Source of the DNA: Pseudomonas sp. S06B 330
GTDB lineage: Bacteria; Pseudomonadota; Gammaproteobacteria; Pseudomonadales; Pseudomonadaceae
Direction of reading: 5' to 3'
Length of the DNA: 64,000 bases
NCBI RefSeq assembly: GCF_002845275.2
Contig: NZ_CP088149.1
Coordinates: 2,910,501 to 2,974,500, forward strand
Shown here one piece after another: positions 1 to 64,000 of this stretch. The position numbers and the translations under genes were made by a program. Numbering within the stretch: the stretch's first letter is position 1; the number at the start of each line of letters is the position of its first letter. Under the pieces are notes generated by a model. That model saw only the letters and a program-made list of their open reading frames with translations, made no database searches and was not told where the DNA came from.

Positions 1-180
1 TTGCGCCGCTTCGATCAGCACCTGCTGCAGTTCCTGGCCCACCTTGTCATCAAAGAGGATAAAGGTCTCCAGCAACACTTCTTCTTGGGCGTTTGCAATC
101 GCGGCGAAAACGCGGGGGTAGTAGTCCTCACCATTGATCAGCAACTGCACACTGTTGCCGTCTACCCAGGGTCTGTTCAC
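1..180 (-). CDS. clsB: Cardiolipin synthase B (PLD superfamily), 5' part only
   Basis: The reverse strand from 180 to 1 is open and gives 60 residues beginning (V/M)NRPWVDGNSVQLLING, then a segment ending LLETFILFDDKVGQEL. This matches the N-terminus of the ClsB/YbhO phospholipase-D family, inner-membrane enzymes that make cardiolipin by transphosphatidylation. The start is GTG at 178-180, which overlaps the TGA of the upstream gene by four bases (GTGA). That is the translational coupling expected of the ybhP-clsB pair. The HKD catalytic motifs lie outside the window, so the assignment rests on the N-terminus and the neighbour. Confidence 0.8.
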   Translation of the reverse strand, partial: MNRPWVDGNSVQLLINGEDYYPRVFAAIANAQEEVLLETFILFDDKVGQELQQVLIEAAQ

Positions 181-974
181 AGGCTCACCTCCGCCGCCAG
201 CGGGGCATGATCGGAGAGGTGCGACCACGGCCAACTGGACAGCACCTGAACGTCTATGGGCAAGGCGTTGTGCAGGTAAATACGGTCCAGGCGCAGCAGC
301 GGCAAGCGGGCTGGAAAGCTGCGCGCCAACGCGCCGCGGATCTTGCCGAAGGCTTCGAGCAGACGCTCACCGAGCACACTGTCCGCTTTCAGGCGCCAGT
401 CATTGAAATCACCCGCGACGATCGCCGGAGCATCGACCGGCAGGCCATCGAGTAACTTCAGCAGCAGCTGCACCTGCTGTTGGCGATGGGCTTCACGCAG
501 GCCAAGGTGGACACAGATCGCATGGACCTGGTCGTGGCCGGGCACATCAAGCCGACAGTGCAACAAGCCGCGCTGTTCGTTGCCGTCGATTGATACATCA
601 AGGTTGCGATATTCAAGGATCGGGAACTTCGACAGCAGCGCATTACCATGATCGCCATGGGGATAGACCGCATTGCGGCCGTAGGCGAACTGCGGCCACA
701 TGCTGTCGGCGAGAAATTCGTACTGCGGTGTGTCCGGCCAGGCCGGATGGCGCCGAGCATGCTGGGCGTGGCTACCATGCACTTCCTGTAGGAACACCAG
801 GTCGGCCCCGGTAGTTCGCACCGCATCGCGCAGCTCTGGCAGGATGAAGCGCCGATTGAGGGCGGTGAAGCCCTTGTGCACATTGATCGTCAGCAGCTTC
901 AAGCGGTGCACAGCGGTGACTCGGTCGATCACACGGGTGGGCGCTGGCGAGGTCTTGGTCACAATCATTATCAC
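177..974 (-). CDS. ybhP: YbhP-like endonuclease/exonuclease/phosphatase family protein
   Basis: This 265-residue protein carries the EEP-fold signature in order: NVHKG near the start, LQEVHG (metal-binding Glu), GNALLSKFP, GDFNDW, DRIY and the terminal LSDHAPL (catalytic Asp-His). EEP enzymes are metal-dependent phosphodiesterases or phosphatases acting on nucleic acids, phosphoinositides or sphingolipids. YbhP's own substrate is not established. It is coupled by a 4-bp overlap to clsB, the arrangement known from E. coli, so a role in membrane phospholipid metabolism is inferred. There is an alternative start two codons downstream (MIV). Confidence 0.85.
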   Translation of the reverse strand: MIMIVTKTSPAPTRVIDRVTAVHRLKLLTINVHKGFTALNRRFILPELRDAVRTTGADLVFLQEVHGSHAQHARRHPAWPDTPQYEFLADSMWPQFAYGRNAVYPHGDHGNALLSKFPILEYRNLDVSIDGNEQRGLLHCRLDVPGHDQVHAICVHLGLREAHRQQQVQLLLKLLDGLPVDAPAIVAGDFNDWRLKADSVLGERLLEAFGKIRGALARSFPARLPLLRLDRIYLHNALPIDVQVLSSWPWSHLSDHAPLAAEVSL

Positions 975-1132
975 CGTATGGGGCCATACGCTAACGACCG
1001 ACGCCTGGCGCTACGGTTCAGCAGGAATGACGAGTGGTGGTTACAGGGGCGAATGCGTTGAACTTTGCCCGCCACCACGTTTCCACCGCTTAGCGCGCTC
1101 ACTGCAATACCCCGTCCTGACAGGAGGACACC

Positions 1133-1684
1133 ATGGCCAGACACATCATCCACTTCACCGGCCCGATCAATTCATCCACCTGCGGCAACTTCATCACCAC
1201 CTGTTCGCGTGCTCAGCGCGAAGGTGCTGATGCATTGCAGATAAACATCGCCACCATGGGCGGCGAGTGCAGCTATGGCTTTACCTTGTACAACTTCCTG
1301 CGCGCATTGCCAGTTCCGGTGCATACCCACAACCTGGGCACGGTGGAATCGATGGGCAATATCCTGTTTCTGGCTGGCGAGCAGCGCACGGCCTGTGCGC
1401 ACAGCAAGTTCCTGTTTCACCCTTTTCATTGGACCTTGCACGGCTCGGTAGACCATGCCCGTATGGCCGAATATGCCATGAGCCTGGACTACGACCTGCG
1501 CCTGTATGCCGAGATTGTCGCCGAGCGCACCCAGGGGGCAGCAGAATCGCTGGACATACCCCGCTACCTGATGGCCTACCCACGCATCCTCACACCCCAA
1601 GAGGCGCTGCAGACCGGCATGATTCAGGCTATCGACGACGCCCCTATCGCCGCCGATGCCTGCCAATGGAGTGTGCATGCCTGA
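1133..1684 (+). CDS. Stand-alone ClpP-family serine peptidase
   Basis: The protein has 183 residues and follows a strong ribosome-binding site (GGAGG about 6 bases before ATG). It has the ClpP/crotonase fold signature: a GGE loop at 43-45, ESMGN with the nucleophile Ser73, and KFLFHPF with His96. The segment around DIPRYLMAYPRILTPQEALQTGMI matches the ClpP region that carries the third triad residue. Housekeeping ClpP normally pairs with ClpX or ClpA, but no AAA+ unfoldase is adjacent here. A degradative or regulatory role without a dedicated ATPase is therefore possible. It diverges from ybhP. Confidence 0.78.
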   Translation: MARHIIHFTGPINSSTCGNFITTCSRAQREGADALQINIATMGGECSYGFTLYNFLRALPVPVHTHNLGTVESMGNILFLAGEQRTACAHSKFLFHPFHWTLHGSVDHARMAEYAMSLDYDLRLYAEIVAERTQGAAESLDIPRYLMAYPRILTPQEALQTGMIQAIDDAPIAADACQWSVHA

Positions 1685-1844
1685 TGCGGATCACCAGTCC
1701 ACGGCATAACTCAGCGCCAGGCGGCGGCCTTCGGCATGCGGGTAGGGCGCTGCGGCATCCGGCCGAAGTTGGAATGATGCAGATCCTGCAGCTAGGCTAC
1801 CTGATGTCTGTAAAGGCACATCTCATCACAGAGGAACACCGCTC

Positions 1845-2351
1845 ATGACACACAAACTTGTTCGAAACGCGTTTGTTATCGGTCTGTTGAGCACCGCCGG
1901 GGCGTTGGCGCATGCTGACCAGGCTGGTGGCAATGGCTGCGGCTGGGGCAACATGCTGTTCGAAGGCAAAAACGGCCTGTTCCCGCACCTGTTGGCGACA
2001 ACCACCAATGGCACGTCGGGTAACGCCACCTTCGGCCTGACCTCCGGGACCAATGGGTGCGATTCAAAAGCACACTTGGGTTACGGTGGCCGCTCATGGC
2101 TGGCGATGAACAATATGCTCGATACCATCGCCGAGGACATGGCCCAGGGCCAGGGTGAGGCCTTGAACGCCTACGCCACGCTGTTGGGCATCGAACCGGC
2201 TGATCGCGCCCATTTCGCCCAAGTCACTCACCAGAACTTCGCCACAATCTTCACTACGCCGGATGTGACCGGGGAACAGGTGCTGAGCAATACATTGAAT
2301 GTCATGAGCAGCGACCCGCAATTGGCGCGCTACGCGAAGATGCCGAGCTGA
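1845..2351 (+). CDS. DUF3015 family exported protein
   Basis: The protein has 168 residues and a clear signal peptide (hydrophobic stretch about 8-22, ending ALAHA). The mature protein begins with a Gly/Cys-rich segment (GGNGCGWGNMLFEGK) and has a second Cys in a TNGCDSKAHLGY context, so a disulfide is plausible. This layout matches DUF3015 proteins of Pseudomonas, whose function is unknown. The start has a GAGGAA ribosome-binding site. It converges on the ParA gene, with a hairpin between them. Confidence 0.8.
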   Translation: MTHKLVRNAFVIGLLSTAGALAHADQAGGNGCGWGNMLFEGKNGLFPHLLATTTNGTSGNATFGLTSGTNGCDSKAHLGYGGRSWLAMNNMLDTIAEDMAQGQGEALNAYATLLGIEPADRAHFAQVTHQNFATIFTTPDVTGEQVLSNTLNVMSSDPQLARYAKMPS

Positions 2352-2411
2352 ATGGCGGCGCTTGCACAGGCGTGGGCAAAGAAGGCAGCAATTGACGGCG
2401 GCAGTAGCGAG

Positions 2412-2432
2412 GGGCGAGCCTGGTGCTCGCCC
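2412..2432. terminator. Hairpin between convergent genes
   Basis: GGGCGAGC and GCTCGCCC form a perfect 8-bp stem around a 5-base loop in the gap between two convergent genes. There is no strong T-run on either side, so it may be a weak bidirectional terminator. Confidence 0.5.
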
Positions 2433-2470
2433 TTGGCTGTTGGCGTCACTGTTGCGCCACTGCAATACGG

Positions 2471-3244
2471 CTAGGCTGCGCGCTCCAGAGCACCCAACAA
2501 GCTGGTAAATTCCTTCGCCAGTTTATGAGTGGGCGCCATATGCACGATAGGCACTGACGCCCGGTGGGACTCGCGCATTTTAATCGAGCTGCTGAGATAA
2601 ACCGGCAGCACTGGCAAGCCCTCGGCTAGTAGTTCGTTAATCAGTGTCTGGTGCAAGACGGTGCGCGCAGTGAACTGATTGACTACCACACCTTCCACCA
2701 CCAGCGTCTGGTTATAGTCGTCACGCAAATCATTCACTTGCGCAACCACGCTATACAGCGCCTGACGCGAAAAGCTGTCACAGTCAAACGGAATCAGCAG
2801 CCTGTCTGCCGCGACCAGGGCGCTGAAGGTGTAGAAGTTGAGCGAGGGAGGCGTATCGATGTAGATGCGATCGTAGTCTTCGCAGAGCTCAACCAACAGC
2901 TTGCGCAGTTTGTTGACCTTGAATTTGCTCTCAAGCTTTGGCTGTAAATCGGTGAGTTCCGGGCTTGCTGTCACCAGATGTAAATTGTCATAAGCCGTCT
3001 CGGTGATCACCACACGGCACTTTTTACTGGCCGGGCCGTTGGATAAGGTCTGCTTGAAGAAGTCGGCGATACCCGGTGGAATATCGTTGTTGCTCAGGCC
3101 AGTAAGGTAGTGCGTGGAGTTTGCCTGGGGATCAAGGTCCACCAGCAGTGTGCGATACCCTTCGGCAGCACTGACGGCAGCAAGGTTGCAGGCGATGCTG
3201 GATTTGCCAACGCCACCTTTCTGATTGAATACGACGCGACGCAT
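2471..3244 (-). CDS. ParA/Soj-family ATPase
   Basis: This is a deviant Walker-A ATPase of the ParA/MinD class. KGGVGKSS lies at residues 9-16, DLDPQANST is the Walker A' segment, and [12 protein letters not shown] is the switch region. The open frame extends 26 codons further upstream. I chose the ATG at 3244 because AAGGAT precedes it by about 10 bases and because ParA proteins begin with exactly such an MRxxxxxxKGGVGK strand. No ParB partner or parS-like repeat is visible nearby, so this is an orphan chromosomal ParA-like protein. Its cargo (chemoreceptor cluster, cellulose machinery or other) is unknown. Confidence 0.88.
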
Positions 3245-3362
3245 GCGGCTAAGATCCTTGTAAGTCCTGCGGCCGAATAAAAAATCAGGAGCAACGGCGA
3301 TAATATGACCGAAAGGTTTCATTTATAAGACAGGCAAGCATCCTCAGCGTAGCGGGCTATTG

Positions 3363-3593
3363 CTATTTCGGCTGAACCCTCTGACTTTGCCTGTGCATCA
3401 CCCATGCCAAGCTCTTTGCTTCTTCAGCTTCTTGGGCTGCCATCAGGGCTGCCACGGGGTTACACGGTACTGGCCGCCGGGTGGTGGGGTTACGCTCCAA
3501 GGCCATGCAAGGATGCCCGCGATGGGTAAACGCGTAAGCGATGATCCAGGCCTGATGGACCCTGGACCGAAATCGCGCAAAGGCCATGTTCAT
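3363..3593 (-). CDS. Small hypothetical protein
   Basis: This is a 76-residue basic protein with an aromatic N-terminal half (FARFRSRVHQAWIIAYAF) and an Ala/Glu-rich helix in the second half. No domain is recognised. It is kept because AGGAG lies 8 bases before the ATG and no gene overlaps it. It could be a small nucleic-acid-binding or membrane-associated protein, but nothing in the sequence decides this. Confidence 0.5.
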   Translation of the reverse strand: MNMAFARFRSRVHQAWIIAYAFTHRGHPCMALERNPTTRRPVPCNPVAALMAAQEAEEAKSLAWVMHRQSQRVQPK

Positions 3594-3675
3594 CAGCTAT
3601 CTCCTCTGCAGACTGTGTACTGGCGCGATACTGACGCACAGCGACAGCCACGTAGCATCAGGGAGACATGAAAAT

Positions 3676-3697
3676 GCTGTAGTGGACGCACTACAGC
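3676..3697. promoter_or_regulatory. Perfect palindrome upstream of paoABC
   Basis: GCTGTAGTG and CACTACAGC are 9-bp perfect arms around a 4-base spacer (GACG), about 100 bp before the paoA start. The symmetry and placement suggest a regulator operator. No regulator gene is adjacent to identify the protein. Confidence 0.55.
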
Positions 3698-3794
3698 GCA
3701 TTTGTCGGCTAGCCTTGAAGCCAGTTCGCCTTATGAACGCAAAGGAACTGAACCCGTGAGCTGATCCCATGAATAGCCAATGAGGACCGCCGCC

Positions 3795-4472
3795 ATGACC
3801 GATCCTACTGACAAGCCTGTTACCGATCCCGACAATCCGCTGTTAGTGCTCAACGCCTTGGCCACGCCTTCGAGGCGCAACTTCTTGCGCACCCTCGGGA
3901 TTTCCGGCATGGCTGCGGCTACAGCACCGGTATGGGCACAATCCAGGCAAGCAGAAACACCCATCAACGACAGCGATAAACCTTTGGTCAAAGGTGAGCA
4001 GCGCATCACCCTCAAGGTCAATGGTCAGCCACATACCCTCAATGTCCCCGGCAATGCTGTGCTGTTGGATGTGTTGCGTGATCGCCTGCAACTGACCGGC
4101 AGCAAAAAAGGTTGCGACCATGGCCAGTGCGGCGCTTGTACCTTGCACGTCAATGGCCAGCCGGTGAACAGTTGCCTGTCACTGGCGGCCATGCACCAGG
4201 ACGACGACATCACCACCATTGAAGGGCTGGAGCGCAATGGTCAGCTGCACCCGCTGCAAGAAGCGTTCTGGGCCCACGATGCGTTTCAGTGCGGTTACTG
4301 CACCTCGGGGCAAATCATGACGGCAGTCGCCATCCTCAACGACCCGAACATCGGTGCGGATGACGCCAGCGTGCGTGAGGCCATGAGCGGCAACATCTGT
4401 CGCTGTGGCGCCTATAAGAACATCCTCGCTGCCATCCAGGACGCGCGGGGCAAGATGCAGGGGGCCAGCTGA
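3795..4472 (+). CDS. paoA: Aldehyde oxidoreductase, [2Fe-2S] subunit with Tat signal
   Basis: The protein has 225 residues. A twin-arginine signal (RRNFLRTLG at 27-35, then a hydrophobic region to AxA) precedes two [2Fe-2S] domains. Cys 107, 112, 115 and 127 bind the plant-type cluster, and the later CGYC and CRC motifs bind the second. This is the PaoA/YagT subunit of the heterotrimeric periplasmic aldehyde oxidase. The ATG at 3795 has GAGG 9 bases upstream, while the in-frame ATG at 3780 has none. The stop overlaps the paoB start (TGATG). Such enzymes oxidise aromatic and aliphatic aldehydes to acids. Isoquinoline oxidoreductase is a less likely alternative given the three-subunit layout. 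Confidence 0.9.
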   Translation: MTDPTDKPVTDPDNPLLVLNALATPSRRNFLRTLGISGMAAATAPVWAQSRQAETPINDSDKPLVKGEQRITLKVNGQPHTLNVPGNAVLLDVLRDRLQLTGSKKGCDHGQCGACTLHVNGQPVNSCLSLAAMHQDDDITTIEGLERNGQLHPLQEAFWAHDAFQCGYCTSGQIMTAVAILNDPNIGADDASVREAMSGNICRCGAYKNILAAIQDARGKMQGAS

Positions 4473-5467
4473 TGAGAACCTTGGACTACCTGCGTGCCAC
4501 CAGCCCTGAACAGGCGATTTCACTGCATGCGCGTAACCCGGCCAGTGCCTACCTGGCAGGTGGCACCACACTGCTGGATCTGGTCAAACTCGACGTTATG
4601 CAGCCTGATCATGTTATCGACGTGCATACTCTGGGATTGAACCGGATTGAGGTGTTGAACGATGGCCGCACACGGATTGGCGCCATGGTCACCAATACCC
4701 AGCTTGCCCATGACCCGCGAATCAAGCAGGCCTACGCCGTACTGTCCCAGGCGCTGCTCAGCGGTGCCACCACCCAATTGCGCAATAAGGCCACCACCGC
4801 TGGCAATGTGATGCAGCGGGTACGCTGCAACTACTTTCGCGATGGTGTATCGGCCTGCAACAAGCGCGACCCGGGTTCTGGGTGCGCTGCGATCGGCGGC
4901 CATAATCGCAGTGTGCATGCGGTGCTGGGGACCAGCGACCAGTGCATTGCCTGCCATCCCTCGGACATGTGCGTTGCCATGGCAGCGATTGGCGCCACGA
5001 TAGAAGTGCTGGGGCCTTCAGGGACGCGGGCAATCGATTTTCTGGATTTTCACCTGTTACCTGGCAATACACCCTGGAAAGAGCATGCACTGGCTAAAGA
5101 TGAACTGATCACCCACGTGACGCTGGCTGCGCCACTGGCGGGCAATACATCCGCTTACCAGAAGTTACGTGACCGGGCCTCTTATCAGTTTGCCCTGGCG
5201 TCCAGTGCAATCATTCTGGTGATGCAGGGCCAGGTGATCAAAGAAGCGCGAATTGCCCTGGGAGGCGTTGCCACCAAGCCCTGGCGGGCACTGGAGGCCG
5301 AACAGGCGCTGCGCGGTGTAACCGCTGACCCGGCACAATTTGCCAAGATTGCCGCGATGGCCCTGCAAGGCGCTGTACCTTTTACTCATAACGCTTACAA
5401 GATTGCGCTTGGCCAGCAGGCCATCGTACGCAATCTCATGACCTTGAGCCGCGGAGGTGCAGCATGA
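4472..5467 (+). CDS. paoB: Aldehyde oxidoreductase, FAD/[4Fe-4S] subunit
   Basis: This is a 331-residue FAD subunit of the xanthine-oxidase family. AYLAGGTTLLDLVK and TTAGNVMQRVRC are the FAD pyrophosphate-binding segments. A Cys-rich insertion (CNYF, SACNKRDPGSGC, CIACHPSDMC) matches the extra [4Fe-4S] cluster typical of PaoB/YagS. It is translationally coupled to paoA (1-base overlap) and to paoC (4-base ATGA overlap), consistent with a stable three-subunit enzyme carried across the membrane by the PaoA Tat signal. Confidence 0.9.
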   Translation: MRTLDYLRATSPEQAISLHARNPASAYLAGGTTLLDLVKLDVMQPDHVIDVHTLGLNRIEVLNDGRTRIGAMVTNTQLAHDPRIKQAYAVLSQALLSGATTQLRNKATTAGNVMQRVRCNYFRDGVSACNKRDPGSGCAAIGGHNRSVHAVLGTSDQCIACHPSDMCVAMAAIGATIEVLGPSGTRAIDFLDFHLLPGNTPWKEHALAKDELITHVTLAAPLAGNTSAYQKLRDRASYQFALASSAIILVMQGQVIKEARIALGGVATKPWRALEAEQALRGVTADPAQFAKIAAMALQGAVPFTHNAYKIALGQQAIVRNLMTLSRGGAA

Positions 5468-7695
5468 GCGAATCCATCATCGGCGGATCGCCCCGGCGCA
5501 TTGACGGCCGCCTGAAGGTAACCGGGCAGGCCCTGTATACCGCAGATCAACATCCACCAGGCATGCTGTTCGCCTATGGCGTGTTCAGCACGGTGGCCAG
5601 TGGTTCGATCAAGTCCCTGGACAGCGAAGCGGCCCGGCGCAGCACCGGCGTGATCGACATTCTGCACCACGGTAACTTCCCTGAGGCTTTTCACACCTCA
5701 CCGGTGCCATTTTCGCTGGCTGGGGTACTCACCGGCACTCGCACCGACGAGAAACGTTTGCCGTTCGAGGATGAACGCATCCTCTATGCCGGGCAATTTG
5801 TCGCGCTGGTCATTGCCGATACCTTCGAGCATGTCCGCGAAGCGGCACTTAAGGTCAAGGTCAGCTACAACGCCAGTGCGACGATTGCCAACCTTGCCCA
5901 AGGTTTGAAACACAAAGCGCCGGCCGATGGCGGTCAGGGCCACAAACGCGGCGATCCGGTGGCAGCCTTCGATAATGGCGTACAGCAAGTCGATCAGACC
6001 TACAGCACCCCGGTGCAAACCCATAACCCCATGGAAATGCACGCGACGGTCGCGATGTGGGAGGGCGACCGCCTGGTGGTGTACGAAGCCACGCAATCGG
6101 TGGTGGTTCAGCGCAACACCCTGGCGCAGGTATTTGGCCTGCCACCTGAAAAGGTGGAGGTGCGAGCACCGTTCATAGGTTCAGGCTTTGGCAGCAAACT
6201 GTGGGTTTGGCCGCACTGTATCGCCGCGTGCGCCGCTGCGAAAAAAGTTGGGCGCCCGGTCCAGTTGGTGGTGCCACGGGCGCAGATGTTCACCACCGTT
6301 GGGCACCGTCCGCAAACGCGCCAGCGCATGCGCTTGGCGGCGGATGCCGAGGGCAAGCTGGTGTCGTTGCGACATGAGTCGCTCAATACCGCAGGCTTTG
6401 GTGACAAATATGTCGAGAATTGCGGTGGCATGAGCGCCAGCCTTTATGCCTGTGCCAATGTTGAAATCAGCCATGGCATCGTCCAGGTCAACCGCGGTGC
6501 TCCCACCTCGATGCGCGCACCGGGCGCCGCCCCCGGCCTGTTTGCCCTTGAATCGGCCATCGATGAATTGGCCGAGAAATGCCAGATGGATCCCCTGACG
6601 TTCAGACAGCTCAACTACGCCGAACACAATGAGCAGGACAACCTGCCCTGGTCGAGCAATCATCTGCGAGAAGCGTTGGAGCAGGGCGCTCAGCGTTTTG
6701 GCTGGGCCACACGTAAGGCTGACATTGGCAGCATGCGCGATGGCCATGAAGTCATCGGTTACGGTATGGCCCAGTGCAACTGGGATGCCTTCCGCACTCC
6801 CGCCCAGGCGCGGGTGGCGATCAAGTCCGATGGCCGTGCCCACGTGTTTTGTGCAGCCCAGGATATCGGCACCGGTACCTATACGGTCATTGCCCAATGC
6901 GTCAGTGAACTGACCGGTTTGTCGATGGACAAGATCGATGTGGAGTTGGGCAACTCATCGTTTCCCCCGGCGCCTGTTTCTGGAGGGTCGTGGCTCACCG
7001 CCAGTGTGTTGCCTGCGGTCGCCGAAGCCACACGCAAGGCACTTGAGCAGCTTAAAGGGTTTGCCGCGAGCGAGCAGGGCGGCATGGCCAACGTCAAACC
7101 CGAAGCCATCAAGGTGAGCAACGGCACGTTATCAGCGGGTGATAAGCGCGAAGATTTTGCCAACGTACTCAAGCGCCTGAAGATCGCCAGTGCCGAAGGT
7201 GAGGCCAGCACTGGCATGGTCGAGAACCCCAAACATGCCTTCAGCTCCTTTGGCGCGCATTTTGTCGAGGTGCGCTGGGACCCGGGAATCTCCCGGTTGC
7301 GGGTGGCGCGGGTGGTCAGTGCGATCGACGTAGGCAAGATCGTCAACGCCAAGACCGCGCGAAACCAGGTTGAAGGTGCAATTGTCATGGCGATAGGTAT
7401 GGCGCTGTTCGAAGCCACCGATTACGACGAAAGAAACGCGATGCCGGTGAACAACAACTATGCCGAGTATGTGGTGCCGGTGCATGCCGATCAGCCGGAG
7501 ATTGAGGTGATCCTGCTCGACTATCCCGATTACCACCTCAATGAGTTCGGTGCTCGCGGCATTGGTGAAATCGGCGTCACCGGCTTGGCCGCAGCGGTGG
7601 CCAATGCGGTGTACCACGCCACCGGCAAGCGCGTGCGCGATTTGCCGATCAGCCTTGAAAAGTTGATGGAGGGCGTGCCCACAACCAGTGCCTGA
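5464..7695 (+). CDS. paoC: Aldehyde oxidoreductase, molybdenum-cofactor subunit
   Basis: The protein has 743 residues, the usual length of PaoC/YagR. Molybdopterin-binding features include GSGFGSKLW, MRAPGAAPG, QDIGTGTYTV and the final GARGIGEIGVTG, where the Glu at about 702 is the catalytic base. It has no signal peptide of its own, so export on PaoA is expected. No XdhC/PaoD-type cofactor-insertion chaperone follows within the window. Besides housekeeping aldehyde detoxification, it could supply acids to the acyl-CoA cluster 1.3 kb downstream; that link is inference only. Confidence 0.9.
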   Translation: MSESIIGGSPRRIDGRLKVTGQALYTADQHPPGMLFAYGVFSTVASGSIKSLDSEAARRSTGVIDILHHGNFPEAFHTSPVPFSLAGVLTGTRTDEKRLPFEDERILYAGQFVALVIADTFEHVREAALKVKVSYNASATIANLAQGLKHKAPADGGQGHKRGDPVAAFDNGVQQVDQTYSTPVQTHNPMEMHATVAMWEGDRLVVYEATQSVVVQRNTLAQVFGLPPEKVEVRAPFIGSGFGSKLWVWPHCIAACAAAKKVGRPVQLVVPRAQMFTTVGHRPQTRQRMRLAADAEGKLVSLRHESLNTAGFGDKYVENCGGMSASLYACANVEISHGIVQVNRGAPTSMRAPGAAPGLFALESAIDELAEKCQMDPLTFRQLNYAEHNEQDNLPWSSNHLREALEQGAQRFGWATRKADIGSMRDGHEVIGYGMAQCNWDAFRTPAQARVAIKSDGRAHVFCAAQDIGTGTYTVIAQCVSELTGLSMDKIDVELGNSSFPPAPVSGGSWLTASVLPAVAEATRKALEQLKGFAASEQGGMANVKPEAIKVSNGTLSAGDKREDFANVLKRLKIASAEGEASTGMVENPKHAFSSFGAHFVEVRWDPGISRLRVARVVSAIDVGKIVNAKTARNQVEGAIVMAIGMALFEATDYDERNAMPVNNNYAEYVVPVHADQPEIEVILLDYPDYHLNEFGARGIGEIGVTGLAAAVANAVYHATGKRVRDLPISLEKLMEGVPTTSA

Positions 7696-7730
7696 CCCGG
7701 AAAGCCGGTCAATTCATCGGCTGAACTGAC

Positions 7731-7922
7731 CTAGTCGCGTCGCGATGTGCGTCTGGCTACCCCGGCAACGCTCACCGGTGTGAGAGGGCGGCCAACGACT
7801 GCATTGGCTTCAGGAACCCAACTGTGGACACCCGGAATCGACAGGCTTTGGCCAACCTCGAGGGCACACAGCAGTACCAATCCGATGGCAAGCAAGCCAG
7901 TCGATTTCAGCAACAGGTTCAT
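7731..7922 (-). CDS. Small exported or membrane-anchored hypothetical protein
   Basis: This 63-residue protein has a hydrophobic N-terminal helix (LLLKSTGLLAIGLVLLCALEVGQ) that could be a signal or anchor, and a short polar, basic tail. It overlaps the upstream DUF2092 gene by four bases (ATGA), a strong sign that it is real and made together with it. No family is recognised. Confidence 0.6.
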   Translation of the reverse strand: MNLLLKSTGLLAIGLVLLCALEVGQSLSIPGVHSWVPEANAVVGRPLTPVSVAGVARRTSRRD

Positions 7923-8728
7923 TGTGTTTTTCCTCGCACAAAGTTGCTCGGCAAGTCCTCGGTGTTTGGCAGGTCTTTGAGGTCGATTTTTTTCGCCTGG
8001 GTTGAATTGTTGAACATGAAGTCATCTGCCGCGACCGCCTCAGCCGATTTCCAGTCACTCAGCTGAATGCTGTACTGCGGCCCTCCGGCAATTTGCTTGG
8101 AGGTGATCACATAGCGGCACGGGTAGGGGTGCTCGCCTTGGGCGATCCATATCTGCCAATCCACTTCTTTTTTTCGGAAGGCCAGGTGGTCGCATTCAAC
8201 TCCGCCAATAACGCCACTGCCGAGATCTTTTATGTCGCTGACCCCGGCCATCAACTGTTCTTGGGGGTTGGACATGAACAAATCGGCACCGGGCAGCGGC
8301 CGGTTGTACTTATCCCGCAGTACATCCAGTAGATGATCAAGGTCGCCCGGAACTTCCAGCTGCGAATAAATGTTTTTGCCCTTGCCGAACAAGGTCAGCG
8401 TTTTGCCGTCAAACAGCATCTCAACGTCGGCAAAACCACTGTATCGCGTTGTGCGTATCTTGTCGGGGCGGTTGATCACCACCGTACCGGAACCGGCCAG
8501 GGCGAGGCGCTGTTGATCTTGGGTGATGACTTCAAGGAGGGTGTCATAGTTGAACGACAAGCGCTTTTGCGCCGACATATAGTCGGACATGTTCTTGAGT
8601 TGGGTTTTAGCGTACGCCTCATCGGCATGTGCAGTGGTTGCCGTGGCAAATCCAATGATCAATAGCAGACCCGCTTGGCTGATGCGGGCAACAGAGGATC
8701 CGATCAACGTTTTGGCGATCTTTTCCAT
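7919..8728 (-). CDS. DUF2092 family periplasmic protein
   Basis: The protein has 269 residues from the ATG at 8728; a GTG nine bases upstream is an alternative start. A signal peptide (hydrophobic about 13-30, ending AHA) precedes a LolA-like beta-sheet protein: DKIRTTRYSGFADVEMLFDGKTLTLF, then GVECDHLAFRK and a VDWQIWIA strand. The pattern matches DUF2092, exported proteins structurally related to lipoprotein carriers. Function is unknown. It forms an operon with the small gene at 7731 and diverges from the 9.0-kb operon. Confidence 0.75.
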   Translation of the reverse strand: MEKIAKTLIGSSVARISQAGLLLIIGFATATTAHADEAYAKTQLKNMSDYMSAQKRLSFNYDTLLEVITQDQQRLALAGSGTVVINRPDKIRTTRYSGFADVEMLFDGKTLTLFGKGKNIYSQLEVPGDLDHLLDVLRDKYNRPLPGADLFMSNPQEQLMAGVSDIKDLGSGVIGGVECDHLAFRKKEVDWQIWIAQGEHPYPCRYVITSKQIAGGPQYSIQLSDWKSAEAVAADDFMFNNSTQAKKIDLKDLPNTEDLPSNFVRGKTQ

Positions 8729-9032
8729 CGGGGTCACCGCTTTAAGAGTGCCGAAGTGGCAGTGCGGATCTATAACGTTAGTTGCATAACCTTTTGCCTG
8801 CTGTCCCTTTGCCGACCACTCATCTGAAGTCGTGCAGACGCAGACTGCCCCTGTATTCTTCTCCGCTCTCCACGAGCCTGCCTAGCAACGGCCTAAGCCG
8901 ACCGCCATACCCCGAACTTCAGCGGGTGGCAGCTCCAGGCCTACCCCCCCATCGAGGGTAGCCACAGAAAACCTAGGTGCTCAGTAGGCTATTACTGAGC
9001 GTGGATTATGGATTTCTGTGAATGGAGCGGCA
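8729..9032. promoter_or_regulatory. Divergent intergenic region with palindrome and G/C tracts
   Basis: About 300 bp separates the DUF2092 gene from the esterase operon. It contains the tract CCCCCCC at 8944-8950 followed by GGGTA at 8956. An inverted repeat GCTCAGTA / TACTGAGC at 8979-9000 (6-base spacer) ends 32 bases before the esterase start. Both are candidate operators. No coding frame is credible here. Confidence 0.5.
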
Positions 9033-10349
9033 ATGAACAACAACAAAGAACCAGAGACGCACCTTCAGCCACAGGCTATCGGTATGCCTCGCGTGTTGCG
9101 CGCACACCAGCCTGATCGAGAGGCTCGAGCTTTTCTGCGCCTGGCGAACTTCTCCACGAGTCTGCGACCTGCCGAAGACTACTCGCTGCCCAGGTTGCGC
9201 CAGGGCTGGCGCTTGACAGCGCTGGCTCTGGGGCGCAATCCGCAGGTGGCTTCGGTGACCGAACAACTGATCGACGGGCCGGATGGCGCAATCGCGTTAC
9301 GCATCTTCAAGCCTGACAATGCACAGGCGACGCGGCCTGCTTTCATGTGGTTTTTCGGCGGCGGCTTCATCATCGGTGATCTGGATACCGCTGACGGTAT
9401 TTGCCGCAGCATTGGCCTGGCGGCCAATTGCATCGTGATTGCCGTACGTTATCGTCTGGCGCCAGAGCATGATCTGTCTGCAGGCCGCGCCGACGCCATC
9501 ACGGCACTTGAGTGGGTGGCAGAAAATGGAGCGCAGTTAGGTATCGACACCACACTGCTGGCGATCGGCGGCGATTCGGCGGGTGGCAATCTCTGTGCTG
9601 CCGTTGCCCAGGAAAGCGTGCGCCGTGGCGGCCCTGCGCTGCGCCTGCAAGTGCTGGTGTACCCGGCAACCGAGCTGGTGGAGAAGTTTCCCTCCTATGC
9701 GCAGAATGCCTACGGTCGGACTTTGTTGACCGATCATGCCGTGCAATGGATCGAACAGACCCTGGCGCCTTCGCTCGCCACACTGGACCTGCTCGACCCC
9801 TGGTACTCGCCTCGGCGCAGCCCCGATATGCGTGGTCTGGCGCCGGCCGTTATCGTCAGTGCCGGTTTCGATCCGATCCGCGATGACGGGCTGGATTATG
9901 CCGCGCGTCTGCGCGCTGCCGAGGTGCCGGTAGAGCTGTTGCACTACCGGGGTCAATTTCATGGATTTCTCAATTTCGATTCCGTCAACGGCGCCAGCCG
10001 TGATGCCCTGCAACGCATCGGTGAGGCGCTGATCAGGGGGTTCGCCGGTCAGCCGGCGGCGGACAGGACGATCGAGATCGCCGACAGACAGCCACGCAAG
10101 CATTCGCGCCTGCGCGCCACCGTCGGTGAACTGGCGACTTCTACCTTGACTACCTGGGTGGTCACCGAGCGCTGGGGTGTCGCCTTGTTGCGCCTGCTGG
10201 CGCCAAAGACCGCCAGCGCCTGCCGACTGCTCATCAAACCTTTGCTCATACCCACCGTAACCATCCGGCGCAAAGCCATTTCCGGCCTTGACCGGCTGGC
10301 TGCACGTCAAACCTGGCCGACAGAAAAAAACTGCCCCATGAAACCTTGA
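9033..10349 (+). CDS. HSL-type alpha/beta hydrolase with C-terminal extension
   Basis: This 438-residue protein contains a hormone-sensitive-lipase family esterase domain. Nucleophile Ser182 lies in GGDSAGG, the acid is in SAGFDPIRDDG, and the His is in GQFHGF. The oxyanion HGGG motif reads FFGGGF (107-112), so its conserved His is replaced by Phe. After the domain there are about 100 extra residues rich in Arg and hydrophobics, not part of the family core. The ATG at 9033 has GGAG 5 bases upstream. As the first gene of the operon with the PHA synthase and racemase, it may release an acyl chain from an ester or CoA thioester; the substrate is unknown. Confidence 0.82.
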   Translation: MNNNKEPETHLQPQAIGMPRVLRAHQPDREARAFLRLANFSTSLRPAEDYSLPRLRQGWRLTALALGRNPQVASVTEQLIDGPDGAIALRIFKPDNAQATRPAFMWFFGGGFIIGDLDTADGICRSIGLAANCIVIAVRYRLAPEHDLSAGRADAITALEWVAENGAQLGIDTTLLAIGGDSAGGNLCAAVAQESVRRGGPALRLQVLVYPATELVEKFPSYAQNAYGRTLLTDHAVQWIEQTLAPSLATLDLLDPWYSPRRSPDMRGLAPAVIVSAGFDPIRDDGLDYAARLRAAEVPVELLHYRGQFHGFLNFDSVNGASRDALQRIGEALIRGFAGQPAADRTIEIADRQPRKHSRLRATVGELATSTLTTWVVTERWGVALLRLLAPKTASACRLLIKPLLIPTVTIRRKAISGLDRLAARQTWPTEKNCPMKP

Positions 10350-10363
10350 GCGAGGAATACGCC

Positions 10364-10768
10364 ATGGCATTACCTGATCCGTTGAAACTGTATCGCGAGG
10401 CTATTACCCGGTTCGAGAACGGCATCAATGCCCTGGCCGCCCGTCACATCGATGCCAAAGAGGTGGGTCGGGTGATTGACCAGTACACGAGCGTCTCGTT
10501 TGGCCTGCAGCACCTGTCGCAGACCTCGCTGCAGCGTTTGCACAAGGGCCTGGACTTGCCCAGCCGAGGAGAAGTAGACGCCCTTGCCGCTGCCTTGCGG
10601 CGTGTAGAGGACAAACTCGATCAATTGCTTCCAGTGTTCACCAGTGCGGCGGTTGCACCTAGCCCTCCGCGCACCCGGCGTCCGCTGGTTGAGGTGCAGG
10701 CGACGCCGCTCAAAGCGGCAACCAAACGTAAACGCAAGGCAGGAAATGACGATGACGCGACTGCATGA
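10364..10768 (+). CDS. Small phasin/PhaE-like protein
   Basis: The protein has 134 residues. The N-terminal 60 residues are a phasin-like amphipathic helix (LKLYREAITRFENGINALAA), followed by a predicted helix ending VEDKLDQLL. It closes with a Pro-rich linker and a Lys/Arg-rich tail (ATKRKRKAG) that resembles DNA- or granule-binding tails of phasins. GAGGAA lies 8 bases before this ATG. Its 3' end overlaps the PHA synthase gene by 17 bases. Class III and IV synthases need a partner subunit (PhaE or PhaR), and this is the obvious candidate, although it is much shorter than classical PhaE. The family assignment is tentative. Confidence 0.6.
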   Translation: MALPDPLKLYREAITRFENGINALAARHIDAKEVGRVIDQYTSVSFGLQHLSQTSLQRLHKGLDLPSRGEVDALAAALRRVEDKLDQLLPVFTSAAVAPSPPRTRRPLVEVQATPLKAATKRKRKAGNDDDATA

Positions 10769-11828
10769 CAACAAAGCGGTCGACTTTTCGTTGACTGACA
10801 GGCTGCGCACGGAAATCAGCATGATGGTTCAGCGTGGCCTCAAGGGGCTCGAGTACCTCAGCACGCCACCGCCAGCCGTTGGCATGACGCCCAAAACCCT
10901 GGTGCATCGTCGCGGTACTTTGTGCCTATACCACTATCATCCGACATCGGACGAAATTTACCGCGTGCCGCTGTTGTTCGTGATGGCGACGACCAGCAAA
11001 GCGGCGATCTTCGATCTGGTGAAGGGGCAGAGCCTGATCGAGTTTCTGCTTGCGCGCGGTTACGACGTCTATGTCATGGACTGGCATGCGCCGAGCCGCG
11101 AAGAGTCGCACCTGAAGCTTGAACACTACGTACTCGACTTCATTCCCGATTGCATTCGCCGGGTGCAACAACGATCCGGCGAGCAAGACGTCACCCTGAT
11201 TGGCTACTGCATGGGCGGTGTCCTGGCGACGCTGTACGCCGCATTGCACCCCGATGGCCCGCTGAAGAATCTGGTGTGTTTCACCACTCCGGTCGATTGG
11301 ACAAAGATGCCCCTGGCCAAACAGCGTCACTTCAAGGCCGAGCGCCTCATCGAAGCAAGCGGGCTGGTAGCGCCGCAGACCATCGTCAAGGCCATTGAAT
11401 TGCACCGTCCGGCCAGCCGCTTGGTCGGCAAGGCACGACTGTGGGACAACATGTGGAATGACGATTACGTCAGGGGATTTCGCGTGATGGCGCGGTTCAG
11501 TGATGAAACTTTACCGCTTCCCGGCGACTATTTCCGTCAGATTCATCAGGAGTTGGGGCAAAACAACGCGCTTTATGAAGGTGGCTTGCGTATCGGGGGG
11601 AGGGCAGTGGAACTGAAGAATATCGAAGTCTCGCTGCTGCACATCATCGCCCAATACGACTCGCTGGTGCCACCGGCGTGCGCGCAACCCTTGGTGGCTC
11701 GCGTGAATTCACCAGACAAGGAGGAGCTGCTGCTTGCGGGCGGCCATGTCAGCCTGGTGGCGGGGCCGGCGGCGGTCAAGCGGATGTGGCCTAAGCTTGA
11801 TCAATGGCTGGGCGCACGGTCCATGTAA
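10752..11828 (+). CDS. phaC: Class III-like polyhydroxyalkanoate synthase
   Basis: The protein is 358 residues from the ATG at 10752, which has AGGA about 7 bases upstream. The long open frame upstream is not used. The modified lipase box GYCMGG places the nucleophile at Cys153, with Asp303 in AQYDSLVPP and His332 in GGHVSL. These positions nearly coincide with the Cys149/Asp302/His331 triad known for the class III enzyme of Allochromatium vinosum, and the length matches that class rather than the approximately 560-residue class II enzymes of Pseudomonas. The predicted substrate is an (R)-3-hydroxyacyl-CoA. A CoA-transferring or hydrolytic role is the alternative. Confidence 0.82.
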   Translation: MTRLHDNKAVDFSLTDRLRTEISMMVQRGLKGLEYLSTPPPAVGMTPKTLVHRRGTLCLYHYHPTSDEIYRVPLLFVMATTSKAAIFDLVKGQSLIEFLLARGYDVYVMDWHAPSREESHLKLEHYVLDFIPDCIRRVQQRSGEQDVTLIGYCMGGVLATLYAALHPDGPLKNLVCFTTPVDWTKMPLAKQRHFKAERLIEASGLVAPQTIVKAIELHRPASRLVGKARLWDNMWNDDYVRGFRVMARFSDETLPLPGDYFRQIHQELGQNNALYEGGLRIGGRAVELKNIEVSLLHIIAQYDSLVPPACAQPLVARVNSPDKEELLLAGGHVSLVAGPAAVKRMWPKLDQWLGARSM

Positions 11829-11891
11829 ACACGGCAGCACGCACCTGGTGCTGCAACGAGCAATCTCCCTGAAACGAAAGAGAACCCTACG

Positions 11892-13022
11892 ATGCCCGGA
11901 CCTCTGGCAGGTGTGAAAGTACTGGAAATGAACGCCATCGGCCCTGTGCCGTTTGCGGCAATGATGCTGGCAGACATGGGCGCGCAGGTCACCTGCGTGG
12001 ACCGTCACGTGCCGGGCTTTCTCAATGCCGATGGCAGTTTGCTCAAGCGCGGGCGACGTAGCATCGCCATCGACCCTCGCAAACCTGGCGCCGATGAAGT
12101 GCTGCTCAAGCTGATCGATGACGCTGACGTGTTGATTGAAGGGTTTCGGCCCGGCGTGATGGAGCGGCTGGGGCTGGGGCCGGACGTCTGCTTGCAGCGC
12201 AATCGCAAACTGATCTACGGGCGCATGACTGGTTGGGGCCAGAGCGGGCCGCTGGCCCATGCCGCGGGTCACGATATCAACTACATCGCCTTGTCGGGGC
12301 TGCTCAATGCCATGGGCCATGCCGACCGGCCGCCAACCCCACCCCTGCACCTGGTGGGTGACATGGGCGGCGGGGCGATGTTTCTCCTGACGGGCATTCT
12401 TGCGGCGCTGTTCGAGGCACAAAAATCCGGCCTGGGGCAAGTGGTGGACGCGGCTATATGTGACGGCACGACCCTGCTCGGCAGCATGTACTACGACCTG
12501 CGTCAGCAAGGCCAATGGACAGATCAGCGCCAGAGCAACATGCTCGACGGCGGTGCACCGTTCTATGGTTGCTACGCCTGCGCCGATGGCAAGTTGGTGA
12601 CGGTTGGTGCGATCGAGCCGCAGTTCTACCAACGGCTGCTCGAACTGTGCGAAATCGACGACCCGGACTTCACGGAGCAATGGCAGCGGCAAGCATGGCC
12701 TGCGTTGCGGGAAAAGCTCGCGGCCGTGTTTCTGTCGCGCTCGCGTGATGCCTGGGTGGCATTGCTGGAAGGCACGGATGCCTGTTTCGCCCCGGTGCTG
12801 GACTTCAACGAAGCACCTGAGCACCCGCACAACCAGGCCCGTGGCCTGTTCATGGAAACCGCAGGCGTGTTGCACCCGGCACCGGCGCCACGCCTGAGTC
12901 GCACGCCGGTCAAGGCCGGTGCCTTGGTGAAAAACGGCGAACACACCCTGGAAATCCTTGAGCAACTGGGCTTAAGCGCTGCGCAGATCGATGCCCTGCG
13001 CAAAGGTGGCGCGATTGTCTGA
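11892..13022 (+). CDS. Alpha-methylacyl-CoA racemase (family III CoA-transferase fold)
   Basis: This 376-residue CaiB/BaiF-fold protein aligns with alpha-methylacyl-CoA racemases rather than CoA-transferases. His127 (AGHDINY), Asp157 (VGDMGGGAM) and Glu242 (IEPQFY) fall one residue from the His126/Asp156/Glu241 active site known in the mycobacterial racemase. The enzyme would epimerise 2-methylacyl-CoA so that stereospecific dehydrogenases can act. It lies between the PHA synthase and an acyl-CoA dehydrogenase pair in one apparent operon. A paralogue is at 40810. Confidence 0.88.
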   Translation: MPGPLAGVKVLEMNAIGPVPFAAMMLADMGAQVTCVDRHVPGFLNADGSLLKRGRRSIAIDPRKPGADEVLLKLIDDADVLIEGFRPGVMERLGLGPDVCLQRNRKLIYGRMTGWGQSGPLAHAAGHDINYIALSGLLNAMGHADRPPTPPLHLVGDMGGGAMFLLTGILAALFEAQKSGLGQVVDAAICDGTTLLGSMYYDLRQQGQWTDQRQSNMLDGGAPFYGCYACADGKLVTVGAIEPQFYQRLLELCEIDDPDFTEQWQRQAWPALREKLAAVFLSRSRDAWVALLEGTDACFAPVLDFNEAPEHPHNQARGLFMETAGVLHPAPAPRLSRTPVKAGALVKNGEHTLEILEQLGLSAAQIDALRKGGAIV

Positions 13023-13047
13023 GCGGGACCGCCGATCGCCCACCCAG

Positions 13048-13069
13048 CCCCCCCCTTCCGTGGGGGGGG
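13048..13069. promoter_or_regulatory. C8/G8 hairpin element upstream of acyl-CoA dehydrogenase pair
   Basis: Eight C (13048-13055) and eight G (13062-13069) flank TTCCGT. The element sits about 91 bp before the dehydrogenase start. It could be an internal promoter operator or an intercistronic hairpin. It belongs to the set of G/C-tract elements described in the findings. Confidence 0.45.
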
Positions 13070-13159
13070 AGATGCCGCTGAGCAATCTTCTACCGTGACT
13101 GTCAGTGGGCCAGTGACGCTGTCCTTGCCCACTTTCAGCCGAATCTGAGGAGTCGTTCA

Positions 13160-14353
13160 GTGGATATCCAATTCACCCCTGCCGAGTTGGCCTTCCGAGA
13201 GGAAGTCAGGGCGTTTTTGCGTGACAGATTGCCTACCGATATCGCCGCGCGCGGTCGCCATGGCAAGCGTTTCAACAAAGAGGACCAGGTCACCTGGATG
13301 CGTCTGCTCAATGAACGCGGATGGCTGGCGGCCAGTTGGCCGGTAGCGTTTGGCGGTACTGGCTGGGGCGCGGTGGAGAAACACATTTTCGAGGAAGAGT
13401 GTGCGGCGTTCGGCGCTCCCTGGGTCGTGCCGTTTGGGGTCAACATGGTCGCCCCGGTGATCATCAAGTTTGGCACCCCCGAACAACAGGCGCGTTTTCT
13501 GCCGCGCATTCTCAGCAGCGAAGACTGGTGGTGCCAGGGTTATTCCGAGCCGGGCGCCGGTTCTGATCTGGCCGCGATCAAGACCCGCGCAGTTCGTGAA
13601 GGTGATCACTACGTGGTCAACGGCCAGAAGACCTGGACCACCTTGGCGCATTATGCCGACTGGATTTTCTGCCTGGTGCGCACCGACCCCGAAGCGCAAC
13701 AGCAGCGTGGCATCAGCTTTCTGCTGATCGACATGAAAACCCCGGGCATCACGGTGCGCCCGATCATCACCCTCGATGGTGAGCATGAAGTCAACGAAGT
13801 GTTCTTCGACAACGTGCGCGTGCCGGTGGACAACCTGGTCGGTGAAGAGAACAAGGGCTGGACCTGCGCCAAGTATTTGCTGACCCACGAACGCACGAGC
13901 ATTGCCGGAATCGGCCAGGCCAAGCAGATGCTCGCCCGGCTCAAACACATTGCCAGCCAGGAGCAGTGCGACGGCCTGCCCTTGATCGATGACATCCAGT
14001 TGCGCATGCAAATCGTCGAGCTGGAGATCCAGTTAATGGCTATTGAAATGAGCAACTTGCGCATTGTCGCCGCCGCCCGCGATGGCGGTGTTCCGGGCAC
14101 TGAAAGCTCGTTTCTGAAGATAAAGGGCAGTGAAATCCGCCAGGCCATCACCTACCTGATGAGTAAAACCCTGGGCCCCTACGCCATGCCGTACGTCGAA
14201 GAAGAACTGGGCTATGTCAAACAAGCGGATGTGTACCGCGACTACAGCACCACGCCGGCCAGCCAATACCTGGATATGCGCAAGACTTCGGTGTACGGCG
14301 GTTCCAACGAAATCCAGAAGAACATCATCGCCAAGATGATTCTTGAGCTGTAA
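13160..14353 (+). CDS. Acyl-CoA dehydrogenase, alpha-like subunit of a pair
   Basis: The 397-residue protein starts at GTG with GAGGAG 8 bases upstream. FAD/substrate motifs include WWCQGYSEPGAGSDLA and VVNGQKTWTT. The C-terminus has VYGGSNEIQKNIIAKMIL, so the Glu found at the YEGT position of classical enzymes is Gly. The next gene is a second, divergent dehydrogenase 14 bases away. Adjacent unequal FadE pairs are known to form alpha2-beta2 heterotetramers in steroid and other bulky acyl-CoA degradation, and I infer the same here. Confidence 0.85.
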   Translation: MDIQFTPAELAFREEVRAFLRDRLPTDIAARGRHGKRFNKEDQVTWMRLLNERGWLAASWPVAFGGTGWGAVEKHIFEEECAAFGAPWVVPFGVNMVAPVIIKFGTPEQQARFLPRILSSEDWWCQGYSEPGAGSDLAAIKTRAVREGDHYVVNGQKTWTTLAHYADWIFCLVRTDPEAQQQRGISFLLIDMKTPGITVRPIITLDGEHEVNEVFFDNVRVPVDNLVGEENKGWTCAKYLLTHERTSIAGIGQAKQMLARLKHIASQEQCDGLPLIDDIQLRMQIVELEIQLMAIEMSNLRIVAAARDGGVPGTESSFLKIKGSEIRQAITYLMSKTLGPYAMPYVEEELGYVKQADVYRDYSTTPASQYLDMRKTSVYGGSNEIQKNIIAKMILEL

Positions 14354-14367
14354 GGGGTATACCGATC

Positions 14368-15510
14368 ATGGACTTCACACTTTCTCAAGAGCAGCAAATG
14401 CTGCAAGACACCGTAGCCCGTCTGGTGCGTGACAATTATGGATTCGAAGCACGCGAGCAGTTCGCCGAAAGCGATCTGGGCTATAGCGTGGACTTCTGGC
14501 AGCAGATGGGAGACCTGGGGCTGACCGCTGTGCCATTTGCCGAAGAACTTGGTGGATTCGCTGGCAGTGGCGTGGAAACGATGCTGATCATGACCGAGTT
14601 GGGACGTGGCCTGTGCCTGGAGCCCTACCTGCATTCGGTGATCTTTGCCGGTGGCTTGTTGGCCCAAACCGGTAGTGATGAGCAGCGTAGTCAGTGGCTG
14701 GCGTCTGTTGCCAGCGGGCAGTTGCAAATGACCGTGGCTGTCGACGAACCGACCAGCCACTACCAATTGCACGACGTACGCACTCGTGCCGAAGCGGTGG
14801 AGGGCGGCTGGAGGCTCAACGGGCGTAAATCGGTGGTCGTCGCCGGGCACAGTGCCGGGATGATTCTGCTGTCGGCACGTACCTCCGGCAGTGATCGTGA
14901 TGAAACCGGCATCAGTTTGTTTCTGCTCAATCCGCAGGCACCGGGCGTCAGTCGTCGCGTCTACCCGACCATGGATGGCCGTAAGGCGTGCGAGCTGTAC
15001 CTGGACGACGTTTTCGTCAGTTCCACCAATGTTCTCGGCGAACCCGGCCAGGCCTTGGCTGCGCTGCGTTATCAGCAAGGCCGTGCACTGGCGGCACAAT
15101 GTGCCGAAGCGGTGGGTAGCATGGAGACGGTCTGCAGCCTGACCCTGGACTACCTGAAGACGCGCCAGCAGTTTGGCCAGGTGATCGGCAAGTTCCAGGC
15201 CCTTCAGCATCGCATGGTGGACATGCGCATCGAACTGGACCAGGCCACCTCCATGGCCATCCTCGCCGCTTGTGTTGCCGATGCGCCTGACAGCGACGAG
15301 CGCAGCCGCACGCTGGCTGCAGCCAAGGTGCTGGTCGTACGCGCTGCGCGCTTCATCGCCGATCAGGGTGTGCAGTTGCACGGTGGTATTGGCCTGACCT
15401 GGGAATACGCGTTGTCACATCACGCCAAGCATTTGCTGATGATCAGTCATCAATTCGGTAACGACGACCATCACCTCAAGACTTACAGCCGGTTACTGCA
15501 GGTTCATTGA
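14368..15510 (+). CDS. Acyl-CoA dehydrogenase, beta-like subunit of a pair
   Basis: The protein has 380 residues. It has the acyl-CoA dehydrogenase fold (FTLSQEQQMLQD start, REQF, then QFGQVIGKFQALQHRMVDM and LHGGIGLTWEY), but the C-terminus lacks the Y(E/G)G(T/S)xEIQ segment of complete enzymes. This is the pattern of the partner subunit in alpha2-beta2 dehydrogenases, where each subunit supplies part of the FAD and active site. It is followed directly by a strong terminator, so it ends the operon begun at 9033. Confidence 0.83.
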   Translation: MDFTLSQEQQMLQDTVARLVRDNYGFEAREQFAESDLGYSVDFWQQMGDLGLTAVPFAEELGGFAGSGVETMLIMTELGRGLCLEPYLHSVIFAGGLLAQTGSDEQRSQWLASVASGQLQMTVAVDEPTSHYQLHDVRTRAEAVEGGWRLNGRKSVVVAGHSAGMILLSARTSGSDRDETGISLFLLNPQAPGVSRRVYPTMDGRKACELYLDDVFVSSTNVLGEPGQALAALRYQQGRALAAQCAEAVGSMETVCSLTLDYLKTRQQFGQVIGKFQALQHRMVDMRIELDQATSMAILAACVADAPDSDERSRTLAAAKVLVVRAARFIADQGVQLHGGIGLTWEYALSHHAKHLLMISHQFGNDDHHLKTYSRLLQVH

Positions 15511-15537
15511 TAGCGGCCTGGATCGAACATCCCCTTT

Positions 15538-15561
15538 AAGGGCCTGCGGGCCCTTTTTTTT
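15538..15561 (+). terminator. Rho-independent terminator
   Basis: AAGGGCC and GGCCCTT form a 7-bp stem around TGCG, followed by a run of T. It lies 28 bases after the stop of the beta-like dehydrogenase and ends the esterase-to-dehydrogenase operon. Confidence 0.85.
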
Positions 15562-15897
15562 CGGGAAAATTTCCCGTCATGGGGCGGTCCGTGTATCGCA
15601 CCGGGGACACGTTCGTTGATCTGCGTCCAAGGGTGAGATCGCTCGGCGTTACTCCACCTGCAGCCCCTCATCGCTTATTCAACAATCCCCCCCTATTTCC
15701 CCCTCCAGCGGGTGGGAGTGATGACCGGCCCGGCTCTTAGGATCGAACCGCTCTAATCAAAAACTACAAGAAAACACCGAGGAAGACCTGCACGTGAATA
15801 TCGCCATCAGCGCGACCTTCAGTTCGCTTCTGCTGCCTTTGCGCTTTGTAGCAGAAGCCCGCTCGCGTCGTACTTTTTCGCACAATTGGAGTGCCGC
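15562..15897 (+). promoter_or_regulatory. Promoter region of the DUF1302/DUF1329 operon
   Basis: This gap of about 335 bp contains no credible gene. At 15687-15716 it carries CCCCCCC, then CCCCC and a GGGTGGG tract, about 180 bp before the DUF1302 start. The element resembles those upstream of the other operons in this block. No clear -35/-10 pair could be assigned by eye. Confidence 0.4.
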
Positions 15898-17709
15898 ATG
15901 AGAACAACAATAAAACAGGCCGGCTTTCGCACCCATCTGCTGACAGCTGCAGTTGCCATTGGCATGAGCACCCAGGCTTACGCCGTCAATTTCACGATTG
16001 GCGAAATCGAAGGGCAATTCGATACATCGCTGTCCATGGGCGCCAGCTGGGCGCTGCGCGGGGCCGACCCTGATTTCATTTCCCCGTTTAACGCGCAAGG
16101 TGTGCGGGGTAATTCGTCGTCGCGGCTGTCGGACGATAACCGCCTGAACTTCAAGAAGGGTGAAACCTTCTCGAAGATATTCAAGGGCATTCATGACCTG
16201 GAACTGAAATATGGCGACAGCGGTATCTTTGTGCGCGGCAAATACTGGTACGACTTCGAACTGAAGGATGAACACCGGCTGTTCTACGACATCGACGACC
16301 GCGGCCGCCAGGACATGGCCAAGGCGTCCGCTGCCGAATTCCTCGATGCCTTCGTTTACCACAACTACACCCTCGGCGAGCTGCCGGGTAACGTACGTGT
16401 GGGCAAGCAGGTGGTGAGCTGGGGCGAAAGCACCTTTATTGGCAACAGTATCAACTCGATCAACCCGATCGATGTGGCCGCCTTGCGTCGCCCAGGGGCG
16501 GAGGTCAAGGAAGGGCTGATCCCGGTCAACATGTTCTACCTGTCGCAGAACATCACTGAGAACGTCAGTGCCGAAGCCTTTTATCAGTTGGAGTGGGAAA
16601 GCACAGTCGTTGATAACTGCGGAACTTTCTTCGGCGCCGATCCTCTGGCCAAAGGGTGCTACGACCGTCAAGTGGGCGCCGGGCCGGATCTGGCACCGGG
16701 GCTCTCTGAGAACACGGCCAATCCGCCCGGTTTCAACAACAACACTGACAACGCCTACACCCCGCGGGTGAAGGACAACGAGGCCCGTGACGGCGGCCAG
16801 TACGGCCTGGCCCTGCGCTGGTTTGTGCCAGAGCTCCACGACACCGAGTTCGGTGCCTACGTGATGAACTATCACAGCCGCAGCCCGTATCTGAGCACCT
16901 TGCGTTCAACCGTGGCGTTCAACGCTGCCAACCCGATCCCGGCGCTGCGCGCTTCGCGCTATTTCGTCGATTACCCCGAAGACATCCGCCTGTATGGCCT
17001 GAGCTTCCAGACCAACGTTGGTGGCACCTCGCTGGGGGGTGAGATCAGTTACCGGCCAAACATGCCCCTGCAGCTCAACAACACCGACCTGGCGGGTGCC
17101 ACCACGGGTAACCCCTCCGCGCTGTTGAACCGTATTGGCTATGCCACCACCGCCTTGGGCGGCGAGATCAACGGTTACAAGCGCATGCCGGTGCTGCAGA
17201 CGCAGGTGTCCGCTACCCAGTTTTTCGAGCAGGTCATGGGCGCCAGTCGTCTGACCCTGGTGGGGGAGGTGGGCTACAACCGCATCAATGGGCTGGGCGA
17301 GGCCGATGGCAGTGATGTGCGCTTTGGGCGCAGCGGGATTTTTGGCGTCGGGGTGCAACCTGGACGGGCCAACGCCGCGTGTTTGAACACCGTCAATAAC
17401 CCGCAACAGGAATGCAACGACAAGGGCTTCTATACCACCGATTCCTGGGGGTACCGCGCCCGTGCCCGTTTGGACTACCCGAATGTGATCGCCGGCATCA
17501 ACCTGGCGCCGAACCTGGCGTGGTCGCATGACGTGGATGGCAATGGCCCGAACTTCGAGGAAGGGCTCAAGGCCATTAGCCTCGGTGTGGATGCCGATTA
17601 CACGAACACCTACACCGCGAGCCTTAGCTACACCGATTTCTTTGGTGGCGATTTCAATACCAACGGTGACCGTGACTTCGTCGCGCTCAGTTTTGGCGTG
17701 AACTTCTAA
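15898..17709 (+). CDS. DUF1302 family outer-membrane protein
   Basis: The protein has 603 residues, starting at the ATG with GGAG 6 bases upstream. A signal peptide ends near QAYA. The mature protein has alternating-aromatic beta-strands, opening with FDTSLSMGASWAL and the characteristic RLSDDNRLNF and VGKQVVSWGES segments, and ends in an aromatic strand (FVALSFGVNF) typical of outer-membrane barrels. DUF1302 proteins are usually encoded beside DUF1329 partners in clusters degrading hydrophobic compounds, so a role in uptake of the lipophilic substrate is inferred. Transport has not been shown by anything in the sequence. Confidence 0.88.
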   Translation: MRTTIKQAGFRTHLLTAAVAIGMSTQAYAVNFTIGEIEGQFDTSLSMGASWALRGADPDFISPFNAQGVRGNSSSRLSDDNRLNFKKGETFSKIFKGIHDLELKYGDSGIFVRGKYWYDFELKDEHRLFYDIDDRGRQDMAKASAAEFLDAFVYHNYTLGELPGNVRVGKQVVSWGESTFIGNSINSINPIDVAALRRPGAEVKEGLIPVNMFYLSQNITENVSAEAFYQLEWESTVVDNCGTFFGADPLAKGCYDRQVGAGPDLAPGLSENTANPPGFNNNTDNAYTPRVKDNEARDGGQYGLALRWFVPELHDTEFGAYVMNYHSRSPYLSTLRSTVAFNAANPIPALRASRYFVDYPEDIRLYGLSFQTNVGGTSLGGEISYRPNMPLQLNNTDLAGATTGNPSALLNRIGYATTALGGEINGYKRMPVLQTQVSATQFFEQVMGASRLTLVGEVGYNRINGLGEADGSDVRFGRSGIFGVGVQPGRANAACLNTVNNPQQECNDKGFYTTDSWGYRARARLDYPNVIAGINLAPNLAWSHDVDGNGPNFEEGLKAISLGVDADYTNTYTASLSYTDFFGGDFNTNGDRDFVALSFGVNF

Positions 17710-17735
17710 AAGCACACAGTGCAGAGGACCCAGGC

Positions 17736-19103
17736 ATGAAAACAACAACAATGATGCATATCAGCGCGCTAGCACTCACCTTGCTTGCTGGCCAGGTGAT
17801 GGCAGCCGTTTCTCCAGAAGAGGCAGCAAAGCTCGGTACCAGCCTGACCCCGCTCGGGGCGCAGAAAGAAGGCAACGCCGAGGGCAGTATTCCAGCCTGG
17901 ACAGGGGGGTTGAAGCCGGGCGCGGCACCGGTGAGCAACCGCTTTCTGGGCAATCCTTTTGAGAGTGAAAAACCATTATTTGTCATTACCCCGGCCAACG
18001 CTGAGCAGTACAAAGACAAACTCAGCGCCGGACAACTGGCGATGTTCAAGCGCTACCCCAACACCTACAAGATTCCGGTCTACGCCACACACCGGACAGC
18101 TGCAGCCCCCCAAGAGATTTACGATGCTGCGAAAAAGAGTGCGTTGAACACCCAGCCGGTCGATGGCGGCAATGGTTTGAGCAATTTCAGTGATTCTCGC
18201 AGCTTCGCCTTCCCGATCCCGAAGAACGGTGTCGAAGTGCTGTGGAACCATTTGACCCGCTACCGTGGCTTCAACCAACGGCGGCAGATGGTGCAGGCGA
18301 CGCCGCAGGTCGATGGCGCTTTCACGATCGTTGAGTTCGAAGACGAAATGGCCTTTCCGCAGTACATGAGTGGTGACGACAAGGCCGGCAGCGCCAATAT
18401 TTTTGCCTACTACAAGCAACGCGTAACGGCGCCGGCGCGTCTGGCCGGTAACGTGGTGCTGCTGCACGAGACCATCGATCAGGTCAAGGAACCGCGCCTG
18501 GCCTGGGTCTACAATGCCGGTCAGCGCCGTGTACGGCGTGCGCCGCAGATTGCCTACGATGGGCCGGGCACCGCCTCGGACGGCATGCGCACATCGGACA
18601 ACGGCGACTTGTTCAACGGCGCCCCGGACCGCTATGACTGGAAGCTGATCGGCAAGAAGGAAATGTACATTCCTTACAACAACTATCGGCTGGCATCGCC
18701 CACGCTCAAATACGCCGATATTCTCAAGGCCGGGCACATCAATCAGGACCTGACCCGCTACGAGCTGCACCGTGTATGGGAAGTGGAAGGTACTTTGAAA
18801 CCGGGCCAGCGTCACATCTATGCCAAACGCCACATGTACTTCGATGAAGACACCTGGCAGTTGGCGGAAGTCGACCATTACGACGGTCGTGGCCAGCTCT
18901 GGCGTGTCGGTGAAGGGATGGCGATCAACGACTACGAACAAGGTGTCGGGACCTATGCTGGCCAAGTGCTCTATGACCTGATTGCCGGCCGCTACCTGGT
19001 CATGGGGCTGGGCAACGAGTACAAGCAAGGTGTCGAGTACGGGGTGAAACCGAAACTGGCTGAATTCACCCCGGCGGCGTTGCGCAACGCGGGCATTCGC
19101 TGA
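17736..19103 (+). CDS. DUF1329 family exported protein
   Basis: The protein has 455 residues with a signal peptide (MHISALALTLLAGQVMA). The family signature is visible: SPEEAAKLGTSLTPLGA, then AEGSIPAWTGGL near the mature N-terminus, a central RYRGFNQ, and a YNAGQRRVRRAP segment resembling LolA-type lipid-binding proteins. It is co-transcribed with the DUF1302 gene (26-base gap, own GAGG site) and followed by a terminator. A periplasmic carrier for a hydrophobic ligand is the likely role by family association. Confidence 0.88.
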   Translation: MKTTTMMHISALALTLLAGQVMAAVSPEEAAKLGTSLTPLGAQKEGNAEGSIPAWTGGLKPGAAPVSNRFLGNPFESEKPLFVITPANAEQYKDKLSAGQLAMFKRYPNTYKIPVYATHRTAAAPQEIYDAAKKSALNTQPVDGGNGLSNFSDSRSFAFPIPKNGVEVLWNHLTRYRGFNQRRQMVQATPQVDGAFTIVEFEDEMAFPQYMSGDDKAGSANIFAYYKQRVTAPARLAGNVVLLHETIDQVKEPRLAWVYNAGQRRVRRAPQIAYDGPGTASDGMRTSDNGDLFNGAPDRYDWKLIGKKEMYIPYNNYRLASPTLKYADILKAGHINQDLTRYELHRVWEVEGTLKPGQRHIYAKRHMYFDEDTWQLAEVDHYDGRGQLWRVGEGMAINDYEQGVGTYAGQVLYDLIAGRYLVMGLGNEYKQGVEYGVKPKLAEFTPAALRNAGIR

Positions 19104-19111
19104 TCCTCGAG

Positions 19112-19142
19112 GCCCCCCCGTATTCAGCGGGGGGCGCTTTTC
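19112..19142. terminator. Bidirectional terminator
   Basis: GCCCCCC and GGGGGGC form a 7-bp stem around a 10-base loop, followed by CTTTT on the plus side. It lies between the convergent DUF1329 gene and the first MalT-like regulator. Confidence 0.75.
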
Positions 19143-19150
19143 ACTATGGC

Positions 19151-21841
19151 CTATTGCTCAGCCCGTTGGCGCAGTGCAATGAGCGCCTCATAGCGGGATG
19201 AAACGCCCAGCTTGGTATAGATGTTCTTGAAGTTCCACTTGATGGTTTCCTGACTGAGATTCAAGGTCTGGGCGATGCGTTTGTTGGGCATCGACTGTTC
19301 AAGCAGGCTGATGATTTCCAGTTCGCGCTTGGTAAACAGCGCGGGTTCACCGCTTGCCGAATCCTTTATCGCGCGAACCGAGGCGGGACCGGTGCTGGAG
19401 CAGTTCAACGGGATGGCCGCCAAGCGGCTGCGGTAGCTGTCCAGTACCGGATCATCCCGGCAATCGAGTTTCGCCAGCAGGCACAGCAAGGCAGGGCCTT
19501 CATCCAGCAGGGTGCGTACCAGGCCGAATCGATAGCTTTGCTCCACGACCGTACGCAGTAACGCCGAGGATTCTGCCTCGCGTCCCAACGCATGCAGGGC
19601 AACGGCACGCAGCAGGCCCGCCTGGACGCGCCATTTGCCGCGGCTGTAACGATTGGCGAACTGCTCGACGATGTCCAGGGCCAGAAGCACGCGATCCGGC
19701 TCTTGCCTGGCCAGGCAGATGCGCGCGCGGGACAGGGCCGCCAGCGCGCCTATTTCGCTGGCAAGCGGTGTGTCCCCCGAATGTCGGTGGGTCAGCGCGT
19801 CGAGGCCCGCTCGTTGGCTTTCGCACTGGCGCCAGTCGCCGTTACCGAGCAGGATCCGCACTTGCTCGGTCAAGTTATGGGCCAGCGCGCGATCAAAACC
19901 TCTGGCCCGAAACTCCATGGCCATCTTGGCCAGATAGGCCAATGCACTGGCAGTAGACTCCTGCAGGTAATGCACGCGGGCGACACTGATCATCGCCGAG
20001 ATGGTCACTGATGGTGGGGCGAAGCGCAAAAGGTCCAGGCGATTGCTCAAGACTTCGCTTACGTCATCGATGCGATCCATCTCGTAGTGCGCTTCGGCGA
20101 CTGCTACCGCGCAGGTACACGCGCTGACCGAGCGCCGACCGTGGTTGCTTTCAGCCAGGAGTAATACATCGATCAGCTGCCGTGAGGCTTCGATGACATT
20201 GCCACCCAGCATCACGCCATGGGCGACGGTGGCGACGATCATCAATGCCAGTTCGTCATGACTGGTGCGCAGCGTTGCGCATTCGGGGCTATTGAGGTAC
20301 TGCCAGGCTTGGTGTTGCTGGCCAAGGTAGACCAGGCAGTTGATGTACAGGCAAACGCGCATCCGCTCATTGAATGTGTGGCTAAAGCTGCGTTCGGACA
20401 ACCCCTGAACTAGCTGGTTGCAGCGTGCCAGGTCATCGTGTTGCAGTGCGATCGCCGCCCTTACCAGATCGATCTGCGAGCCCCAGGTGGCCTTGGTCGC
20501 GCTGTTGTTTTCGAGTACCTCGATCCAGGTTTCCGCTTTGCTGGTCAACATCGTCAACAGGCAGCCCCAAGCACCTTGAAGCAGTACCTTGGGGTGCTGT
20601 GTCAGTTGTTCCAGGGGCACGCAATCGAGCCAGCGCATGAATTGACCCAGATGGCTCAGGCCATGATAGGTCGGCTGCTTGCGCTCCAGCAGGCGGACCA
20701 ATTCCTCGAGGTTTTCACTGAGCACCGCATGGCGGGTCGCCTCGCTCACCATACCGGCCTGTTCGAACCACTGTGCCGCACGCAGGTGCAGCCTGGGCAG
20801 GTCCGCGCCTGATGCGGCCAAGCGTTGTTGCAGAAACTCGGAGAACAGCGGATGCAAGCGATACCACTGTTGCTGGCTCTCCAGGTCAACGGGCAGGATA
20901 AACAGGTTGTGGGCCTCGATGCTGGCGATCAGGGCAGCGGCGTGCGGGGCTTGGCTGACCTGTTCGGCCACATGCGCATTGAAGCGGCGCAGAATCGAGA
21001 TTTTCTCAAGAAAACCGATGATTTCTGCAGGTAACCCATCCATCACGTCTTCGGCTAGGTAGTCCCGCAGGTCGCTATTGCCGGGCAGCAACCGATGGAT
21101 CCTGGCTTCCTTGCGCGGGTTGGCTTTGAGCGAGATGGACATCAATTGCAGACCAATAGGCCAACCATCGGTGTTGGCATGGATGGCGTGCGCCAGTTGC
21201 ATATCGATGCCATCGTCCAGATAGGCCCTGAGGAAGGCCAGGGATTCGTTGAAATCAAAGCCAAGCTCGGCAGCGCTGATTTCGCAGAGTTCGGCCATCG
21301 CCCGTAGCCGGCCGAGTTTCAGGTTGGGGTTCACACGTGAGGCCAGCACGATGTGAAGCTGGGCTGGCGCGCCATCCACCAACAGTTGTATCAGGCGTGA
21401 AATGCGTGGATCGGTGGCGAAATGGAAGTCATCGATCATCAAGTAGAGGGGGCTGCTGACCCGCGCCAAGGTGTTGATCATCACCGAGGCCAAGGCCAAC
21501 AAACCGTCCAGTGACTCGCGCTCAATCAACAGCAGCAGGTCATCCTCAAGGGGCACACCCGCATTTTGCAGGGTGCAGATGAGGTTGGCGCAGAACGATT
21601 CCAGCGCACCGTCCTCTTGGGCCAGCGACAGCCATACCACGCTGTTGCCGTCCTTGATCAGGCTTTGCCGCCATTGCGCCAGAAGCGTGGTTTTGCCGAA
21701 ACCCGCACTGCCATTGATCAAGGTCAGACGGCAATCTCGAGCGACGTGTAGGCGAGCCAGCAGCATTTCCCGCAACACGGCGTGACTGCTGATGCGCGGC
21801 GGCGAAAAACGGGTGGAGAGCGGTGGAGAATTCGCAAGCAT
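19151..21841 (-). CDS. MalT/LAL-family LuxR-type transcriptional regulator 1
   Basis: This is an approximately 896-residue STAND regulator. An N-terminal ATPase has Walker A NGSAGFGKTT at about 44-52 and Walker B LYLMIDDFHFA. A long helical repeat middle (TPR-like sensor) follows, and a C-terminal LuxR helix-turn-helix reads KRELEIISLLEQSMPNKRIA through NFKNIYTKLGV. Such proteins bind an inducer and ATP, oligomerise and activate sigma-70 promoters; MalT and AlkS are examples. A TTG 18 bases upstream is an alternative start. It is transcribed away from the first thiolase gene and is the likely activator of flanking operons. Confidence 0.87.
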   Translation of the reverse strand: MLANSPPLSTRFSPPRISSHAVLREMLLARLHVARDCRLTLINGSAGFGKTTLLAQWRQSLIKDGNSVVWLSLAQEDGALESFCANLICTLQNAGVPLEDDLLLLIERESLDGLLALASVMINTLARVSSPLYLMIDDFHFATDPRISRLIQLLVDGAPAQLHIVLASRVNPNLKLGRLRAMAELCEISAAELGFDFNESLAFLRAYLDDGIDMQLAHAIHANTDGWPIGLQLMSISLKANPRKEARIHRLLPGNSDLRDYLAEDVMDGLPAEIIGFLEKISILRRFNAHVAEQVSQAPHAAALIASIEAHNLFILPVDLESQQQWYRLHPLFSEFLQQRLAASGADLPRLHLRAAQWFEQAGMVSEATRHAVLSENLEELVRLLERKQPTYHGLSHLGQFMRWLDCVPLEQLTQHPKVLLQGAWGCLLTMLTSKAETWIEVLENNSATKATWGSQIDLVRAAIALQHDDLARCNQLVQGLSERSFSHTFNERMRVCLYINCLVYLGQQHQAWQYLNSPECATLRTSHDELALMIVATVAHGVMLGGNVIEASRQLIDVLLLAESNHGRRSVSACTCAVAVAEAHYEMDRIDDVSEVLSNRLDLLRFAPPSVTISAMISVARVHYLQESTASALAYLAKMAMEFRARGFDRALAHNLTEQVRILLGNGDWRQCESQRAGLDALTHRHSGDTPLASEIGALAALSRARICLARQEPDRVLLALDIVEQFANRYSRGKWRVQAGLLRAVALHALGREAESSALLRTVVEQSYRFGLVRTLLDEGPALLCLLAKLDCRDDPVLDSYRSRLAAIPLNCSSTGPASVRAIKDSASGEPALFTKRELEIISLLEQSMPNKRIAQTLNLSQETIKWNFKNIYTKLGVSSRYEALIALRQRAEQ

Positions 21842-22222
21842 GGCTAATCCAGTCTGCAACGGCTTTTAAAGGCTGCTTGAAGGGCGCATAAAGGCTGGGC
21901 TGCCTCCCGTAGCCATGTCGCGTCCTCGATAGGCGCTACTGCTGTCCTTTCGAGATCATTTTGCCGGGCCCGTCAGCGCGGTGTTGTTGTTATTTTGCGT
22001 TGGAAGATTTTAGGCCGATTACTGCTGGTTTATGCAATGCCTAAATTATCGTGAGGAGCAGGCGCAATGCCTCGCCAGATTGGGGGGGCCACCCCTTATC
22101 CCCCCCGCAGGGTGCGGGTACAGCCCGGCGCTGCTTGGCAACGATGGCCGCTGGTGTTGTTCCGAATATCGGGCAGTAGCAGTGAGAAGCCGCAGAGTGC
22201 TTAATTTTTTAGGGAGAAGGTG
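21842..22222. promoter_or_regulatory. Divergent promoter region of regulator 1 and thiolase 1
   Basis: There is no gene in these 381 bp. The region holds GGGGGGG at 22082-22088, CCACCCC, then CCCCCCC at 22100-22106 and GGGTGCGGGT, about 100-140 bp before the thiolase start. The upstream half (21960-22060) is AT-richer and could hold the core promoters. An autoregulated divergent promoter is the natural reading. Confidence 0.45.
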
Positions 22223-23416
22223 ATGTCGCACAAACCATATGTTGCCGGGGTTGGCATGATCCCGTTCCTCAAGCCCGGCGCTAGTGAGTCCTATATCGAG
22301 ATGGGCGCTGAAGCCACTCGCCAGGCATTGAGAGACGCGGGGCTGGACTACCGTCTGGTTCAGCAGGCTTACGTTGGATACGTCTACGGCGACTCCACTT
22401 GCGGTCAATCGGCACTCTACGAAGTGGGGATGAGTGGCGTGCCGGTAGTGAACGTCAACAACAATTGCTCCACCGGGTCCACAGCCTTGTACCTGGCGCG
22501 TCAAGCGGTGGAGAGCGGGGCCGTCGAATGCGCGCTGGCGCTGGGCTTTGAACAGATGCAGCCCGGGGCTCTGGGGGCGGTGTTCACCGACCGTCCGGCC
22601 TGTATGGGCAAGCACCTGGGGGTGGCCAATGAACTGACCGCTGATGCCGCCGCGATCGGTGTGCCGTTGACACTGCGTCAGTTCGGTGGCGCCGGACGTG
22701 AGCACATGCAACGTTATGGCACCGAGCTTAGTACCTTTGCCGCGATCCGCGCCAAGGCCAGTCGTCATGCCGCTAACAACCCGCTGGCGCTGTTCCGCAA
22801 AATCGTCACCACCGAAGACGTGATGAACGATCAAGTACTCTGGCCTGGGGTGATGACACGCCTGATGGCCTGCCCACCCACCTGTGGCGCGGCGGCGGCG
22901 ATCATTTGCAGCGAAGCGTTCGCCAAAAAGCACGGTCTGCGCACTGATGTGGTGATTGTGGCGCAGTCGATGACCAGTGATCGCGGGATTTCCTTCGAGC
23001 CGGCATCGATGATCCAGACCGTCGGTTTCGACATGACCCAGCGCGCCGCCCGCGAAGTGTACGAGAAGGCCGGCGTTGGTCCACAGGACATTCTGGTCGC
23101 CGAGATGCATGACTGCTTTGCCCAGAACGAGCTGTTGACCTATGAAGCCCTCGGGCTGTGCCCGGTGGGCGGCGCCGAGAAGTTCGTGCTCGACGGCGAC
23201 AACACCTACGGCGGTCGCGTGGTCACCAACCCATCCGGCGGCCTGCTTTCCAAGGGCCATCCATTGGGCGCCACCGGCCTTGCCCAGTGCTACGAACTGA
23301 CCCATCAATTGCGCGGCACGGCCGACAAGCGTCAGGTCGAAGGCGTGAGTCTGGCCCTGCAGCACAATCTCGGCCTGGGCGGTGCCTGCGTCGTTACCCT
23401 GTACGGGCGGGCCTGA
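22223..23416 (+). CDS. SCP-x type thiolase 1
   Basis: The protein has 397 residues, starting at the ATG preceded by GGAG 6 bases away; GTG at 22220 is an alternative. Active-site features of the thiolase superfamily are present: Cys82 in NNNCSTGS, HDCFAQNE, and the late GHPLGATG. The short NNNCSTG motif and overall form match SCP-x/lipid-transfer thiolases, which cleave 2-methyl-branched or bulky 3-ketoacyl-CoA. No DUF35 OB-fold partner is adjacent, so thiolysis rather than retro-aldol cleavage is more likely. It is closely similar to the paralogue at 29770. Confidence 0.87.
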   Translation: MSHKPYVAGVGMIPFLKPGASESYIEMGAEATRQALRDAGLDYRLVQQAYVGYVYGDSTCGQSALYEVGMSGVPVVNVNNNCSTGSTALYLARQAVESGAVECALALGFEQMQPGALGAVFTDRPACMGKHLGVANELTADAAAIGVPLTLRQFGGAGREHMQRYGTELSTFAAIRAKASRHAANNPLALFRKIVTTEDVMNDQVLWPGVMTRLMACPPTCGAAAAIICSEAFAKKHGLRTDVVIVAQSMTSDRGISFEPASMIQTVGFDMTQRAAREVYEKAGVGPQDILVAEMHDCFAQNELLTYEALGLCPVGGAEKFVLDGDNTYGGRVVTNPSGGLLSKGHPLGATGLAQCYELTHQLRGTADKRQVEGVSLALQHNLGLGGACVVTLYGRA

Positions 23417-23538
23417 ACGCTCGCGTGCGCTTTGACCGGCGCACGCGCTTATTGCGAATGAAGCGAAGGCGCGTGGCGTAGCCTGTGTATTAAACTGTCG
23501 GTCTGCACCCGCAGAAGATCGTCTCTGGAATTCTGTCG

Positions 23539-26274
23539 ATGCCTATACCACCTCCTGGCCCGAAACTTCACCTGTCAGCCGACCGCGCGCTTCAGCTGAT
23601 CCCCGACACCAAGGTCATCCCCCCACGCGGGGCTCGCCAACTGATGCCGCGCGCGGTATTGATGAGCCGTCTGATGGAGGCGCGCCGGCAGCGCTGCGTG
23701 GCCATACAGGGGCCTGCGGGCAGTGGCAAGACCAGCACCTTGCTGGCCTGGCGTCGAGAACTGGTGGCGATTGATTTCGATGTGGCCTGGCTGTCGTTGA
23801 CCGGTGAAGACAATGAGCCCGCGCGACTGGCCAACTGCTTGTTGGCGAGCGTGGCTGAAGTAGACAGCGCAATAACCCGGGAGGCCACCCAGCTACTCGG
23901 TGAGGAGGGCGGTGAGCTGGCGCTGGAACACTGGATCATCGTGCTGCTGCAGAATATCGCCCAACACGGCAATGACCTGGTGCTGATGATCGATGACCTG
24001 CATCACCTCAACGATCCGGACTTGTTCAACGTGCTAGGCTGGCTGCTCGACTACGCGCCGACGAACCTGCACCTGGTGTTTGGTACACGCAGCGCATTAC
24101 CCAGCGCATTGCCGCTCGCCCGCCTGCGCACCCAGGGCCAACTGAGCGAGTTTGACCTGCGTGATCTGCGGTTTAGTGCTGAAGAGTCAGCGCAGTACCT
24201 ACGCCAACAGTTTGGTCAGATCAGCCAGCACGACGCCGAGGTCCTGCACGACCTGACCGATGGCTGGGTGGCCGGCCTGCAACTGTTCGCGATCGACTTG
24301 AAGTCCAAGCACGGCAGTGGCTTTAACCGCATGCAGGTTCGTGGTGCGGGTGCATTTGCACAGTACTTCGAGCAGGAAGTGCTGCAGCACTTGCCCGCGG
24401 CTGACCTGCAGTTGCTGACCTGCGCTTCGCTTTGCAACCGCTTTACCGCGCCCCTGTGTGCCAGGCTGGTCGGCAAGCCTCATGCCATTGCCGGGATGAT
24501 GAGCCAGCTGACCCGCCTGGACAGCGAGAACCTGTTCATTACTCAGATCAAGAGCCACGACAGGGAAACCTGGTACCGCCTCCATCCGCTGTTGCGCGAA
24601 GTCCTGCGCGACCACCTGAGCCGTCAGTCCCAGGAACAGCAAAGCAAACTCCATGCGATCGCCCGGGACTGGCTCTTCGAACAAGGTTACATCGACGAGG
24701 CGGTTCGCCACGCGGTGCTGGCCGGCGACTTCCAGATCGCCGCCGACATTGTCGAAGCCTGCGCACACGAGTTAATGGCGCGTGGCTCCTTGAGCCAGTT
24801 ACCCAACCTGCTGCGCAAGTTGCCCATGGAGCAGATGCGCGAGCGCTACAGCCTGCAATTGGTGATGGCGCAGTTGCAATTGCATGCGCACAACTTTGCC
24901 GAAGGGCAACAGATCCTCGATCACCTGGAGGCGCAACAGCACCGGCTTAGCGCGGTTCAACGCCAAGGCCTGCTGGTCACCCGTGGCACGCTGGCCATGC
25001 AGCGCGACCAGACGGAAGCGGCTTGGTCGCTTGCCCCGGAGTTGGAAGCGATACCTGACGATGCCGACGATTTAATCTTGACCGGCCGCGCTTCCATTCT
25101 GGCCTGGCTGTATTTGTTCAGCGGTGATCACTCGCGTGTACGCGCTATCATCCAGCACAGCGACCGTCCCAATACCTCACCGCGCCGGACCCTGATCGGG
25201 CGCTGCATCTACGGCGTCAGTCTGGTTCATGAAGGGCGTATCAGCGAAGCGGAAAATATCTTTCGCAACACCCTCGAAGAGGCCAAGCCGCACGGCAACA
25301 GTGCAGCGGTTGCCGGGCATGCCGCCGCTGCGTTCCTGGCCAGTTTGCTGTACGAACAGAGCAACCTGGCCGAGGTCTGCCAACTGCTGGAACCACGCCT
25401 GGACATTCTTGAGCGGATATCCCTGCCCAACATCGTTCTGCACAGTCTGTTGGCGCTGAGCCGGGCTTATTGGCTCAAGGGCGAATCAAGCCAGGCGCTG
25501 GCCTATCTGGAGCGCCTGAAGGACTATGCCCAGCGCTACGACCTGGGCCGACTGCTCGCCTGGGTGCTGTACGTGCGCATGCGTTGGCACCTGGAAAAAT
25601 TCCAGTCCTCACAGGCCGAGGTGCAGTTGGCAGCGCTTAAGGCGCTGGCCGACAAAAATGCTGGTATTCAGCGCGGCACGCCGTTGATCATCCATTTGCT
25701 GGCAATGCGCGCCGCTGTCGAGTTGAGTCTGTATCAGCGCGAATTCAATCAGGCAATCGAGCAAATCACCGCGCTGATCAACCTGTGTGAATCGGCTCGG
25801 CACTGGCAGCTAGCTACCATTGCACGCCTGCAACTGTCGATTGCCGAAGCAGGGCGTGGGCACGACGAGCAAGCTCAGCAGCAATTGACCGAAGTCTTGC
25901 GTCAGGGGCATCGGCTAGGCCTGGTACGCAGCCTGCTCGATGTCGCGCCGCAGTTGCCCTTGCTACTCAGTCAACTGCTGCAAGCCAACGTACTTGGCCC
26001 GGTACTGGCCTTTTACGCGCAGCGATTGATCACTGCCACCAGGCCGACAGTGAACCCCGAGCGCAAGGCAGCTTCGCCGCTGGCAAGCTTGAGTGAGCGA
26101 GAAACCGAGGTGCTGCAACTGATGGCACAAGCGATGACCAACAAGAAGATTGCCCGTACCCTCGGGGTGTCGCCGGAAACGGTGAAATGGCACATCAAGA
26201 ATCTCTTCGCCAAGCTGGGTGTGGCCGGCAGGGTCGAAGCGATTGCCAAATGGCGCGACCTGCATATCAGCTAG
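23539..26274 (+). CDS. MalT/LAL-family LuxR-type transcriptional regulator 2
   Basis: The protein has 911 residues. Walker A is GPAGSGKTST (58-67) and Walker B is LVLMIDDLHHLND. The TPR-like middle is about 450 residues, and the C-terminal helix-turn-helix reads SERETEVLQLMAQAMTNKKIA through HIKNLFAKLGV. It lies downstream of thiolase 1 on the same strand, 122 bp away, and is clearly paralogous to regulator 1 but far from identical. Having two LAL regulators in one cluster implies either two inducers or a cascade. A terminator follows. Confidence 0.87.
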   Translation: MPIPPPGPKLHLSADRALQLIPDTKVIPPRGARQLMPRAVLMSRLMEARRQRCVAIQGPAGSGKTSTLLAWRRELVAIDFDVAWLSLTGEDNEPARLANCLLASVAEVDSAITREATQLLGEEGGELALEHWIIVLLQNIAQHGNDLVLMIDDLHHLNDPDLFNVLGWLLDYAPTNLHLVFGTRSALPSALPLARLRTQGQLSEFDLRDLRFSAEESAQYLRQQFGQISQHDAEVLHDLTDGWVAGLQLFAIDLKSKHGSGFNRMQVRGAGAFAQYFEQEVLQHLPAADLQLLTCASLCNRFTAPLCARLVGKPHAIAGMMSQLTRLDSENLFITQIKSHDRETWYRLHPLLREVLRDHLSRQSQEQQSKLHAIARDWLFEQGYIDEAVRHAVLAGDFQIAADIVEACAHELMARGSLSQLPNLLRKLPMEQMRERYSLQLVMAQLQLHAHNFAEGQQILDHLEAQQHRLSAVQRQGLLVTRGTLAMQRDQTEAAWSLAPELEAIPDDADDLILTGRASILAWLYLFSGDHSRVRAIIQHSDRPNTSPRRTLIGRCIYGVSLVHEGRISEAENIFRNTLEEAKPHGNSAAVAGHAAAAFLASLLYEQSNLAEVCQLLEPRLDILERISLPNIVLHSLLALSRAYWLKGESSQALAYLERLKDYAQRYDLGRLLAWVLYVRMRWHLEKFQSSQAEVQLAALKALADKNAGIQRGTPLIIHLLAMRAAVELSLYQREFNQAIEQITALINLCESARHWQLATIARLQLSIAEAGRGHDEQAQQQLTEVLRQGHRLGLVRSLLDVAPQLPLLLSQLLQANVLGPVLAFYAQRLITATRPTVNPERKAASPLASLSERETEVLQLMAQAMTNKKIARTLGVSPETVKWHIKNLFAKLGVAGRVEAIAKWRDLHIS

Positions 26275-26280
26275 TTGAAA

Positions 26281-26310
26281 ACAAAGGCCGGCAGCGATAC
26301 CGGCCTTTGT
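26281..26310. terminator. Bidirectional terminator
   Basis: ACAAAGGCCGG and CCGGCCTTTGT form an 11-bp perfect stem around an 8-base loop. It separates regulator 2 (plus strand) from the convergent acyl-CoA ligase (minus strand). Confidence 0.85.
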
Positions 26311-26329
26311 GCTTGCGGCGTTGCGACCT

Positions 26330-27898
26330 TCAGTTGACGTTGCTCAGACGATTCTCCCAGAACGGTTTGCGCAGCTCATTCTTCAGCACCTTGCCGACGC
26401 TGGACATCGGCAGCGCATCGCGAAACTCGATGCTGCGCGGCACCTTGTACCCGGCAATCCGCTCCCGGCAGTGGGCGACCACATCGTCTGCGCTAACGCT
26501 GGCGCCGGGCTTGAGGATGATCACCGCGTGCACCGTTTCCCCCCATTTGTCACTGGGAATACCAATTACCGCGGCCTGGGCGACGCCCGTCAGGTTGACG
26601 ATGGCGTTCTCGACTTCGGCGGTGAAGATGTTTTCGCCGCCGCTGACGATCATGTCTTTCAGGCGGTCGCAGATGTAAATGAAACCGTCTTCGTCCATGT
26701 AGCCGCCGTCACCGGTATGCATCCAGCCGCCGCGCAAGGCCTCGGCAGTAGCTTCCGGTTTTTTCCAGTAGCCCAGCATCACGTTCGGTCCCCGCACGAG
26801 AATTTCGCCGACCGTGCCACGCGGCACTTCGCGGTCCTCGGCATCGGCAATACGGATTTCCACGCAACTGATCGGCAGCCCGGCCGAATACATCTTGCCG
26901 CTGCGCTGATGTTCTTCGCAGTGGTATTCGGCGCCGAGCATGGTGATCCCAGGGGCCATTTCGGTCATGCCATAGCCTTGGGCGAACTGGGCCATTGGAA
27001 AGGTCTGGCGGGCGCGGTCGAGCAAGGCCGGGGTGATGGCCGAGGCGCCGTAGGTGATTTCCCGCAACGAGCTCAGGTCCAGTGCTGCGCTGGCCAGCTT
27101 CGCCTGGCGCCAGTCGAGCAGCATCTGCAGCATGGTCGGCGCCAGCAGGGTGTCGCTGGCACGCTCCTGGCTGATCTGTTCAAGCACCTCCTGCGGTTTG
27201 AAGCTGGGCAGCACGATATGCATGCCACCGCTGATGAACAGCACGACCATCGCGGCAAGGTCCGCCAGGTGGAACATCGGCATGGCATGCAGGTAGCGGG
27301 TGTGTGCGCCATAGCCCACCCGGTCTTGGTTGGCCAGGGCGGAAATACCCATATTGTTATGGCTGAGCATCACCCCTTTGGGAAAGCCGGTGGTGCCGCC
27401 GGTATAGAAGATACCCAGCAGCGCGTCGCCACAGCGGTGCGCGTCTGCCACCGGCTCATGGGTGGCGAGCAGTGTCTCGTAATTGAGCATGCTCTCGGGG
27501 GTTTCGCCGTCACCGGCATAGATCACCAGCCGAATGCTTTGCGCCTCGACGGCGACCTGAGCGCCCAACTTTTGAAAGGCGTCATCAACGATCAATACGC
27601 AGGTTTGCGAATCATCCAGGGAATAGATGATCTCTGCCGCGCTCCAGCGGATGTTCACTGGATTGAGCACCGCATCGGCCCAGGGCACCGCCTGGTAATA
27701 CTCGATGTAGCGCTGCGAGTTGAGTGAGAGCATCGCCACACGCTCTCCACTGGTCACGCCCAGGCCTTTGAGTGCGCCAGCCAGGCGAGCGACGCGATCA
27801 CCCAACTGGGCAAAAGTCAGGCTGCGGCCCTGATAACGAATGGCCGTGGCATTGGGACGCTGCTGCATATGGCGCTGCAGCCCTTGGGTCATGTACAT
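26330..27898 (-). CDS. Acyl-CoA synthetase (AMP-forming)
   Basis: The protein has 522 residues from the ATG at 27898, which has GGGAGG 6 bases upstream. ANL-family motifs are YTGGTTGFPKGV (P-loop), QGYGMTE, MHTGDGGYMDEDG, DRLKDMIVSGG and the C-terminal catalytic Lys in SSVGKVLKNE. It would activate the carboxylic acid substrate to its CoA ester. It is the last gene of a six-gene minus-strand operon with dehydrogenase, thiolase, two hydratases and SDR, and is the only ligase in the block. Chain specificity cannot be read. Confidence 0.9.
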   Translation of the reverse strand: MYMTQGLQRHMQQRPNATAIRYQGRSLTFAQLGDRVARLAGALKGLGVTSGERVAMLSLNSQRYIEYYQAVPWADAVLNPVNIRWSAAEIIYSLDDSQTCVLIVDDAFQKLGAQVAVEAQSIRLVIYAGDGETPESMLNYETLLATHEPVADAHRCGDALLGIFYTGGTTGFPKGVMLSHNNMGISALANQDRVGYGAHTRYLHAMPMFHLADLAAMVVLFISGGMHIVLPSFKPQEVLEQISQERASDTLLAPTMLQMLLDWRQAKLASAALDLSSLREITYGASAITPALLDRARQTFPMAQFAQGYGMTEMAPGITMLGAEYHCEEHQRSGKMYSAGLPISCVEIRIADAEDREVPRGTVGEILVRGPNVMLGYWKKPEATAEALRGGWMHTGDGGYMDEDGFIYICDRLKDMIVSGGENIFTAEVENAIVNLTGVAQAAVIGIPSDKWGETVHAVIILKPGASVSADDVVAHCRERIAGYKVPRSIEFRDALPMSSVGKVLKNELRKPFWENRLSNVN

Positions 27899-27967
27899 CG
27901 AAACCTCCCATCTTGTTTTTGTAGTGTGCACTTGCGAGGTGTCTTGCAGGCCGTGATCTCACATTGT

Positions 27968-28006
27968 CCGGGCATTCTTCCCACCGTGACGGGGGAGAAT
28001 GCCCGG
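27968..28006 (-). other. Intercistronic hairpin
   Basis: CCGGGCATTCT and AGAATGCCCGG are perfect 11-bp arms around a 17-base centre, which itself has CCC and GGG facing each other. It lies between the SDR stop and the ligase start in the same operon. There is no T-run on the minus strand, so mRNA processing or partial attenuation is more likely than full termination. Confidence 0.6.
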
Positions 28007-28022
28007 GGAGACAAACGGCCGC

Positions 28023-28853
28023 TTAGAGGTTGCCGTAGCCACCACCACAGACCAGGGCTTGCCCGGTCACGTAGTTGGCTTCCGGCAGGCACAGCATCAC
28101 CACCGCACCCGCAGCCTCTTCGGGAGTGCCTGGGCGCCCCAAGGGAATCGCAGCACTGGCGGTATCGATGCGTTCTTGCTGCACACCGACCTTGATTTCG
28201 CGGCCTTCAATATTGACCGTCTTGCTCTCGTCGCCTGCCAGCGCCTGGGTCAGACGGGTATCAATGAAACCGAAGGCCACGGCGTTGACGTTGACCTTCA
28301 AGCGCCCCCATTCCTTGGCCAGGGTCTTGGTCATGCCGATGATGCCGGCCTTGGCAGAGGAGTAGTTGGATTGGCCGGCGTTGCCGCCTGCGGCCACCGA
28401 GGAGATGTTGACCACTTTGCGCAACACTTCGCGGCCTTCGGCGGCGTCTTTCTTGGCCTGGGCGCTGATGATCGGCTGCGCGGCGCGCAGAATGCGAAAC
28501 GGTGCGGTCAGGTGGCAGTCGATGATCGCATACCACTGTTCGTCGGTCATTTTCTGGATGACGTTGTCCCAGGTGTAGCCGGCGTTGTTGATGATGATGT
28601 CGATAGCGCCGTAGTTCTGTACTGCAGTCTGCACGAAACGTTCTGCGAAATCGGCGGCGGTCACGCTACCCACACAGGCGACGGCTTCGCCACCGGCTTC
28701 GCGGATTTGCGCTACGACTTCTTCGGCCGGGGCCGCGTCCAGATCATTGACCACTACTTTGGCGCCGTAAGCGGCCAGTTGCAGGGCGACGCTCCGACCG
28801 ATACCACGGCCGGAGCCGGTGACCAGGGCGACTTTACCTTCGAGCTTTTTCAT
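28023..28853 (-). CDS. SDR-family 3-hydroxyacyl-CoA dehydrogenase
   Basis: This is a 276-residue classical short-chain dehydrogenase. The TGSGRGIG dinucleotide loop is at 12-19 and Asp37 at the end of beta-2 favours NAD. NNAG is at 89-92, with catalytic Ser151/152, Tyr164 and Lys168. The mid-insertion and position next to MaoC hydratases resemble the dehydrogenase half of peroxisomal multifunctional enzyme 2, which acts on (R)-3-hydroxyacyl-CoA. The start has AGGAA upstream. The same operon carries the thiolase that would take the resulting 3-ketoacyl-CoA. Confidence 0.86.
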   Translation of the reverse strand: MKKLEGKVALVTGSGRGIGRSVALQLAAYGAKVVVNDLDAAPAEEVVAQIREAGGEAVACVGSVTAADFAERFVQTAVQNYGAIDIIINNAGYTWDNVIQKMTDEQWYAIIDCHLTAPFRILRAAQPIISAQAKKDAAEGREVLRKVVNISSVAAGGNAGQSNYSSAKAGIIGMTKTLAKEWGRLKVNVNAVAFGFIDTRLTQALAGDESKTVNIEGREIKVGVQQERIDTASAAIPLGRPGTPEEAAGAVVMLCLPEANYVTGQALVCGGGYGNL

Positions 28854-28886
28854 TGTTGGGTTCCTGAACGATGATGGGGTGAACGA

Positions 28887-29303
28887 TCAAGCCAGCGCGA
28901 CGATGGCTTCGCCGACCAGCTTCTCTTCGCCGTGCTGGTTGGCACAGCGAATGGCTAGGCGCACACGCTGCTCGCCGGCGTCTTCGAACTTCTCGATGAG
29001 GGTGCCGGTGCAGGTCGGTACATGGCCTAGCTGGGTGATTCCGGTGAAACGGACCGACAGGCTGCGCACCTGGCGTTGCGGCACCCAGGCGGTCAACAGG
29101 CGGCCCAGGTAGGCCGCCGACAACATGCCGTGGGCGAACACATCGGGCATCCGTGCCTTACGGGCGAAATCGATGTCGACGTGAATCGGGTTGTGGTCGC
29201 CCGAGGCCCCGCAATACAGGGCCAGGGTGGTGCGGTTGACCGGCTGCAATGTCAGCAGCGGGATTTGCTCACCCACCTGGAGATCGGAAAAAACAACGCT
29301 CAT
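28887..29303 (-). CDS. MaoC-like enoyl-CoA hydratase, catalytic subunit
   Basis: This 138-residue single hot-dog protein contains the complete R-hydratase motif: YCGASGDHNPIHVD gives Asp36 and His41, with FAHGM downstream. MaoC/PhaJ-type hydratases add water to trans-2-enoyl-CoA to give the (R)-3-hydroxy product. AAGGAG precedes the ATG. The upstream gene is a second hot-dog protein without these residues, so the two are likely subunits of one heteromeric hydratase. Confidence 0.85.
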   Translation of the reverse strand: MSVVFSDLQVGEQIPLLTLQPVNRTTLALYCGASGDHNPIHVDIDFARKARMPDVFAHGMLSAAYLGRLLTAWVPQRQVRSLSVRFTGITQLGHVPTCTGTLIEKFEDAGEQRVRLAIRCANQHGEEKLVGEAIVALA

Positions 29304-29312
29304 GACGTCTCC

Positions 29313-29750
29313 TTAGCGCTGCACGAGGGCAGAGCGGATATCGGCGATGTGCTCGCCGTGCTGGTTGGTCACCCGGGCCTCCATGACCACGAACTGCAGG
29401 GCGCCACCTTTCTTTTCGTAGATGTCGGAAATGAAGCTGTCGAAGGTCAGCACATCCCCGGCATAGGCCATCGCGTGGTAGACGAAGGACTGCTCGGCGT
29501 GAAGGACCCGGCTCAGGTCGAAATCGACCAGTTTGAGCAGCTCCACCAGGTCGCGGCCATCGCTTTCCAGGCACTTGAGGAAGGTCGGTGGGACCGGCAA
29601 CGATTTGTACCCGGCGGCTCGCGCGGCGGCTTCGTCGGTGTAGACCGGATCGGTTTCACCAATGGCCTTGGCGAAGAAGCGCAGGCGGCCTTTTTCCACC
29701 TCGACACTGAACACGCCGGTTTTGTGTCCGATCAGACTTTTGTCTGCCAT
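29313..29750 (-). CDS. MaoC-like N-terminal hot-dog protein (partner subunit)
   Basis: The protein has 145 residues from the ATG at 29750 (AGGTGA upstream); the longer open frame runs into the thiolase gene and has no support. It matches the N-terminal dehydratase hot-dog (VEKGRLRFFAKAIGETDPVYTD, then LPVPPTF), which lacks the Asp-x4-His hydratase pair of its neighbour. In known heterodimeric hydratases such a subunit shapes the acyl pocket, while the MaoC subunit is catalytic. It is separated from the catalytic subunit by only 9 bases. Confidence 0.78.
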   Translation of the reverse strand: MADKSLIGHKTGVFSVEVEKGRLRFFAKAIGETDPVYTDEAAARAAGYKSLPVPPTFLKCLESDGRDLVELLKLVDFDLSRVLHAEQSFVYHAMAYAGDVLTFDSFISDIYEKKGGALQFVVMEARVTNQHGEHIADIRSALVQR

Positions 29751-29769
29751 TTCACCTGGCTCCTGGTAT

Positions 29770-30957
29770 TCAGTTCTTGCCAAACAGCGTGACGACGCAG
29801 GCGCCACCCAGGCCAAGGTTGTGTTGCAGGGCGATCTGCACACCGTCCACCTGGCGCTTGTCGGCTGTGCCGCGCAGCTGATGGGTCAGCTCGTAACATT
29901 GGGCAAGGCCGGTTGCACCCAATGGATGGCCCTTGGAAAGCAGGCCGCCGGACGGGTTGGTCACCACTTGCCCACCGTAGGTGTTGTCGCCATCACGAAT
30001 AAAGCGTTCGGCACCGCCGACCGGGCAAAAGCCCAGGGCTTCATAGGTCAGCAGTTCGTTGTGGGCGAAGCAGTCGTGCAGCTCAACCACGCGGATGTCT
30101 TCAGGACCGATGCCGGCTTGTTCGTAGACTTGGCTGGCGGCAGCCTGGGCCATGTGAAAGCCGGCGAAGCTGATCATCGAAGGCGGATCGAAAGACTCCA
30201 CCACGTCGGTGGTCATCGACTGGGCAAGAATCGCCACGTCGGTGCGCAGCCCATGCTTTCTGGCAAAGGCTTCACTGCAAACGATCGCCGCAGCGCCCCC
30301 GCAGGTCGGCGGGCAGGCCATCAAGCGGGTCATGACGCCGGGCCAGATGAGCTTGTCGTTCAATACCTCTTCGCTGCTCACCACGTTCTTGAACAACGCC
30401 AACGGGTTATTGGCAGCGTGACGGCTGGCCTTGGCACGGATCATCGCAAAGGCTTCCATGCTGGTGCCGTAACGTTGCATGTGCTCGCGACCCGCGCCGC
30501 CGAAACCACGCAGGGCTTGCGGTACATCCGCAGCATCTGCGGTGAGCGACTCCAGTACGTGCATGAAGCGTGCACGTGGGCGTGGGCGGTCATCCCAGTG
30601 CGAGCGCAGCGCGCCGGCCTGCATCTGCTCGAATCCCAGGGCCAGGGCGCAATCAACCTGGCCGCTGGCCACGGCGGCACGGGCCAGATACAGGGCCGTC
30701 GACCCGGTAGAGCAGTTGTTGTTGACGTTGACCACCGGAATACCGGTCAGGCCCACCTCGTACAGGGCAGTCTGGCCGCTGGTGGAATCACCGAACACGT
30801 AACCGGTGAAGGCCATCTGGATTTTGTCGTAGCCAAGGCCGGCGTCTTTCAGCGCCAGGCGCAAGGCCTCTGCGCCCATTTCGGTATAGCTTGGGCTTGC
30901 GCCCGGCTTGCTGAAGGGGATCATGCCGACGCCGGCAACGATAACTTTTTCGCTCAT
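29770..30957 (-). CDS. SCP-x type thiolase 2
   Basis: The protein has 395 residues, with Cys82 in NNNCSTGS, ELHDCFAHNE and GHPLGATG. It is co-linear with thiolase 1 over its whole length, with long identical blocks in the middle and at the C-terminus; they differ mainly around residues 115-150. It lies second in the minus-strand operon after a dehydrogenase. Family role: thiolytic cleavage of 2-methyl or bulky 3-ketoacyl-CoA, releasing propionyl- or acetyl-CoA. Two copies may serve successive cycles or different chain shapes. Confidence 0.88.
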   Translation of the reverse strand: MSEKVIVAGVGMIPFSKPGASPSYTEMGAEALRLALKDAGLGYDKIQMAFTGYVFGDSTSGQTALYEVGLTGIPVVNVNNNCSTGSTALYLARAAVASGQVDCALALGFEQMQAGALRSHWDDRPRPRARFMHVLESLTADAADVPQALRGFGGAGREHMQRYGTSMEAFAMIRAKASRHAANNPLALFKNVVSSEEVLNDKLIWPGVMTRLMACPPTCGGAAAIVCSEAFARKHGLRTDVAILAQSMTTDVVESFDPPSMISFAGFHMAQAAASQVYEQAGIGPEDIRVVELHDCFAHNELLTYEALGFCPVGGAERFIRDGDNTYGGQVVTNPSGGLLSKGHPLGATGLAQCYELTHQLRGTADKRQVDGVQIALQHNLGLGGACVVTLFGKN

Positions 30958-30987
30958 GTCGTGGGTCTCGGTAGCAGAGGAGGGGGA

Positions 30988-32127
30988 TTACAGCTTGCGA
31001 GCGATCAGTTCGCGCTGGACTTCGTTGGTGCCGCCAAAGACACGCGACACGCGCAGGTCAACAAAGGCGCGGGCCACTGGGTACTCGAGCATGTAGCCAT
31101 ACCCCCCGTGCAGCTGGACCATGTCGTCCAGGTGTTTCCACAGGGTTTCGGTGGCGAACAACTTGGCGATGGCAGCCTCTTCCACGGTCAACTTGCGCCG
31201 CATGTGCTCGCCGATGTAGTAATCGACCATGGTGCGTACCGCCACCGACGCGGCCTTGGCATCGGCGAGCTTGAACTTGGTGTTCTGGAAGTCCCACACC
31301 GTCTGGTTGAAGGCCTTGCGTTCCTTGACGTAGTCGATGGTTTGCTCAAGCAGGCGCTCCAGGCGAATAGCGGCATAGATGGCGATGCCCAGGCGCTCCT
31401 GCGGCAGCTCCTGCATCATGTAGGCAAAGCCTTTGCCTTCTTCACCCAGCAGGTTGCTGACGGGTACCCGCACGTCATCGAAGAACAGTTCGGCAGTGTC
31501 GGAGGCGCGCTGTCCGACCTTGTCGAGCTTGCGGCCGCGGCGGAAGCCGTCGCGGGTGGCCTCAACCATGATCAGGCTGATGCCTTTGGAGCCCGCCGTC
31601 AGGTCGGTCCGGCAGGCCACCAGGACCATGTCGCAGTTCAGGCCATTGCTGATGAAGGTCTTGCTGCCGTTGATGACGTATTCGTCGCCATCGCGGATCG
31701 CGGTGGTGCGTGCGGCTTTCAGGTCACTGCCGCTGCCCGGCTCGGTCATGCCCAGGGCGAGGATGGTTTCGCCGCTGCAGATGCTCGGCAGCCAGCGGTG
31801 TTTTTGCTCTTCGGTGCCAAAGCGCACGATGTACGGGGCAATGATGTCCGAGTGCAGGCCGAAGCTGACGCCGGAAACACCGGCGCGGTGCATTTCCTCA
31901 TTGATGACCGTGCCGTGGCCAAAGTCGCCGCCACCCCCGCCATATTCCGCCGGAATCATCGTGCACAGCAGGCCTTCGCGGCCGGCCTTGAGCCAGGTTT
32001 GGCGATCGACCTTACCGGCCTGATCCCATTCGGCCTGACGTGGCACGCATTCGCGTTCGAAAAAGCGCCGGGCGGTTTCGCGGAGCATTTCATGGTCTTC
32101 GCGAAAGACAGTTCGTTGAATGTGCAT
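30988..32127 (-). CDS. Acyl-CoA dehydrogenase, single homomeric type
   Basis: The protein has 379 residues from the ATG at 32127, with TGGAG upstream. Unlike the paired enzymes it has all usual landmarks: LGMTEPGSGSDLKA, FISNGLNCD, LPQERLGIA, LHGGYGYMLEYPVAR and the terminal FGGTNEVQRELIARKL. This is the pattern of long-chain or isovaleryl-type enzymes that work as homotetramers. It is first in the operon that also encodes thiolase 2, the hydratase pair, SDR and ligase, so this operon alone could run a complete beta-oxidation cycle. Confidence 0.88.
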   Translation of the reverse strand: MHIQRTVFREDHEMLRETARRFFERECVPRQAEWDQAGKVDRQTWLKAGREGLLCTMIPAEYGGGGGDFGHGTVINEEMHRAGVSGVSFGLHSDIIAPYIVRFGTEEQKHRWLPSICSGETILALGMTEPGSGSDLKAARTTAIRDGDEYVINGSKTFISNGLNCDMVLVACRTDLTAGSKGISLIMVEATRDGFRRGRKLDKVGQRASDTAELFFDDVRVPVSNLLGEEGKGFAYMMQELPQERLGIAIYAAIRLERLLEQTIDYVKERKAFNQTVWDFQNTKFKLADAKAASVAVRTMVDYYIGEHMRRKLTVEEAAIAKLFATETLWKHLDDMVQLHGGYGYMLEYPVARAFVDLRVSRVFGGTNEVQRELIARKL

Positions 32128-32419
32128 TACGGACTCCAGTGTCTGTAAAAGAATCGGCAAGTGGCTCAACAGCGGAGCCGGTGTCCGAGGGACTGGAGGA
32201 ATGCTGAAGGGGTGCTTGGCGCAGCATCCCTCCCCGCAGTGGGGGGGGAGGTTTTTGCCGGGCATGCGCGGCTGTTCTTTAGCGCAATGCGCTGGCAGCC
32301 AGCCTACTCATCATGGGGGGGGGAGTGAGCAAGAGCGACTTCGTAGGCTCTGGGGGTTGGTGTTGCTCCCGCGCTGCGAGCGCCCAGGCACTGAACTCAT
32401 TTCTTCAAGGAGTTTCACG
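32128..32419. promoter_or_regulatory. Divergent promoter region with two G/C-tract elements
   Basis: The region lies between the six-gene minus operon and the propeller-protein operon. CCCTCCCC-GCAGT-GGGGGGGG (32228-32248) and GGGGGGGGG (32315-32323) occur about 100-190 bp from either start. The T-run after the first (32252-32256) would make it a terminator for plus-strand transcription, but no plus-strand gene ends here, so an operator role is favoured. No gene is present. Confidence 0.45.
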
Positions 32420-34135
32420 ATGAGAACAATAACAAGCACAACACGTCGTATCGCCCACTTGGGGGCGGGCCTGGCATTGGCAGGTTTGTCCGCTGCGGCA
32501 ACTGCCCAGGTTACCGCGCCGCCGATGAACCCGTATCTGGCCCAGACCTTCAGCAACCAGGCACATTGGAACAGTGCGCAGACCGACAGCACCGAGATTG
32601 CGGTGCCGCGTGGCTCCTTTGAACTGACGCCGGAATCGGTGACCTACCTGCCCAGTGATGCCGGCGGTATGCCGCATTTCGTCGACAAGGTTGGTGACAC
32701 TATGGTCACGTGGTGGTGGTCTGGCCTTGGCCTGCGCAAATACAACCAGGTCGACGGTAAGTTGGTTGAGGTGGCGCGTACTGAAATGCCGCTGAAGTTG
32801 CCCGGCTTTGAGAAGGTCAGCGACGCCGCACGCCTGAAGCAGACCGAGGATGTCCAGCGATTGCTCGACAACAAGGATGAAAAGGGCTTGCTCGATTTCA
32901 TGCGTTCGCAGCCGAACAGAATGATCAACAGCATCAATGATCAGCTGCGCGGCGGCGCCCTCTATTCGATGTTGACCCGTGAAGATGCCTTCATTGGTGC
33001 CGGTGGCCGGCAGATTTTCCGCGTTGATCAACTCGACCCGAAAAACCCTGCTTCAGGGATGGGAACGCCGTTGGTCCGGGTGCTGCCGGAGGCGTTGTAT
33101 GACAATGACAAGGTCAAGCACGGTACTGATTTCTCCGTCGATTTCAACTTCGGCATGGGCATGACCTTCAATGGCTTCCTGGTGCTCAACACCGTCGGCG
33201 GCAAGGTCATTACCCTCGATCCGCGAACCCTGGAGATTATCGACACTTATGCCGTCGAGGGTGCGGACGAACTGTTCCTCAACGGCTTTGCCAATGGTGA
33301 TGAGGTTGGCGGCGGTGCGGTCTACGTCGCTTCCAACCAGAACATGTACCGCCTGGTAGTGGATGCCAAGGGCAAGATTCACAGCGACGAGGCCAGCGGT
33401 GCCTGGAAAGCCGCGTATGACCGCGGCATCCGCATCTCCGCGTTGAAAGTCGCCGACGGCACCGGCTCGACACCGACCCTGATGGGCTTCGGGGCGGACG
33501 AGGACAAGCTGGTGGTGATCACGGATGGCGCGCAGAAAATGCGTCTGGTCGCCTTCTGGCGCGACCAGTTGCCGGCCGGTTGGACGCAGAAACCCGGCAC
33601 GCTGTCGGCGCGTATCGCTGACCAGCAGCAAGTCGACATGGGCAGCGATGTCGACACCGTGCAGTCCGAGCAGTCGGTGTCGACCTATGGCGGCTATGCC
33701 TTTGTGGTCAACAACATCATCAGCAAGGATGCCCCTTACTTGGCCCGTGACAACTACTACGTGAGCATGCTCAACGGTGCTACGCGTCCCGGGCCCAAGG
33801 GTGTCGCCATGCTCAAGTGGGACCAGAAGGCGGATGGCTGGAAACAGTTGTGGATGCGCAACGACGTGTCGTCGATATCGACAGTGCCAATGATCAGTGG
33901 TGGCGGGCGCATGGCGATCATTGACGGCTACTTCACCCGCGACTGGAACAACCGCTACCACATCGGCATGGACCTCGACAGTGGCGACACGGTGCTGAAG
34001 ATCCATACCGGCAGCGACCCGCGCTTCAATGGCATGTACTCGGCAATCAAGGTCAACGAAGCCGGGGCCATTCAATACGGCATGGCCTTCGGCCTGGTTC
34101 GTCTGGACATCAGCAAGATGAAGAAAGTCGATTGA
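32420..34135 (+). CDS. Exported propeller-like protein of unknown function
   Basis: The protein has 571 residues from the ATG with AAGGAG 9 bases upstream; the longer frame to 32120 is not used. A signal peptide (hydrophobic about 14-28, ending ATAQ) precedes a protein rich in repeated strand units such as GKVITLDPRTLEIIDTYAVEG, GAVYVASNQNMYRL and GGYAFVVNN, as in beta-propellers. No cofactor or catalytic motif is recognised. It diverges from the beta-oxidation operon and precedes an aldehyde dehydrogenase. A periplasmic role in binding or oxidising the substrate is a guess. Confidence 0.65.
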   Translation: MRTITSTTRRIAHLGAGLALAGLSAAATAQVTAPPMNPYLAQTFSNQAHWNSAQTDSTEIAVPRGSFELTPESVTYLPSDAGGMPHFVDKVGDTMVTWWWSGLGLRKYNQVDGKLVEVARTEMPLKLPGFEKVSDAARLKQTEDVQRLLDNKDEKGLLDFMRSQPNRMINSINDQLRGGALYSMLTREDAFIGAGGRQIFRVDQLDPKNPASGMGTPLVRVLPEALYDNDKVKHGTDFSVDFNFGMGMTFNGFLVLNTVGGKVITLDPRTLEIIDTYAVEGADELFLNGFANGDEVGGGAVYVASNQNMYRLVVDAKGKIHSDEASGAWKAAYDRGIRISALKVADGTGSTPTLMGFGADEDKLVVITDGAQKMRLVAFWRDQLPAGWTQKPGTLSARIADQQQVDMGSDVDTVQSEQSVSTYGGYAFVVNNIISKDAPYLARDNYYVSMLNGATRPGPKGVAMLKWDQKADGWKQLWMRNDVSSISTVPMISGGGRMAIIDGYFTRDWNNRYHIGMDLDSGDTVLKIHTGSDPRFNGMYSAIKVNEAGAIQYGMAFGLVRLDISKMKKVD

Positions 34136-34144
34136 CCAACAGCG

Positions 34145-34174
34145 GCGCGGGATGAATGTCCCGTGCAAGCTTTT
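34145..34174 (+). terminator. Weak terminator or attenuator before aldehyde dehydrogenase
   Basis: GCGCGGGA and TCCCGTGC form an 8-bp stem (one G-U) around TGAATG, followed four bases later by TTTT. It lies between the propeller gene and the aldehyde dehydrogenase, so it may reduce rather than stop read-through. Confidence 0.55.
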
Positions 34175-34213
34175 AGGGGCGCAACGACCCACAAAAACAA
34201 GGTAAACCCTGCA

Positions 34214-35626
34214 ATGAACATGATTGAATTACCCGAAGTAGTGCGCCTGCGCGAGATCCTTGCCAGGCAGCGTTCGGCTTATCTGTCGAAGCCTGTCTGG
34301 AGCGCCGAGCAGCGCTGCGAATTGTTTGACCGCCTGATCGGCATGCTGGTGGACAACAAGCAGGAAATCGTGGAAGCGACGGCGGCCGACTTCGGTCACC
34401 GCAGCCATGACCTCACGCGCATCATTGATCTGCTCGGCCCGCTATCGTCGCTGAAGAAAACCCGGGCCCGAATTGCCGACTGGATGAAACCCGAACAGCG
34501 TGCTGTCGATCGCGGCGCGGCGTGGATCCAGTACCAGCCATTGGGTGTGGTGGGCATCGTCACGGCCTGGAATTTTCCCGTGGGTATGGTTATCCAGGGG
34601 CTGGCCAGTGCGCTGTCAGCCGGCAACCGGGCGATGGTCAAAGTTTCTGAGTTGAACCCTTCGTGTGCCGAGCTGATGCAACGGATGTTCAGCGCCACCT
34701 TCGCCGAAGACGAGATCGCTATCGTGACCGGTGGCCCTGAGGTCGGCCAGGCGTTCTGCAGCCTGCCTTTCGACCACCTGCTGTTCACCGGGGCCAGCAG
34801 TGTTGGCAAGCATGTGATGCGTGCGGCGGCCGAGAACCTGGTACCGGTAACCCTGGAGCTGGGCGGGAAGTCGCCCACCATCGTCTCGCGCTCTGCCGAC
34901 TTGAAGGTCGCGGCGAGCAAGATCATGGCCGGCAAGCTTTTGAATGCCGGTCAGGTCTGCCTGGCGCCGGATCATGTATTCGTTCCCGAGGAGTCGCTGG
35001 AGGATTTCATTGCCCACGTCAAAGTGGCGGTCGCCAAGCTCTACCCGAGCCTCAAGGACAATCCGGATTACACCTCAGTAATCAATGCCCGCCACCATGA
35101 ACGGCTGCTGGGGTACCTCGCCGAGGCCCGGGCGGCGGGTGTTGAGTTGATCGAGCTGAACCCCGCTGCGGAGGATTTTCGCGACCAGCCCCATCACAAA
35201 ATGGTGCCGACCCTGCTGTGTAATCCCGGAGATGAACTGAAGGTTATGCAGGATGAGATCTTCGGCCCGTTGTTGCCGATCAAACCTTACAAGGATATGC
35301 AGGAGGTGGTTGCCTATGTCAACGCTCATCCGCGTCCGCTGGGGCTTTACTATTTTGGCAGCGATGCGGCGGAAGAACAGTTTGTCCTTGAACGTACGGT
35401 GTCGGGTGGGGTGACGATCAATAACGTGGCGCTGCATGCCAGTGTCGACAGCCTGCCTTTTGGCGGGGTCGGCAACAGTGGCATGGGCAGCTATCTCGGT
35501 CACCAGGGCTTTGTCACCTTCAGTCATCCTAAGCCGGTATTGCGCGCGGCAGAGGGGCCGGACATTACCCGACCACCCTTCACCGAGCAGGTACGGCAGA
35601 TGGTTGATGCGATGATCAAACGCTAG
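34214..35626 (+). CDS. Coniferyl-aldehyde-dehydrogenase-like NAD(P)+ aldehyde dehydrogenase
   Basis: This is a 470-residue short aldehyde dehydrogenase. TAWNFPVGMV is the cofactor entry, LELGGKSP carries the general-base Glu and NAGQVCLAPDHVFV the catalytic Cys. The PFGGVGNSGMG and C-terminal hydrophobic segment (TFSHPKPVL) match the coniferyl aldehyde or fatty aldehyde dehydrogenase group. AAGGTAA lies about 9 bases before the chosen ATG. It would oxidise a long or aromatic aldehyde to the acid used by the ligase. Many members act on broad hydrophobic aldehydes, so coniferyl specificity is not claimed. Confidence 0.85.
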   Translation: MNMIELPEVVRLREILARQRSAYLSKPVWSAEQRCELFDRLIGMLVDNKQEIVEATAADFGHRSHDLTRIIDLLGPLSSLKKTRARIADWMKPEQRAVDRGAAWIQYQPLGVVGIVTAWNFPVGMVIQGLASALSAGNRAMVKVSELNPSCAELMQRMFSATFAEDEIAIVTGGPEVGQAFCSLPFDHLLFTGASSVGKHVMRAAAENLVPVTLELGGKSPTIVSRSADLKVAASKIMAGKLLNAGQVCLAPDHVFVPEESLEDFIAHVKVAVAKLYPSLKDNPDYTSVINARHHERLLGYLAEARAAGVELIELNPAAEDFRDQPHHKMVPTLLCNPGDELKVMQDEIFGPLLPIKPYKDMQEVVAYVNAHPRPLGLYYFGSDAAEEQFVLERTVSGGVTINNVALHASVDSLPFGGVGNSGMGSYLGHQGFVTFSHPKPVLRAAEGPDITRPPFTEQVRQMVDAMIKR

Positions 35627-35691
35627 GTCGTTTCAGGGAAGGGGCTGAGGCGCTTCGTGTGTGAGCATGCGAAGAGCCTATTTAGTTCAGC

Positions 35692-36339
35692 TCAAGCGCT
35701 GGGCAATGTCAGCAAGGCCTCGATGAGCCGACGCAGCTGTTTGTGCAGCAGCGTCGGGTCAACCGCCGCAGGATCGAGCAGCAATTGCATCATCATGCCG
35801 CGCAGCGTACCTAGCATCAGGGTGGCAGCTTCCAACGGATCGGTGCTGGCATGGATCTCACCATTGGCGATGCCAATTTCTACCTGCCTGGCCAGGGTCA
35901 TTCGCACTGACTGGTTGTACTCGGCCAGAATCGCTGCGGACTCTGATTCAACCGTCACGCCCTCAGCCATCAATGCCAGCAACGCGCGGGTGTTGGTCCA
36001 TTCGGCATCGTCGCGCAGGAAGTACGCATCGATGTAGCCGAGCAAGGTCTCCAGCCCTGGCTGGCGCTGGGGCGCTTGGTCTTCGACGGTGTCCATGAAG
36101 GTGGTATTGACGAACCCGGCCAACGCGCGAAGCAAACCTGCCTTGGTCCCGAAGTGATGCGCTGCCAGGCCGCGGCTGTAACCCGCCTGCAGCCCTACCT
36201 CGGCCAGGGTGATGCCGATCCAGCCTTTGCGCGCGACGATCTGGCGTGCAGCCTCCAGCATGCAGTGTTCTGCCTGGGTGCGCATTTGCAGCTTGGTTCG
36301 ACGGGGGCTGTTGGCTGTGCTTGGCTCGGGAGTATCCAT
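35692..36339 (-). CDS. TetR-family transcriptional regulator
   Basis: The protein has 215 residues from the ATG at 36339, 10 bases after the hydratase stop. The N-terminal helix-turn-helix reads ITLAEVGLQAGYSRGLAAHHF at about 50-70, and the rest is a helical ligand-binding domain. The frame extends upstream inside the hydratase gene, but that part is a shadow. It is co-transcribed with the crotonase gene and faces the dehydrogenase-pair operon across a shared promoter that carries a palindrome (37215-37240), its likely operator. By context the ligand is an acyl-CoA. Confidence 0.86.
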   Translation of the reverse strand: MDTPEPSTANSPRRTKLQMRTQAEHCMLEAARQIVARKGWIGITLAEVGLQAGYSRGLAAHHFGTKAGLLRALAGFVNTTFMDTVEDQAPQRQPGLETLLGYIDAYFLRDDAEWTNTRALLALMAEGVTVESESAAILAEYNQSVRMTLARQVEIGIANGEIHASTDPLEAATLMLGTLRGMMMQLLLDPAAVDPTLLHKQLRRLIEALLTLPSA

Positions 36340-36349
36340 AGACGTTTGA

Positions 36350-37138
36350 TCAAGTACCGGTGAATTGAGGAATGCGACGCTCACGCATCGCCTTGTTGCC
36401 CTCGGCAAAGTCGCGGGTGAGGACCTGCCACTCTTGCTCGCTGGCCTCGCGATCAATGATCGCATCCACTGCGTCGGCAAGGCCAGCACGTAACGTTTGG
36501 CGGCTCGACATGACAGCAAGAGGGGCACTGATGGCGATTTCCTCAGCCAGGGCGCGAGCTGCCTGACGTTCTTCACCCGGCTCGGCAAGAATATCCGCCA
36601 GGCCGATGCGTACCGCGTGTGCGCCATCGATACGCCGGCCGGTGGCGATCAACAGGGAGGCCATTTGCAGGCCGACGACGCGCGGCAGGGTAACAGAAAT
36701 GCCAAAACCCTGGTGCATGCCCAAGCGGTTGAAGTTGGCCGAGAAACGGGCCTTCTCGCTGGTCACCCGATAGTCGCCCACCAGCGCCAGGCCCAGGCCG
36801 CCACCGATGGCGGCGCCTTCTACCACAACGATCAGTGGCTTGGCCGTGCGCAACAGGCCTACGGCGTGTTTGTACAGCTGGCGGGGCAGAACTTTCTCCC
36901 CGCTCTGCGCCAATCCATTGAAGTCAGCGCCCGCACAGAACGTCTTGCCTTCGGCCTGCAGGATGACCACCCGGCATGCCGGTAGCTGATCCAGATACGC
37001 CAGCGCCGCCAGCAGATCAATGATCAGTTCCTGATCAAAGAAGTTCAGGGGTGGGCGGCTGAACTCGAGGGTGGCAATAGGCCCTTGCAGTTCAAGGGTC
37101 AAGCCACGGCCGGGAGTGAAGGGGGCGAGGGTTGTCAT
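36350..37138 (-). CDS. Enoyl-CoA hydratase/isomerase (crotonase family)
   Basis: The protein has 262 residues. The crotonase oxyanion-hole segments are KTFCAGADFNGL and GAAIGGGLGLALVGDYRV. The Glu commonly found after the second segment (FxxPE) is replaced here (NFNRLGMHQGFG), so the reaction may be isomerisation, hydrolysis or C-C cleavage rather than standard hydration. It forms an operon with the downstream TetR gene and diverges from the second dehydrogenase pair. Since MaoC hydratases are already present, a distinct step on the substrate is plausible. Confidence 0.82.
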   Translation of the reverse strand: MTTLAPFTPGRGLTLELQGPIATLEFSRPPLNFFDQELIIDLLAALAYLDQLPACRVVILQAEGKTFCAGADFNGLAQSGEKVLPRQLYKHAVGLLRTAKPLIVVVEGAAIGGGLGLALVGDYRVTSEKARFSANFNRLGMHQGFGISVTLPRVVGLQMASLLIATGRRIDGAHAVRIGLADILAEPGEERQAARALAEEIAISAPLAVMSSRQTLRAGLADAVDAIIDREASEQEWQVLTRDFAEGNKAMRERRIPQFTGT

Positions 37139-37214
37139 TGGAAGTTCCTTATGGAGGGCGGAATCGGCGGGATCGATGGCGCTTGATCCGGTTACGGGAA
37201 TGCTGCTAGCTTAT

Positions 37215-37240
37215 TCACTTGTTGGTCGGCCAACAAGTGA
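37215..37240. promoter_or_regulatory. Near-perfect 26-bp palindrome, likely TetR operator
   Basis: TCACTTGTTGG and CCAACAAGTGA are perfect 11-bp arms around TCGG. The site lies in the 143-bp gap between the divergent crotonase-tetR and dehydrogenase-pair operons, 42 bp before the latter's start. Size and symmetry fit a TetR dimer-pair operator that controls both directions. Confidence 0.8.
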
Positions 37241-37281
37241 CTTTGGTCGCCTGTCCCTAAAAAATCTAATGAGCAGAAACC

Positions 37282-38424
37282 ATGCAGGCACTCGATATCA
37301 GGCCTTGTAGGCTGGACGCCAAGACGCAAACGCTGCGCGCCGAGGTCCGTGCTTTTCTTGCCGAAGAGCTCAAACACTATTCACCGGCTGAACGTGCCAA
37401 AGGGCTTGTCGGCCTGGTGCCGCAGTTCACCCGCAAACTCGGTGAGCGTGGCTGGCTGGGCATGACCTGGCCCAAGCGCTACGGCGGGCAGGAACGTAGT
37501 GCGCTGGAGCGCTATGTGGTGCTCGAAGAGTTGCTCGCGGCAGGCGCGCCAGTGGGCGCGCATTGGGTCGCCGAGCGTCAGAGTGGTCCGCTACTGATCA
37601 AGTTTTCTGCGCAGGTATTGGCCCCGCAGATCGTTCCGGGCATCACCCGTGGCGAAACTCTGCTGGCGATCGGCATGAGCGAGCCTGATGTCGGCTCCGA
37701 CCTGGCAGCCGTGCGCACTCGTGCGGAAAAAACCGAGGGTGGCTGGATCGTCAACGGCAGCAAAGTGTGGACCTCCGGAGCGCACCTGGCGCACTACATG
37801 ATCACGCTGCTGCGCACCGGGCCGAAGGAGGAGGGCAATCGCCGCGCCGGGCTGTCGCAGCTGCTGATTGACCTCAAGGCGCCGGGCGTGACCATACGGC
37901 CGATTTACAACATGCTCGGCGAGCATGATTTCAACGAAGTGTTTTTGGATAACGTCTTTGTTGCCGACGATTACGTCATTGGCCAGGTAGGTAATGGCTG
38001 GCAACAGGTCACCGCAGAACTGGCGTTGGAGCGCAGTGGCCCGGAGCGCTACCTGAGCAGCACCCAGTTGTACCTGGCAATGCTCGACGAGGCCGACCCG
38101 CAAGACAGTCGCCATGCGGTCAGCCTTGGTCGTCTGGCGGCACGTTATGCGGCGCTGCGGCAGATGTCGCTGGGCATCGCCGGAATGCTCGCCCGTGGCG
38201 AGAATCCGGCGATTCCGGCGACGGTGGTCAAGGACCAGGGGGCGCTGCTTGAACAGGCCATTCCGGACGTCGCTCACGATCTGTTCGGCGATCAGCGAGA
38301 GCCCGGTTCCGATCTCGACCAGGTGATGCGATTCCTGACCCAGAGCGCGCCGTCCTTCTCGCTGCGAGGCGGTACGCGTGAAATTCTACGCGGCATTATT
38401 GCTGGGGGGCTGGGACTGCGATGA
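37282..38424 (+). CDS. Acyl-CoA dehydrogenase, alpha-like subunit of second pair
   Basis: The protein has 380 residues. ERGWLGMTWPKRYGG, GMSEPDVGSDLAAVRT and IVNGSKVWTSGAH are the FAD and substrate segments, and the C-terminus reads LRGGTREILRGIIAGGLGL. As in the first pair, the Y/F-E-G-T catalytic Glu position is Gly, and the next gene overlaps by four bases (ATGA). A heteromeric dehydrogenase for a bulky or branched acyl-CoA is inferred. It starts the TetR-controlled operon, although the ribosome-binding site (GAGCAG) is weak. Confidence 0.85.
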   Translation: MQALDIRPCRLDAKTQTLRAEVRAFLAEELKHYSPAERAKGLVGLVPQFTRKLGERGWLGMTWPKRYGGQERSALERYVVLEELLAAGAPVGAHWVAERQSGPLLIKFSAQVLAPQIVPGITRGETLLAIGMSEPDVGSDLAAVRTRAEKTEGGWIVNGSKVWTSGAHLAHYMITLLRTGPKEEGNRRAGLSQLLIDLKAPGVTIRPIYNMLGEHDFNEVFLDNVFVADDYVIGQVGNGWQQVTAELALERSGPERYLSSTQLYLAMLDEADPQDSRHAVSLGRLAARYAALRQMSLGIAGMLARGENPAIPATVVKDQGALLEQAIPDVAHDLFGDQREPGSDLDQVMRFLTQSAPSFSLRGGTREILRGIIAGGLGLR

Positions 38425-39542
38425 ATACTGCAATCAACTATCAGGGCGTGGACGATGGCACGCCTTCTGAACTGCAAACCATGATCGCCGACAGCGTCGA
38501 GCGGCTGTTTGCCCAACAGGTCACCCGTGAAGTGCTCGAGCGCTTTGATGCCGGCCATGGGGCTGATTCGCTCTGGCAATTGGTCGTCGACAACGGCTTG
38601 CCCGGGGCGTTGGTGCCTGAGGCCGCAGGTGGCAGTGGTGCCAGTTGGCTCGATGCCAGTGCGGTTCTGCATGCCATCGGCTATTGGCAGGCACCTTTGC
38701 CGCTGGCCGAAACCATGCTCAGCGCAGCATTGCTGGCCCACGCCGGGATGCAGGTGCCAGAAGGGCCGATTACCCTGATCCAGGCCGGCCGTCGCAATGA
38801 CCTGCAATTTGACCACGACGCTCAGCGCCTCGACGGTCGAGCCATTAACGTGCCGTGGGCACGCAGCTGCCGCTGGGCTGTGGTTGCCGGTGCCGAGCAC
38901 CTGGCGTTGGTCGACCTGCGCCAGGTAGCTGTCACCCTTGCGGCCGGTAGCAACCTTGCTGGCGAAGAGCGCGACACCCTGGTTTTTGCCAACGCGGCCA
39001 TCCACGCCGTCGGTCGGCTGCAACTGACCGATCTGCATGAGCCGGTGTGGCACCTCGGTGCATTGCTACGTGCCTGCATGTTGCTTGGCGCACTGGAAGC
39101 CGCACTCGACAAGGCAGTGCTGTATGCCAATGAGCGCGAGCAGTTTGGCAAGCCGATTGGCAAGCAGCAGGTACTGCAGCAATACCTTGCGCAGATTGCC
39201 GGCGCCACCGGTGCCGCGCGCATGGCGGTGCAGGTCGCCTTGCGCAGCGCGAGCGAGGTGTTTGCTGGCACCTGCGACGGCCCAAGCCCGTTGGCATTCG
39301 ACATCGCGGCGGCCAAGGTGTGTGCCGGCGAAGCCGCGACGCTGGCTGCGTCGGTGGCGCATCAGGTGCATGGCGCGATTGGCTTTACCCATGAACATAC
39401 CCTGCATTTTGCCACGCGACGCCTGTGGTCCTGGCGTGACGAGTTCGGCAGTGATGCGCATTGGGCCAAGGTGCTGGGGCAGGCGGCCATTGCCGCAGGT
39501 TCCGAGGGATTCTGGGCTGGTCTAACTGAACGAAGCTTGTGA
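38421..39542 (+). CDS. Acyl-CoA dehydrogenase, beta-like subunit of second pair
   Basis: The protein has 373 residues, coupled to the alpha-like gene by an ATGA overlap. It carries NEREQFGKPIGKQQVLQQYLA and VHGAIGFTHEHTLHFATRR, typical of the partner subunit of alpha2-beta2 dehydrogenases, and lacks the C-terminal GGTxEI segment. The middle domain is degenerate: no EPGxGSD motif is visible, and LAGEERDTLVF occupies that area. It is therefore not expected to be a complete enzyme alone. Confidence 0.82.
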   Translation: MNTAINYQGVDDGTPSELQTMIADSVERLFAQQVTREVLERFDAGHGADSLWQLVVDNGLPGALVPEAAGGSGASWLDASAVLHAIGYWQAPLPLAETMLSAALLAHAGMQVPEGPITLIQAGRRNDLQFDHDAQRLDGRAINVPWARSCRWAVVAGAEHLALVDLRQVAVTLAAGSNLAGEERDTLVFANAAIHAVGRLQLTDLHEPVWHLGALLRACMLLGALEAALDKAVLYANEREQFGKPIGKQQVLQQYLAQIAGATGAARMAVQVALRSASEVFAGTCDGPSPLAFDIAAAKVCAGEAATLAASVAHQVHGAIGFTHEHTLHFATRRLWSWRDEFGSDAHWAKVLGQAAIAAGSEGFWAGLTERSL

Positions 39543-39625
39543 AGCACTGCCTGGCTTGTTCATTGCCAAGGTGAACAGCCCGAGCGACTACGCCAAGACA
39601 ACAATAAATTTTATCGAGGTCAATC

Positions 39626-40711
39626 ATGAAAGCTGCCGTATTCCACACCCCAGGCTCCCCGCTGGTCATCGAAGAAGTCGGAATCAGCAAACCCGGCCCG
39701 CGTGAAGTGTTGGTGCGCACCGTCGCCGTCGGCGTCTGTCATTCGGACCTGCATGTTGTCGACGGCATGTATCCGCATCCAGCCCCTGTGGTGCTGGGCC
39801 ACGAGGCTGCCGGTATCGTCGAGCAAGTGGGCTCGGACGTGCGTACGGTCAAGCCTGGCGATCACGTGGTTACCTGTCTGTCGGTCTATTGTGGCCATTG
39901 TGCCCATTGCGTCACCGGCCACCTGTCATTGTGCGTGTCAGCAGAAACCCGCCGCGCCAAGGGTGACGAACCACGCCTGACCTACGTGCAAAAGCCGATG
40001 CCGCAATTTGCCAACCTGTCCGCCTATGCCGAACAGATGCTGGTGCATGAGCATGCGCTGGTTGCCATTCGCCGTGACATGCCGCTTGACCGCGCCGCCT
40101 TGCTCGGTTGCGCGGTCACCACCGGGACCGGTGCGGTTTTCAACAGTGCCAACGTGCGCCCCGGGGAGACCGTGGCTGTTCTGGGGTGCGGCGGCATTGG
40201 CCTGGCGGCGATCAACGGTGCGGCACTGGCTGGGGCGGGCCGGATCATCGCCATCGACATGCTCGACTCGAAGCTGGAGCTGGCCCGGCAGTTTGGTGCC
40301 ACCGATGTGATCAACGCCAAAGATGGCGATACCGTACAACAGGTGATAGAACTGAGCAGAGGCGGGGTCGATCACTCGTTCGAATGCATCGGCCTCAAGC
40401 AAACCGCCGAGCAGGCCTTCGGCATGCTCAAGCGCGGTGGTTGCGCCACGATCATCGGCATGATGAAACCGGGCACCAAACTTGAGCTCGACCCGTTCCA
40501 GCTTCTGCAAGCACGGCGCATTCAAGGGTCGATCATGGGCGCTAACCGCTTCCCGGTGGACCTGCCACGCCTGACCGATTTCTACATGCAGGGGCGCCTC
40601 AAACTCGACGAGATGATTTCGCAGCGCATCAAACTTGAAGACATCAATGTTGCCTTCGACGAAATGCGCCGTGGCGAGCTCGCCCGTTCGGTGATTGTCT
40701 TCGATCAGTGA
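39626..40711 (+). CDS. Zinc-dependent alcohol dehydrogenase (class III-like MDR)
   Basis: This is a 361-residue medium-chain dehydrogenase. Catalytic zinc ligands are Cys38 (GVCHSD) and His59-Glu60 (LGHEAAG). The structural zinc loop has the four-Cys pattern CLSVYCGHCAHCVTGHLSLC, and the cofactor site GCGGIGLAAINGA is followed by AIDMLDSK (Asp, NAD preference). It would oxidise an alcohol group on the substrate or an intermediate. It sits in the same operon as the second dehydrogenase pair and racemase 2, after an 83-base gap. Confidence 0.87.
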   Translation: MKAAVFHTPGSPLVIEEVGISKPGPREVLVRTVAVGVCHSDLHVVDGMYPHPAPVVLGHEAAGIVEQVGSDVRTVKPGDHVVTCLSVYCGHCAHCVTGHLSLCVSAETRRAKGDEPRLTYVQKPMPQFANLSAYAEQMLVHEHALVAIRRDMPLDRAALLGCAVTTGTGAVFNSANVRPGETVAVLGCGGIGLAAINGAALAGAGRIIAIDMLDSKLELARQFGATDVINAKDGDTVQQVIELSRGGVDHSFECIGLKQTAEQAFGMLKRGGCATIIGMMKPGTKLELDPFQLLQARRIQGSIMGANRFPVDLPRLTDFYMQGRLKLDEMISQRIKLEDINVAFDEMRRGELARSVIVFDQ

Positions 40712-40727
40712 GTGGCTGATCAGGGTT

Positions 40728-40774
40728 CGAGTAGGGCATGGCATACCCGTGCGGTGTTGGCCTGGCCCTACTCG
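40728..40774. other. Inverted repeat before racemase 2
   Basis: CGAGTAGGGC (40728-40737) and GCCCTACTCG (40765-40774) are perfect 10-bp arms around a 27-base centre that includes ACCCGTGCGGTG. It lies between the alcohol dehydrogenase stop and racemase 2 start. There is no T-run, so it may be an mRNA stabiliser, attenuator or operator. Confidence 0.55.
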
Positions 40775-40809
40775 GCAAACACACCACTGAACGAGGCAAG
40801 AGAATAGGC

Positions 40810-41916
40810 ATGTTAGCTGACATCAAGATTGTAGAAATCTGTGGCATCGGGCCCGGACCGTTCTGCGCCATGCATCTGGCAGATCTGGGCGCCCAGGTCA
40901 TCGCCGTTGAGCGCGGCGAAGCGTCTTCTGCCACAGGCCAGAGTGCGGCGAAAAACGCGATGAATCGGGGCAAACGCTCGGTGATTGCCGACCTGAAAAC
41001 ACCCGAGGGGCGCGCGGCCGTGCTCAAGCTGATCGAAAGCGCAGACGCGTTGATCGAAGGTATGCGTCCTGGGGTGATGGAACGGCTGGGTCTGGGCCCA
41101 GAGGTGCTCCTGGCGCGCAACCCGAAGCTGGTCTACGGGCGTATGACCGGTTGGGGCCAGGATGGCCCGTTGGCCAAGGCGGCAGGCCACGACAACAACT
41201 ACATTTCCCTGTCTGGGGCGCTGTACTACTGCGGTACCGAGGGCCAAGCGCCATCTTCGCCGATAACCATGATCGGCGACATTGGCGGTGGGGCGCTTTA
41301 TCTTGCGGTCGGGCTGCTGGCCGGGATCCTCAATGCGCGCACGACCGGCAAAGGCACTGTGGTCGATGCGGCCATCGTCGACGGCTCGGCGCACATGATG
41401 CAGCTGTTGATGTCGATGGCGTCACGTGGCGCAATTCTAGAGCAGCGCGGCAAGAGTATGCACGATGGCTCGCATTTCTACGCCACGTACCGCTGTGCCG
41501 ATGGCCATTACATTTCCTTGGGGGCGATGGAGCCACAGTTTTATGCGTTGCTGCTGGAAAAGTTGGACCTCAGTGAAGACGCCCGCTTCGTACGGCAATG
41601 GGACACGGATCGCTGGAGCGAACAGCGCGCGGCATTCGAGAGCATCTTTGGCAGCCGTACCCGTGCGCAGTGGTGCGAGCTGTTCGAAGGTACAGACGTG
41701 TGTTTCGCGCCGGTGCTCAGCCCGCGTGAATCTTCCGAGCATCCGCATATGACCGCGCGAGACGTGTACTTCAGGCGCGACGGCATGTTACAGGCTCACC
41801 CTGCACCACGCTTCGACGGTCAAGTGCTGACTCCGAGGGCAACGCCCACCCGCGGCGAACATACAGAACACGTCTTAGCGGCGCTTGATGCCGATAGCGA
41901 AGGTCTTTGGTCATGA
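40810..41916 (+). CDS. Alpha-methylacyl-CoA racemase 2 (family III CoA-transferase fold)
   Basis: The protein has 368 residues from the ATG at 40810. It aligns colinearly with the racemase at 11892, with His127 (AGHDNNY), Asp157 (IGDIGGGAL) and Glu241 (MEPQFY) all kept, so it is a second alpha-methylacyl-CoA racemase and not a CoA-transferase. It is the last gene of the TetR-controlled operon. Two racemases suggest that the substrate carries more than one methyl stereocentre, or that two chain types are used. Confidence 0.87.
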   Translation: MLADIKIVEICGIGPGPFCAMHLADLGAQVIAVERGEASSATGQSAAKNAMNRGKRSVIADLKTPEGRAAVLKLIESADALIEGMRPGVMERLGLGPEVLLARNPKLVYGRMTGWGQDGPLAKAAGHDNNYISLSGALYYCGTEGQAPSSPITMIGDIGGGALYLAVGLLAGILNARTTGKGTVVDAAIVDGSAHMMQLLMSMASRGAILEQRGKSMHDGSHFYATYRCADGHYISLGAMEPQFYALLLEKLDLSEDARFVRQWDTDRWSEQRAAFESIFGSRTRAQWCELFEGTDVCFAPVLSPRESSEHPHMTARDVYFRRDGMLQAHPAPRFDGQVLTPRATPTRGEHTEHVLAALDADSEGLWS

Positions 41917-42127
41917 AGCATCGATAGCGAGTTGTGGCCGTACGCTGGTGCTGTCACGAAGACCCAGTATGGCGCGTTGCTTCAGCTGATACGCAAACAA
42001 CCGATAAGCACCCGTCTACCCCCGGCGGTGTATGTACAACCTCAATGCTGCATTGATAGCGTTACCTCCACTTCCTGTTTACGTCACACCGCTTTTCATT
42101 AAAAAAACAATAGTGGAGAGGTGCGTT

Positions 42128-43564
42128 ATGAGTAGTTTGAAGTTGAGCCGCAGCCTGGGGTTCTGGGCCGCCTACTCCACATCGGTGGGCTTGGTCGTTT
42201 CGGGTACGGCCATGGTGGCGCTGGGTAATGGCTACGGTGTTTCCGGGCCTGCCTTCAGCATCGTAGCGCTGGTGGCTCTGGTGGTGATTCTGTGCATTGC
42301 CATGTCCTATTCCGAACTGGCTGCGATGCTGCCGGGAGCCGGCATGGTGGGCGAGTACACACTGCCTGCACTGGGCAAACTACCAGCCCTGTTTGCGGTA
42401 CTGGCTGGCTACATCGTCCTGGTCGGCACCGACGGCGGCACCAACATGATCATCGGTGGCCAGTCACTGGAGCGATTGACCGGGTGGCCGTGGTATCTGT
42501 TTTCCCTGGGGATCCTGGCAGTACTGGTGGCAATCAATCTGAAAGGTGTGGACCTGTTCGGTCGCGTACAAACGACGCTGGCCATCGCCATGATGCTGAT
42601 GCTTGGCCTCGTAGGAGCCTGGGGCTTGTCCGGCTTCGAAACGGCCCCGCAGCTGGTCGAACAACCCGCTTTCTCAGTAGCCTCCTGGCAAGATCAACTC
42701 GGCCATTTGAGCCTGGCGATCTGGCTTTTCATCGGAATGGAGTTCGTAGCGCCCTTGGCCGAGGAAGTCAAAAATCCGGGTCGAACCATCCCCCTGGCAA
42801 TGATTTTCGGCTGTGCAAGCATCTGGTTGGTCGATCTGTTGTTTGGCTTGAGCATCACCCGCTACTTGTCGCTGGAAGAACTGGCGGCCTCGACAATCCC
42901 CCATGTTGATGGGGCTGCGGCCATGCTCGGACAACCTGGGTTGATCCTCATGGGCAGTATCTCGATTCTGGCGGCGGTCACTACCTGTGACACCTACCTG
43001 ATCGCCGTGCCGCGCATGCTCTACGGTCTGTCACGGGAAGGCATGCTGCCGAAGATCTTTTCCTGGCTGCACCCCACGGCAAGAACCCCCTGGTTCAGTA
43101 TCTTCTTTGTTGTGGCGCTGATCCTTATCGTGTTGGTCTACGCCATGGCCAATCATGCTGACATCGCGCTGATCACCATGATGATCAGCGTGGCCTGTAC
43201 TACGTGGCTGATGTCGTACCTGATCGCTCAGGTCAATGTGCTGGTACTGCGCGTGAAGTACCCCAATGCCCACCGTCCTTTCCGTACGCCGCTTTACCCG
43301 CTACCCCAATTGATTGGGATCGGGGCATGCCTGTACATGATTGGCTCACTGGTTGCCGATGCCCAGGTACTGGGTATTGCCGTGGTGTGCTCGGCGTTGA
43401 TCCTGGCGTTTGGCGTTATCTACCTGAAGAAGACCGGGCAGGCCTTGTTCCAGCCGGTGCCCCTTGATGAGGTGCTGCGCCGGATTGTGCATCGTTCCGA
43501 GTCTATCGATGAGCCTGGTGACGGGGCCGAGAGCGCCTTACTTGCCCAGTTGAAACGCCAGTAA
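42128..43564 (+). CDS. APC-superfamily amino acid/amine permease
   Basis: The protein has 478 residues from the ATG with GGAGAGG upstream; the longer frame to 42032 lacks support. Approximately 12 hydrophobic segments are visible, with the APC first-helix motif (GLVVSGTAMVALGNGYG) and the consensus FIGMEFVAPLAEEVKNPGRTIPLA in helix 6. It transports an amino acid, ethanolamine or another small amine by proton symport. It leads a module with an unknown cytosolic protein, alcohol dehydrogenase, aldehyde dehydrogenase and LuxR regulator, which suggests import and oxidation of an amino-alcohol or amine. Confidence 0.85.
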   Translation: MSSLKLSRSLGFWAAYSTSVGLVVSGTAMVALGNGYGVSGPAFSIVALVALVVILCIAMSYSELAAMLPGAGMVGEYTLPALGKLPALFAVLAGYIVLVGTDGGTNMIIGGQSLERLTGWPWYLFSLGILAVLVAINLKGVDLFGRVQTTLAIAMMLMLGLVGAWGLSGFETAPQLVEQPAFSVASWQDQLGHLSLAIWLFIGMEFVAPLAEEVKNPGRTIPLAMIFGCASIWLVDLLFGLSITRYLSLEELAASTIPHVDGAAAMLGQPGLILMGSISILAAVTTCDTYLIAVPRMLYGLSREGMLPKIFSWLHPTARTPWFSIFFVVALILIVLVYAMANHADIALITMMISVACTTWLMSYLIAQVNVLVLRVKYPNAHRPFRTPLYPLPQLIGIGACLYMIGSLVADAQVLGIAVVCSALILAFGVIYLKKTGQALFQPVPLDEVLRRIVHRSESIDEPGDGAESALLAQLKRQ

Positions 43565-43583
43565 CCAGACATCGGAGTAGGGC

Positions 43584-44171
43584 ATGGATCTTTATTCGAT
43601 CATCGACCGTCGCGCGCAACAGATGCTTCGGGATACGGTTTCACGCTTTGACCAGTACATGGGTTATGACGGTGCTGAGGGTGTACGCGCCGTGTCGGCC
43701 CTTGACCATTGTCTGGCGGCAAATGATCTGGTTCTTGAACATCGCTTGTCCAGCAAGGTGATTGGACGCATTTACACCTGTCGCTGGCGTTGGAAAGTTG
43801 CGGTGGACTTAGGCGCCGCCTCTATGGTGATTCGTCTGCGCTACCGCGGTTGGAAGCCTTCAAGCCGAACAGCGAGTTTCGTCGGCAATCCGGGCAGTAG
43901 AGGCTTGCGTGATCAACTGAGTGCCAGTGCGGTTGTGCTTCCCCTGTGTGTGGCCATGGAACTGGGGGGCTTGTGTATCCGTTACCACGCGGTGGACAAA
44001 ACCTGTGAGGTGGAGTTGAGCCCGAACTATGGGGACTTTGTCTGGATGCTCATACCACCGGTGAAATACGGCCGCCAACCGACACCCGCTGAGGTGGACA
44101 GCACGGTGCTGCTCATCCAACACATCTCTTTGATTGTTCAAGCCACTAGTTCCCTAGCATTAGCAAGCTGA
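43584..44171 (+). CDS. Conserved hypothetical protein of permease module
   Basis: This 195-residue protein lacks a signal peptide and TM segments. It starts MDLYSIIDRRAQQMLRDTVSRF and later has RIYTCRWRWKVAVDL and CEVELSPNYGDFVWML. From memory, and unverified, it resembles proteins annotated DUF3156, which sit beside APC permeases in Pseudomonas. The 19-base spacing to the permease gene points to co-expression. No catalytic motif is visible. Confidence 0.65.
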   Translation: MDLYSIIDRRAQQMLRDTVSRFDQYMGYDGAEGVRAVSALDHCLAANDLVLEHRLSSKVIGRIYTCRWRWKVAVDLGAASMVIRLRYRGWKPSSRTASFVGNPGSRGLRDQLSASAVVLPLCVAMELGGLCIRYHAVDKTCEVELSPNYGDFVWMLIPPVKYGRQPTPAEVDSTVLLIQHISLIVQATSSLALAS

Positions 44172-44190
44172 GCGTATTCATCAATCAGCC

Positions 44191-44218
44191 ACCCGTGCAC
44201 AGGCTTCCACCCGTGCGC
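44191..44218. promoter_or_regulatory. Direct repeat CCACCCGTGC x2
   Basis: CCACCCGTGC occurs at 44191-44200 and 44209-44218, an 18-bp period (close to two helical turns), 46 bp before the alcohol dehydrogenase start. A related CACCCGT lies at 42009-42015 upstream of the permease. It may be the site of the module's LuxR regulator. Confidence 0.45.
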
Positions 44219-44263
44219 GAGGGGCAGTGTTGCCAAAAAACGTTACTTCATGAGGACGTAGTT

Positions 44264-45307
44264 ATGTTGGACTCAAACAAGAAAACCATGACAGCCGCTA
44301 TTCTTCGTGAGTTGGGCGGGCCGCTGAACCTTGAGCAAGTACCGATTCCACAGCCAGGCATCGGTGAAATACTGATCAAAGTCGTGGCCTGTGGCGTATG
44401 CCACAGTGATGTGCATGCTTGCGATGGCGACTGGCCTACACCGCCCAATCTGCCGTTGATTCCCGGCCATGAAGTAACCGGACATATTGCCCAGGTGGGC
44501 GAGGGGGTCACTGGCTATTCGGTCGGCGACACGGTGGGCGTGCCATGGATGTACAGCGCCTGCGGCGCTTGTGAGTATTGCCGTGCCGGCATGGAGACTA
44601 TTTGCAAACAAGGCGAGGCCACCGGCTACAGCAAACCGGGAGGCTATGCCGAGTACATGATTGCACCGGCGGCGTTCGTGGCAAAAGTACCGGAGGGCGC
44701 TGACTTGTACGCCCTTGCCCCGATTCTCTGCGCCGGGGTTACGACCTATCGCGGGCTTAAGCGTTCGGGAGCCCGTCCGGGGCAGTGGATGGCTGTTATC
44801 GGGATTGGTGGCCTGGGCCATGTGGCGGTGCAGTATGCCAAGGCCATGGGCCTGAGAGTTGTCGCCGTTGACGTCAGCGATGAAAAACTGGAACTGGCCC
44901 ACCGCTTGGGCGCCGAGCGCGTTTACAACGTGTTGAAAGACCCTGAAAGTGCGATTCACGCAGAGCTGGGCGGGGTGCATGGCGTGCTGGTGACGGCCAC
45001 GTCCAACAAGGCATTCGAGTTGGCAGTGAAACTGCTGCGTCCCGGCGGTACCGCGATCTACATTGGCCAACCGGGCGGCGCTGCCGATGAGGTACGCAGC
45101 TCCATCGACCGCATCGTCAACTGGGAGCTAACTATCCGCGGCTCCAACGTCGGCACCCGGCAAGACCTGCATGAGGCGGTGGAGTTCGCCGCCAATGGCT
45201 TGGTCGCGGTTCAGGCGAGCTTGACCACCCTGGAAGAGATCGGCGAGATTTTCGCGCAGATTCGCCAAGGAACGGTGGTGGGCCGCAAAGTGCTGAAAAT
45301 TTCCTGA
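44264..45307 (+). CDS. AdhP-like zinc alcohol dehydrogenase
   Basis: The protein has 347 residues from the ATG with GAGG upstream. Catalytic zinc ligands lie in GVCHSDVHACDGDWP and PGHEVTG, the structural zinc in ACGACEYCRAGMETIC, and the cofactor loop reads IGIGGLGHVAVQYAKAMGL followed by VDVSDEK. This is the pattern of AdhP-type NAD alcohol dehydrogenases for small primary alcohols. It is followed by an aldehyde dehydrogenase, so the pair would oxidise an alcohol to an acid. Confidence 0.87.
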   Translation: MLDSNKKTMTAAILRELGGPLNLEQVPIPQPGIGEILIKVVACGVCHSDVHACDGDWPTPPNLPLIPGHEVTGHIAQVGEGVTGYSVGDTVGVPWMYSACGACEYCRAGMETICKQGEATGYSKPGGYAEYMIAPAAFVAKVPEGADLYALAPILCAGVTTYRGLKRSGARPGQWMAVIGIGGLGHVAVQYAKAMGLRVVAVDVSDEKLELAHRLGAERVYNVLKDPESAIHAELGGVHGVLVTATSNKAFELAVKLLRPGGTAIYIGQPGGAADEVRSSIDRIVNWELTIRGSNVGTRQDLHEAVEFAANGLVAVQASLTTLEEIGEIFAQIRQGTVVGRKVLKIS

Positions 45308-45317
45308 ACCGGGTCCG

Positions 45318-45337
45318 GTTGGCGCGCAAGCGCCAAC
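45318..45337 (+). other. Intercistronic hairpin with GNRA tetraloop
   Basis: GTTGGCGC and GCGCCAAC form a perfect 8-bp stem closed by the stable loop GCAA, between the alcohol and aldehyde dehydrogenase genes. There is no T-run, so mRNA stabilisation or differential expression is likelier than termination. Confidence 0.6.
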
Positions 45338-45362
45338 TGCGTTGCTTGCTTGGAGCTCAATC

Positions 45363-46844
45363 ATGAATGCCGATACTCAGCTTTACATCAATGGCCAATG
45401 GGTAGATCCGGTCGAAGGTGGGACCTTCGATACGTTCGATCCGAGCAGCGAGGCACCGATCGCCAAGGTTGCCGCTGCCACCGCTGCCGACGTCGACCTG
45501 GCGGTGCAGGCTGCACGCCACGCCTTCGATGAGGGGCCTTGGCCACACATGAACGGCGCAGCTCGCGCCACCGTACTGCGTCGAATTGCCCAAGGCATCC
45601 GTGAACGTCAGCAGGCGCTGGCCGAGCTGGAGGTGCGCGACAACGGCAAACCGCTGCCCGAGGCCCTTTGGGATATCGGTGACAGCGCTGGCTGTTTTGA
45701 TTTTTATGCCGATCTCGCCGAAGGCCTGGATGCTAACCAAGAACAAACCGTGGCCTTGGCCGATGAGCGCTTCAGCTCGGTGGTGCGCAAGGAGCCGGTG
45801 GGCGTGGCCGGTGCGATCATCCCGTGGAACTTCCCCATGCTGATGGCAGCCTGGAAAGTGGCTCCGGCCTTGGCCGCCGGTTGTTGCATGGTCCTCAAGC
45901 CGTCCGAGCTGACCCCTTTGACTGCGCTAGAGCTGGCGCGCATCGCTGATGCTGCCGGGCTGCCTGCCGGGGTGTTGAATGTGCTTCCAGGCTTGGGCCA
46001 GGACGCCGGCGCTGCGCTGGCCGAGCATCCGGGTATCGACAAATTGGCCTTCACCGGCAGCGTGCCCACCGGCAGCAGGATCATGCAGGCGGCCGCGAAC
46101 GACATCAAGAACATCAGCCTGGAGCTGGGCGGCAAATCGCCATTCATCATTTTTGCAGACAGCGATATCGAGGCGGCTGTCGAGTGGATCATGTTTGGCA
46201 TTTTCTGGAATCAGGGGCAGGTGTGCTCAGCCACGTCTCGGGTGCTGGTCCAGCGAGATCTCTACGCACCATTGCTCGAACGCTTACGGCAAGAGGCCGA
46301 AAAAGTCCGCATCGGTAATGGCCTGGAAGGCGGCGTGTTGCTCGGACCGCTGGTGAGCAAGGGGCAGTACGATAAGGTATTGACCGCCATCGCCGCCGGG
46401 AAAGAGGAGGGCGCTCGACTTGTTTATGGTGGTACACGTCCGGCCGGCTTCGACAAAGGCTTTTACCTGCAACCGACCATCTTTGCTGATGTGCCGCCAG
46501 ACAGCTGGATCTGGCGCGAGGAAATTTTCGGTCCGGTGGTGTGCATCCGCCCGTTTGACGATGAAACTGAGGCGGTGCGTTCAGCCAACAGCTCGCGTTT
46601 CGGTCTGGCGGCAGCCGTGATGTCTAAAGACCTGGCACGTGCTGAGCGAGTGGCGCGTAAGCTGCGCGCTGGCATTGTCTGGATCAATTGCTCACAGCCG
46701 ACCTTCACCGAGGCACCCTGGGGCGGCTACAAACAGAGTGGTATCGGTCGCGAGTTGGGCGAGTGGGGATTGAACAACTACCTGGAAATCAAACAGATCA
46801 CCCGCTACGACAGTGATCAGGACTGGGGCTGGTACCTTAAATAA
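45363..46844 (+). CDS. Betaine-aldehyde-dehydrogenase-like aldehyde dehydrogenase
   Basis: The protein has 493 residues from the ATG with GGAG 9 bases upstream. The Rossmann entry is IPWNFPML, LELGGKSP contains the Glu, NQGQVCSATSR the catalytic Cys302-equivalent, and WGGYKQSGIGRELG closes the family pattern. Such enzymes oxidise betaine aldehyde, aminoaldehydes or simple aldehydes with NAD. Its position after the AdhP-like gene implies it takes that product. Confidence 0.87.
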   Translation: MNADTQLYINGQWVDPVEGGTFDTFDPSSEAPIAKVAAATAADVDLAVQAARHAFDEGPWPHMNGAARATVLRRIAQGIRERQQALAELEVRDNGKPLPEALWDIGDSAGCFDFYADLAEGLDANQEQTVALADERFSSVVRKEPVGVAGAIIPWNFPMLMAAWKVAPALAAGCCMVLKPSELTPLTALELARIADAAGLPAGVLNVLPGLGQDAGAALAEHPGIDKLAFTGSVPTGSRIMQAAANDIKNISLELGGKSPFIIFADSDIEAAVEWIMFGIFWNQGQVCSATSRVLVQRDLYAPLLERLRQEAEKVRIGNGLEGGVLLGPLVSKGQYDKVLTAIAAGKEEGARLVYGGTRPAGFDKGFYLQPTIFADVPPDSWIWREEIFGPVVCIRPFDDETEAVRSANSSRFGLAAAVMSKDLARAERVARKLRAGIVWINCSQPTFTEAPWGGYKQSGIGRELGEWGLNNYLEIKQITRYDSDQDWGWYLK

Positions 46845-46854
46845 AACCGATGCA

Positions 46855-46892
46855 ACGGTGGCGTCATTGAAGATACCCTCAAGCGCCACCGT
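46855..46892. other. Inverted repeat before LuxR regulator
   Basis: ACGGTGGCG and CGCCACCGT are perfect 9-bp arms around a 20-base centre, directly after the aldehyde dehydrogenase stop. It may be a weak terminator, an attenuator, or an operator for the regulator gene that follows. Confidence 0.5.
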
Positions 46893-46934
46893 GTTACTCC
46901 ACTGGTCTTCCCGAATCCTTTGAGGTTTGCTGTC

Positions 46935-47747
46935 ATGCAACTGCATCTGACTGATTGGACTCGTAGCGTTGTCGATGTGCTGACGCAGCCTCCCGGTGGC
47001 CATCAGCTGCGGGCGCTAGCCGCCTGGCTGAGGCGATTGAGCATCGCCGATCACTTCGTACTTTTCATTTATGAAGGCAGCTATCGCCCGCTCGCGCTGT
47101 TTGACACCTTTACCCCCGAGCAGCGCTGTATTTTCATTGATGAGTACCAGACCGGTCCTTACCTGCTGGATCCGTTCTACCTGGCCAGCCACCCGGACCA
47201 GGCAGACGGCGTGTACAGCATGCGTCAGCTGGCACCCGACCAGTTCTACAACAGCGAATACTTTCTTACCTACTATCACCATCTGGGCTTGTGCGAAGAA
47301 GTCGGCTTCTTCATCACCTTGCGCCCTGGCACCCATGCCGTGCTGTCGCTGATGCGGCGACGAGGGCGAACGAGGTTCTATGATGATGAAATAAGACAAC
47401 TGGAAAGCGCTCTCCCGGTTGTCGGCGCGGCTGTGCGCGCAGCGTGGGAGGCAAACAGTCAGGCCACTGCCAGACCGGTGGATGACCATGACCATCTGGT
47501 CCAGGAAGCGTTTGCTAACTTTGGACGTGGCTCTTTGACTGAGCGTGAGTGTGAAGTCGTCCGGCTGTTGTTACAAGGACACTCCAGTCAATCCATTGCG
47601 CAGAAGTTGCGAATCAGCCCGGCGACGGTAAAGGTTCACCGGAAAAATCTATATGAGAAGCTGGGTATTGGCAGTCAGTCCGAATTGTTGGCGCTGTTCA
47701 TCCAAGCGATCAAGGGAGAATCGTCCAGGTTGCTGATGCTCAGTTGA
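46935..47747 (+). CDS. LuxR-family transcriptional regulator
   Basis: The protein has 270 residues from the ATG at 46935. The N-terminal approximately 190 residues are an unassigned sensor-like region (HFVLFIYEGSYRPLALFD, then EEVGFFITLRPG). The C-terminal LuxR helix-turn-helix is clear: SLTERECEVVRLLLQGHSSQSIA, then ATVKVHRKNLYEKLGI. It is encoded at the end of the permease-ADH-ALDH module and probably controls it. Confidence 0.83.
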   Translation: MQLHLTDWTRSVVDVLTQPPGGHQLRALAAWLRRLSIADHFVLFIYEGSYRPLALFDTFTPEQRCIFIDEYQTGPYLLDPFYLASHPDQADGVYSMRQLAPDQFYNSEYFLTYYHHLGLCEEVGFFITLRPGTHAVLSLMRRRGRTRFYDDEIRQLESALPVVGAAVRAAWEANSQATARPVDDHDHLVQEAFANFGRGSLTERECEVVRLLLQGHSSQSIAQKLRISPATVKVHRKNLYEKLGIGSQSELLALFIQAIKGESSRLLMLS

Positions 47748-47841
47748 GCACTACGGCCCACACCGGTTATCGATGAACAGCGCCAATTGGGCAAGGATAC
47801 TGAACCTGTGCACGCCTGAGAGGCCTGCACGGTTCCGCTGT

Positions 47842-48768
<927 letters not shown>

Positions 48769-48776
48769 TTATAGGT

Positions 48777-51026
48777 TCAGAACGATGCGGTCAGGCTGGT
48801 GTACAGGGTGCGCCCGGGTTCGTTATAGGTCGCTGCGCCAGCGCCTGCGATGTTGTTCACGCCTTGGGCGTTGCCTTCGCGGTACAGGCGTTTGTCGAAC
48901 AGGTTGTCGACCCCGGCGGTCAGGCTCAGGTTGCGGGTAATGGCATAGGTGCCACTGACGCCGGCAATGGCGTAGGGCGACAGTTGGTTGTTGGCGCTGC
49001 CCGTCACGCGGTCGCCGTGGTAGTCGTATTTTTTCGGCGTCTGCTTGCCGTACCAGGCGACGCTCGCCTGCAGTGACAGGTCTTCGCTGGCCTGCCAATC
49101 GAGCATTGAATTGAGGGTGAAGCGCGGGGTCACCGAGAGATAATCGCCGGTCTCCTTGTTTTTCGATTGCAGCATGTAGGTGAAGTTGTTGTTCCAGGTC
49201 AGTTGCGTGGCCAGTGGAATGGTCAAGGTGCCTTCCAGGCCTTCGACCAGTGCCTTGGGCACGTTCTCCCACTGGTACACCGCTGCGTTGGCATTGCTGC
49301 CGCTGCCACCTGAGGCTTGGTCTACGGGTGCCAGGCCGGACTCGACCTTGTTCTTGTAGTCGTTGCGAAAGTACGTCAGGCCAGCCACCCAGCCATTGGC
49401 CTTGTACTCCAGCCCCAGTTCCTTGTTGATGCTGGTCTCGGCCTTGAGGTTCTCGTTGCCCTGCAGGTAGCAACTGGTGGTTTGTCCATAGCAGCCCTGG
49501 CCACGGCTGTAGAGCAGGTAGTCAGGGTTCAATTGGTACAGGTTCGGTGCCTTGTAGGCCCGGGCGATACCCGCCTTGAGGGTCAGGGTCTGGCTCAGGG
49601 CATGGGACAGGTTGAGCGAGGGGCTCCAGTTGTCGCCGACGATGCTGTGGTGGTCGAAGCGCAGGCCTGGGGTGAGCATGGTACCGGGCGCCAGCTCGAT
49701 ATTGTCCTCGGCGAACAGCGAGAAGATCTGCGCCGCCGACGACGTGTCGCGCCCGCTGCTGGCCAGGCCGTCGACCGCGCCGCCTTCGCTGGTGCTCTGG
49801 GTGTTGGCGCTGGGGTCGTCGAGTTTCTGCTGCATCCACTCGCTGCCCAGGGTCAGGGTCTGGTCAAGGCCGACGCGCAGGGGCAAATTGACCTCGCCGT
49901 GGGCGGTGAGGTCGCGCAGCACCGCGGTGTAGAAGCTGGTATCGCTGAAAATGCCCTCGGTGCCGCCAGCCAGGCCCTCGTTGATGCGGCTGTTACGGGT
50001 TTTTTCGTATTGCAGGTAGGCCATGGAGCTGCCGAAGTCCCATTCGCCGCGATGGGTCAGCGAGTAGTTTTCACGGTAGGTGCGGTTGGTTTCGTGGCCG
50101 AGCATGCTCTTTACATTGGCGTTGCTGTTGGTGTTCTGGGTATCGCCGGTATAGAGGTTGCCCTGGCGGCTGAACCCGGCCTCGATATCCACCGTCTGCT
50201 CCGGGGTCAAACGCCAGCTGAGCAAACCGTTGAGGTCCTTGTTGCGCACGCCTTCGCGGCCAGCGGGCAGGGTTCCAGCCTGATTACCGGTGCGCTCCGA
50301 TTCGTGGCCTTGGTTGATGTCCCAATCATCGGCGTCGGTCTTGGCCACATTGCCATAGACCCGGTAACTGAGGTTCTCGGTCAGCGGGCCATTGAGGCCG
50401 AAGCTCATGCGCTTGGTCGCGCCTTCGTCCTTGTGCGTCGGGAAGGAGGTGTACACCGTGGCGTTGCCGTGGGTTTCGGTCCCGGCCTGCTTGGTGATGA
50501 TGTTGATCACCCCGCCGGCCGCGCCGTTACCGTAACGGGCAGCAGCGGGGCCACGGATGACCTCGATTCGCTCGACCTGGTCGGCCGGCACCCAGTTGGT
50601 GTCGCCACGGCTGTCACGCTCGCCGCGCCAGCCGTAGCGCACGGAGTTGCGGCTGCCGACCGGCTTGCCGTCGACCAGAATCAGGGTGTTCTCCGGGCCC
50701 ATGCCACGAATGTCGATCTGGCGGTTGTTGCCACGCTGGCCGCTGGTGGAGTTGCCGGTCAGGTTGACTCCCGGCATGGTGCGGATGATTTGCGACAGGT
50801 CGTTGGCGGGCGGGCGCTTCTGGATGTCTTCAGCCGTGATCACCGACACGCCTGGGGCCTGTTTGGTCTCTTCTTTGGCGGTGGCGACGATGGTCTGGGT
50901 CTGTAGTACCAACGCTGGCGGTTGGCCGTTCTCTGGGCTTTCGGTGGCGGCGTGTACGGCGCAGGACAGCAGGTAGCAGCTGGACAGCAGGAAGGGAACC
51001 AAAGGGCGCAGCGAACGGGACGACAT
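48777..51026 (-). CDS. pfeA: TonB-dependent ferric enterobactin receptor
   Basis: This 749-residue outer-membrane receptor has a signal peptide, then a TonB-box region. The plug domain reads ITAEDIQKRPPANDLSQII, then GNNRQIDIRGMGPENT and VERIEVIRGPAAARYG. A 22-strand barrel follows and ends TLYTSLTASF with a terminal Phe. The plug is close to FepA/PfeA. GGAG precedes the ATG and a Fur-box-like site lies 40-60 bp upstream. Flanking pfeR/pfeS and pfeE give the order known for the P. aeruginosa enterobactin system. Confidence 0.92.
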   Translation of the reverse strand: MSSRSLRPLVPFLLSSCYLLSCAVHAATESPENGQPPALVLQTQTIVATAKEETKQAPGVSVITAEDIQKRPPANDLSQIIRTMPGVNLTGNSTSGQRGNNRQIDIRGMGPENTLILVDGKPVGSRNSVRYGWRGERDSRGDTNWVPADQVERIEVIRGPAAARYGNGAAGGVINIITKQAGTETHGNATVYTSFPTHKDEGATKRMSFGLNGPLTENLSYRVYGNVAKTDADDWDINQGHESERTGNQAGTLPAGREGVRNKDLNGLLSWRLTPEQTVDIEAGFSRQGNLYTGDTQNTNSNANVKSMLGHETNRTYRENYSLTHRGEWDFGSSMAYLQYEKTRNSRINEGLAGGTEGIFSDTSFYTAVLRDLTAHGEVNLPLRVGLDQTLTLGSEWMQQKLDDPSANTQSTSEGGAVDGLASSGRDTSSAAQIFSLFAEDNIELAPGTMLTPGLRFDHHSIVGDNWSPSLNLSHALSQTLTLKAGIARAYKAPNLYQLNPDYLLYSRGQGCYGQTTSCYLQGNENLKAETSINKELGLEYKANGWVAGLTYFRNDYKNKVESGLAPVDQASGGSGSNANAAVYQWENVPKALVEGLEGTLTIPLATQLTWNNNFTYMLQSKNKETGDYLSVTPRFTLNSMLDWQASEDLSLQASVAWYGKQTPKKYDYHGDRVTGSANNQLSPYAIAGVSGTYAITRNLSLTAGVDNLFDKRLYREGNAQGVNNIAGAGAATYNEPGRTLYTSLTASF

Positions 51027-51063
51027 CGTTGATCTCCGGGGACAGCTTGGAACGGGAAGATCA

Positions 51064-51084
51064 CGAATGATAATGACTGTTATT
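51064..51084. promoter_or_regulatory. Fur-box-like site upstream of pfeA
   Basis: The sequence GAATGATAATGACTGTTAT resembles the Fur consensus (GATAATGATAATCATTATC) in its first half and approximates the inverted half. It lies about 40 bp before the receptor start, so iron repression is expected. Confidence 0.65.
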
Positions 51085-51099
51085 TGATAGTAAAGCGCA

Positions 51100-52461
51100 T
51101 TAACTTTCTAAACACTTCTCGCCTCCTGCCGCGGGTAACAACAGGTGTAGGCACAGCCCGGGCTGGCCATTGCTGGCCCATAAACGGCCCTGCTGCAGCT
51201 CGATAGCGCGGCGGGCAATGGCCAGGCCGAGGCCGAAGCCCTCGCTGCTGTGGTTGGCCAGGCGTTGGTAGGGCAGGAAGATCCGTTCCAGGTCCTGCTC
51301 GTCGACTCCGGGACCGTGATCCCTCAGGCACAGGTGCCAGCAGTCACCCTCGCGGCGTCCGCTCAAGCTTACCTGGCCGTCTACCGGCGAGTGGCGGATG
51401 GCGTTGCGCAACAGGTTTTCCAAGGCCTGAGCCAGGCTGTCGAGGTGTACCTGCACGTAACAGTCCAGGCCCAGGGAGCAGGGCAGGCGCGCGGGGTCCC
51501 AGGCGCTCTCGAAGCACGCGTCTTCGCGAAGCGCTTCCCATACCGAGAGCAGCAACACCGGTTCGGTAGGCAGTTGCGGGCGTTCGGTGTCCATCCACGC
51601 CAGGTCCAGGGTGTTTTCCAGCAGGCGCTGCATATCATCGATTTCGCGGTCCAGGCGCTGGCGCAGCTGTTCCGGCGCGAGGCCGCTGTCATGGGCAATG
51701 CGCAGGCGGGCCAATGGCGTACGCAGCTCGTGGGACAGGGTGCGCAACAACATCCGCTGCTGGCCCAGGCTCTGGCGCAGACGCTCGGCCATGTGCTCGA
51801 AGGCCTGCGCCAGCTCACCGAGTTCGTCACGTCGGTCGAGCAGTGGCATACCCGGCCCGTCGCTGTCCAGGTCGTCGGCGCGTAGGGCATCGGCGCGGTT
51901 ACGCAGGCGGTTGAGCGGTACCACCAGGTGGCGATAGATCAGCAGGCCGAGGAGGGCGGCCAGCAGGGTTGGCAGCAAGCCGTGGCTGATCAGGTGGGTC
52001 CAGGGCGTGAGGCCACCGGGCAGCAAGTGCTCGGGCAACTGCAAGACCAAACGCCCCTGTTCCGGGTGCTGCGGAAACTCAATGCTGACATAGGGCAACT
52101 CATCCTGCAGGCGACGGCTCATTGGCCAGTCGAGCTTGCGCATAAAGGTCAGGTGGCCGGCTTCTTCGGCACTCAGCGGTGTGCTGCCCAGGCTTTGCAG
52201 GTGCGGGCCTATGATCGCCACCCAGGTGTCTTCTTTGGCCGCCAGTTCGGCGCGATAACGCTCTATTCCGGCTTCGCCTTCACGGCGCCAGATGTCCTGT
52301 GCCTGCTGCGCGTAACGCGCCAGATAGACACGGTCAGCGGGGTCGAGAAAATAGGTCTGGCGTTCCGCTGACAGGCCCCAGATCCAGATGATCCAGGTCA
52401 GCAACAGGCAGAAGCAGACTTGCAACAGGGCCAGCTTCCACAGCAGGGGGTGACGGCGCAT
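51100..52461 (-). CDS. pfeS: Sensor histidine kinase of the enterobactin system
   Basis: The protein has 453 residues. TM1 is at about 9-28, a periplasmic sensor runs to about 155, and TM2 is at about 160-180, followed by a HAMP region. The dimerisation helix carries the phosphorylated His in LSHELRTPLARL. The ATPase has an N box (ENLLRNAIRHS), LRDHGPGV and GFGLGLAIARRA. Its start overlaps the pfeR stop by one base (TGATG). It senses ferric enterobactin in the periplasm by analogy with PfeS. Confidence 0.9.
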   Translation of the reverse strand: MRRHPLLWKLALLQVCFCLLLTWIIWIWGLSAERQTYFLDPADRVYLARYAQQAQDIWRREGEAGIERYRAELAAKEDTWVAIIGPHLQSLGSTPLSAEEAGHLTFMRKLDWPMSRRLQDELPYVSIEFPQHPEQGRLVLQLPEHLLPGGLTPWTHLISHGLLPTLLAALLGLLIYRHLVVPLNRLRNRADALRADDLDSDGPGMPLLDRRDELGELAQAFEHMAERLRQSLGQQRMLLRTLSHELRTPLARLRIAHDSGLAPEQLRQRLDREIDDMQRLLENTLDLAWMDTERPQLPTEPVLLLSVWEALREDACFESAWDPARLPCSLGLDCYVQVHLDSLAQALENLLRNAIRHSPVDGQVSLSGRREGDCWHLCLRDHGPGVDEQDLERIFLPYQRLANHSSEGFGLGLAIARRAIELQQGRLWASNGQPGLCLHLLLPAAGGEKCLES

Positions 52462-53153
52462 CAGGTGTTTTCCGTTTCCATCAGCAGATAACCCTGGCTG
52501 CGCACTGCCTGGATCTGCACATGGTGCGCGCCGACCGCGCTTAGCTTGCGCCGCAGGTTGCAGACATGCACATCAAGCCCGCGATCGAGACGGGTGTAGA
52601 TCCGGTGCAGCACGTGCTGATAGAGAAACACCTTACTCAATGCCTCACCCGGGTGCTCGTACAGGGTGACCAGCAAACGGTATTCGGAAGCAGTCAAGCC
52701 AGCGTAGCGGCCTTGATGGGTGATGTCCTGAGCGGGTTCGTCGAACCGCAGCGCGCCGTCCTGCCGGGTCGTCGGTGCACGTTGTACCATCGCCATGCGC
52801 CGCAGCAGCGCATCGACGCGGGCATCCAGTTCAGCCAGGCTGAACGGCTTGGGCAGGTAGTCGTCGGCGCCCCGGGTAAAACCGGTAATCCGGTGCTGCT
52901 CGGCACCCAGCGCCGACATCAGCATCACCGGTATGTTCTGGTTGCTGCGCAAGGATTCGAGCAGCGATAACCCGTCCAGACCGGGCAGCATGATATCCAG
53001 CAGTACCAGGTCGAAGCGCTTGGTCTGTACAGCAACCAGCCCAAGGGAGCCGTCTGCGCAGGCGGTGACGACAAAGTTGCGCTGGCGGAAGTGCGCGGTC
53101 AGATCGTTGCGCAGCCTAGCGTCGTCTTCTACCAAAAGCAGGTTAGGGGGCAT
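52461..53153 (-). CDS. pfeR: OmpR-type response regulator of the enterobactin system
   Basis: The protein has 230 residues. The receiver domain has the acidic pair EDDAR, the phospho-acceptor Asp in DLVLLDIMLPGLDG, and Lys in LPKPF. The winged-helix domain has LTASEYRLLVTLYEHPGEAL and RGLDVHVCNLRRKL. It activates pfeA when phosphorylated by PfeS. It is the first gene of the minus-strand pfe locus, with a Fur-like site just upstream. Confidence 0.9.
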   Translation of the reverse strand: MPPNLLLVEDDARLRNDLTAHFRQRNFVVTACADGSLGLVAVQTKRFDLVLLDIMLPGLDGLSLLESLRSNQNIPVMLMSALGAEQHRITGFTRGADDYLPKPFSLAELDARVDALLRRMAMVQRAPTTRQDGALRFDEPAQDITHQGRYAGLTASEYRLLVTLYEHPGEALSKVFLYQHVLHRIYTRLDRGLDVHVCNLRRKLSAVGAHHVQIQAVRSQGYLLMETENT

Positions 53154-53162
53154 GATTTCTTT

Positions 53163-53181
53163 GATTTAATGAGAATGGTTC
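53163..53181. promoter_or_regulatory. Possible Fur box upstream of pfeR
   Basis: AATGAGAATGGTT within 53163-53181 matches the half-site AATGAGAATGATT common in Pseudomonas Fur boxes. It lies immediately before the pfeR start. The second half is degenerate. Confidence 0.5.
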
Positions 53182-53322
53182 ACAGTCGCGAATATCTCAT
53201 TTTTATCAAGGCTGTGCAATTGTACGAAGCGTCACAGGGGAGTGACGAGCAAGCCCCCGCAAACGGGCTGCCAACCTTTCTGGTCGGCGTTATGCTGAGC
53301 GCCTAACCCTTGGACATTCAAC

Positions 53323-53745
53323 ATGCGTACCTTGATGCTGTTACTCGCTGCCTGTGTTGTCGCAGGTTGTCAGGCGCCGTTGCCGGTGGCGAATCCACAG
53401 ATGGCCTGGGTCGATTTCTCTACGCCATTCCCTAATGACCGATTGCTCTTGGCTGAGCGCCTGGATAAGCAGAGGCTGAGCGACGGGCGCTTTTTCCAAG
53501 TCACCCCTGGCAGCCATGAACTGATCGTTCGGTTTAACTTCGAAGTGGCCGGCGGCGCGGGCGTAGGTTTGATGGGCGGCCCGTCCGTACGCCTTTGTTA
53601 CCTGACCCTCAATTACGCGCATTTCGAAGCGGGCAAACGTTATGTGCTTGAGGGGCGCTCGATGGCGTTCACGCCTGAAGGGCGGTTGTACAACGACAAG
53701 CGTGAGATTGTTGCAGAAGTCAGCGACTTTTATTGCCTGATGTGA
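53323..53745 (+). CDS. Putative lipoprotein
   Basis: The 140-residue protein has a type II signal peptide, hydrophobic to residue 14, then the lipobox VAGC. The mature part has a strand-rich pattern (RFFQVTPGSHELIVRFNFEV, and YVLEGRSMAFTPEGRLYND). No domain is recognised. It is monocistronic and divergent from pfeR. Confidence 0.7.
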   Translation: MRTLMLLLAACVVAGCQAPLPVANPQMAWVDFSTPFPNDRLLLAERLDKQRLSDGRFFQVTPGSHELIVRFNFEVAGGAGVGLMGGPSVRLCYLTLNYAHFEAGKRYVLEGRSMAFTPEGRLYNDKREIVAEVSDFYCLM

Positions 53746-53868
53746 GGTGAAGCAGCGCCCAGTCGATTGGTCTGAGAATGAAAATTGATCTGGCTCCAAT
53801 ACCGGTGTTTCAATGCGCGGCCCGCTTGACCCGGCACGCCGGCGTGGCCGTTTATAAAGGACTCGATA

Positions 53869-55035
53869 ATGCTGTTCAAAGGGATACATCGGCTGTTGGT
53901 ACTGCTGCAACTGGCCATTGGCGCCGTAGGCTTTTTTCTGCCAGCGCTCATCTTGGGCGAAAGTATTGATATCGGCCTGCAGCCGTTTTCAGCCATGTTC
54001 ATGGCCTTCCTCCTCGGGGTGGTCAGCCTCTGCGTGCATGAAGGCGGGCATTATCTGGGCGCCAAATGGTGTGGCATGACGGTGCTGTCGGTGCGGGTGC
54101 TGGCCATGGAGATTCAACCGCTGCGACGTGGTTGGAAGGTGCGCTGGTCGCGCCGCGCCAAAGGCCAGCCACTGGGCGGCTATGTCATGGCAGCGCATCC
54201 GCCGCACCAGCCATTGCGTCGGACCATGCTGGTGTTCACGGTGATGGGGCCGTTGCTCAACCTGTTGCTCGCAGGCTTGTGCCTGGTTCTTTATCCGCTG
54301 CTTGGCGGCGCGTTCGCCGCGCTGGTGTTGGCGCTCGGGGTGTGCAATCTGAGCACAGGGTTGGCCAACCTGGTGCCCACGGTCGGGGCGGGGCGGGTCA
54401 GTGATGGTGCGGGATTTCTAGCCTGGCTGCACAAACCAGATGAACAGGGCCAGGCGCTGGCCCATGTGCGTCTGATCGCCCTGAGTGTTGCGGGTACGCA
54501 GGCTGAGGATTTGCCCGGTGCCGATCTTGACTACCTGGGTGCCGAGCCGCTGCCAGCGTCGTTGAGTGCGCTGGGTTATCGCGTGTATGCCCGGCAAAAC
54601 CGGGCGGATTGGGCAGGTGCCGTGGCGCTTGGGGATGAGTTGGATGCCCTGTTGGCATCGCACCCCCTGGCGCTGAAGCACTGCATGCTACTGCTTGCCA
54701 TTGTGCGTGCGGAGCTGACCTTCTCCCGGGCGATGCTTAAGGGCGATGCCGGCGAGCTGCAGGGCTATCTGTTCAACGCCGAAACCGACTGGTACTCGCC
54801 AAGCTTCCGGCCGCGCTGCCTGGCGCTGCGCGCTGCGTTTGCGGGCGATGCCAAGCAGATGATGCACTGTGTGGGACAGGCCGTGCGCCTGGCCCATAAC
54901 AGCCAGGATCGTTCGCAAGGCTCGCGAGAAGAACGGCTGACCGGCTACATCCAGGTGTTGCTCACGGCACCTGCAAGCTCGGCAGCGCTGCCCGACCCTG
55001 TGCCGAGAACATCGGTTCCAGCTGTTTCCAACTGA
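53869..55035 (+). CDS. M50-like membrane metalloprotease
   Basis: The protein has 388 residues. A hydrophobic N-terminus contains HEGGHYLG, a HExxH zinc motif in a membrane helix. GPLLNLLLAG and an NLVPTVGAGRVSDGAGFL segment correspond to the NxxPxxxxDG motif of site-2 proteases. The approximately 200-residue C-terminal part is soluble and helical. It is unlike RseP in lacking a visible PDZ domain, so it belongs to a minor M50 subgroup with unknown substrate. Its 3' end overlaps the convergent gene by 74 bases. Confidence 0.75.
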   Translation: MLFKGIHRLLVLLQLAIGAVGFFLPALILGESIDIGLQPFSAMFMAFLLGVVSLCVHEGGHYLGAKWCGMTVLSVRVLAMEIQPLRRGWKVRWSRRAKGQPLGGYVMAAHPPHQPLRRTMLVFTVMGPLLNLLLAGLCLVLYPLLGGAFAALVLALGVCNLSTGLANLVPTVGAGRVSDGAGFLAWLHKPDEQGQALAHVRLIALSVAGTQAEDLPGADLDYLGAEPLPASLSALGYRVYARQNRADWAGAVALGDELDALLASHPLALKHCMLLLAIVRAELTFSRAMLKGDAGELQGYLFNAETDWYSPSFRPRCLALRAAFAGDAKQMMHCVGQAVRLAHNSQDRSQGSREERLTGYIQVLLTAPASSAALPDPVPRTSVPAVSN

Positions 55036-55993
55036 AGGTCAGGTCAACGTCACAGCCATCGCCGGTGGGCTGATTGGCCAGGCGCATGCCTTGGGTGTCG
55101 AAACTCAGGTCGTAGTTCTCGTAGCTCGCCACGTCGGGGCAGTCGCTGTCCGCCGTGGCCTGGGTCTTGAGCCAGGTGGCGACATTTGTCGGCAGATTGA
55201 CATACCCGGAGAAGGGGCTATACCACTCAAAACGCGTACCGAGCCAGGTCCAGGGATCGACGCTTTCACCGGTTTGCAGGTTCCAGGTGTGCAAGCCCCA
55301 ACTGATGCCGTTGCGACCAAAGCCTGCGCTCCAGCGGTAAAACCTGACGGTGATCCACTGAGACGACCAGTACGTGGGGGCAACGCTGATCTCGCTGGTG
55401 TAGGCGGAGCCATTGCGGCCCAGGTATTCACGTCGCTCGCTGAAGAACGCGTTCTGGCCCTCGGGGCTGATGGCCAGACGTGCCAGGTGTTGATTGATCT
55501 TGTGAATAGCCGGCTCATCCCCCTCCAGCTTTAAGGTGACCTGGGCGCCTTGGGTCCTGACCTGATAGGCGCGCTCGCCGAAGGTGTTTTTCTCAACCTT
55601 GACGGGCAGGGGTGCCGCCTCCATTGGCGCGTTAAAGGCATCGCCGCCGCAGCCTTCGGCACTTGAGCGTGTCAGGGCCAAGGGCAACGGCGTGCCGCCT
55701 GCGGCCTTGCTCCAGGTTCCGGTCAACGTATCGCCTTGGCGGGCGTCCAGTTGCCAGAGCCCCGTGTTGCCGTCTTCAGCCCAGGGTTCACCGGCCTTTT
55801 CCTGACTTAGCTGAATCGGCGTGAGGAAGCGCTGGTAGTAGTAGCTGCCATTGCTGTCGGGGGCGGCGTTAAAGCAGGCGGTGATCGGGGACTTGCCGAG
55901 GGTACCTTGCCAAACACCGGCGAGGTCGTTGGGCGCAGCGTTGGCGTAGCCAGCAGCACTGGCGAGGGCCAGGACGGCCAGGGGCTTGAGCAT
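54962..55993 (-). CDS. Exported protein of unknown function
   Basis: The protein has 343 residues from the ATG at 55993; an upstream ATG at 56032 lacks a ribosome-binding site. A signal peptide (MLKPLAVLALASAAGYANA) precedes an N-terminal GVWQGTLGKSPITACF and LTGTWSKA part and a C-terminal strand-rich domain (ITVRFYRWSAGFGRNG, WTWLGTRFEWY). No catalytic motif was recognised. Its 3' end overlaps the M50-like gene tail to tail. Confidence 0.7.
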   Translation of the reverse strand: MLKPLAVLALASAAGYANAAPNDLAGVWQGTLGKSPITACFNAAPDSNGSYYYQRFLTPIQLSQEKAGEPWAEDGNTGLWQLDARQGDTLTGTWSKAAGGTPLPLALTRSSAEGCGGDAFNAPMEAAPLPVKVEKNTFGERAYQVRTQGAQVTLKLEGDEPAIHKINQHLARLAISPEGQNAFFSERREYLGRNGSAYTSEISVAPTYWSSQWITVRFYRWSAGFGRNGISWGLHTWNLQTGESVDPWTWLGTRFEWYSPFSGYVNLPTNVATWLKTQATADSDCPDVASYENYDLSFDTQGMRLANQPTGDGCDVDLTFSWKQLEPMFSAQGRAALPSLQVP

Positions 55994-56152
55994 GAGGATC
56001 GGACTTCCAGCTGTCAGACGGGCGGTCATCATAGCCGATGGGCAATGCTGGCGGTATTGACCGCACCGACTGGGAGCGCACAGCCAGTGTCAGGCGCCGT
56101 GCACTGTTGGTATTGCGTTCGGGCCGGATCCATCAGCAATTACGAAGCGTTG

Positions 56153-56180
56153 AAAGCGGCGCTGGCGCGCCGCTTTGTTT
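56153..56180. terminator. Hairpin after the purine permease
   Basis: AAAGCGGCG and CGCCGCTTT form a 9-bp stem around CTGGCG, flanked by short A/T runs. It lies just past the permease stop on the minus strand. Confidence 0.65.
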
Positions 56181-56194
56181 AACTGATTGCCGGG

Positions 56195-57709
56195 TCAGTG
56201 CACCTGCTCGAGGGTTGCTTTACGGCGTGCTGGGGCAGGCTCGGGGTGCTCGTCACTCTCCATGATCGGCACTTCGTTACCGTCGCAGTCGAACAACTTG
56301 CCATCGCGGAAGAAGTCACCCTCGTTGAGCCCGGCGATATCCCGGTAGCGCAGGGTGCGGTCACTGGCGGCGACGAAAACCGACTGTTGGTCGGAGTTGC
56401 CGGCCCGTAAATGGTTGAACAGCAGGTTGAGCAGGATGGCCATGATCGCTGCCGAGCTGATGCCGGAGTGGAAAATAGTTTCGAACCAGCTCGGGAAATG
56501 TTGGTAGAAGCCCGGCGCTGCAATGGGAATCATGCCGAAACCGATCGATGTGGCGACGATGATCAGGTTCATGTTGTTGCGATAATCCACTTGGGCCAGG
56601 GTGCGGATGCCGCTGGCCGCGACGGTGCCGAACAGTACCAGGCCTGCTCCTCCGAGGACGGCAGTGGGCACGGCAGCGACCACCCGTCCCATCACCGGCA
56701 GCAGCCCGAGCGTCACCAAAATCAGGCCTGCGGTGGCCACCACGTAGCGGCTCTTCACGCCGGTCACGGCGACCAGGCCAACGTTCTGCGCAAAGGCGCT
56801 CTGGGTAAAGGAACCAAACAATGGCGCCAGGGCGCTGGAGATCATGTCTGCGCGCAGGCCGTTACCAAGGCGCTTAGAGTCGACTTTGGTGCCGATGATC
56901 TCGCCAACGGCGAGAATGTCGGCGGAGGTCTCGACCATGGTCACCACAATCACGATCAGCATCGACAGAATGGCGGCGATCTGGAACTGCGGAGCGCCGT
57001 AATGCAGGACCTCGGGCAAGGCGACCAGCGGACCTTCAAGCGCTTGGGAGAAGTCGGTCATGCCAAAGGCCATCGCGCCCAGAGTGCCGATGACGATTGC
57101 TAGTAGGATCGATAGGCGCGAGAGACTGGCACTTCCCAGTTTGCTGAGCAGCAGCACGGTAACCAGGGTGAATGCCGCCAGGGATATGTTGGCCGTACTG
57201 CCAAAGTCGGCGGCCTGGCTGTTGCCGCCCATGGCCCAGCGCGCCGTGACGGGCATTAGGGTCAGGCCGATGGTGGTAATAACGATGCCCGTCACCAGCG
57301 GTGGAAAGAATTTGATGATGCGTGAGAACAGCGGTGTGATCAGTAAACCGACCAACGACGACACGATCACCGCCCCGAACACCACAGGCATGCCCCCCGA
57401 GCCGTCATTGCCAAGAATGGCGACCATGGTCGCGACGCTGGCGAAGGACACCCCCTGGACCAAGGGCAGGCGGCAGCCGAAGAAGGGAATACCCAGTGTC
57501 TGTAGCAAGGTGGCCAGGCCACCGGCGAACAGCGATGCGGCGATCAGCAGGCCAACCTCGGTCGACGAAAGGCCGGCAGCCTGGCCGATGATCAGGGGAA
57601 CCGCGATGATGCCTCCGTACATCGTCAGCACATGCTGCAGGCCGTAGGCCAGGTTGGCGCCAATACCAAGGTTCTCGTCCTCTGGGCGAGATGAAGCGGG
57701 AGATGTCAT
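56195..57709 (-). CDS. NCS2-family purine (xanthine/urate) permease
   Basis: The protein has 504 residues with about 12-14 hydrophobic segments. It has the NCS2 signature QNVGLVAVTGVKSR and the N-terminal AYGLQHVLTMYGGIIAVPLI. NCS2 members of this length import xanthine, uric acid or uracil with protons. The gene upstream is an 8-oxoguanine deaminase, so a purine substrate is favoured over uracil. The two are 127 bp apart on the same strand. Confidence 0.88.
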   Translation of the reverse strand: MTSPASSRPEDENLGIGANLAYGLQHVLTMYGGIIAVPLIIGQAAGLSSTEVGLLIAASLFAGGLATLLQTLGIPFFGCRLPLVQGVSFASVATMVAILGNDGSGGMPVVFGAVIVSSLVGLLITPLFSRIIKFFPPLVTGIVITTIGLTLMPVTARWAMGGNSQAADFGSTANISLAAFTLVTVLLLSKLGSASLSRLSILLAIVIGTLGAMAFGMTDFSQALEGPLVALPEVLHYGAPQFQIAAILSMLIVIVVTMVETSADILAVGEIIGTKVDSKRLGNGLRADMISSALAPLFGSFTQSAFAQNVGLVAVTGVKSRYVVATAGLILVTLGLLPVMGRVVAAVPTAVLGGAGLVLFGTVAASGIRTLAQVDYRNNMNLIIVATSIGFGMIPIAAPGFYQHFPSWFETIFHSGISSAAIMAILLNLLFNHLRAGNSDQQSVFVAASDRTLRYRDIAGLNEGDFFRDGKLFDCDGNEVPIMESDEHPEPAPARRKATLEQVH

Positions 57710-57836
57710 GGTGAGTAGCTCGCTTTTGTTATTTTGATGCGTCTAACAGCACGGTCTCAGTCGCATTGGATGCGTTCTGGTGTGGAACAAGAGTCTGGCC
57801 GTTGCACTCAGCGTTGAGCGCAACGACCTGAACAGG

Positions 57837-59195
57837 TCAGTCGCCGCCGACCAACTGGCGGGCCAACTGATTGTGGCGCTCTAGCACCAGGGGCAGATCG
57901 ACGGTGGTGATACGGCCGTCCTTGACCACGACACGGCCATTGATCACGCTGGTGTCAACGTGGGTCGGGGTGCAGAACACCAGCGCTGCCAGTGGGTCGT
58001 GATGGGCGCCAGCATAGGCCACGTGGCCAAGGTCGAAAGCGACGAAGTCGGCAACCATGCCCGGGGCCAGGGCACCGATGTCATTACGGTTGAGTACCTT
58101 GGCGCCACCCAATGTGGCGATTTCCAGCGCCTCGCGGGCAGTCATCGCATCGGGGCCGAAACCGACACGCTGCAACAGCAGCGCTTGGCGTACCTCACCG
58201 ATCATGCTGGCGCCATCGTTGGAGGCCGAACCGTCGACACCCAGGCCTACCGGTACACCGTGGTCGCGCATCTTACGGATTGGCGCGATTCCCGAGGCCA
58301 GGCGCATGTTCGAGCACGGGCAGTGGGCGACCCCGGTACCGGTACGGGCGAACAGTTCGATGCCGTGCTGGTCAAGTTGCACACAATGGGCATGCCAGAC
58401 ATCGTGGCCGACCCAGCCCAGGTCCTCGGCGTACTCGGCTGGCGTCATACCGAATTTCTCGCGGCTGTAGGCGATGTCATTGACGTTCTCGGCAAGGTGC
58501 GTGTGCATCGACACACCGTACTGGCGCGCCAGCACCGCGGCTTCGCGCATCAGGTCGCGGCTCACCGAAAAAGGCGAGCAAGGTGCCACGACCACGCGCA
58601 GCATCGAGCCATGACGGGCGTCATGGTAGTCCTCGATCAGGCGCTGGGACTCCTTGAGGATGTCGCTTTCTTTCTCTACCACTGAGTCAGGCGGCAGACC
58701 GCCCTGGCTCTGGCCTACGCTCATGCTTCCGCGTGCAGCGTGAAAGCGCATGCCGATTTCCTCGGCGGCATGGATACTGTCATCGAGCTTGCAGCCGTTG
58801 GGGTAGATGTAGAGATGGTCGCTAGAGGTGGTGCAGCCGGAGAGTATCAGTTCAGCCATCGCCGTCTGGGTCGACACCGCGATCATTTCTGGCGTCAGGC
58901 GTGCCCAGATGGGGTACAGGTTGGTCAGCCAATTGAACAACTCGCCATCCTGGGCCGCCGGTACGACGCGGGTGAGGCTCTGGTACATATGGTGGTGCGT
59001 GTTGACCAGGCCTGGAATGACCACTTTCCCGGTCATGTCCAGCACCACATCGGCCTCTTGCGGTAGCGTTTCGCTAGGGCCGACCTGCTTGATCAGGTTG
59101 TCCTCGATGTACAGGCCACCGCGCCTGATTTCTCGGCGCTCACCGTCCATGGTCACCACAAGTTCGGCGTTCTTGACCAGTAATGTCTTGGGCAT
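57837..59195 (-). CDS. 8-oxoguanine deaminase (amidohydrolase superfamily)
   Basis: The protein has 452 residues. Amidohydrolase motifs: NTHHHMYQSL (first metal His pair), MHTHLAEN, WHAHCVQLD, and GLGVDGSASNDG with the metal-binding Asp. Length, ASNDGASM and the LTRVVPAAQDGELF segment match the Pseudomonas 8-oxoguanine deaminase group, which converts 8-oxoguanine to urate and ammonia. The adjacent purine permease supports purine salvage. Other guanine or isoxanthopterin deaminases are the alternatives. Confidence 0.86.
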   Translation of the reverse strand: MPKTLLVKNAELVVTMDGERREIRRGGLYIEDNLIKQVGPSETLPQEADVVLDMTGKVVIPGLVNTHHHMYQSLTRVVPAAQDGELFNWLTNLYPIWARLTPEMIAVSTQTAMAELILSGCTTSSDHLYIYPNGCKLDDSIHAAEEIGMRFHAARGSMSVGQSQGGLPPDSVVEKESDILKESQRLIEDYHDARHGSMLRVVVAPCSPFSVSRDLMREAAVLARQYGVSMHTHLAENVNDIAYSREKFGMTPAEYAEDLGWVGHDVWHAHCVQLDQHGIELFARTGTGVAHCPCSNMRLASGIAPIRKMRDHGVPVGLGVDGSASNDGASMIGEVRQALLLQRVGFGPDAMTAREALEIATLGGAKVLNRNDIGALAPGMVADFVAFDLGHVAYAGAHHDPLAALVFCTPTHVDTSVINGRVVVKDGRITTVDLPLVLERHNQLARQLVGGD

Positions 59196-59721
59196 AGATG
59201 TTCCTCTCCGGCTTGAAGTCCGGTTTCAACGTGGTTGTGTTGCAGGCACGGTTTGCGGCTTGCGCGAAGCCCTGTCAACCAGGCACTGCTTGGGTCAATT
59301 ACTTGCTGGCAGATACGCACGCAGGGACGCCATTGAGGCGCTTGTCCTGGGCTTATCGGTAATGAGCACATGATCCAGGCCACCGGCAGAACCCTGGCGC
59401 ATCGGCAGGCAGTCGGGGGTGGTCCAGGAAGTGTTGGGAAATGGGATATAAACGAATTCGTCGCAGGAGGACGTTCGTGAATGACGCTCGAGGGGGGCGA
59501 GCAGCAATGGGTGTTGCATGGCGTGAGACCGTCGCAATACGCATCGGCGATTACCGGTGTCGTAGGCGTGGGGTAATGTAACCAGAATAATTTATTTTTG
59601 TATACAGGAAATTGGGCCTCGTGGCCCAGGTGAGCCAGGGCGGCTGCCTCCCTGGATTTTGGGGGCCGCTAGCCAGAAACTAGGTTAGAGTGTTCATCAA
59701 TCATCAATCGTTAGTTTAAGC
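59196..59721. other. 526-bp gene-free region
   Basis: No supported gene. An 80-codon minus-strand frame (59295-59537) has plausible codon use but no ribosome-binding site or family. The right part (59580-59710) is AT-richer. It contains the palindrome TGTATACA (59599-59606) and a GGGCC-TCGT-GGCCC hairpin (59614-59627). Promoters for both flanking genes must lie here. Confidence 0.4.
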
Positions 59722-60330
59722 ATGAATCGTCCGTTGTTTGTTTCTCTAGATGGGCCCAAGGGCACTGGCAAAACCACACTGTTGGAGGCCGTCACCAAAG
59801 CGCTGAGGGCAGAGAACAAGAAGGTGATTCGCCTTTGCGAGAAAAAAAGTGATCCCTACCGGGGTGAAACAATGGCCCTCGTCAATCAGCTCGTCAGAAA
59901 CCCCAGCCGGGATTTGGAGGTGAGGGTTTGTCAGCGTTTTGCTGATAGCCGTGCTTGGATTTCCCAGCATGTGCTGACTAAACAGCCACCGGGCAGCATC
60001 GTTTTGATTGATCGCTGGTACCCTTCAGATGCCGCGTTTCGCCGGTTAATCCCGTTTGCAGAGATTCTGCAAATGAACATTGATCGCAACGTGCGAGCGC
60101 CGGACCTGCATGTCGGGGTTGTCACCGCCCCAGATACTTCATGGGCGAGGGCAGCGGCACGCTCGCGTGGGCTGGGTAGTACTGTGATGCATAAGCTCGA
60201 AGAGCATGTCGCTTCTACCAAGGCGTTCGAGCGAGCGGTTGAAGATCACGGCTGGGTTTTATGCCGCAATGAAGGAACGATTGAAGACGCAACGATGCAG
60301 GTGATTACTGAGATCTATAGACTGTTTTGA
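59722..60330 (+). CDS. Thymidylate-kinase-like P-loop kinase
   Basis: This 202-residue protein has Walker A DGPKGTGKTT at 10-19, the DRWYPSD catalytic segment resembling dTMP kinase DR(Y/H), and a lid-region ARAAARSRG. It is slightly shorter than, and divergent from, the housekeeping Tmk and lacks tmk neighbours, so it is an accessory nucleoside-monophosphate kinase-like protein. Together with the GNAT gene it forms an islet of lower GC than its surroundings. Confidence 0.72.
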   Translation: MNRPLFVSLDGPKGTGKTTLLEAVTKALRAENKKVIRLCEKKSDPYRGETMALVNQLVRNPSRDLEVRVCQRFADSRAWISQHVLTKQPPGSIVLIDRWYPSDAAFRRLIPFAEILQMNIDRNVRAPDLHVGVVTAPDTSWARAAARSRGLGSTVMHKLEEHVASTKAFERAVEDHGWVLCRNEGTIEDATMQVITEIYRLF

Positions 60331-60432
60331 TGCGTCTGAGCTGAGGCTCGTTGCGTCGACGTTGAGTAAGCGTGCGGTGACAGCACATTATGATGGGCTA
60401 AGCGGTGATCGTTAAAATTGAGATTTGCCAAC

Positions 60433-60882
60433 ATGGAAGGTCGGGTTCGCCCCGCAACTAGTCACGATGCAGCAGCGATTAGCCGTGTAGTGATCGCCGC
60501 TCTGCGTGAGTCAAATTCACAGGATTACTCACCTGACGTTATCGCTCAGGTTGAGCGCAGTTTTGCGCCGGAAGTCGTTTGCGCACTGCTCGATCAGCGC
60601 AAGGTTTTCGTAGCCATGCGAGGCGAAAATATTACTGGCACTGCAAGCCTCGACAGAGATGTAGTCAGAAGCGTATTCGTCGATCCTGCATACCAAGGTT
60701 GCGGTATCGGTCGGCAGTTGATGGATGTCATACATGCCACCGCTGCCAGCGCTGGTGTTGGCGCTTTACGGGTGCCGTCGTCGGTCACAGCGGAGAAGTT
60801 TTACGCTGCGTTGGGTTATCGGAAAATCCGTGACGCGTTTCATGGGACTGAGCGCACTATCGTGATGGAAAAACTGCTTTAA
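60433..60882 (+). CDS. GNAT-family N-acetyltransferase
   Basis: The protein has 149 residues from the ATG at 60433. Acetyl-CoA-binding motif A is present as VFVDPAYQGCGIGRQLMDVI (the Q/RxxGxG/A pattern), preceded by the strand VFVAMRGENITGTASLD and followed by EKFYAALGYRKI. The acceptor substrate is unknown. The ribosome-binding site is weak. Confidence 0.8.
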   Translation: MEGRVRPATSHDAAAISRVVIAALRESNSQDYSPDVIAQVERSFAPEVVCALLDQRKVFVAMRGENITGTASLDRDVVRSVFVDPAYQGCGIGRQLMDVIHATAASAGVGALRVPSSVTAEKFYAALGYRKIRDAFHGTERTIVMEKLL

Positions 60883-60891
60883 CGCTTGCCG

Positions 60892-61335
60892 TTACCGTTC
60901 TTCATGCTCACCCGGCGCGTGCTGTTTGATGATGTCCATTACCGCAGCAGTCATGATTGCGGTAGAAACGCCGAACATCAGAATGCCATTGGCCGCCTCC
61001 AGAGGGCTGAGCAGGCGCCATTGCTGGCTCAGGACCACATCGCCATAGCCCAGGGTAGCGAAGGTCACGCCAGAAAAATACAGCGCGGTGATGAAGTCCT
61101 CGAATTCACCCAGCAGCAGGAACAGCACCGCCCACAGGGCCATTTGCACATAGTTGCCGATGAGCATCACCACCATGACCATCGACAGCAAACGCACGTC
61201 ATCGCTCCAGGAAGGGCTTGCGTTCATCTTGCGGCGCAGCGACACATAGCGGCGCGCACACAGGGCTAAAAACCACGCTTGCAACACTACGCAGAGCACG
61301 ATCACCGGTAGGCCTACCAGAAAGTTGATCAGCAT
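60892..61335 (-). CDS. Two-TM potassium-channel-like protein
   Basis: The protein has 147 residues. There are hydrophobic segments at about 3-25 and 49-75, then the pore loop with the selectivity filter TLGYGD, and a last membrane helix. A K+ channel-like Ion_trans_2 protein without a regulatory domain is indicated. It overlaps the DUF2955 gene start region by seven bases, so it is the distal gene of the efflux operon. Confidence 0.82.
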   Translation of the reverse strand: MLINFLVGLPVIVLCVVLQAWFLALCARRYVSLRRKMNASPSWSDDVRLLSMVMVVMLIGNYVQMALWAVLFLLLGEFEDFITALYFSGVTFATLGYGDVVLSQQWRLLSPLEAANGILMFGVSTAIMTAAVMDIIKQHAPGEHEER

Positions 61336-62381
61336 GGGTGACCCTCTTCAGCGGTTGGGTTGGACATATTTCGACGTTGCCGACGCTTATCAAGCAGATA
61401 CACCATCGCACAGGCATACAGGGTGACCAGAATGAACAGGCCCATGCGGATGGCGAAGGCGGTGTAGACATCCTTGCCGGCGGCGCTGTCCTGCACCGAC
61501 TGGCCAAGCAAAATGATCATGGTCGTCAGGCTGTTGAGCCAAAAGCCCGGCTTGTAGTTGCCTGGGCTCAGCCCGTAGAGTTTTCGGGCCAGCACCAGGC
61601 CGAACAGCAGCATCCACAGGAAGAACATCCACAGGTTGACGAACAGGCCCAGGGCGAACCAAAACAGAATCGCCATCAGGCCGCCGAGCAGGGTCGAGCC
61701 GAGCAGCTCCCGCCCGGCAGTGCGCGCATTGGTGGCGGTGCTCTGCTGGCCGAGGTTGACCGACTTCATGATGATCGGCATGTAGCTGGCCGGATCGATC
61801 AGCGCTAACAAGAAGGCAGGCATCACCACCAATGCTGCGCGCAATGCCAGCCAGCTGACTTCATCGGCCGACAGGGCAGGTGTGGGGGCGGGCGGCTTGG
61901 TACCTACCGGGTCAGGGAACAGCCAGTGGCTGATCGACACCGCCGTGACGGCCAGGAGCAAGCCCTTGACCAGCGATAGGATCACCTCCAGCGCCAGGTC
62001 GAACTCGGTAGCGCCGGCCGCGCTGATCATCGTCAAGCCAACCACCATGAACGTAGCGACCAGCGAGTTGCCTCCACTCATGCCGTAGCGGAAGACCAGG
62101 AACAGGCACAGGCCGACCAGCATCACGCCGGTTGCCGCGTAGTAGTGCAACAGCGGTATCAACAGCAAGCCGCTGCCGGTAGTCACCATCAGCACCACGG
62201 TCAAGCCCAGGGTGGCCTTGAACGGCAGCGGCCGATTCATCGCCGCCAGAATCGTCAGCGCCAGCATCGGTGCAATGAAGGGGATCGGCAGGGCCAGGCC
62301 GAAGCTTGCAGCCAGGCACAGCGCAGTGCCAGTGGCCAGGCGCAGGGCTCGCCTGGCACGGACTTGTTGCTCAGTAGACAT
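61329..62381 (-). CDS. DUF2955/FUSC-type inner-membrane efflux component
   Basis: The 350-residue protein has about 10 hydrophobic segments in two groups (about 10-150 and 185-340) and the segment PIPFIAPMLALTILAAMNRPLPF. It fits the AaeB-like DUF2955 family that works with an HlyD adaptor and outer-membrane factor. Its start overlaps the HlyD gene by 11 bases. Substrates of related pumps are aromatic acids or drugs; none is deducible here. Confidence 0.8.
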   Translation of the reverse strand: MSTEQQVRARRALRLATGTALCLAASFGLALPIPFIAPMLALTILAAMNRPLPFKATLGLTVVLMVTTGSGLLLIPLLHYYAATGVMLVGLCLFLVFRYGMSGGNSLVATFMVVGLTMISAAGATEFDLALEVILSLVKGLLLAVTAVSISHWLFPDPVGTKPPAPTPALSADEVSWLALRAALVVMPAFLLALIDPASYMPIIMKSVNLGQQSTATNARTAGRELLGSTLLGGLMAILFWFALGLFVNLWMFFLWMLLFGLVLARKLYGLSPGNYKPGFWLNSLTTMIILLGQSVQDSAAGKDVYTAFAIRMGLFILVTLYACAMVYLLDKRRQRRNMSNPTAEEGHPC

Positions 62382-63483
62382 ACGACATCCAGCTCATCAC
62401 CCGCAGGAACAGGCGGCCGAGCAGGTTCAGCGGGTTACCTTCGCTGGGGAACGCCATGACCTCGGCCTGGCCACCGACACGGATGCCACTGATGTCGGCC
62501 AACTGGCCGGGCACAAGCTCAATGATCACTGGAAAACGTTGGGCCGGGCGCAGCCAGTCACGGCTGTTCTGCACCGTGGGCAAGGTTCCGGCTGGCGTGC
62601 TCTGGCCGGTACTGACGCCATAGCCGATGCTGCGCACATGGCCTTCGAATATCGTACCGGGCAGGGTATCCAGCACGATGCGGACCGGGGTCCCGGGTCT
62701 GACCTTGCCCAGGTTGTTCTCGGTCATGTCGGCCGTGACCCACACATCGTGAATGGCGATCAAGGTCATCAAGGGCGCACCGGCTGCGGCGAACTGGCCG
62801 ACATCGGTGCGCAGGTCGGTGACCAGGCCGTCCGAGCGGGCACGTACGATGCTGTTGGCCAAGTCCAGTTCGGCCTTGTCCACATTGGCGATGGCGGCGA
62901 GCAACTGGGCATTTTTTTCGTCACTGCCACCTTGGGTTTCGCGGGCGCGTTCTACTTCTGCCCGCGCGGCGGCGACATGGGCGACGGCCGCATCGAGGGT
63001 GGACCGGGAAACTTCCAGGCGACGCAGGGAGATGGTTCCGGGATCTTCCTTGTACAGGCGTTCCAGGCGTTGCAGGTCCTGACGGGACATGACTTCGTTG
63101 GCCTGCGCTGCTTTGAGCGACGCCACCTTGGAGTCAATGCCTGCGGTATTGGCGCCGATCTGCTTGCGGGTGGTCTGCAAGTCGGCACGCGCGCGATCGA
63201 CAGCGATCTGGTAGTGCTGTGGGTTGACTTCGAACAGCACTTCGCCGGCCTTGACGTCCTGGTTGTTGCGCACGTTGACTTTGGTCACCCTGCCGGCGAC
63301 CTCCGACGCCACCGGAACGACAAACGTCTGCACCCGTGCCTGTTGCGTGTAGGGGGTATAGCGGTCGGCCAGCAGGTACCAAACCAGGCTCGAAAGGATC
63401 AGCACGGCCACCCAATTCACCGCTTTTTTGGCCGGGTCGGGCGCAGGCGCGGGTTCTTCCATCTCTTGTTGGCGGTCACTCAA
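62371..63483 (-). CDS. HlyD/EmrA-family membrane fusion protein
   Basis: The protein has 370 residues. One N-terminal TM anchor (NWVAVLILSSLVWYLLA) is followed by a biotinyl-lipoyl-like domain (VAGRVTKVNVRNNQDVKAGEVLF), a long helical hairpin and a beta-barrel region (IVRARSDGLVTDL, then VWVTADMTENNLGKVRPG). It bridges the DUF2955 pump and outer-membrane factor. Its start overlaps the preceding factor gene by four bases. Confidence 0.88.
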   Translation of the reverse strand: MSDRQQEMEEPAPAPDPAKKAVNWVAVLILSSLVWYLLADRYTPYTQQARVQTFVVPVASEVAGRVTKVNVRNNQDVKAGEVLFEVNPQHYQIAVDRARADLQTTRKQIGANTAGIDSKVASLKAAQANEVMSRQDLQRLERLYKEDPGTISLRRLEVSRSTLDAAVAHVAAARAEVERARETQGGSDEKNAQLLAAIANVDKAELDLANSIVRARSDGLVTDLRTDVGQFAAAGAPLMTLIAIHDVWVTADMTENNLGKVRPGTPVRIVLDTLPGTIFEGHVRSIGYGVSTGQSTPAGTLPTVQNSRDWLRPAQRFPVIIELVPGQLADISGIRVGGQAEVMAFPSEGNPLNLLGRLFLRVMSWMSYVY

Positions 63484-64000
63484 TTGACACCTTCCTTCGC
63501 TTCATCGAGCAGGTCGCCCCAGTCGGTGCGTTGCTGCATCTGTTGGCGGGTGGCGGGATCGAGCAGCGGACGGTTACTGTACCAACCGCCGCCAAGGGCC
63601 TTGTACAGCGCGATCAGGCTGTTGACCGCGGTATTGCGATTGACCAGGTAGTTATCCTGCTGGGCGAACAGGGACGCCTGGGCATCGAGTACCCGCTGGA
63701 AATCCGAATAACCTTCACGGTACTGGGTATTGGCCAGGGATACCGAGCGCTCGGCGGCAATCGACGCCTCGCTGAGGATACGGTCGCGCTCCAGGGCTTT
63801 GAGCAGGCCGGTCGCGGCATCGTCAGCCTCACGCGCTGCCTGGCGAACGCTGTCCTGGTAGACCACGATCAATTGCTGCAGGCGGGCATCCTGGATGCGC
63901 ACGTTGTTGGTGATTCGACCATGATCGAACACGTCCCAGCGCAGGCTCGGCCCGCCGATCAGGTCCAGGGTATTGGACGTGCCGTCAAGCGAGCTTGCTG
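63480..64000 (-). CDS. NodT-type outer-membrane efflux factor, 3' part
   Basis: The reverse frame is open to the window edge and gives about 173 C-terminal residues. They start with a segment containing GGPSLRWDVFDHGRITNNVR, the family landmark, and continue with a helical barrel repeat (LANTQYREGYSDFQRVLDAQ) and ALGGGW near the end. The TolC-like outer-membrane factor of the tripartite pump is encoded first in the operon. The N-terminus lies outside the window. Confidence 0.88.
   Translation of the reverse strand, partial: ASSLDGTSNTLDLIGGPSLRWDVFDHGRITNNVRIQDARLQQLIVVYQDSVRQAAREADDAATGLLKALERDRILSEASIAAERSVSLANTQYREGYSDFQRVLDAQASLFAQQDNYLVNRNTAVNSLIALYKALGGGWYSNRPLLDPATRQQMQQRTDWGDLLDEAKEGVN

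What the first reader, a model, noticed from the sequence alone, without database searches (positions are those of the whole stretch)
9033..41916. 33-kb cluster resembling a bacterial version of peroxisomal branched-chain beta-oxidation
The block holds an acyl-CoA ligase, two alpha-methylacyl-CoA racemases, five acyl-CoA dehydrogenases, R-specific type (MaoC) hydratases, an SDR dehydrogenase and two SCP-x thiolases. These are the same steps that peroxisomes use for pristanoyl and bile-acid side chains (racemase, branched dehydrogenase, multifunctional enzyme 2, SCP-x). Exported DUF1302/DUF1329 proteins and ADH/ALDH genes suggest a hydrophobic alcohol or aldehyde as the external substrate. No steroid-ring, geranyl-CoA carboxylase or phytanoyl hydroxylase gene is present, so the substrate is open.
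Basis: partly seen in the sequence, partly recalled or inferred. Interest (0 to 1): 0.75.

Follow-up and report, generated by a model that had tools for sequence, protein, structure and literature searches.

The report
Pseudomonas cluster for methyl-branched chains
A 25-gene cluster in a Pseudomonas encodes, step for step, the kind of enzymes that peroxisomes use to shorten methyl-branched chains, together with a relative of a bioplastic-making enzyme, and most strains found to carry it also carry genes for taking steroids apart.

Summary
Window 9018-41916 holds 25 genes: two AMACR/MCR-type racemases with all three catalytic residues, two thiolases closest to a solved SCP2-thiolase type 1, an SDR closest to a solved (3R)-hydroxyacyl-CoA dehydrogenase, two MaoC proteins, five acyl-CoA dehydrogenases, ligase, ADH, ALDH and more. 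The order recurs in full in two named Pseudomonas, nearly so in a third genome, and at both ends in three more.

"No steroid-ring gene" holds only for the window: the chromosome carries a steroid-ring cluster about 74-142 kb upstream, with a Sal/Shy-like bile-acid pair, and a paralogous cluster in between. In 398 genomes of the genus, 10 of 12 close carriers have an HsaC-type ring gene against 58 of 386 others. Two single-contig carriers lack ring genes, so the module can stand alone.

Best reading: thiolytic beta-oxidation of a hydrophobic 2-methyl-branched chain, often but not only a steroid side chain. Substrate unproven. A new variant of a known kind.

The parts
9018..10349 (+). HSL-family esterase/lipase (443 aa, GDSAGG box)
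   Evidence: Abhydrolase_3 206 bits; LipP1 286 bits, below its cut-off 350; motif
10346..10768 (+). 140-aa protein between esterase and PhaC-like gene; possible PhaE/phasin-like companion
   Evidence: No Pfam; TIGR01837 PHA granule protein at E=0.026 only; next to a PhaC-like gene in all ten loci (the window's own, eight relatives at 64-80%, and L221 at 53% where no esterase match was seen)
10644..11828 (+). PHA-synthase-like (class III type) protein with Cys in the lipase box (GYCMGG); real start probably about 10743
   Evidence: TIGR01836 256 bits, cut-off 365; first five of 7 PDB matches are PHA synthases/polymerases
11892..13022 (+). alpha-methylacyl-CoA racemase 1
   Evidence: MCR 374 bits, His/Asp/Glu kept
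13160..14353 (+). acyl-CoA dehydrogenase alpha 1 (pimC-like)
   Evidence: best PDB 4x28, 206 bits
14368..15510 (+). acyl-CoA dehydrogenase beta 1 (pimD-like partner)
   Evidence: TIGR03203 354 bits, cut-off 652.7
15886..17709 (+). DUF1302 protein, probably outer membrane
   Evidence: Pfam 563 bits; the P. putida relative PP_0765 is a predicted barrel (PMC10866462 passages)
17736..19103 (+). DUF1329 partner
   Evidence: Pfam 514 bits
19151..21859 (-). MalT-type LuxR regulator 1
   Evidence: TPR_MalT + GerE
22220..23416 (+). SCP-x type-1 thiolase 1
   Evidence: PRK08256 671 bits, over cut-off 436; 6hsj 438 bits
23539..26274 (+). MalT-type LuxR regulator 2
   Evidence: TPR_MalT + GerE
26330..27931 (-). 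acyl-CoA ligase
   Evidence: AMP-binding 289 bits
28023..28853 (-). SDR 3-hydroxyacyl-CoA dehydrogenase (MFE-2 type)
   Evidence: best PDB 2et6 (3R)-hydroxyacyl-CoA dehydrogenase 221 bits
28887..29303 (-). MaoC hydratase subunit with DHNPIH motif
   Evidence: Pfam 65 bits; HadB-type best PDB, 54 bits; motif
29313..29843 (-). MaoC N-type partner (FAS1_DH_region); start probably about 29750
   Evidence: Pfam 158 bits
29770..30957 (-). SCP-x type-1 thiolase 2
   Evidence: PRK08256 673 bits; 6hsj 428 bits
30988..32265 (-). acyl-CoA dehydrogenase 3; start probably about 32130
   Evidence: 2pg0 404 bits; mitochondrial long-chain acyl-CoA dehydrogenase 8w0t 365 bits
32420..34135 (+). exported beta-propeller protein of unknown function
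   Evidence: no Pfam; AlphaFold2 pLDDT 89.7; propeller matches
34163..35626 (+). aldehyde dehydrogenase
   Evidence: Aldedh 275 bits
35692..36627 (-). TetR regulator (ORF over-extended)
   Evidence: TetR_N at residues 124-169
36350..37138 (-). crotonase-type enoyl-CoA hydratase
   Evidence: ECH_1 148 bits; EchA19 best NCBIfam, 152 bits, cut-off 400
37282..38424 (+). acyl-CoA dehydrogenase alpha 2
   Evidence: best PDB Tcur3483, 131 bits
38421..39542 (+). acyl-CoA dehydrogenase beta 2 (IpdE2-like)
   Evidence: NF050027 68 bits, cut-off 450
39626..40711 (+). zinc alcohol dehydrogenase
   Evidence: ADH_zinc_N 106 bits
40738..41916 (+). alpha-methylacyl-CoA racemase 2
   Evidence: MCR 322 bits, His/Asp/Glu kept

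Best explanation
The block is a regulated catabolic module that takes up a hydrophobic ester or alcohol ending in a 2-methyl-branched (isoprenoid-type) chain and shortens that chain by thiolytic beta-oxidation of the peroxisomal kind. Proposed order: uptake through DUF1302/DUF1329; ester cleavage by the HSL-type esterase; alcohol to acid by ADH and ALDH; CoA ligation; racemisation of the 2-methyl centre (two racemases); desaturation by the dehydrogenases; hydration by the MaoC pair; oxidation by the MFE-2-type SDR; cleavage by SCP-x thiolase to propionyl-CoA. Shown: enzyme families, catalytic motifs, gene order and its conservation. Inferred: the order of steps, the stereochemistry, induction and the substrate. 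The most likely substrate in this strain is a C27-type steroid side chain or a similar isoprenoid chain that arrives already oxidised or esterified. I put the module reading at about 0.75-0.8 and steroid side chain as the main substrate at about 0.4-0.45; the confidence below is for the module reading.
For: Racemases: MCR is top for both, with His, Asp and Glu at MCR positions 126, 156 and 241 (residue roles from PMC12246613 passages). Thiolases: SCP2-thiolase type 1 is top for both, with the motifs NNNC, HDCF and GHPLGATG. SDR: (3R)-hydroxyacyl-CoA dehydrogenase 2et6 is top. Ligase, SDR, MaoC, MaoCN, thiolase and ACAD3 run on one strand with gaps of 9-91 bp, using my trimmed starts: a complete turn of beta-oxidation in one run of genes. 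Much of the set recurs on Cupriavidus metallidurans CH34 and Caballeronia insecticola replicons (racemase, MaoC pair, SDR, SCP-x, ACAD3, MalT2-like regulator, propeller; in Caballeronia the propeller match covers 47% of the query). Steroid link: ring cluster on the same chromosome; in the genus 10 of 12 close carriers vs 58 of 386 others have HsaC at E <= 1e-60, Fisher p = 6e-7, or 3e-6 without the window's own genome.
Against: No expression or growth data. G614 and G695 have no HsaC at 1e-60 and P. schmalbachii has only a 35% hit; all three lack IpdA and KshA_C matches, so steroid rings are not required. The genome has no P450 match, so a CYP125-type C26 hydroxylation of an unoxidised sterol is not available. 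The Fisher tests do not correct for relatedness. Ring genes are common without a close carrier match (58 of 386, of which 12 are among 28 genomes with a weaker second-pair match), and all four HsaC-positive non-carriers tested have IpdA too. The ring cluster has its own Sal/Shy-like pair, so bile acids need not use this module.
Confidence: 0.75

Rival explanations
1. The module degrades non-steroid 2-alkyl-branched compounds such as pristanic-type isoprenoids, 2-ethylhexanol-type alcohols or their esters (wax esters, plasticisers); its link with steroid genes reflects general lipid scavenging.
For: G614 holds the cluster except for the window's own DUF1302/DUF1329 type, and G695 holds most of the paralogous version (its left end was cut by the stretch taken), both single-contig genomes without ring-gene matches. 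Esterase, ADH and ALDH are part of the set. A GMC oxidoreductase sits next to the propeller gene in C. metallidurans and next to a 32% propeller relative on a Sphingomonas plasmid. P. putida PP_0765/PP_0766 (DUF1302/DUF1329) are needed for Tween 20 use (PMC10866462 passages).
Against: Strong co-occurrence with an HsaC-type gene in the genus. The alpha subunit 13160-14353 is closest among solved structures to 4x28, which I recall as the M. tuberculosis cholesterol dehydrogenase ChsE4-ChsE5.
Confidence: 0.4
2. The cluster is simply another bile-acid side-chain system, equivalent to Scd/Shy/Sal.
For: Bile-acid degradation is known in P. putida DOC21 and P. stutzeri Chol1 (PMC6678751 and PMC8399759 passages); same chromosome as ring genes.
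Against: The window thiolases keep the Cys motif that Sal1 is said to lack; a Sal-like protein with a YDCY motif and a Shy-like protein (zf-ChsH2 + OB_ChsH2_C + MaoC) are encoded in the ring cluster instead. A C5 bile-acid chain has no alpha-methyl at its acyl end, so a racemase would be idle in the first cycle (inference).
Confidence: 0.1
3. The CoA_transf_3 proteins are CoA-transferases acting on linear acids, and the cluster handles ordinary fatty acids.
For: Family III CoA-transferases share the Pfam family.
Against: MCR outscores the best transferase by 374 to 127 and 322 to 130 bits; the His and Glu positions are kept.
Confidence: 0.05

Closest known systems
Peroxisomal beta-oxidation of pristanoyl-CoA and C27 bile-acid intermediates (AMACR, branched oxidase, MFE-2, SCPx; pathway recalled)
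   Same: Racemase, MaoC hydratase plus MFE-2-type SDR, and SCP-x type-1 thiolase; top solved relatives of thiolases and SDR are SCP2-thiolase type 1 and (3R)-hydroxyacyl-CoA dehydrogenase
   Different: Dehydrogenases, not oxidases; hydratase, dehydrogenase and thiolase are separate genes; no SCP2 domain in the 398- and 395-aa thiolases; linked uptake, esterase and PHA-synthase-like genes
Proteobacterial bile-acid side-chain degradation (Scd, Shy, Sal, Sad)
   Same: Paired acyl-CoA dehydrogenases, MaoC-type hydration, same chromosome as the ring cluster
   Different: Sal cleaves by retro-aldol and lacks the N-terminal thiolase Cys (passages); the strain has a separate Sal/Shy-like pair
Actinobacterial cholesterol side-chain degradation (CYP125, MCR, ChsE4-E5, FadA5; gene names partly recalled)
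   Same: MCR-type racemase and a dehydrogenase subunit closest to 4x28
   Different: No P450 match in the genome; SCP-x thiolases instead of FadA5 (24-30 bits only)
Class III PHA synthase (PhaC-PhaE)
   Same: PhaC-like protein with Cys lipase box next to a small companion gene
   Different: Below the TIGR01836 cut-off (256 vs 365 bits); companion only at E=0.026 to a PHA granule family

Membership tests
AMACR/MCR racemases | residues at MCR His126, Asp156 and Glu241 | tested here: met
   AGHD, GD(M/I)GGG and A(I/M)EPQF aligned to MCR in both proteins; roles from PMC12246613 passages
AMACR/MCR racemases | alpha-proton exchange activity | not testable with these tools
   needs an enzyme assay
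SCP2/SCP-x type-1 thiolase | nucleophilic Cys and HDCF / GHPLGATG motifs, closest to type-1 sequences | tested here: met
SCP-x full-length protein | C-terminal SCP2 lipid-binding domain | tested here: not met
   398 and 395 aa; only thiolase-type and ketoacyl-synt Pfam matches
MFE-2 | (3R)-hydroxyacyl-CoA dehydrogenase-type SDR and hydratase-2 motif | tested here: met
   2et6 top; DHNPIH in MaoC (motif meaning recalled)
MFE-2 | single fused polypeptide | tested here: not met
   separate genes 28023-28853, 28887-29303, 29313-29843
MFE-2 | R stereospecificity | not testable with these tools
   needs an assay
Sal steroid aldolase | loss of the N-terminal thiolase Cys, with a Tyr/Cys pair in its place | tested here: not met
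   window thiolases keep NNNC and HDCF; the Sal-like protein is at chromosome 2783561 instead
CYP125-type cholesterol catabolism | P450 C26 hydroxylase | tested here: not met
   0 PF00067 matches in the genome; the same search rang in 7 of 14 control genomes
Atu/Liu acyclic terpene pathway | geranyl-CoA carboxylase in the cluster | tested here: not met
   no carboxylase domain in any of the 25 cluster proteins; the rest of the genome was not searched for one
Class III PHA synthase | score over the TIGR01836 cut-off | tested here: not met
   256 vs 365 bits
Class III PHA synthase | Cys nucleophile in the lipase box | tested here: met
   GYCMGG, aligned to a PHA synthase GYCIGG
Class III PHA synthase | PhaE partner | tested here: inconclusive
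   140-aa neighbour, TIGR01837 E=0.026
9,10-seco steroid ring cluster (own chromosome, outside the window) | KshA | tested here: met
   KshA_C 221 bits, cut-off 23.3, plus Rieske
9,10-seco steroid ring cluster (own chromosome, outside the window) | HsaA, HsaC, HsaD and IpdA-type genes over curated cut-offs | tested here: inconclusive
   HsaA 367, HsaC 277 and HsaD 183 bits are best matches but below cut-offs 450, 450 and 400; BphD scores 182 against HsaD's 183; IpdA-type protein is CoA_trans 115 bits; KstD was not sought

The most novel reading that the evidence does not exclude
The cluster is a natural dual-use module: it degrades 2-methyl-branched chains and, when carbon is in excess, its linked PhaC-like synthase polymerises (R)-2-methyl-3-hydroxyacyl-CoA made by the racemase, dehydrogenase and MaoC hydratase into alpha-methylated polyhydroxyalkanoate, with the HSL-type esterase remobilising it.
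Probability: 0.1. Interest if true: 0.75.

Novelty: new variant of a known kind. Interest (0 to 1): 0.5.

Why it matters
Racemase-dependent beta-oxidation of methyl-branched chains is best known from peroxisomes and actinobacteria (recalled). Here a full set sits as a compact block in several Pseudomonas, and much of it in at least two Burkholderiales, with uptake genes, an uncharacterised exported propeller family and, in cluster A, a PHA-synthase-like gene. It offers a genetically tractable, P450-free system in which the substrate question can be settled by growth and deletion tests, and it suggests how Pseudomonas could clear sterol-type or isoprenoid side chains.

Tried and rejected
Considered and dropped: an Atu/Liu terpene pathway (no carboxylase in the cluster); CYP125-type sterol oxidation (no P450 match); the cluster as the Sal/Shy bile-acid system; the opposite-strand ORFs 33053-34192 and 32405-33031 as genes (no Pfam match, and they lie over the propeller ORF). 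The 2-ethylhexanol idea was checked in PMC10134610 (passages), which has no mention of a racemase, so it stays only as part of a rival. The racemase-1 relative in Variovorax SRS16 (58%) lies in a different gene context. The propeller model matches BamB, YxaL, Rv3035 and designed propellers at similar Z (23-28 in the 50 rows shown), so it gives a fold but no function. A class-level draw with the propeller found only the window's own genome (1 of 219, E <= 1e-40), so its spread could not be mapped that way. Literature: in the listings I saw no title or abstract start that describes this cluster, and one search returned nothing; only open-licence papers are held, and several listings were capped (25 of 76, 12 of 38, 15 of 112, 12 of 703). 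Papers seen as passages only: PMC6678751, PMC10866462, PMC10134610, PMC8399759, PMC11061730, PMC12246613, PMC12329534, PMC9989198; PMC11321319 as an abstract start in a listing. The founding DOC21 papers were not read.
Full report
What is there. Window 9018-41916 carries 25 genes. From the left on the plus strand: HSL-type esterase, a 140-aa protein, a PHA-synthase-like protein, racemase 1, a pair of acyl-CoA dehydrogenases, DUF1302 and DUF1329. Then a MalT-type LuxR (minus), an SCP-x thiolase and a second MalT-type LuxR (plus). Then, on the minus strand, ligase, SDR, MaoC, MaoC-N, SCP-x thiolase and ACAD3, with gaps of 9-91 bp if the long ORFs are trimmed as I propose. Then an exported propeller protein and ALDH (plus), TetR and crotonase (minus), and finally a second dehydrogenase pair, ADH and racemase 2 (plus).

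Are the enzymes what they seem? Both CoA_transf_3 proteins match alpha-methylacyl-CoA racemase MCR far better than any CoA-transferase (374 vs 127 bits, 322 vs 130 bits) and keep the residues at MCR His126, Asp156 and Glu241; the roles of these residues come from passages of PMC12246613. Both thiolases have SCP2-thiolase type 1 (6hsj, recalled as zebrafish) as top solved relative (438 and 428 bits) and keep NNNC, HDCF and GHPLGATG, while FadA5 scores 24-30 bits. The SDR's top solved relative is the (3R)-hydroxyacyl-CoA dehydrogenase 2et6, which I recall as yeast peroxisomal MFE-2 (221 bits; next 164). ACAD3 is closest to 2pg0 and then mitochondrial long-chain acyl-CoA dehydrogenase (404 and 365 bits). 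The two dehydrogenase alpha subunits are closest to 4x28 and Tcur3483, which I recall as steroid dehydrogenases; the second match is modest (131 bits). MaoC has the DHNPIH motif and best matches HadB-type dehydratases and an R-specific enoyl-CoA hydratase, at about 51-54 bits.

Genome context. The window is chromosome 2910501-2974500 of a 5.64-Mb single-contig genome, a Pseudomonas judged from its nearest named relatives. The cluster starts at chromosome 2919518. About 74-142 kb upstream (2777755-2845357) lies a steroid-ring cluster: KshA (KshA_C 221 bits); HsaA, HsaC and HsaD models as best matches but below their cut-offs, HsaD almost tied with BphD; a 4-hydroxy-2-oxovalerate aldolase over its cut-off and a hydratase below it; two CoA-transferase subunits; IpdC- and IpdE-like genes named by eye. 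It includes a thiolase-fold protein without the NNNC motif and with YDCY, next to a zf-ChsH2/OB/MaoC protein. That is the Sal/Shy arrangement as described in passages of PMC12329534 and PMC8399759 and in the listed abstract of PMC11321319. Between the two lies cluster B (2853545-2897680), a paralogue with one racemase: most genes are 53-88% identical to the window's, MalT1 27-30%, dehydrogenase 3 47-50%, and an extra crotonase 33%. A smaller third version, without a racemase, MaoC or SDR match, is at 3.296-3.314 Mb. The genome has nine DUF1302 matches and no P450 match.

Conservation. Cluster A is in the same order in P. putida ASAD and P. putida 17522 (ASAD has an extra SDR-like gene after racemase 1). 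In Pseudomonas sp. PB101, P. vranovensis DSM 16006 and P. fluorescens PS862 both ends were seen, on contigs of matching length; the middle with the MalT regulators and thiolase 1 was not looked at. A second version, with an alpha subunit 74-80% identical and varied neighbours, is in 11 further Pseudomonas loci (L065-L075). Racemase, ACAD3, SCP-x, MaoC pair, SDR, a MalT2-like regulator and propeller are together on Cupriavidus metallidurans CH34 and Caballeronia insecticola replicons (the Caballeronia propeller match covers 47% of the query). In 30 more distant, mostly betaproteobacterial loci (62-67% identity; L076-L104, L139) the second dehydrogenase pair was seen with a crotonase in 25 and a TetR-like gene in 16, at 38% identity or more and within the flanks held.

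Link to steroids. In 398 genomes of the genus, 12 have a close second-pair alpha subunit (717 bits or more; the next is 482). Of these 10 have HsaC at E <= 1e-60, against 58 of the 386 others (Fisher p = 6e-7, or 3e-6 without the window's own genome). With only HsaC of 67% identity or more the count is 6 of 12 against 34 of 386 (p = 4e-4). The 28 genomes with only a weaker match (398-482 bits), counted above among the others, have HsaC in 12; their gene neighbourhoods were not examined. In a 390-genome order sample, 18 of 33 genomes with the alpha subunit and 78 of 357 without it have an HsaC-type match. IpdA was found in 25 of 28 handles. Four of the 28 were HsaC-positive non-carriers, all positive; the 24 carrier handles are 21 distinct genomes by identical coordinates, 18 of them positive. 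KshA_C was found in 15 of 18 carriers. In seven single-contig genomes with both loci the distance is 63 (nearer of two HsaC copies; the other 233), 122, 133, 285, 571, 1289 and 1520 kb, closer than uniform (p = 0.013 with the window's own genome, 0.046 without). Against this: G614 and G695, both single-contig, and P. schmalbachii lack IpdA and KshA_C matches, and have no HsaC at 1e-60 or only a 35% hit. None of these tests corrects for shared ancestry.

Reading. The cleanest reading is a self-contained module for thiolytic shortening of 2-methyl-branched acyl chains. It is distinct from the strain's Sal/Shy-like bile-acid route and often found in the same genome as ring genes. With no P450, an unoxidised sterol chain could not enter by the CYP125 route, so a pre-oxidised or esterified chain, or a non-steroid branched compound, is more likely. 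A sulfatase gene follows racemase 2 in ASAD (Pfam) and, by eye, in G614, which would fit sulfated alcohols; this is a lead only.

What is not settled. The substrate; which racemase and dehydrogenase set acts in which cycle; the role of the propeller protein (pLDDT 89.7; more than 1000 relatives, 120 listed, those with a name called hypothetical or uncharacterised); and whether the PhaC-like protein makes polymer. The esterase/140-aa/PhaC-like trio precedes racemase 1 in all seven cluster-A genomes. It also occurs apart from the cluster, including a second copy in this genome at 5.23 Mb, so the link is real but not exclusive.

Noticed in passing
window 3780-7695: Three-subunit molybdenum hydroxylase (2Fe-2S, FAD, MoCo subunits) upstream of the cluster; no link to it was looked for.
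   Followed up: no
window 42032-47747: Amino acid permease, a 195-aa protein without Pfam match, ADH, ALDH and a LuxR regulator directly after racemase 2; no match of 38% or more to them in the flanks of the five named relatives.
   Followed up: partly
window 47842-53153: Putative esterase, TonB-dependent receptor and a two-component pair on the minus strand, resembling a siderophore uptake group (by eye).
   Followed up: no
own chromosome 3295910-3313812 (L028): Third paralogous cluster with dehydrogenase pair, ADH, ALDH, DUF1302/1329, SCP-x, ACAD3, two ligases, a crotonase-like and a MalT-type LuxR gene, without racemase, MaoC or SDR matches.
   Followed up: partly
L061:14692-16278; G614:C1 from about 3179061: A sulfatase gene next to racemase 2 in two cluster-A genomes (Pfam for L061; by eye for G614).
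   Followed up: partly
L061:16570-20516, L063:14825-16198: Two similar integrase-like genes and a transposase-like gene (by eye) beyond racemase 2, suggesting a mobile right edge.
   Followed up: no
own chromosome 2893837-2894142 (L017): Short IS3-type transposase-like ORF (by eye) inside cluster B, between a thiolase and the propeller gene.
   Followed up: no
plasmids NZ_CP081910.1, NZ_EU818711.1 and others: 31% relatives of the exported propeller protein are encoded on ten plasmid records of Bacteroides, Parabacteroides, Phocaeicola and an uncultured bacterium, nine of them about 9-13 kb long.
   Followed up: no
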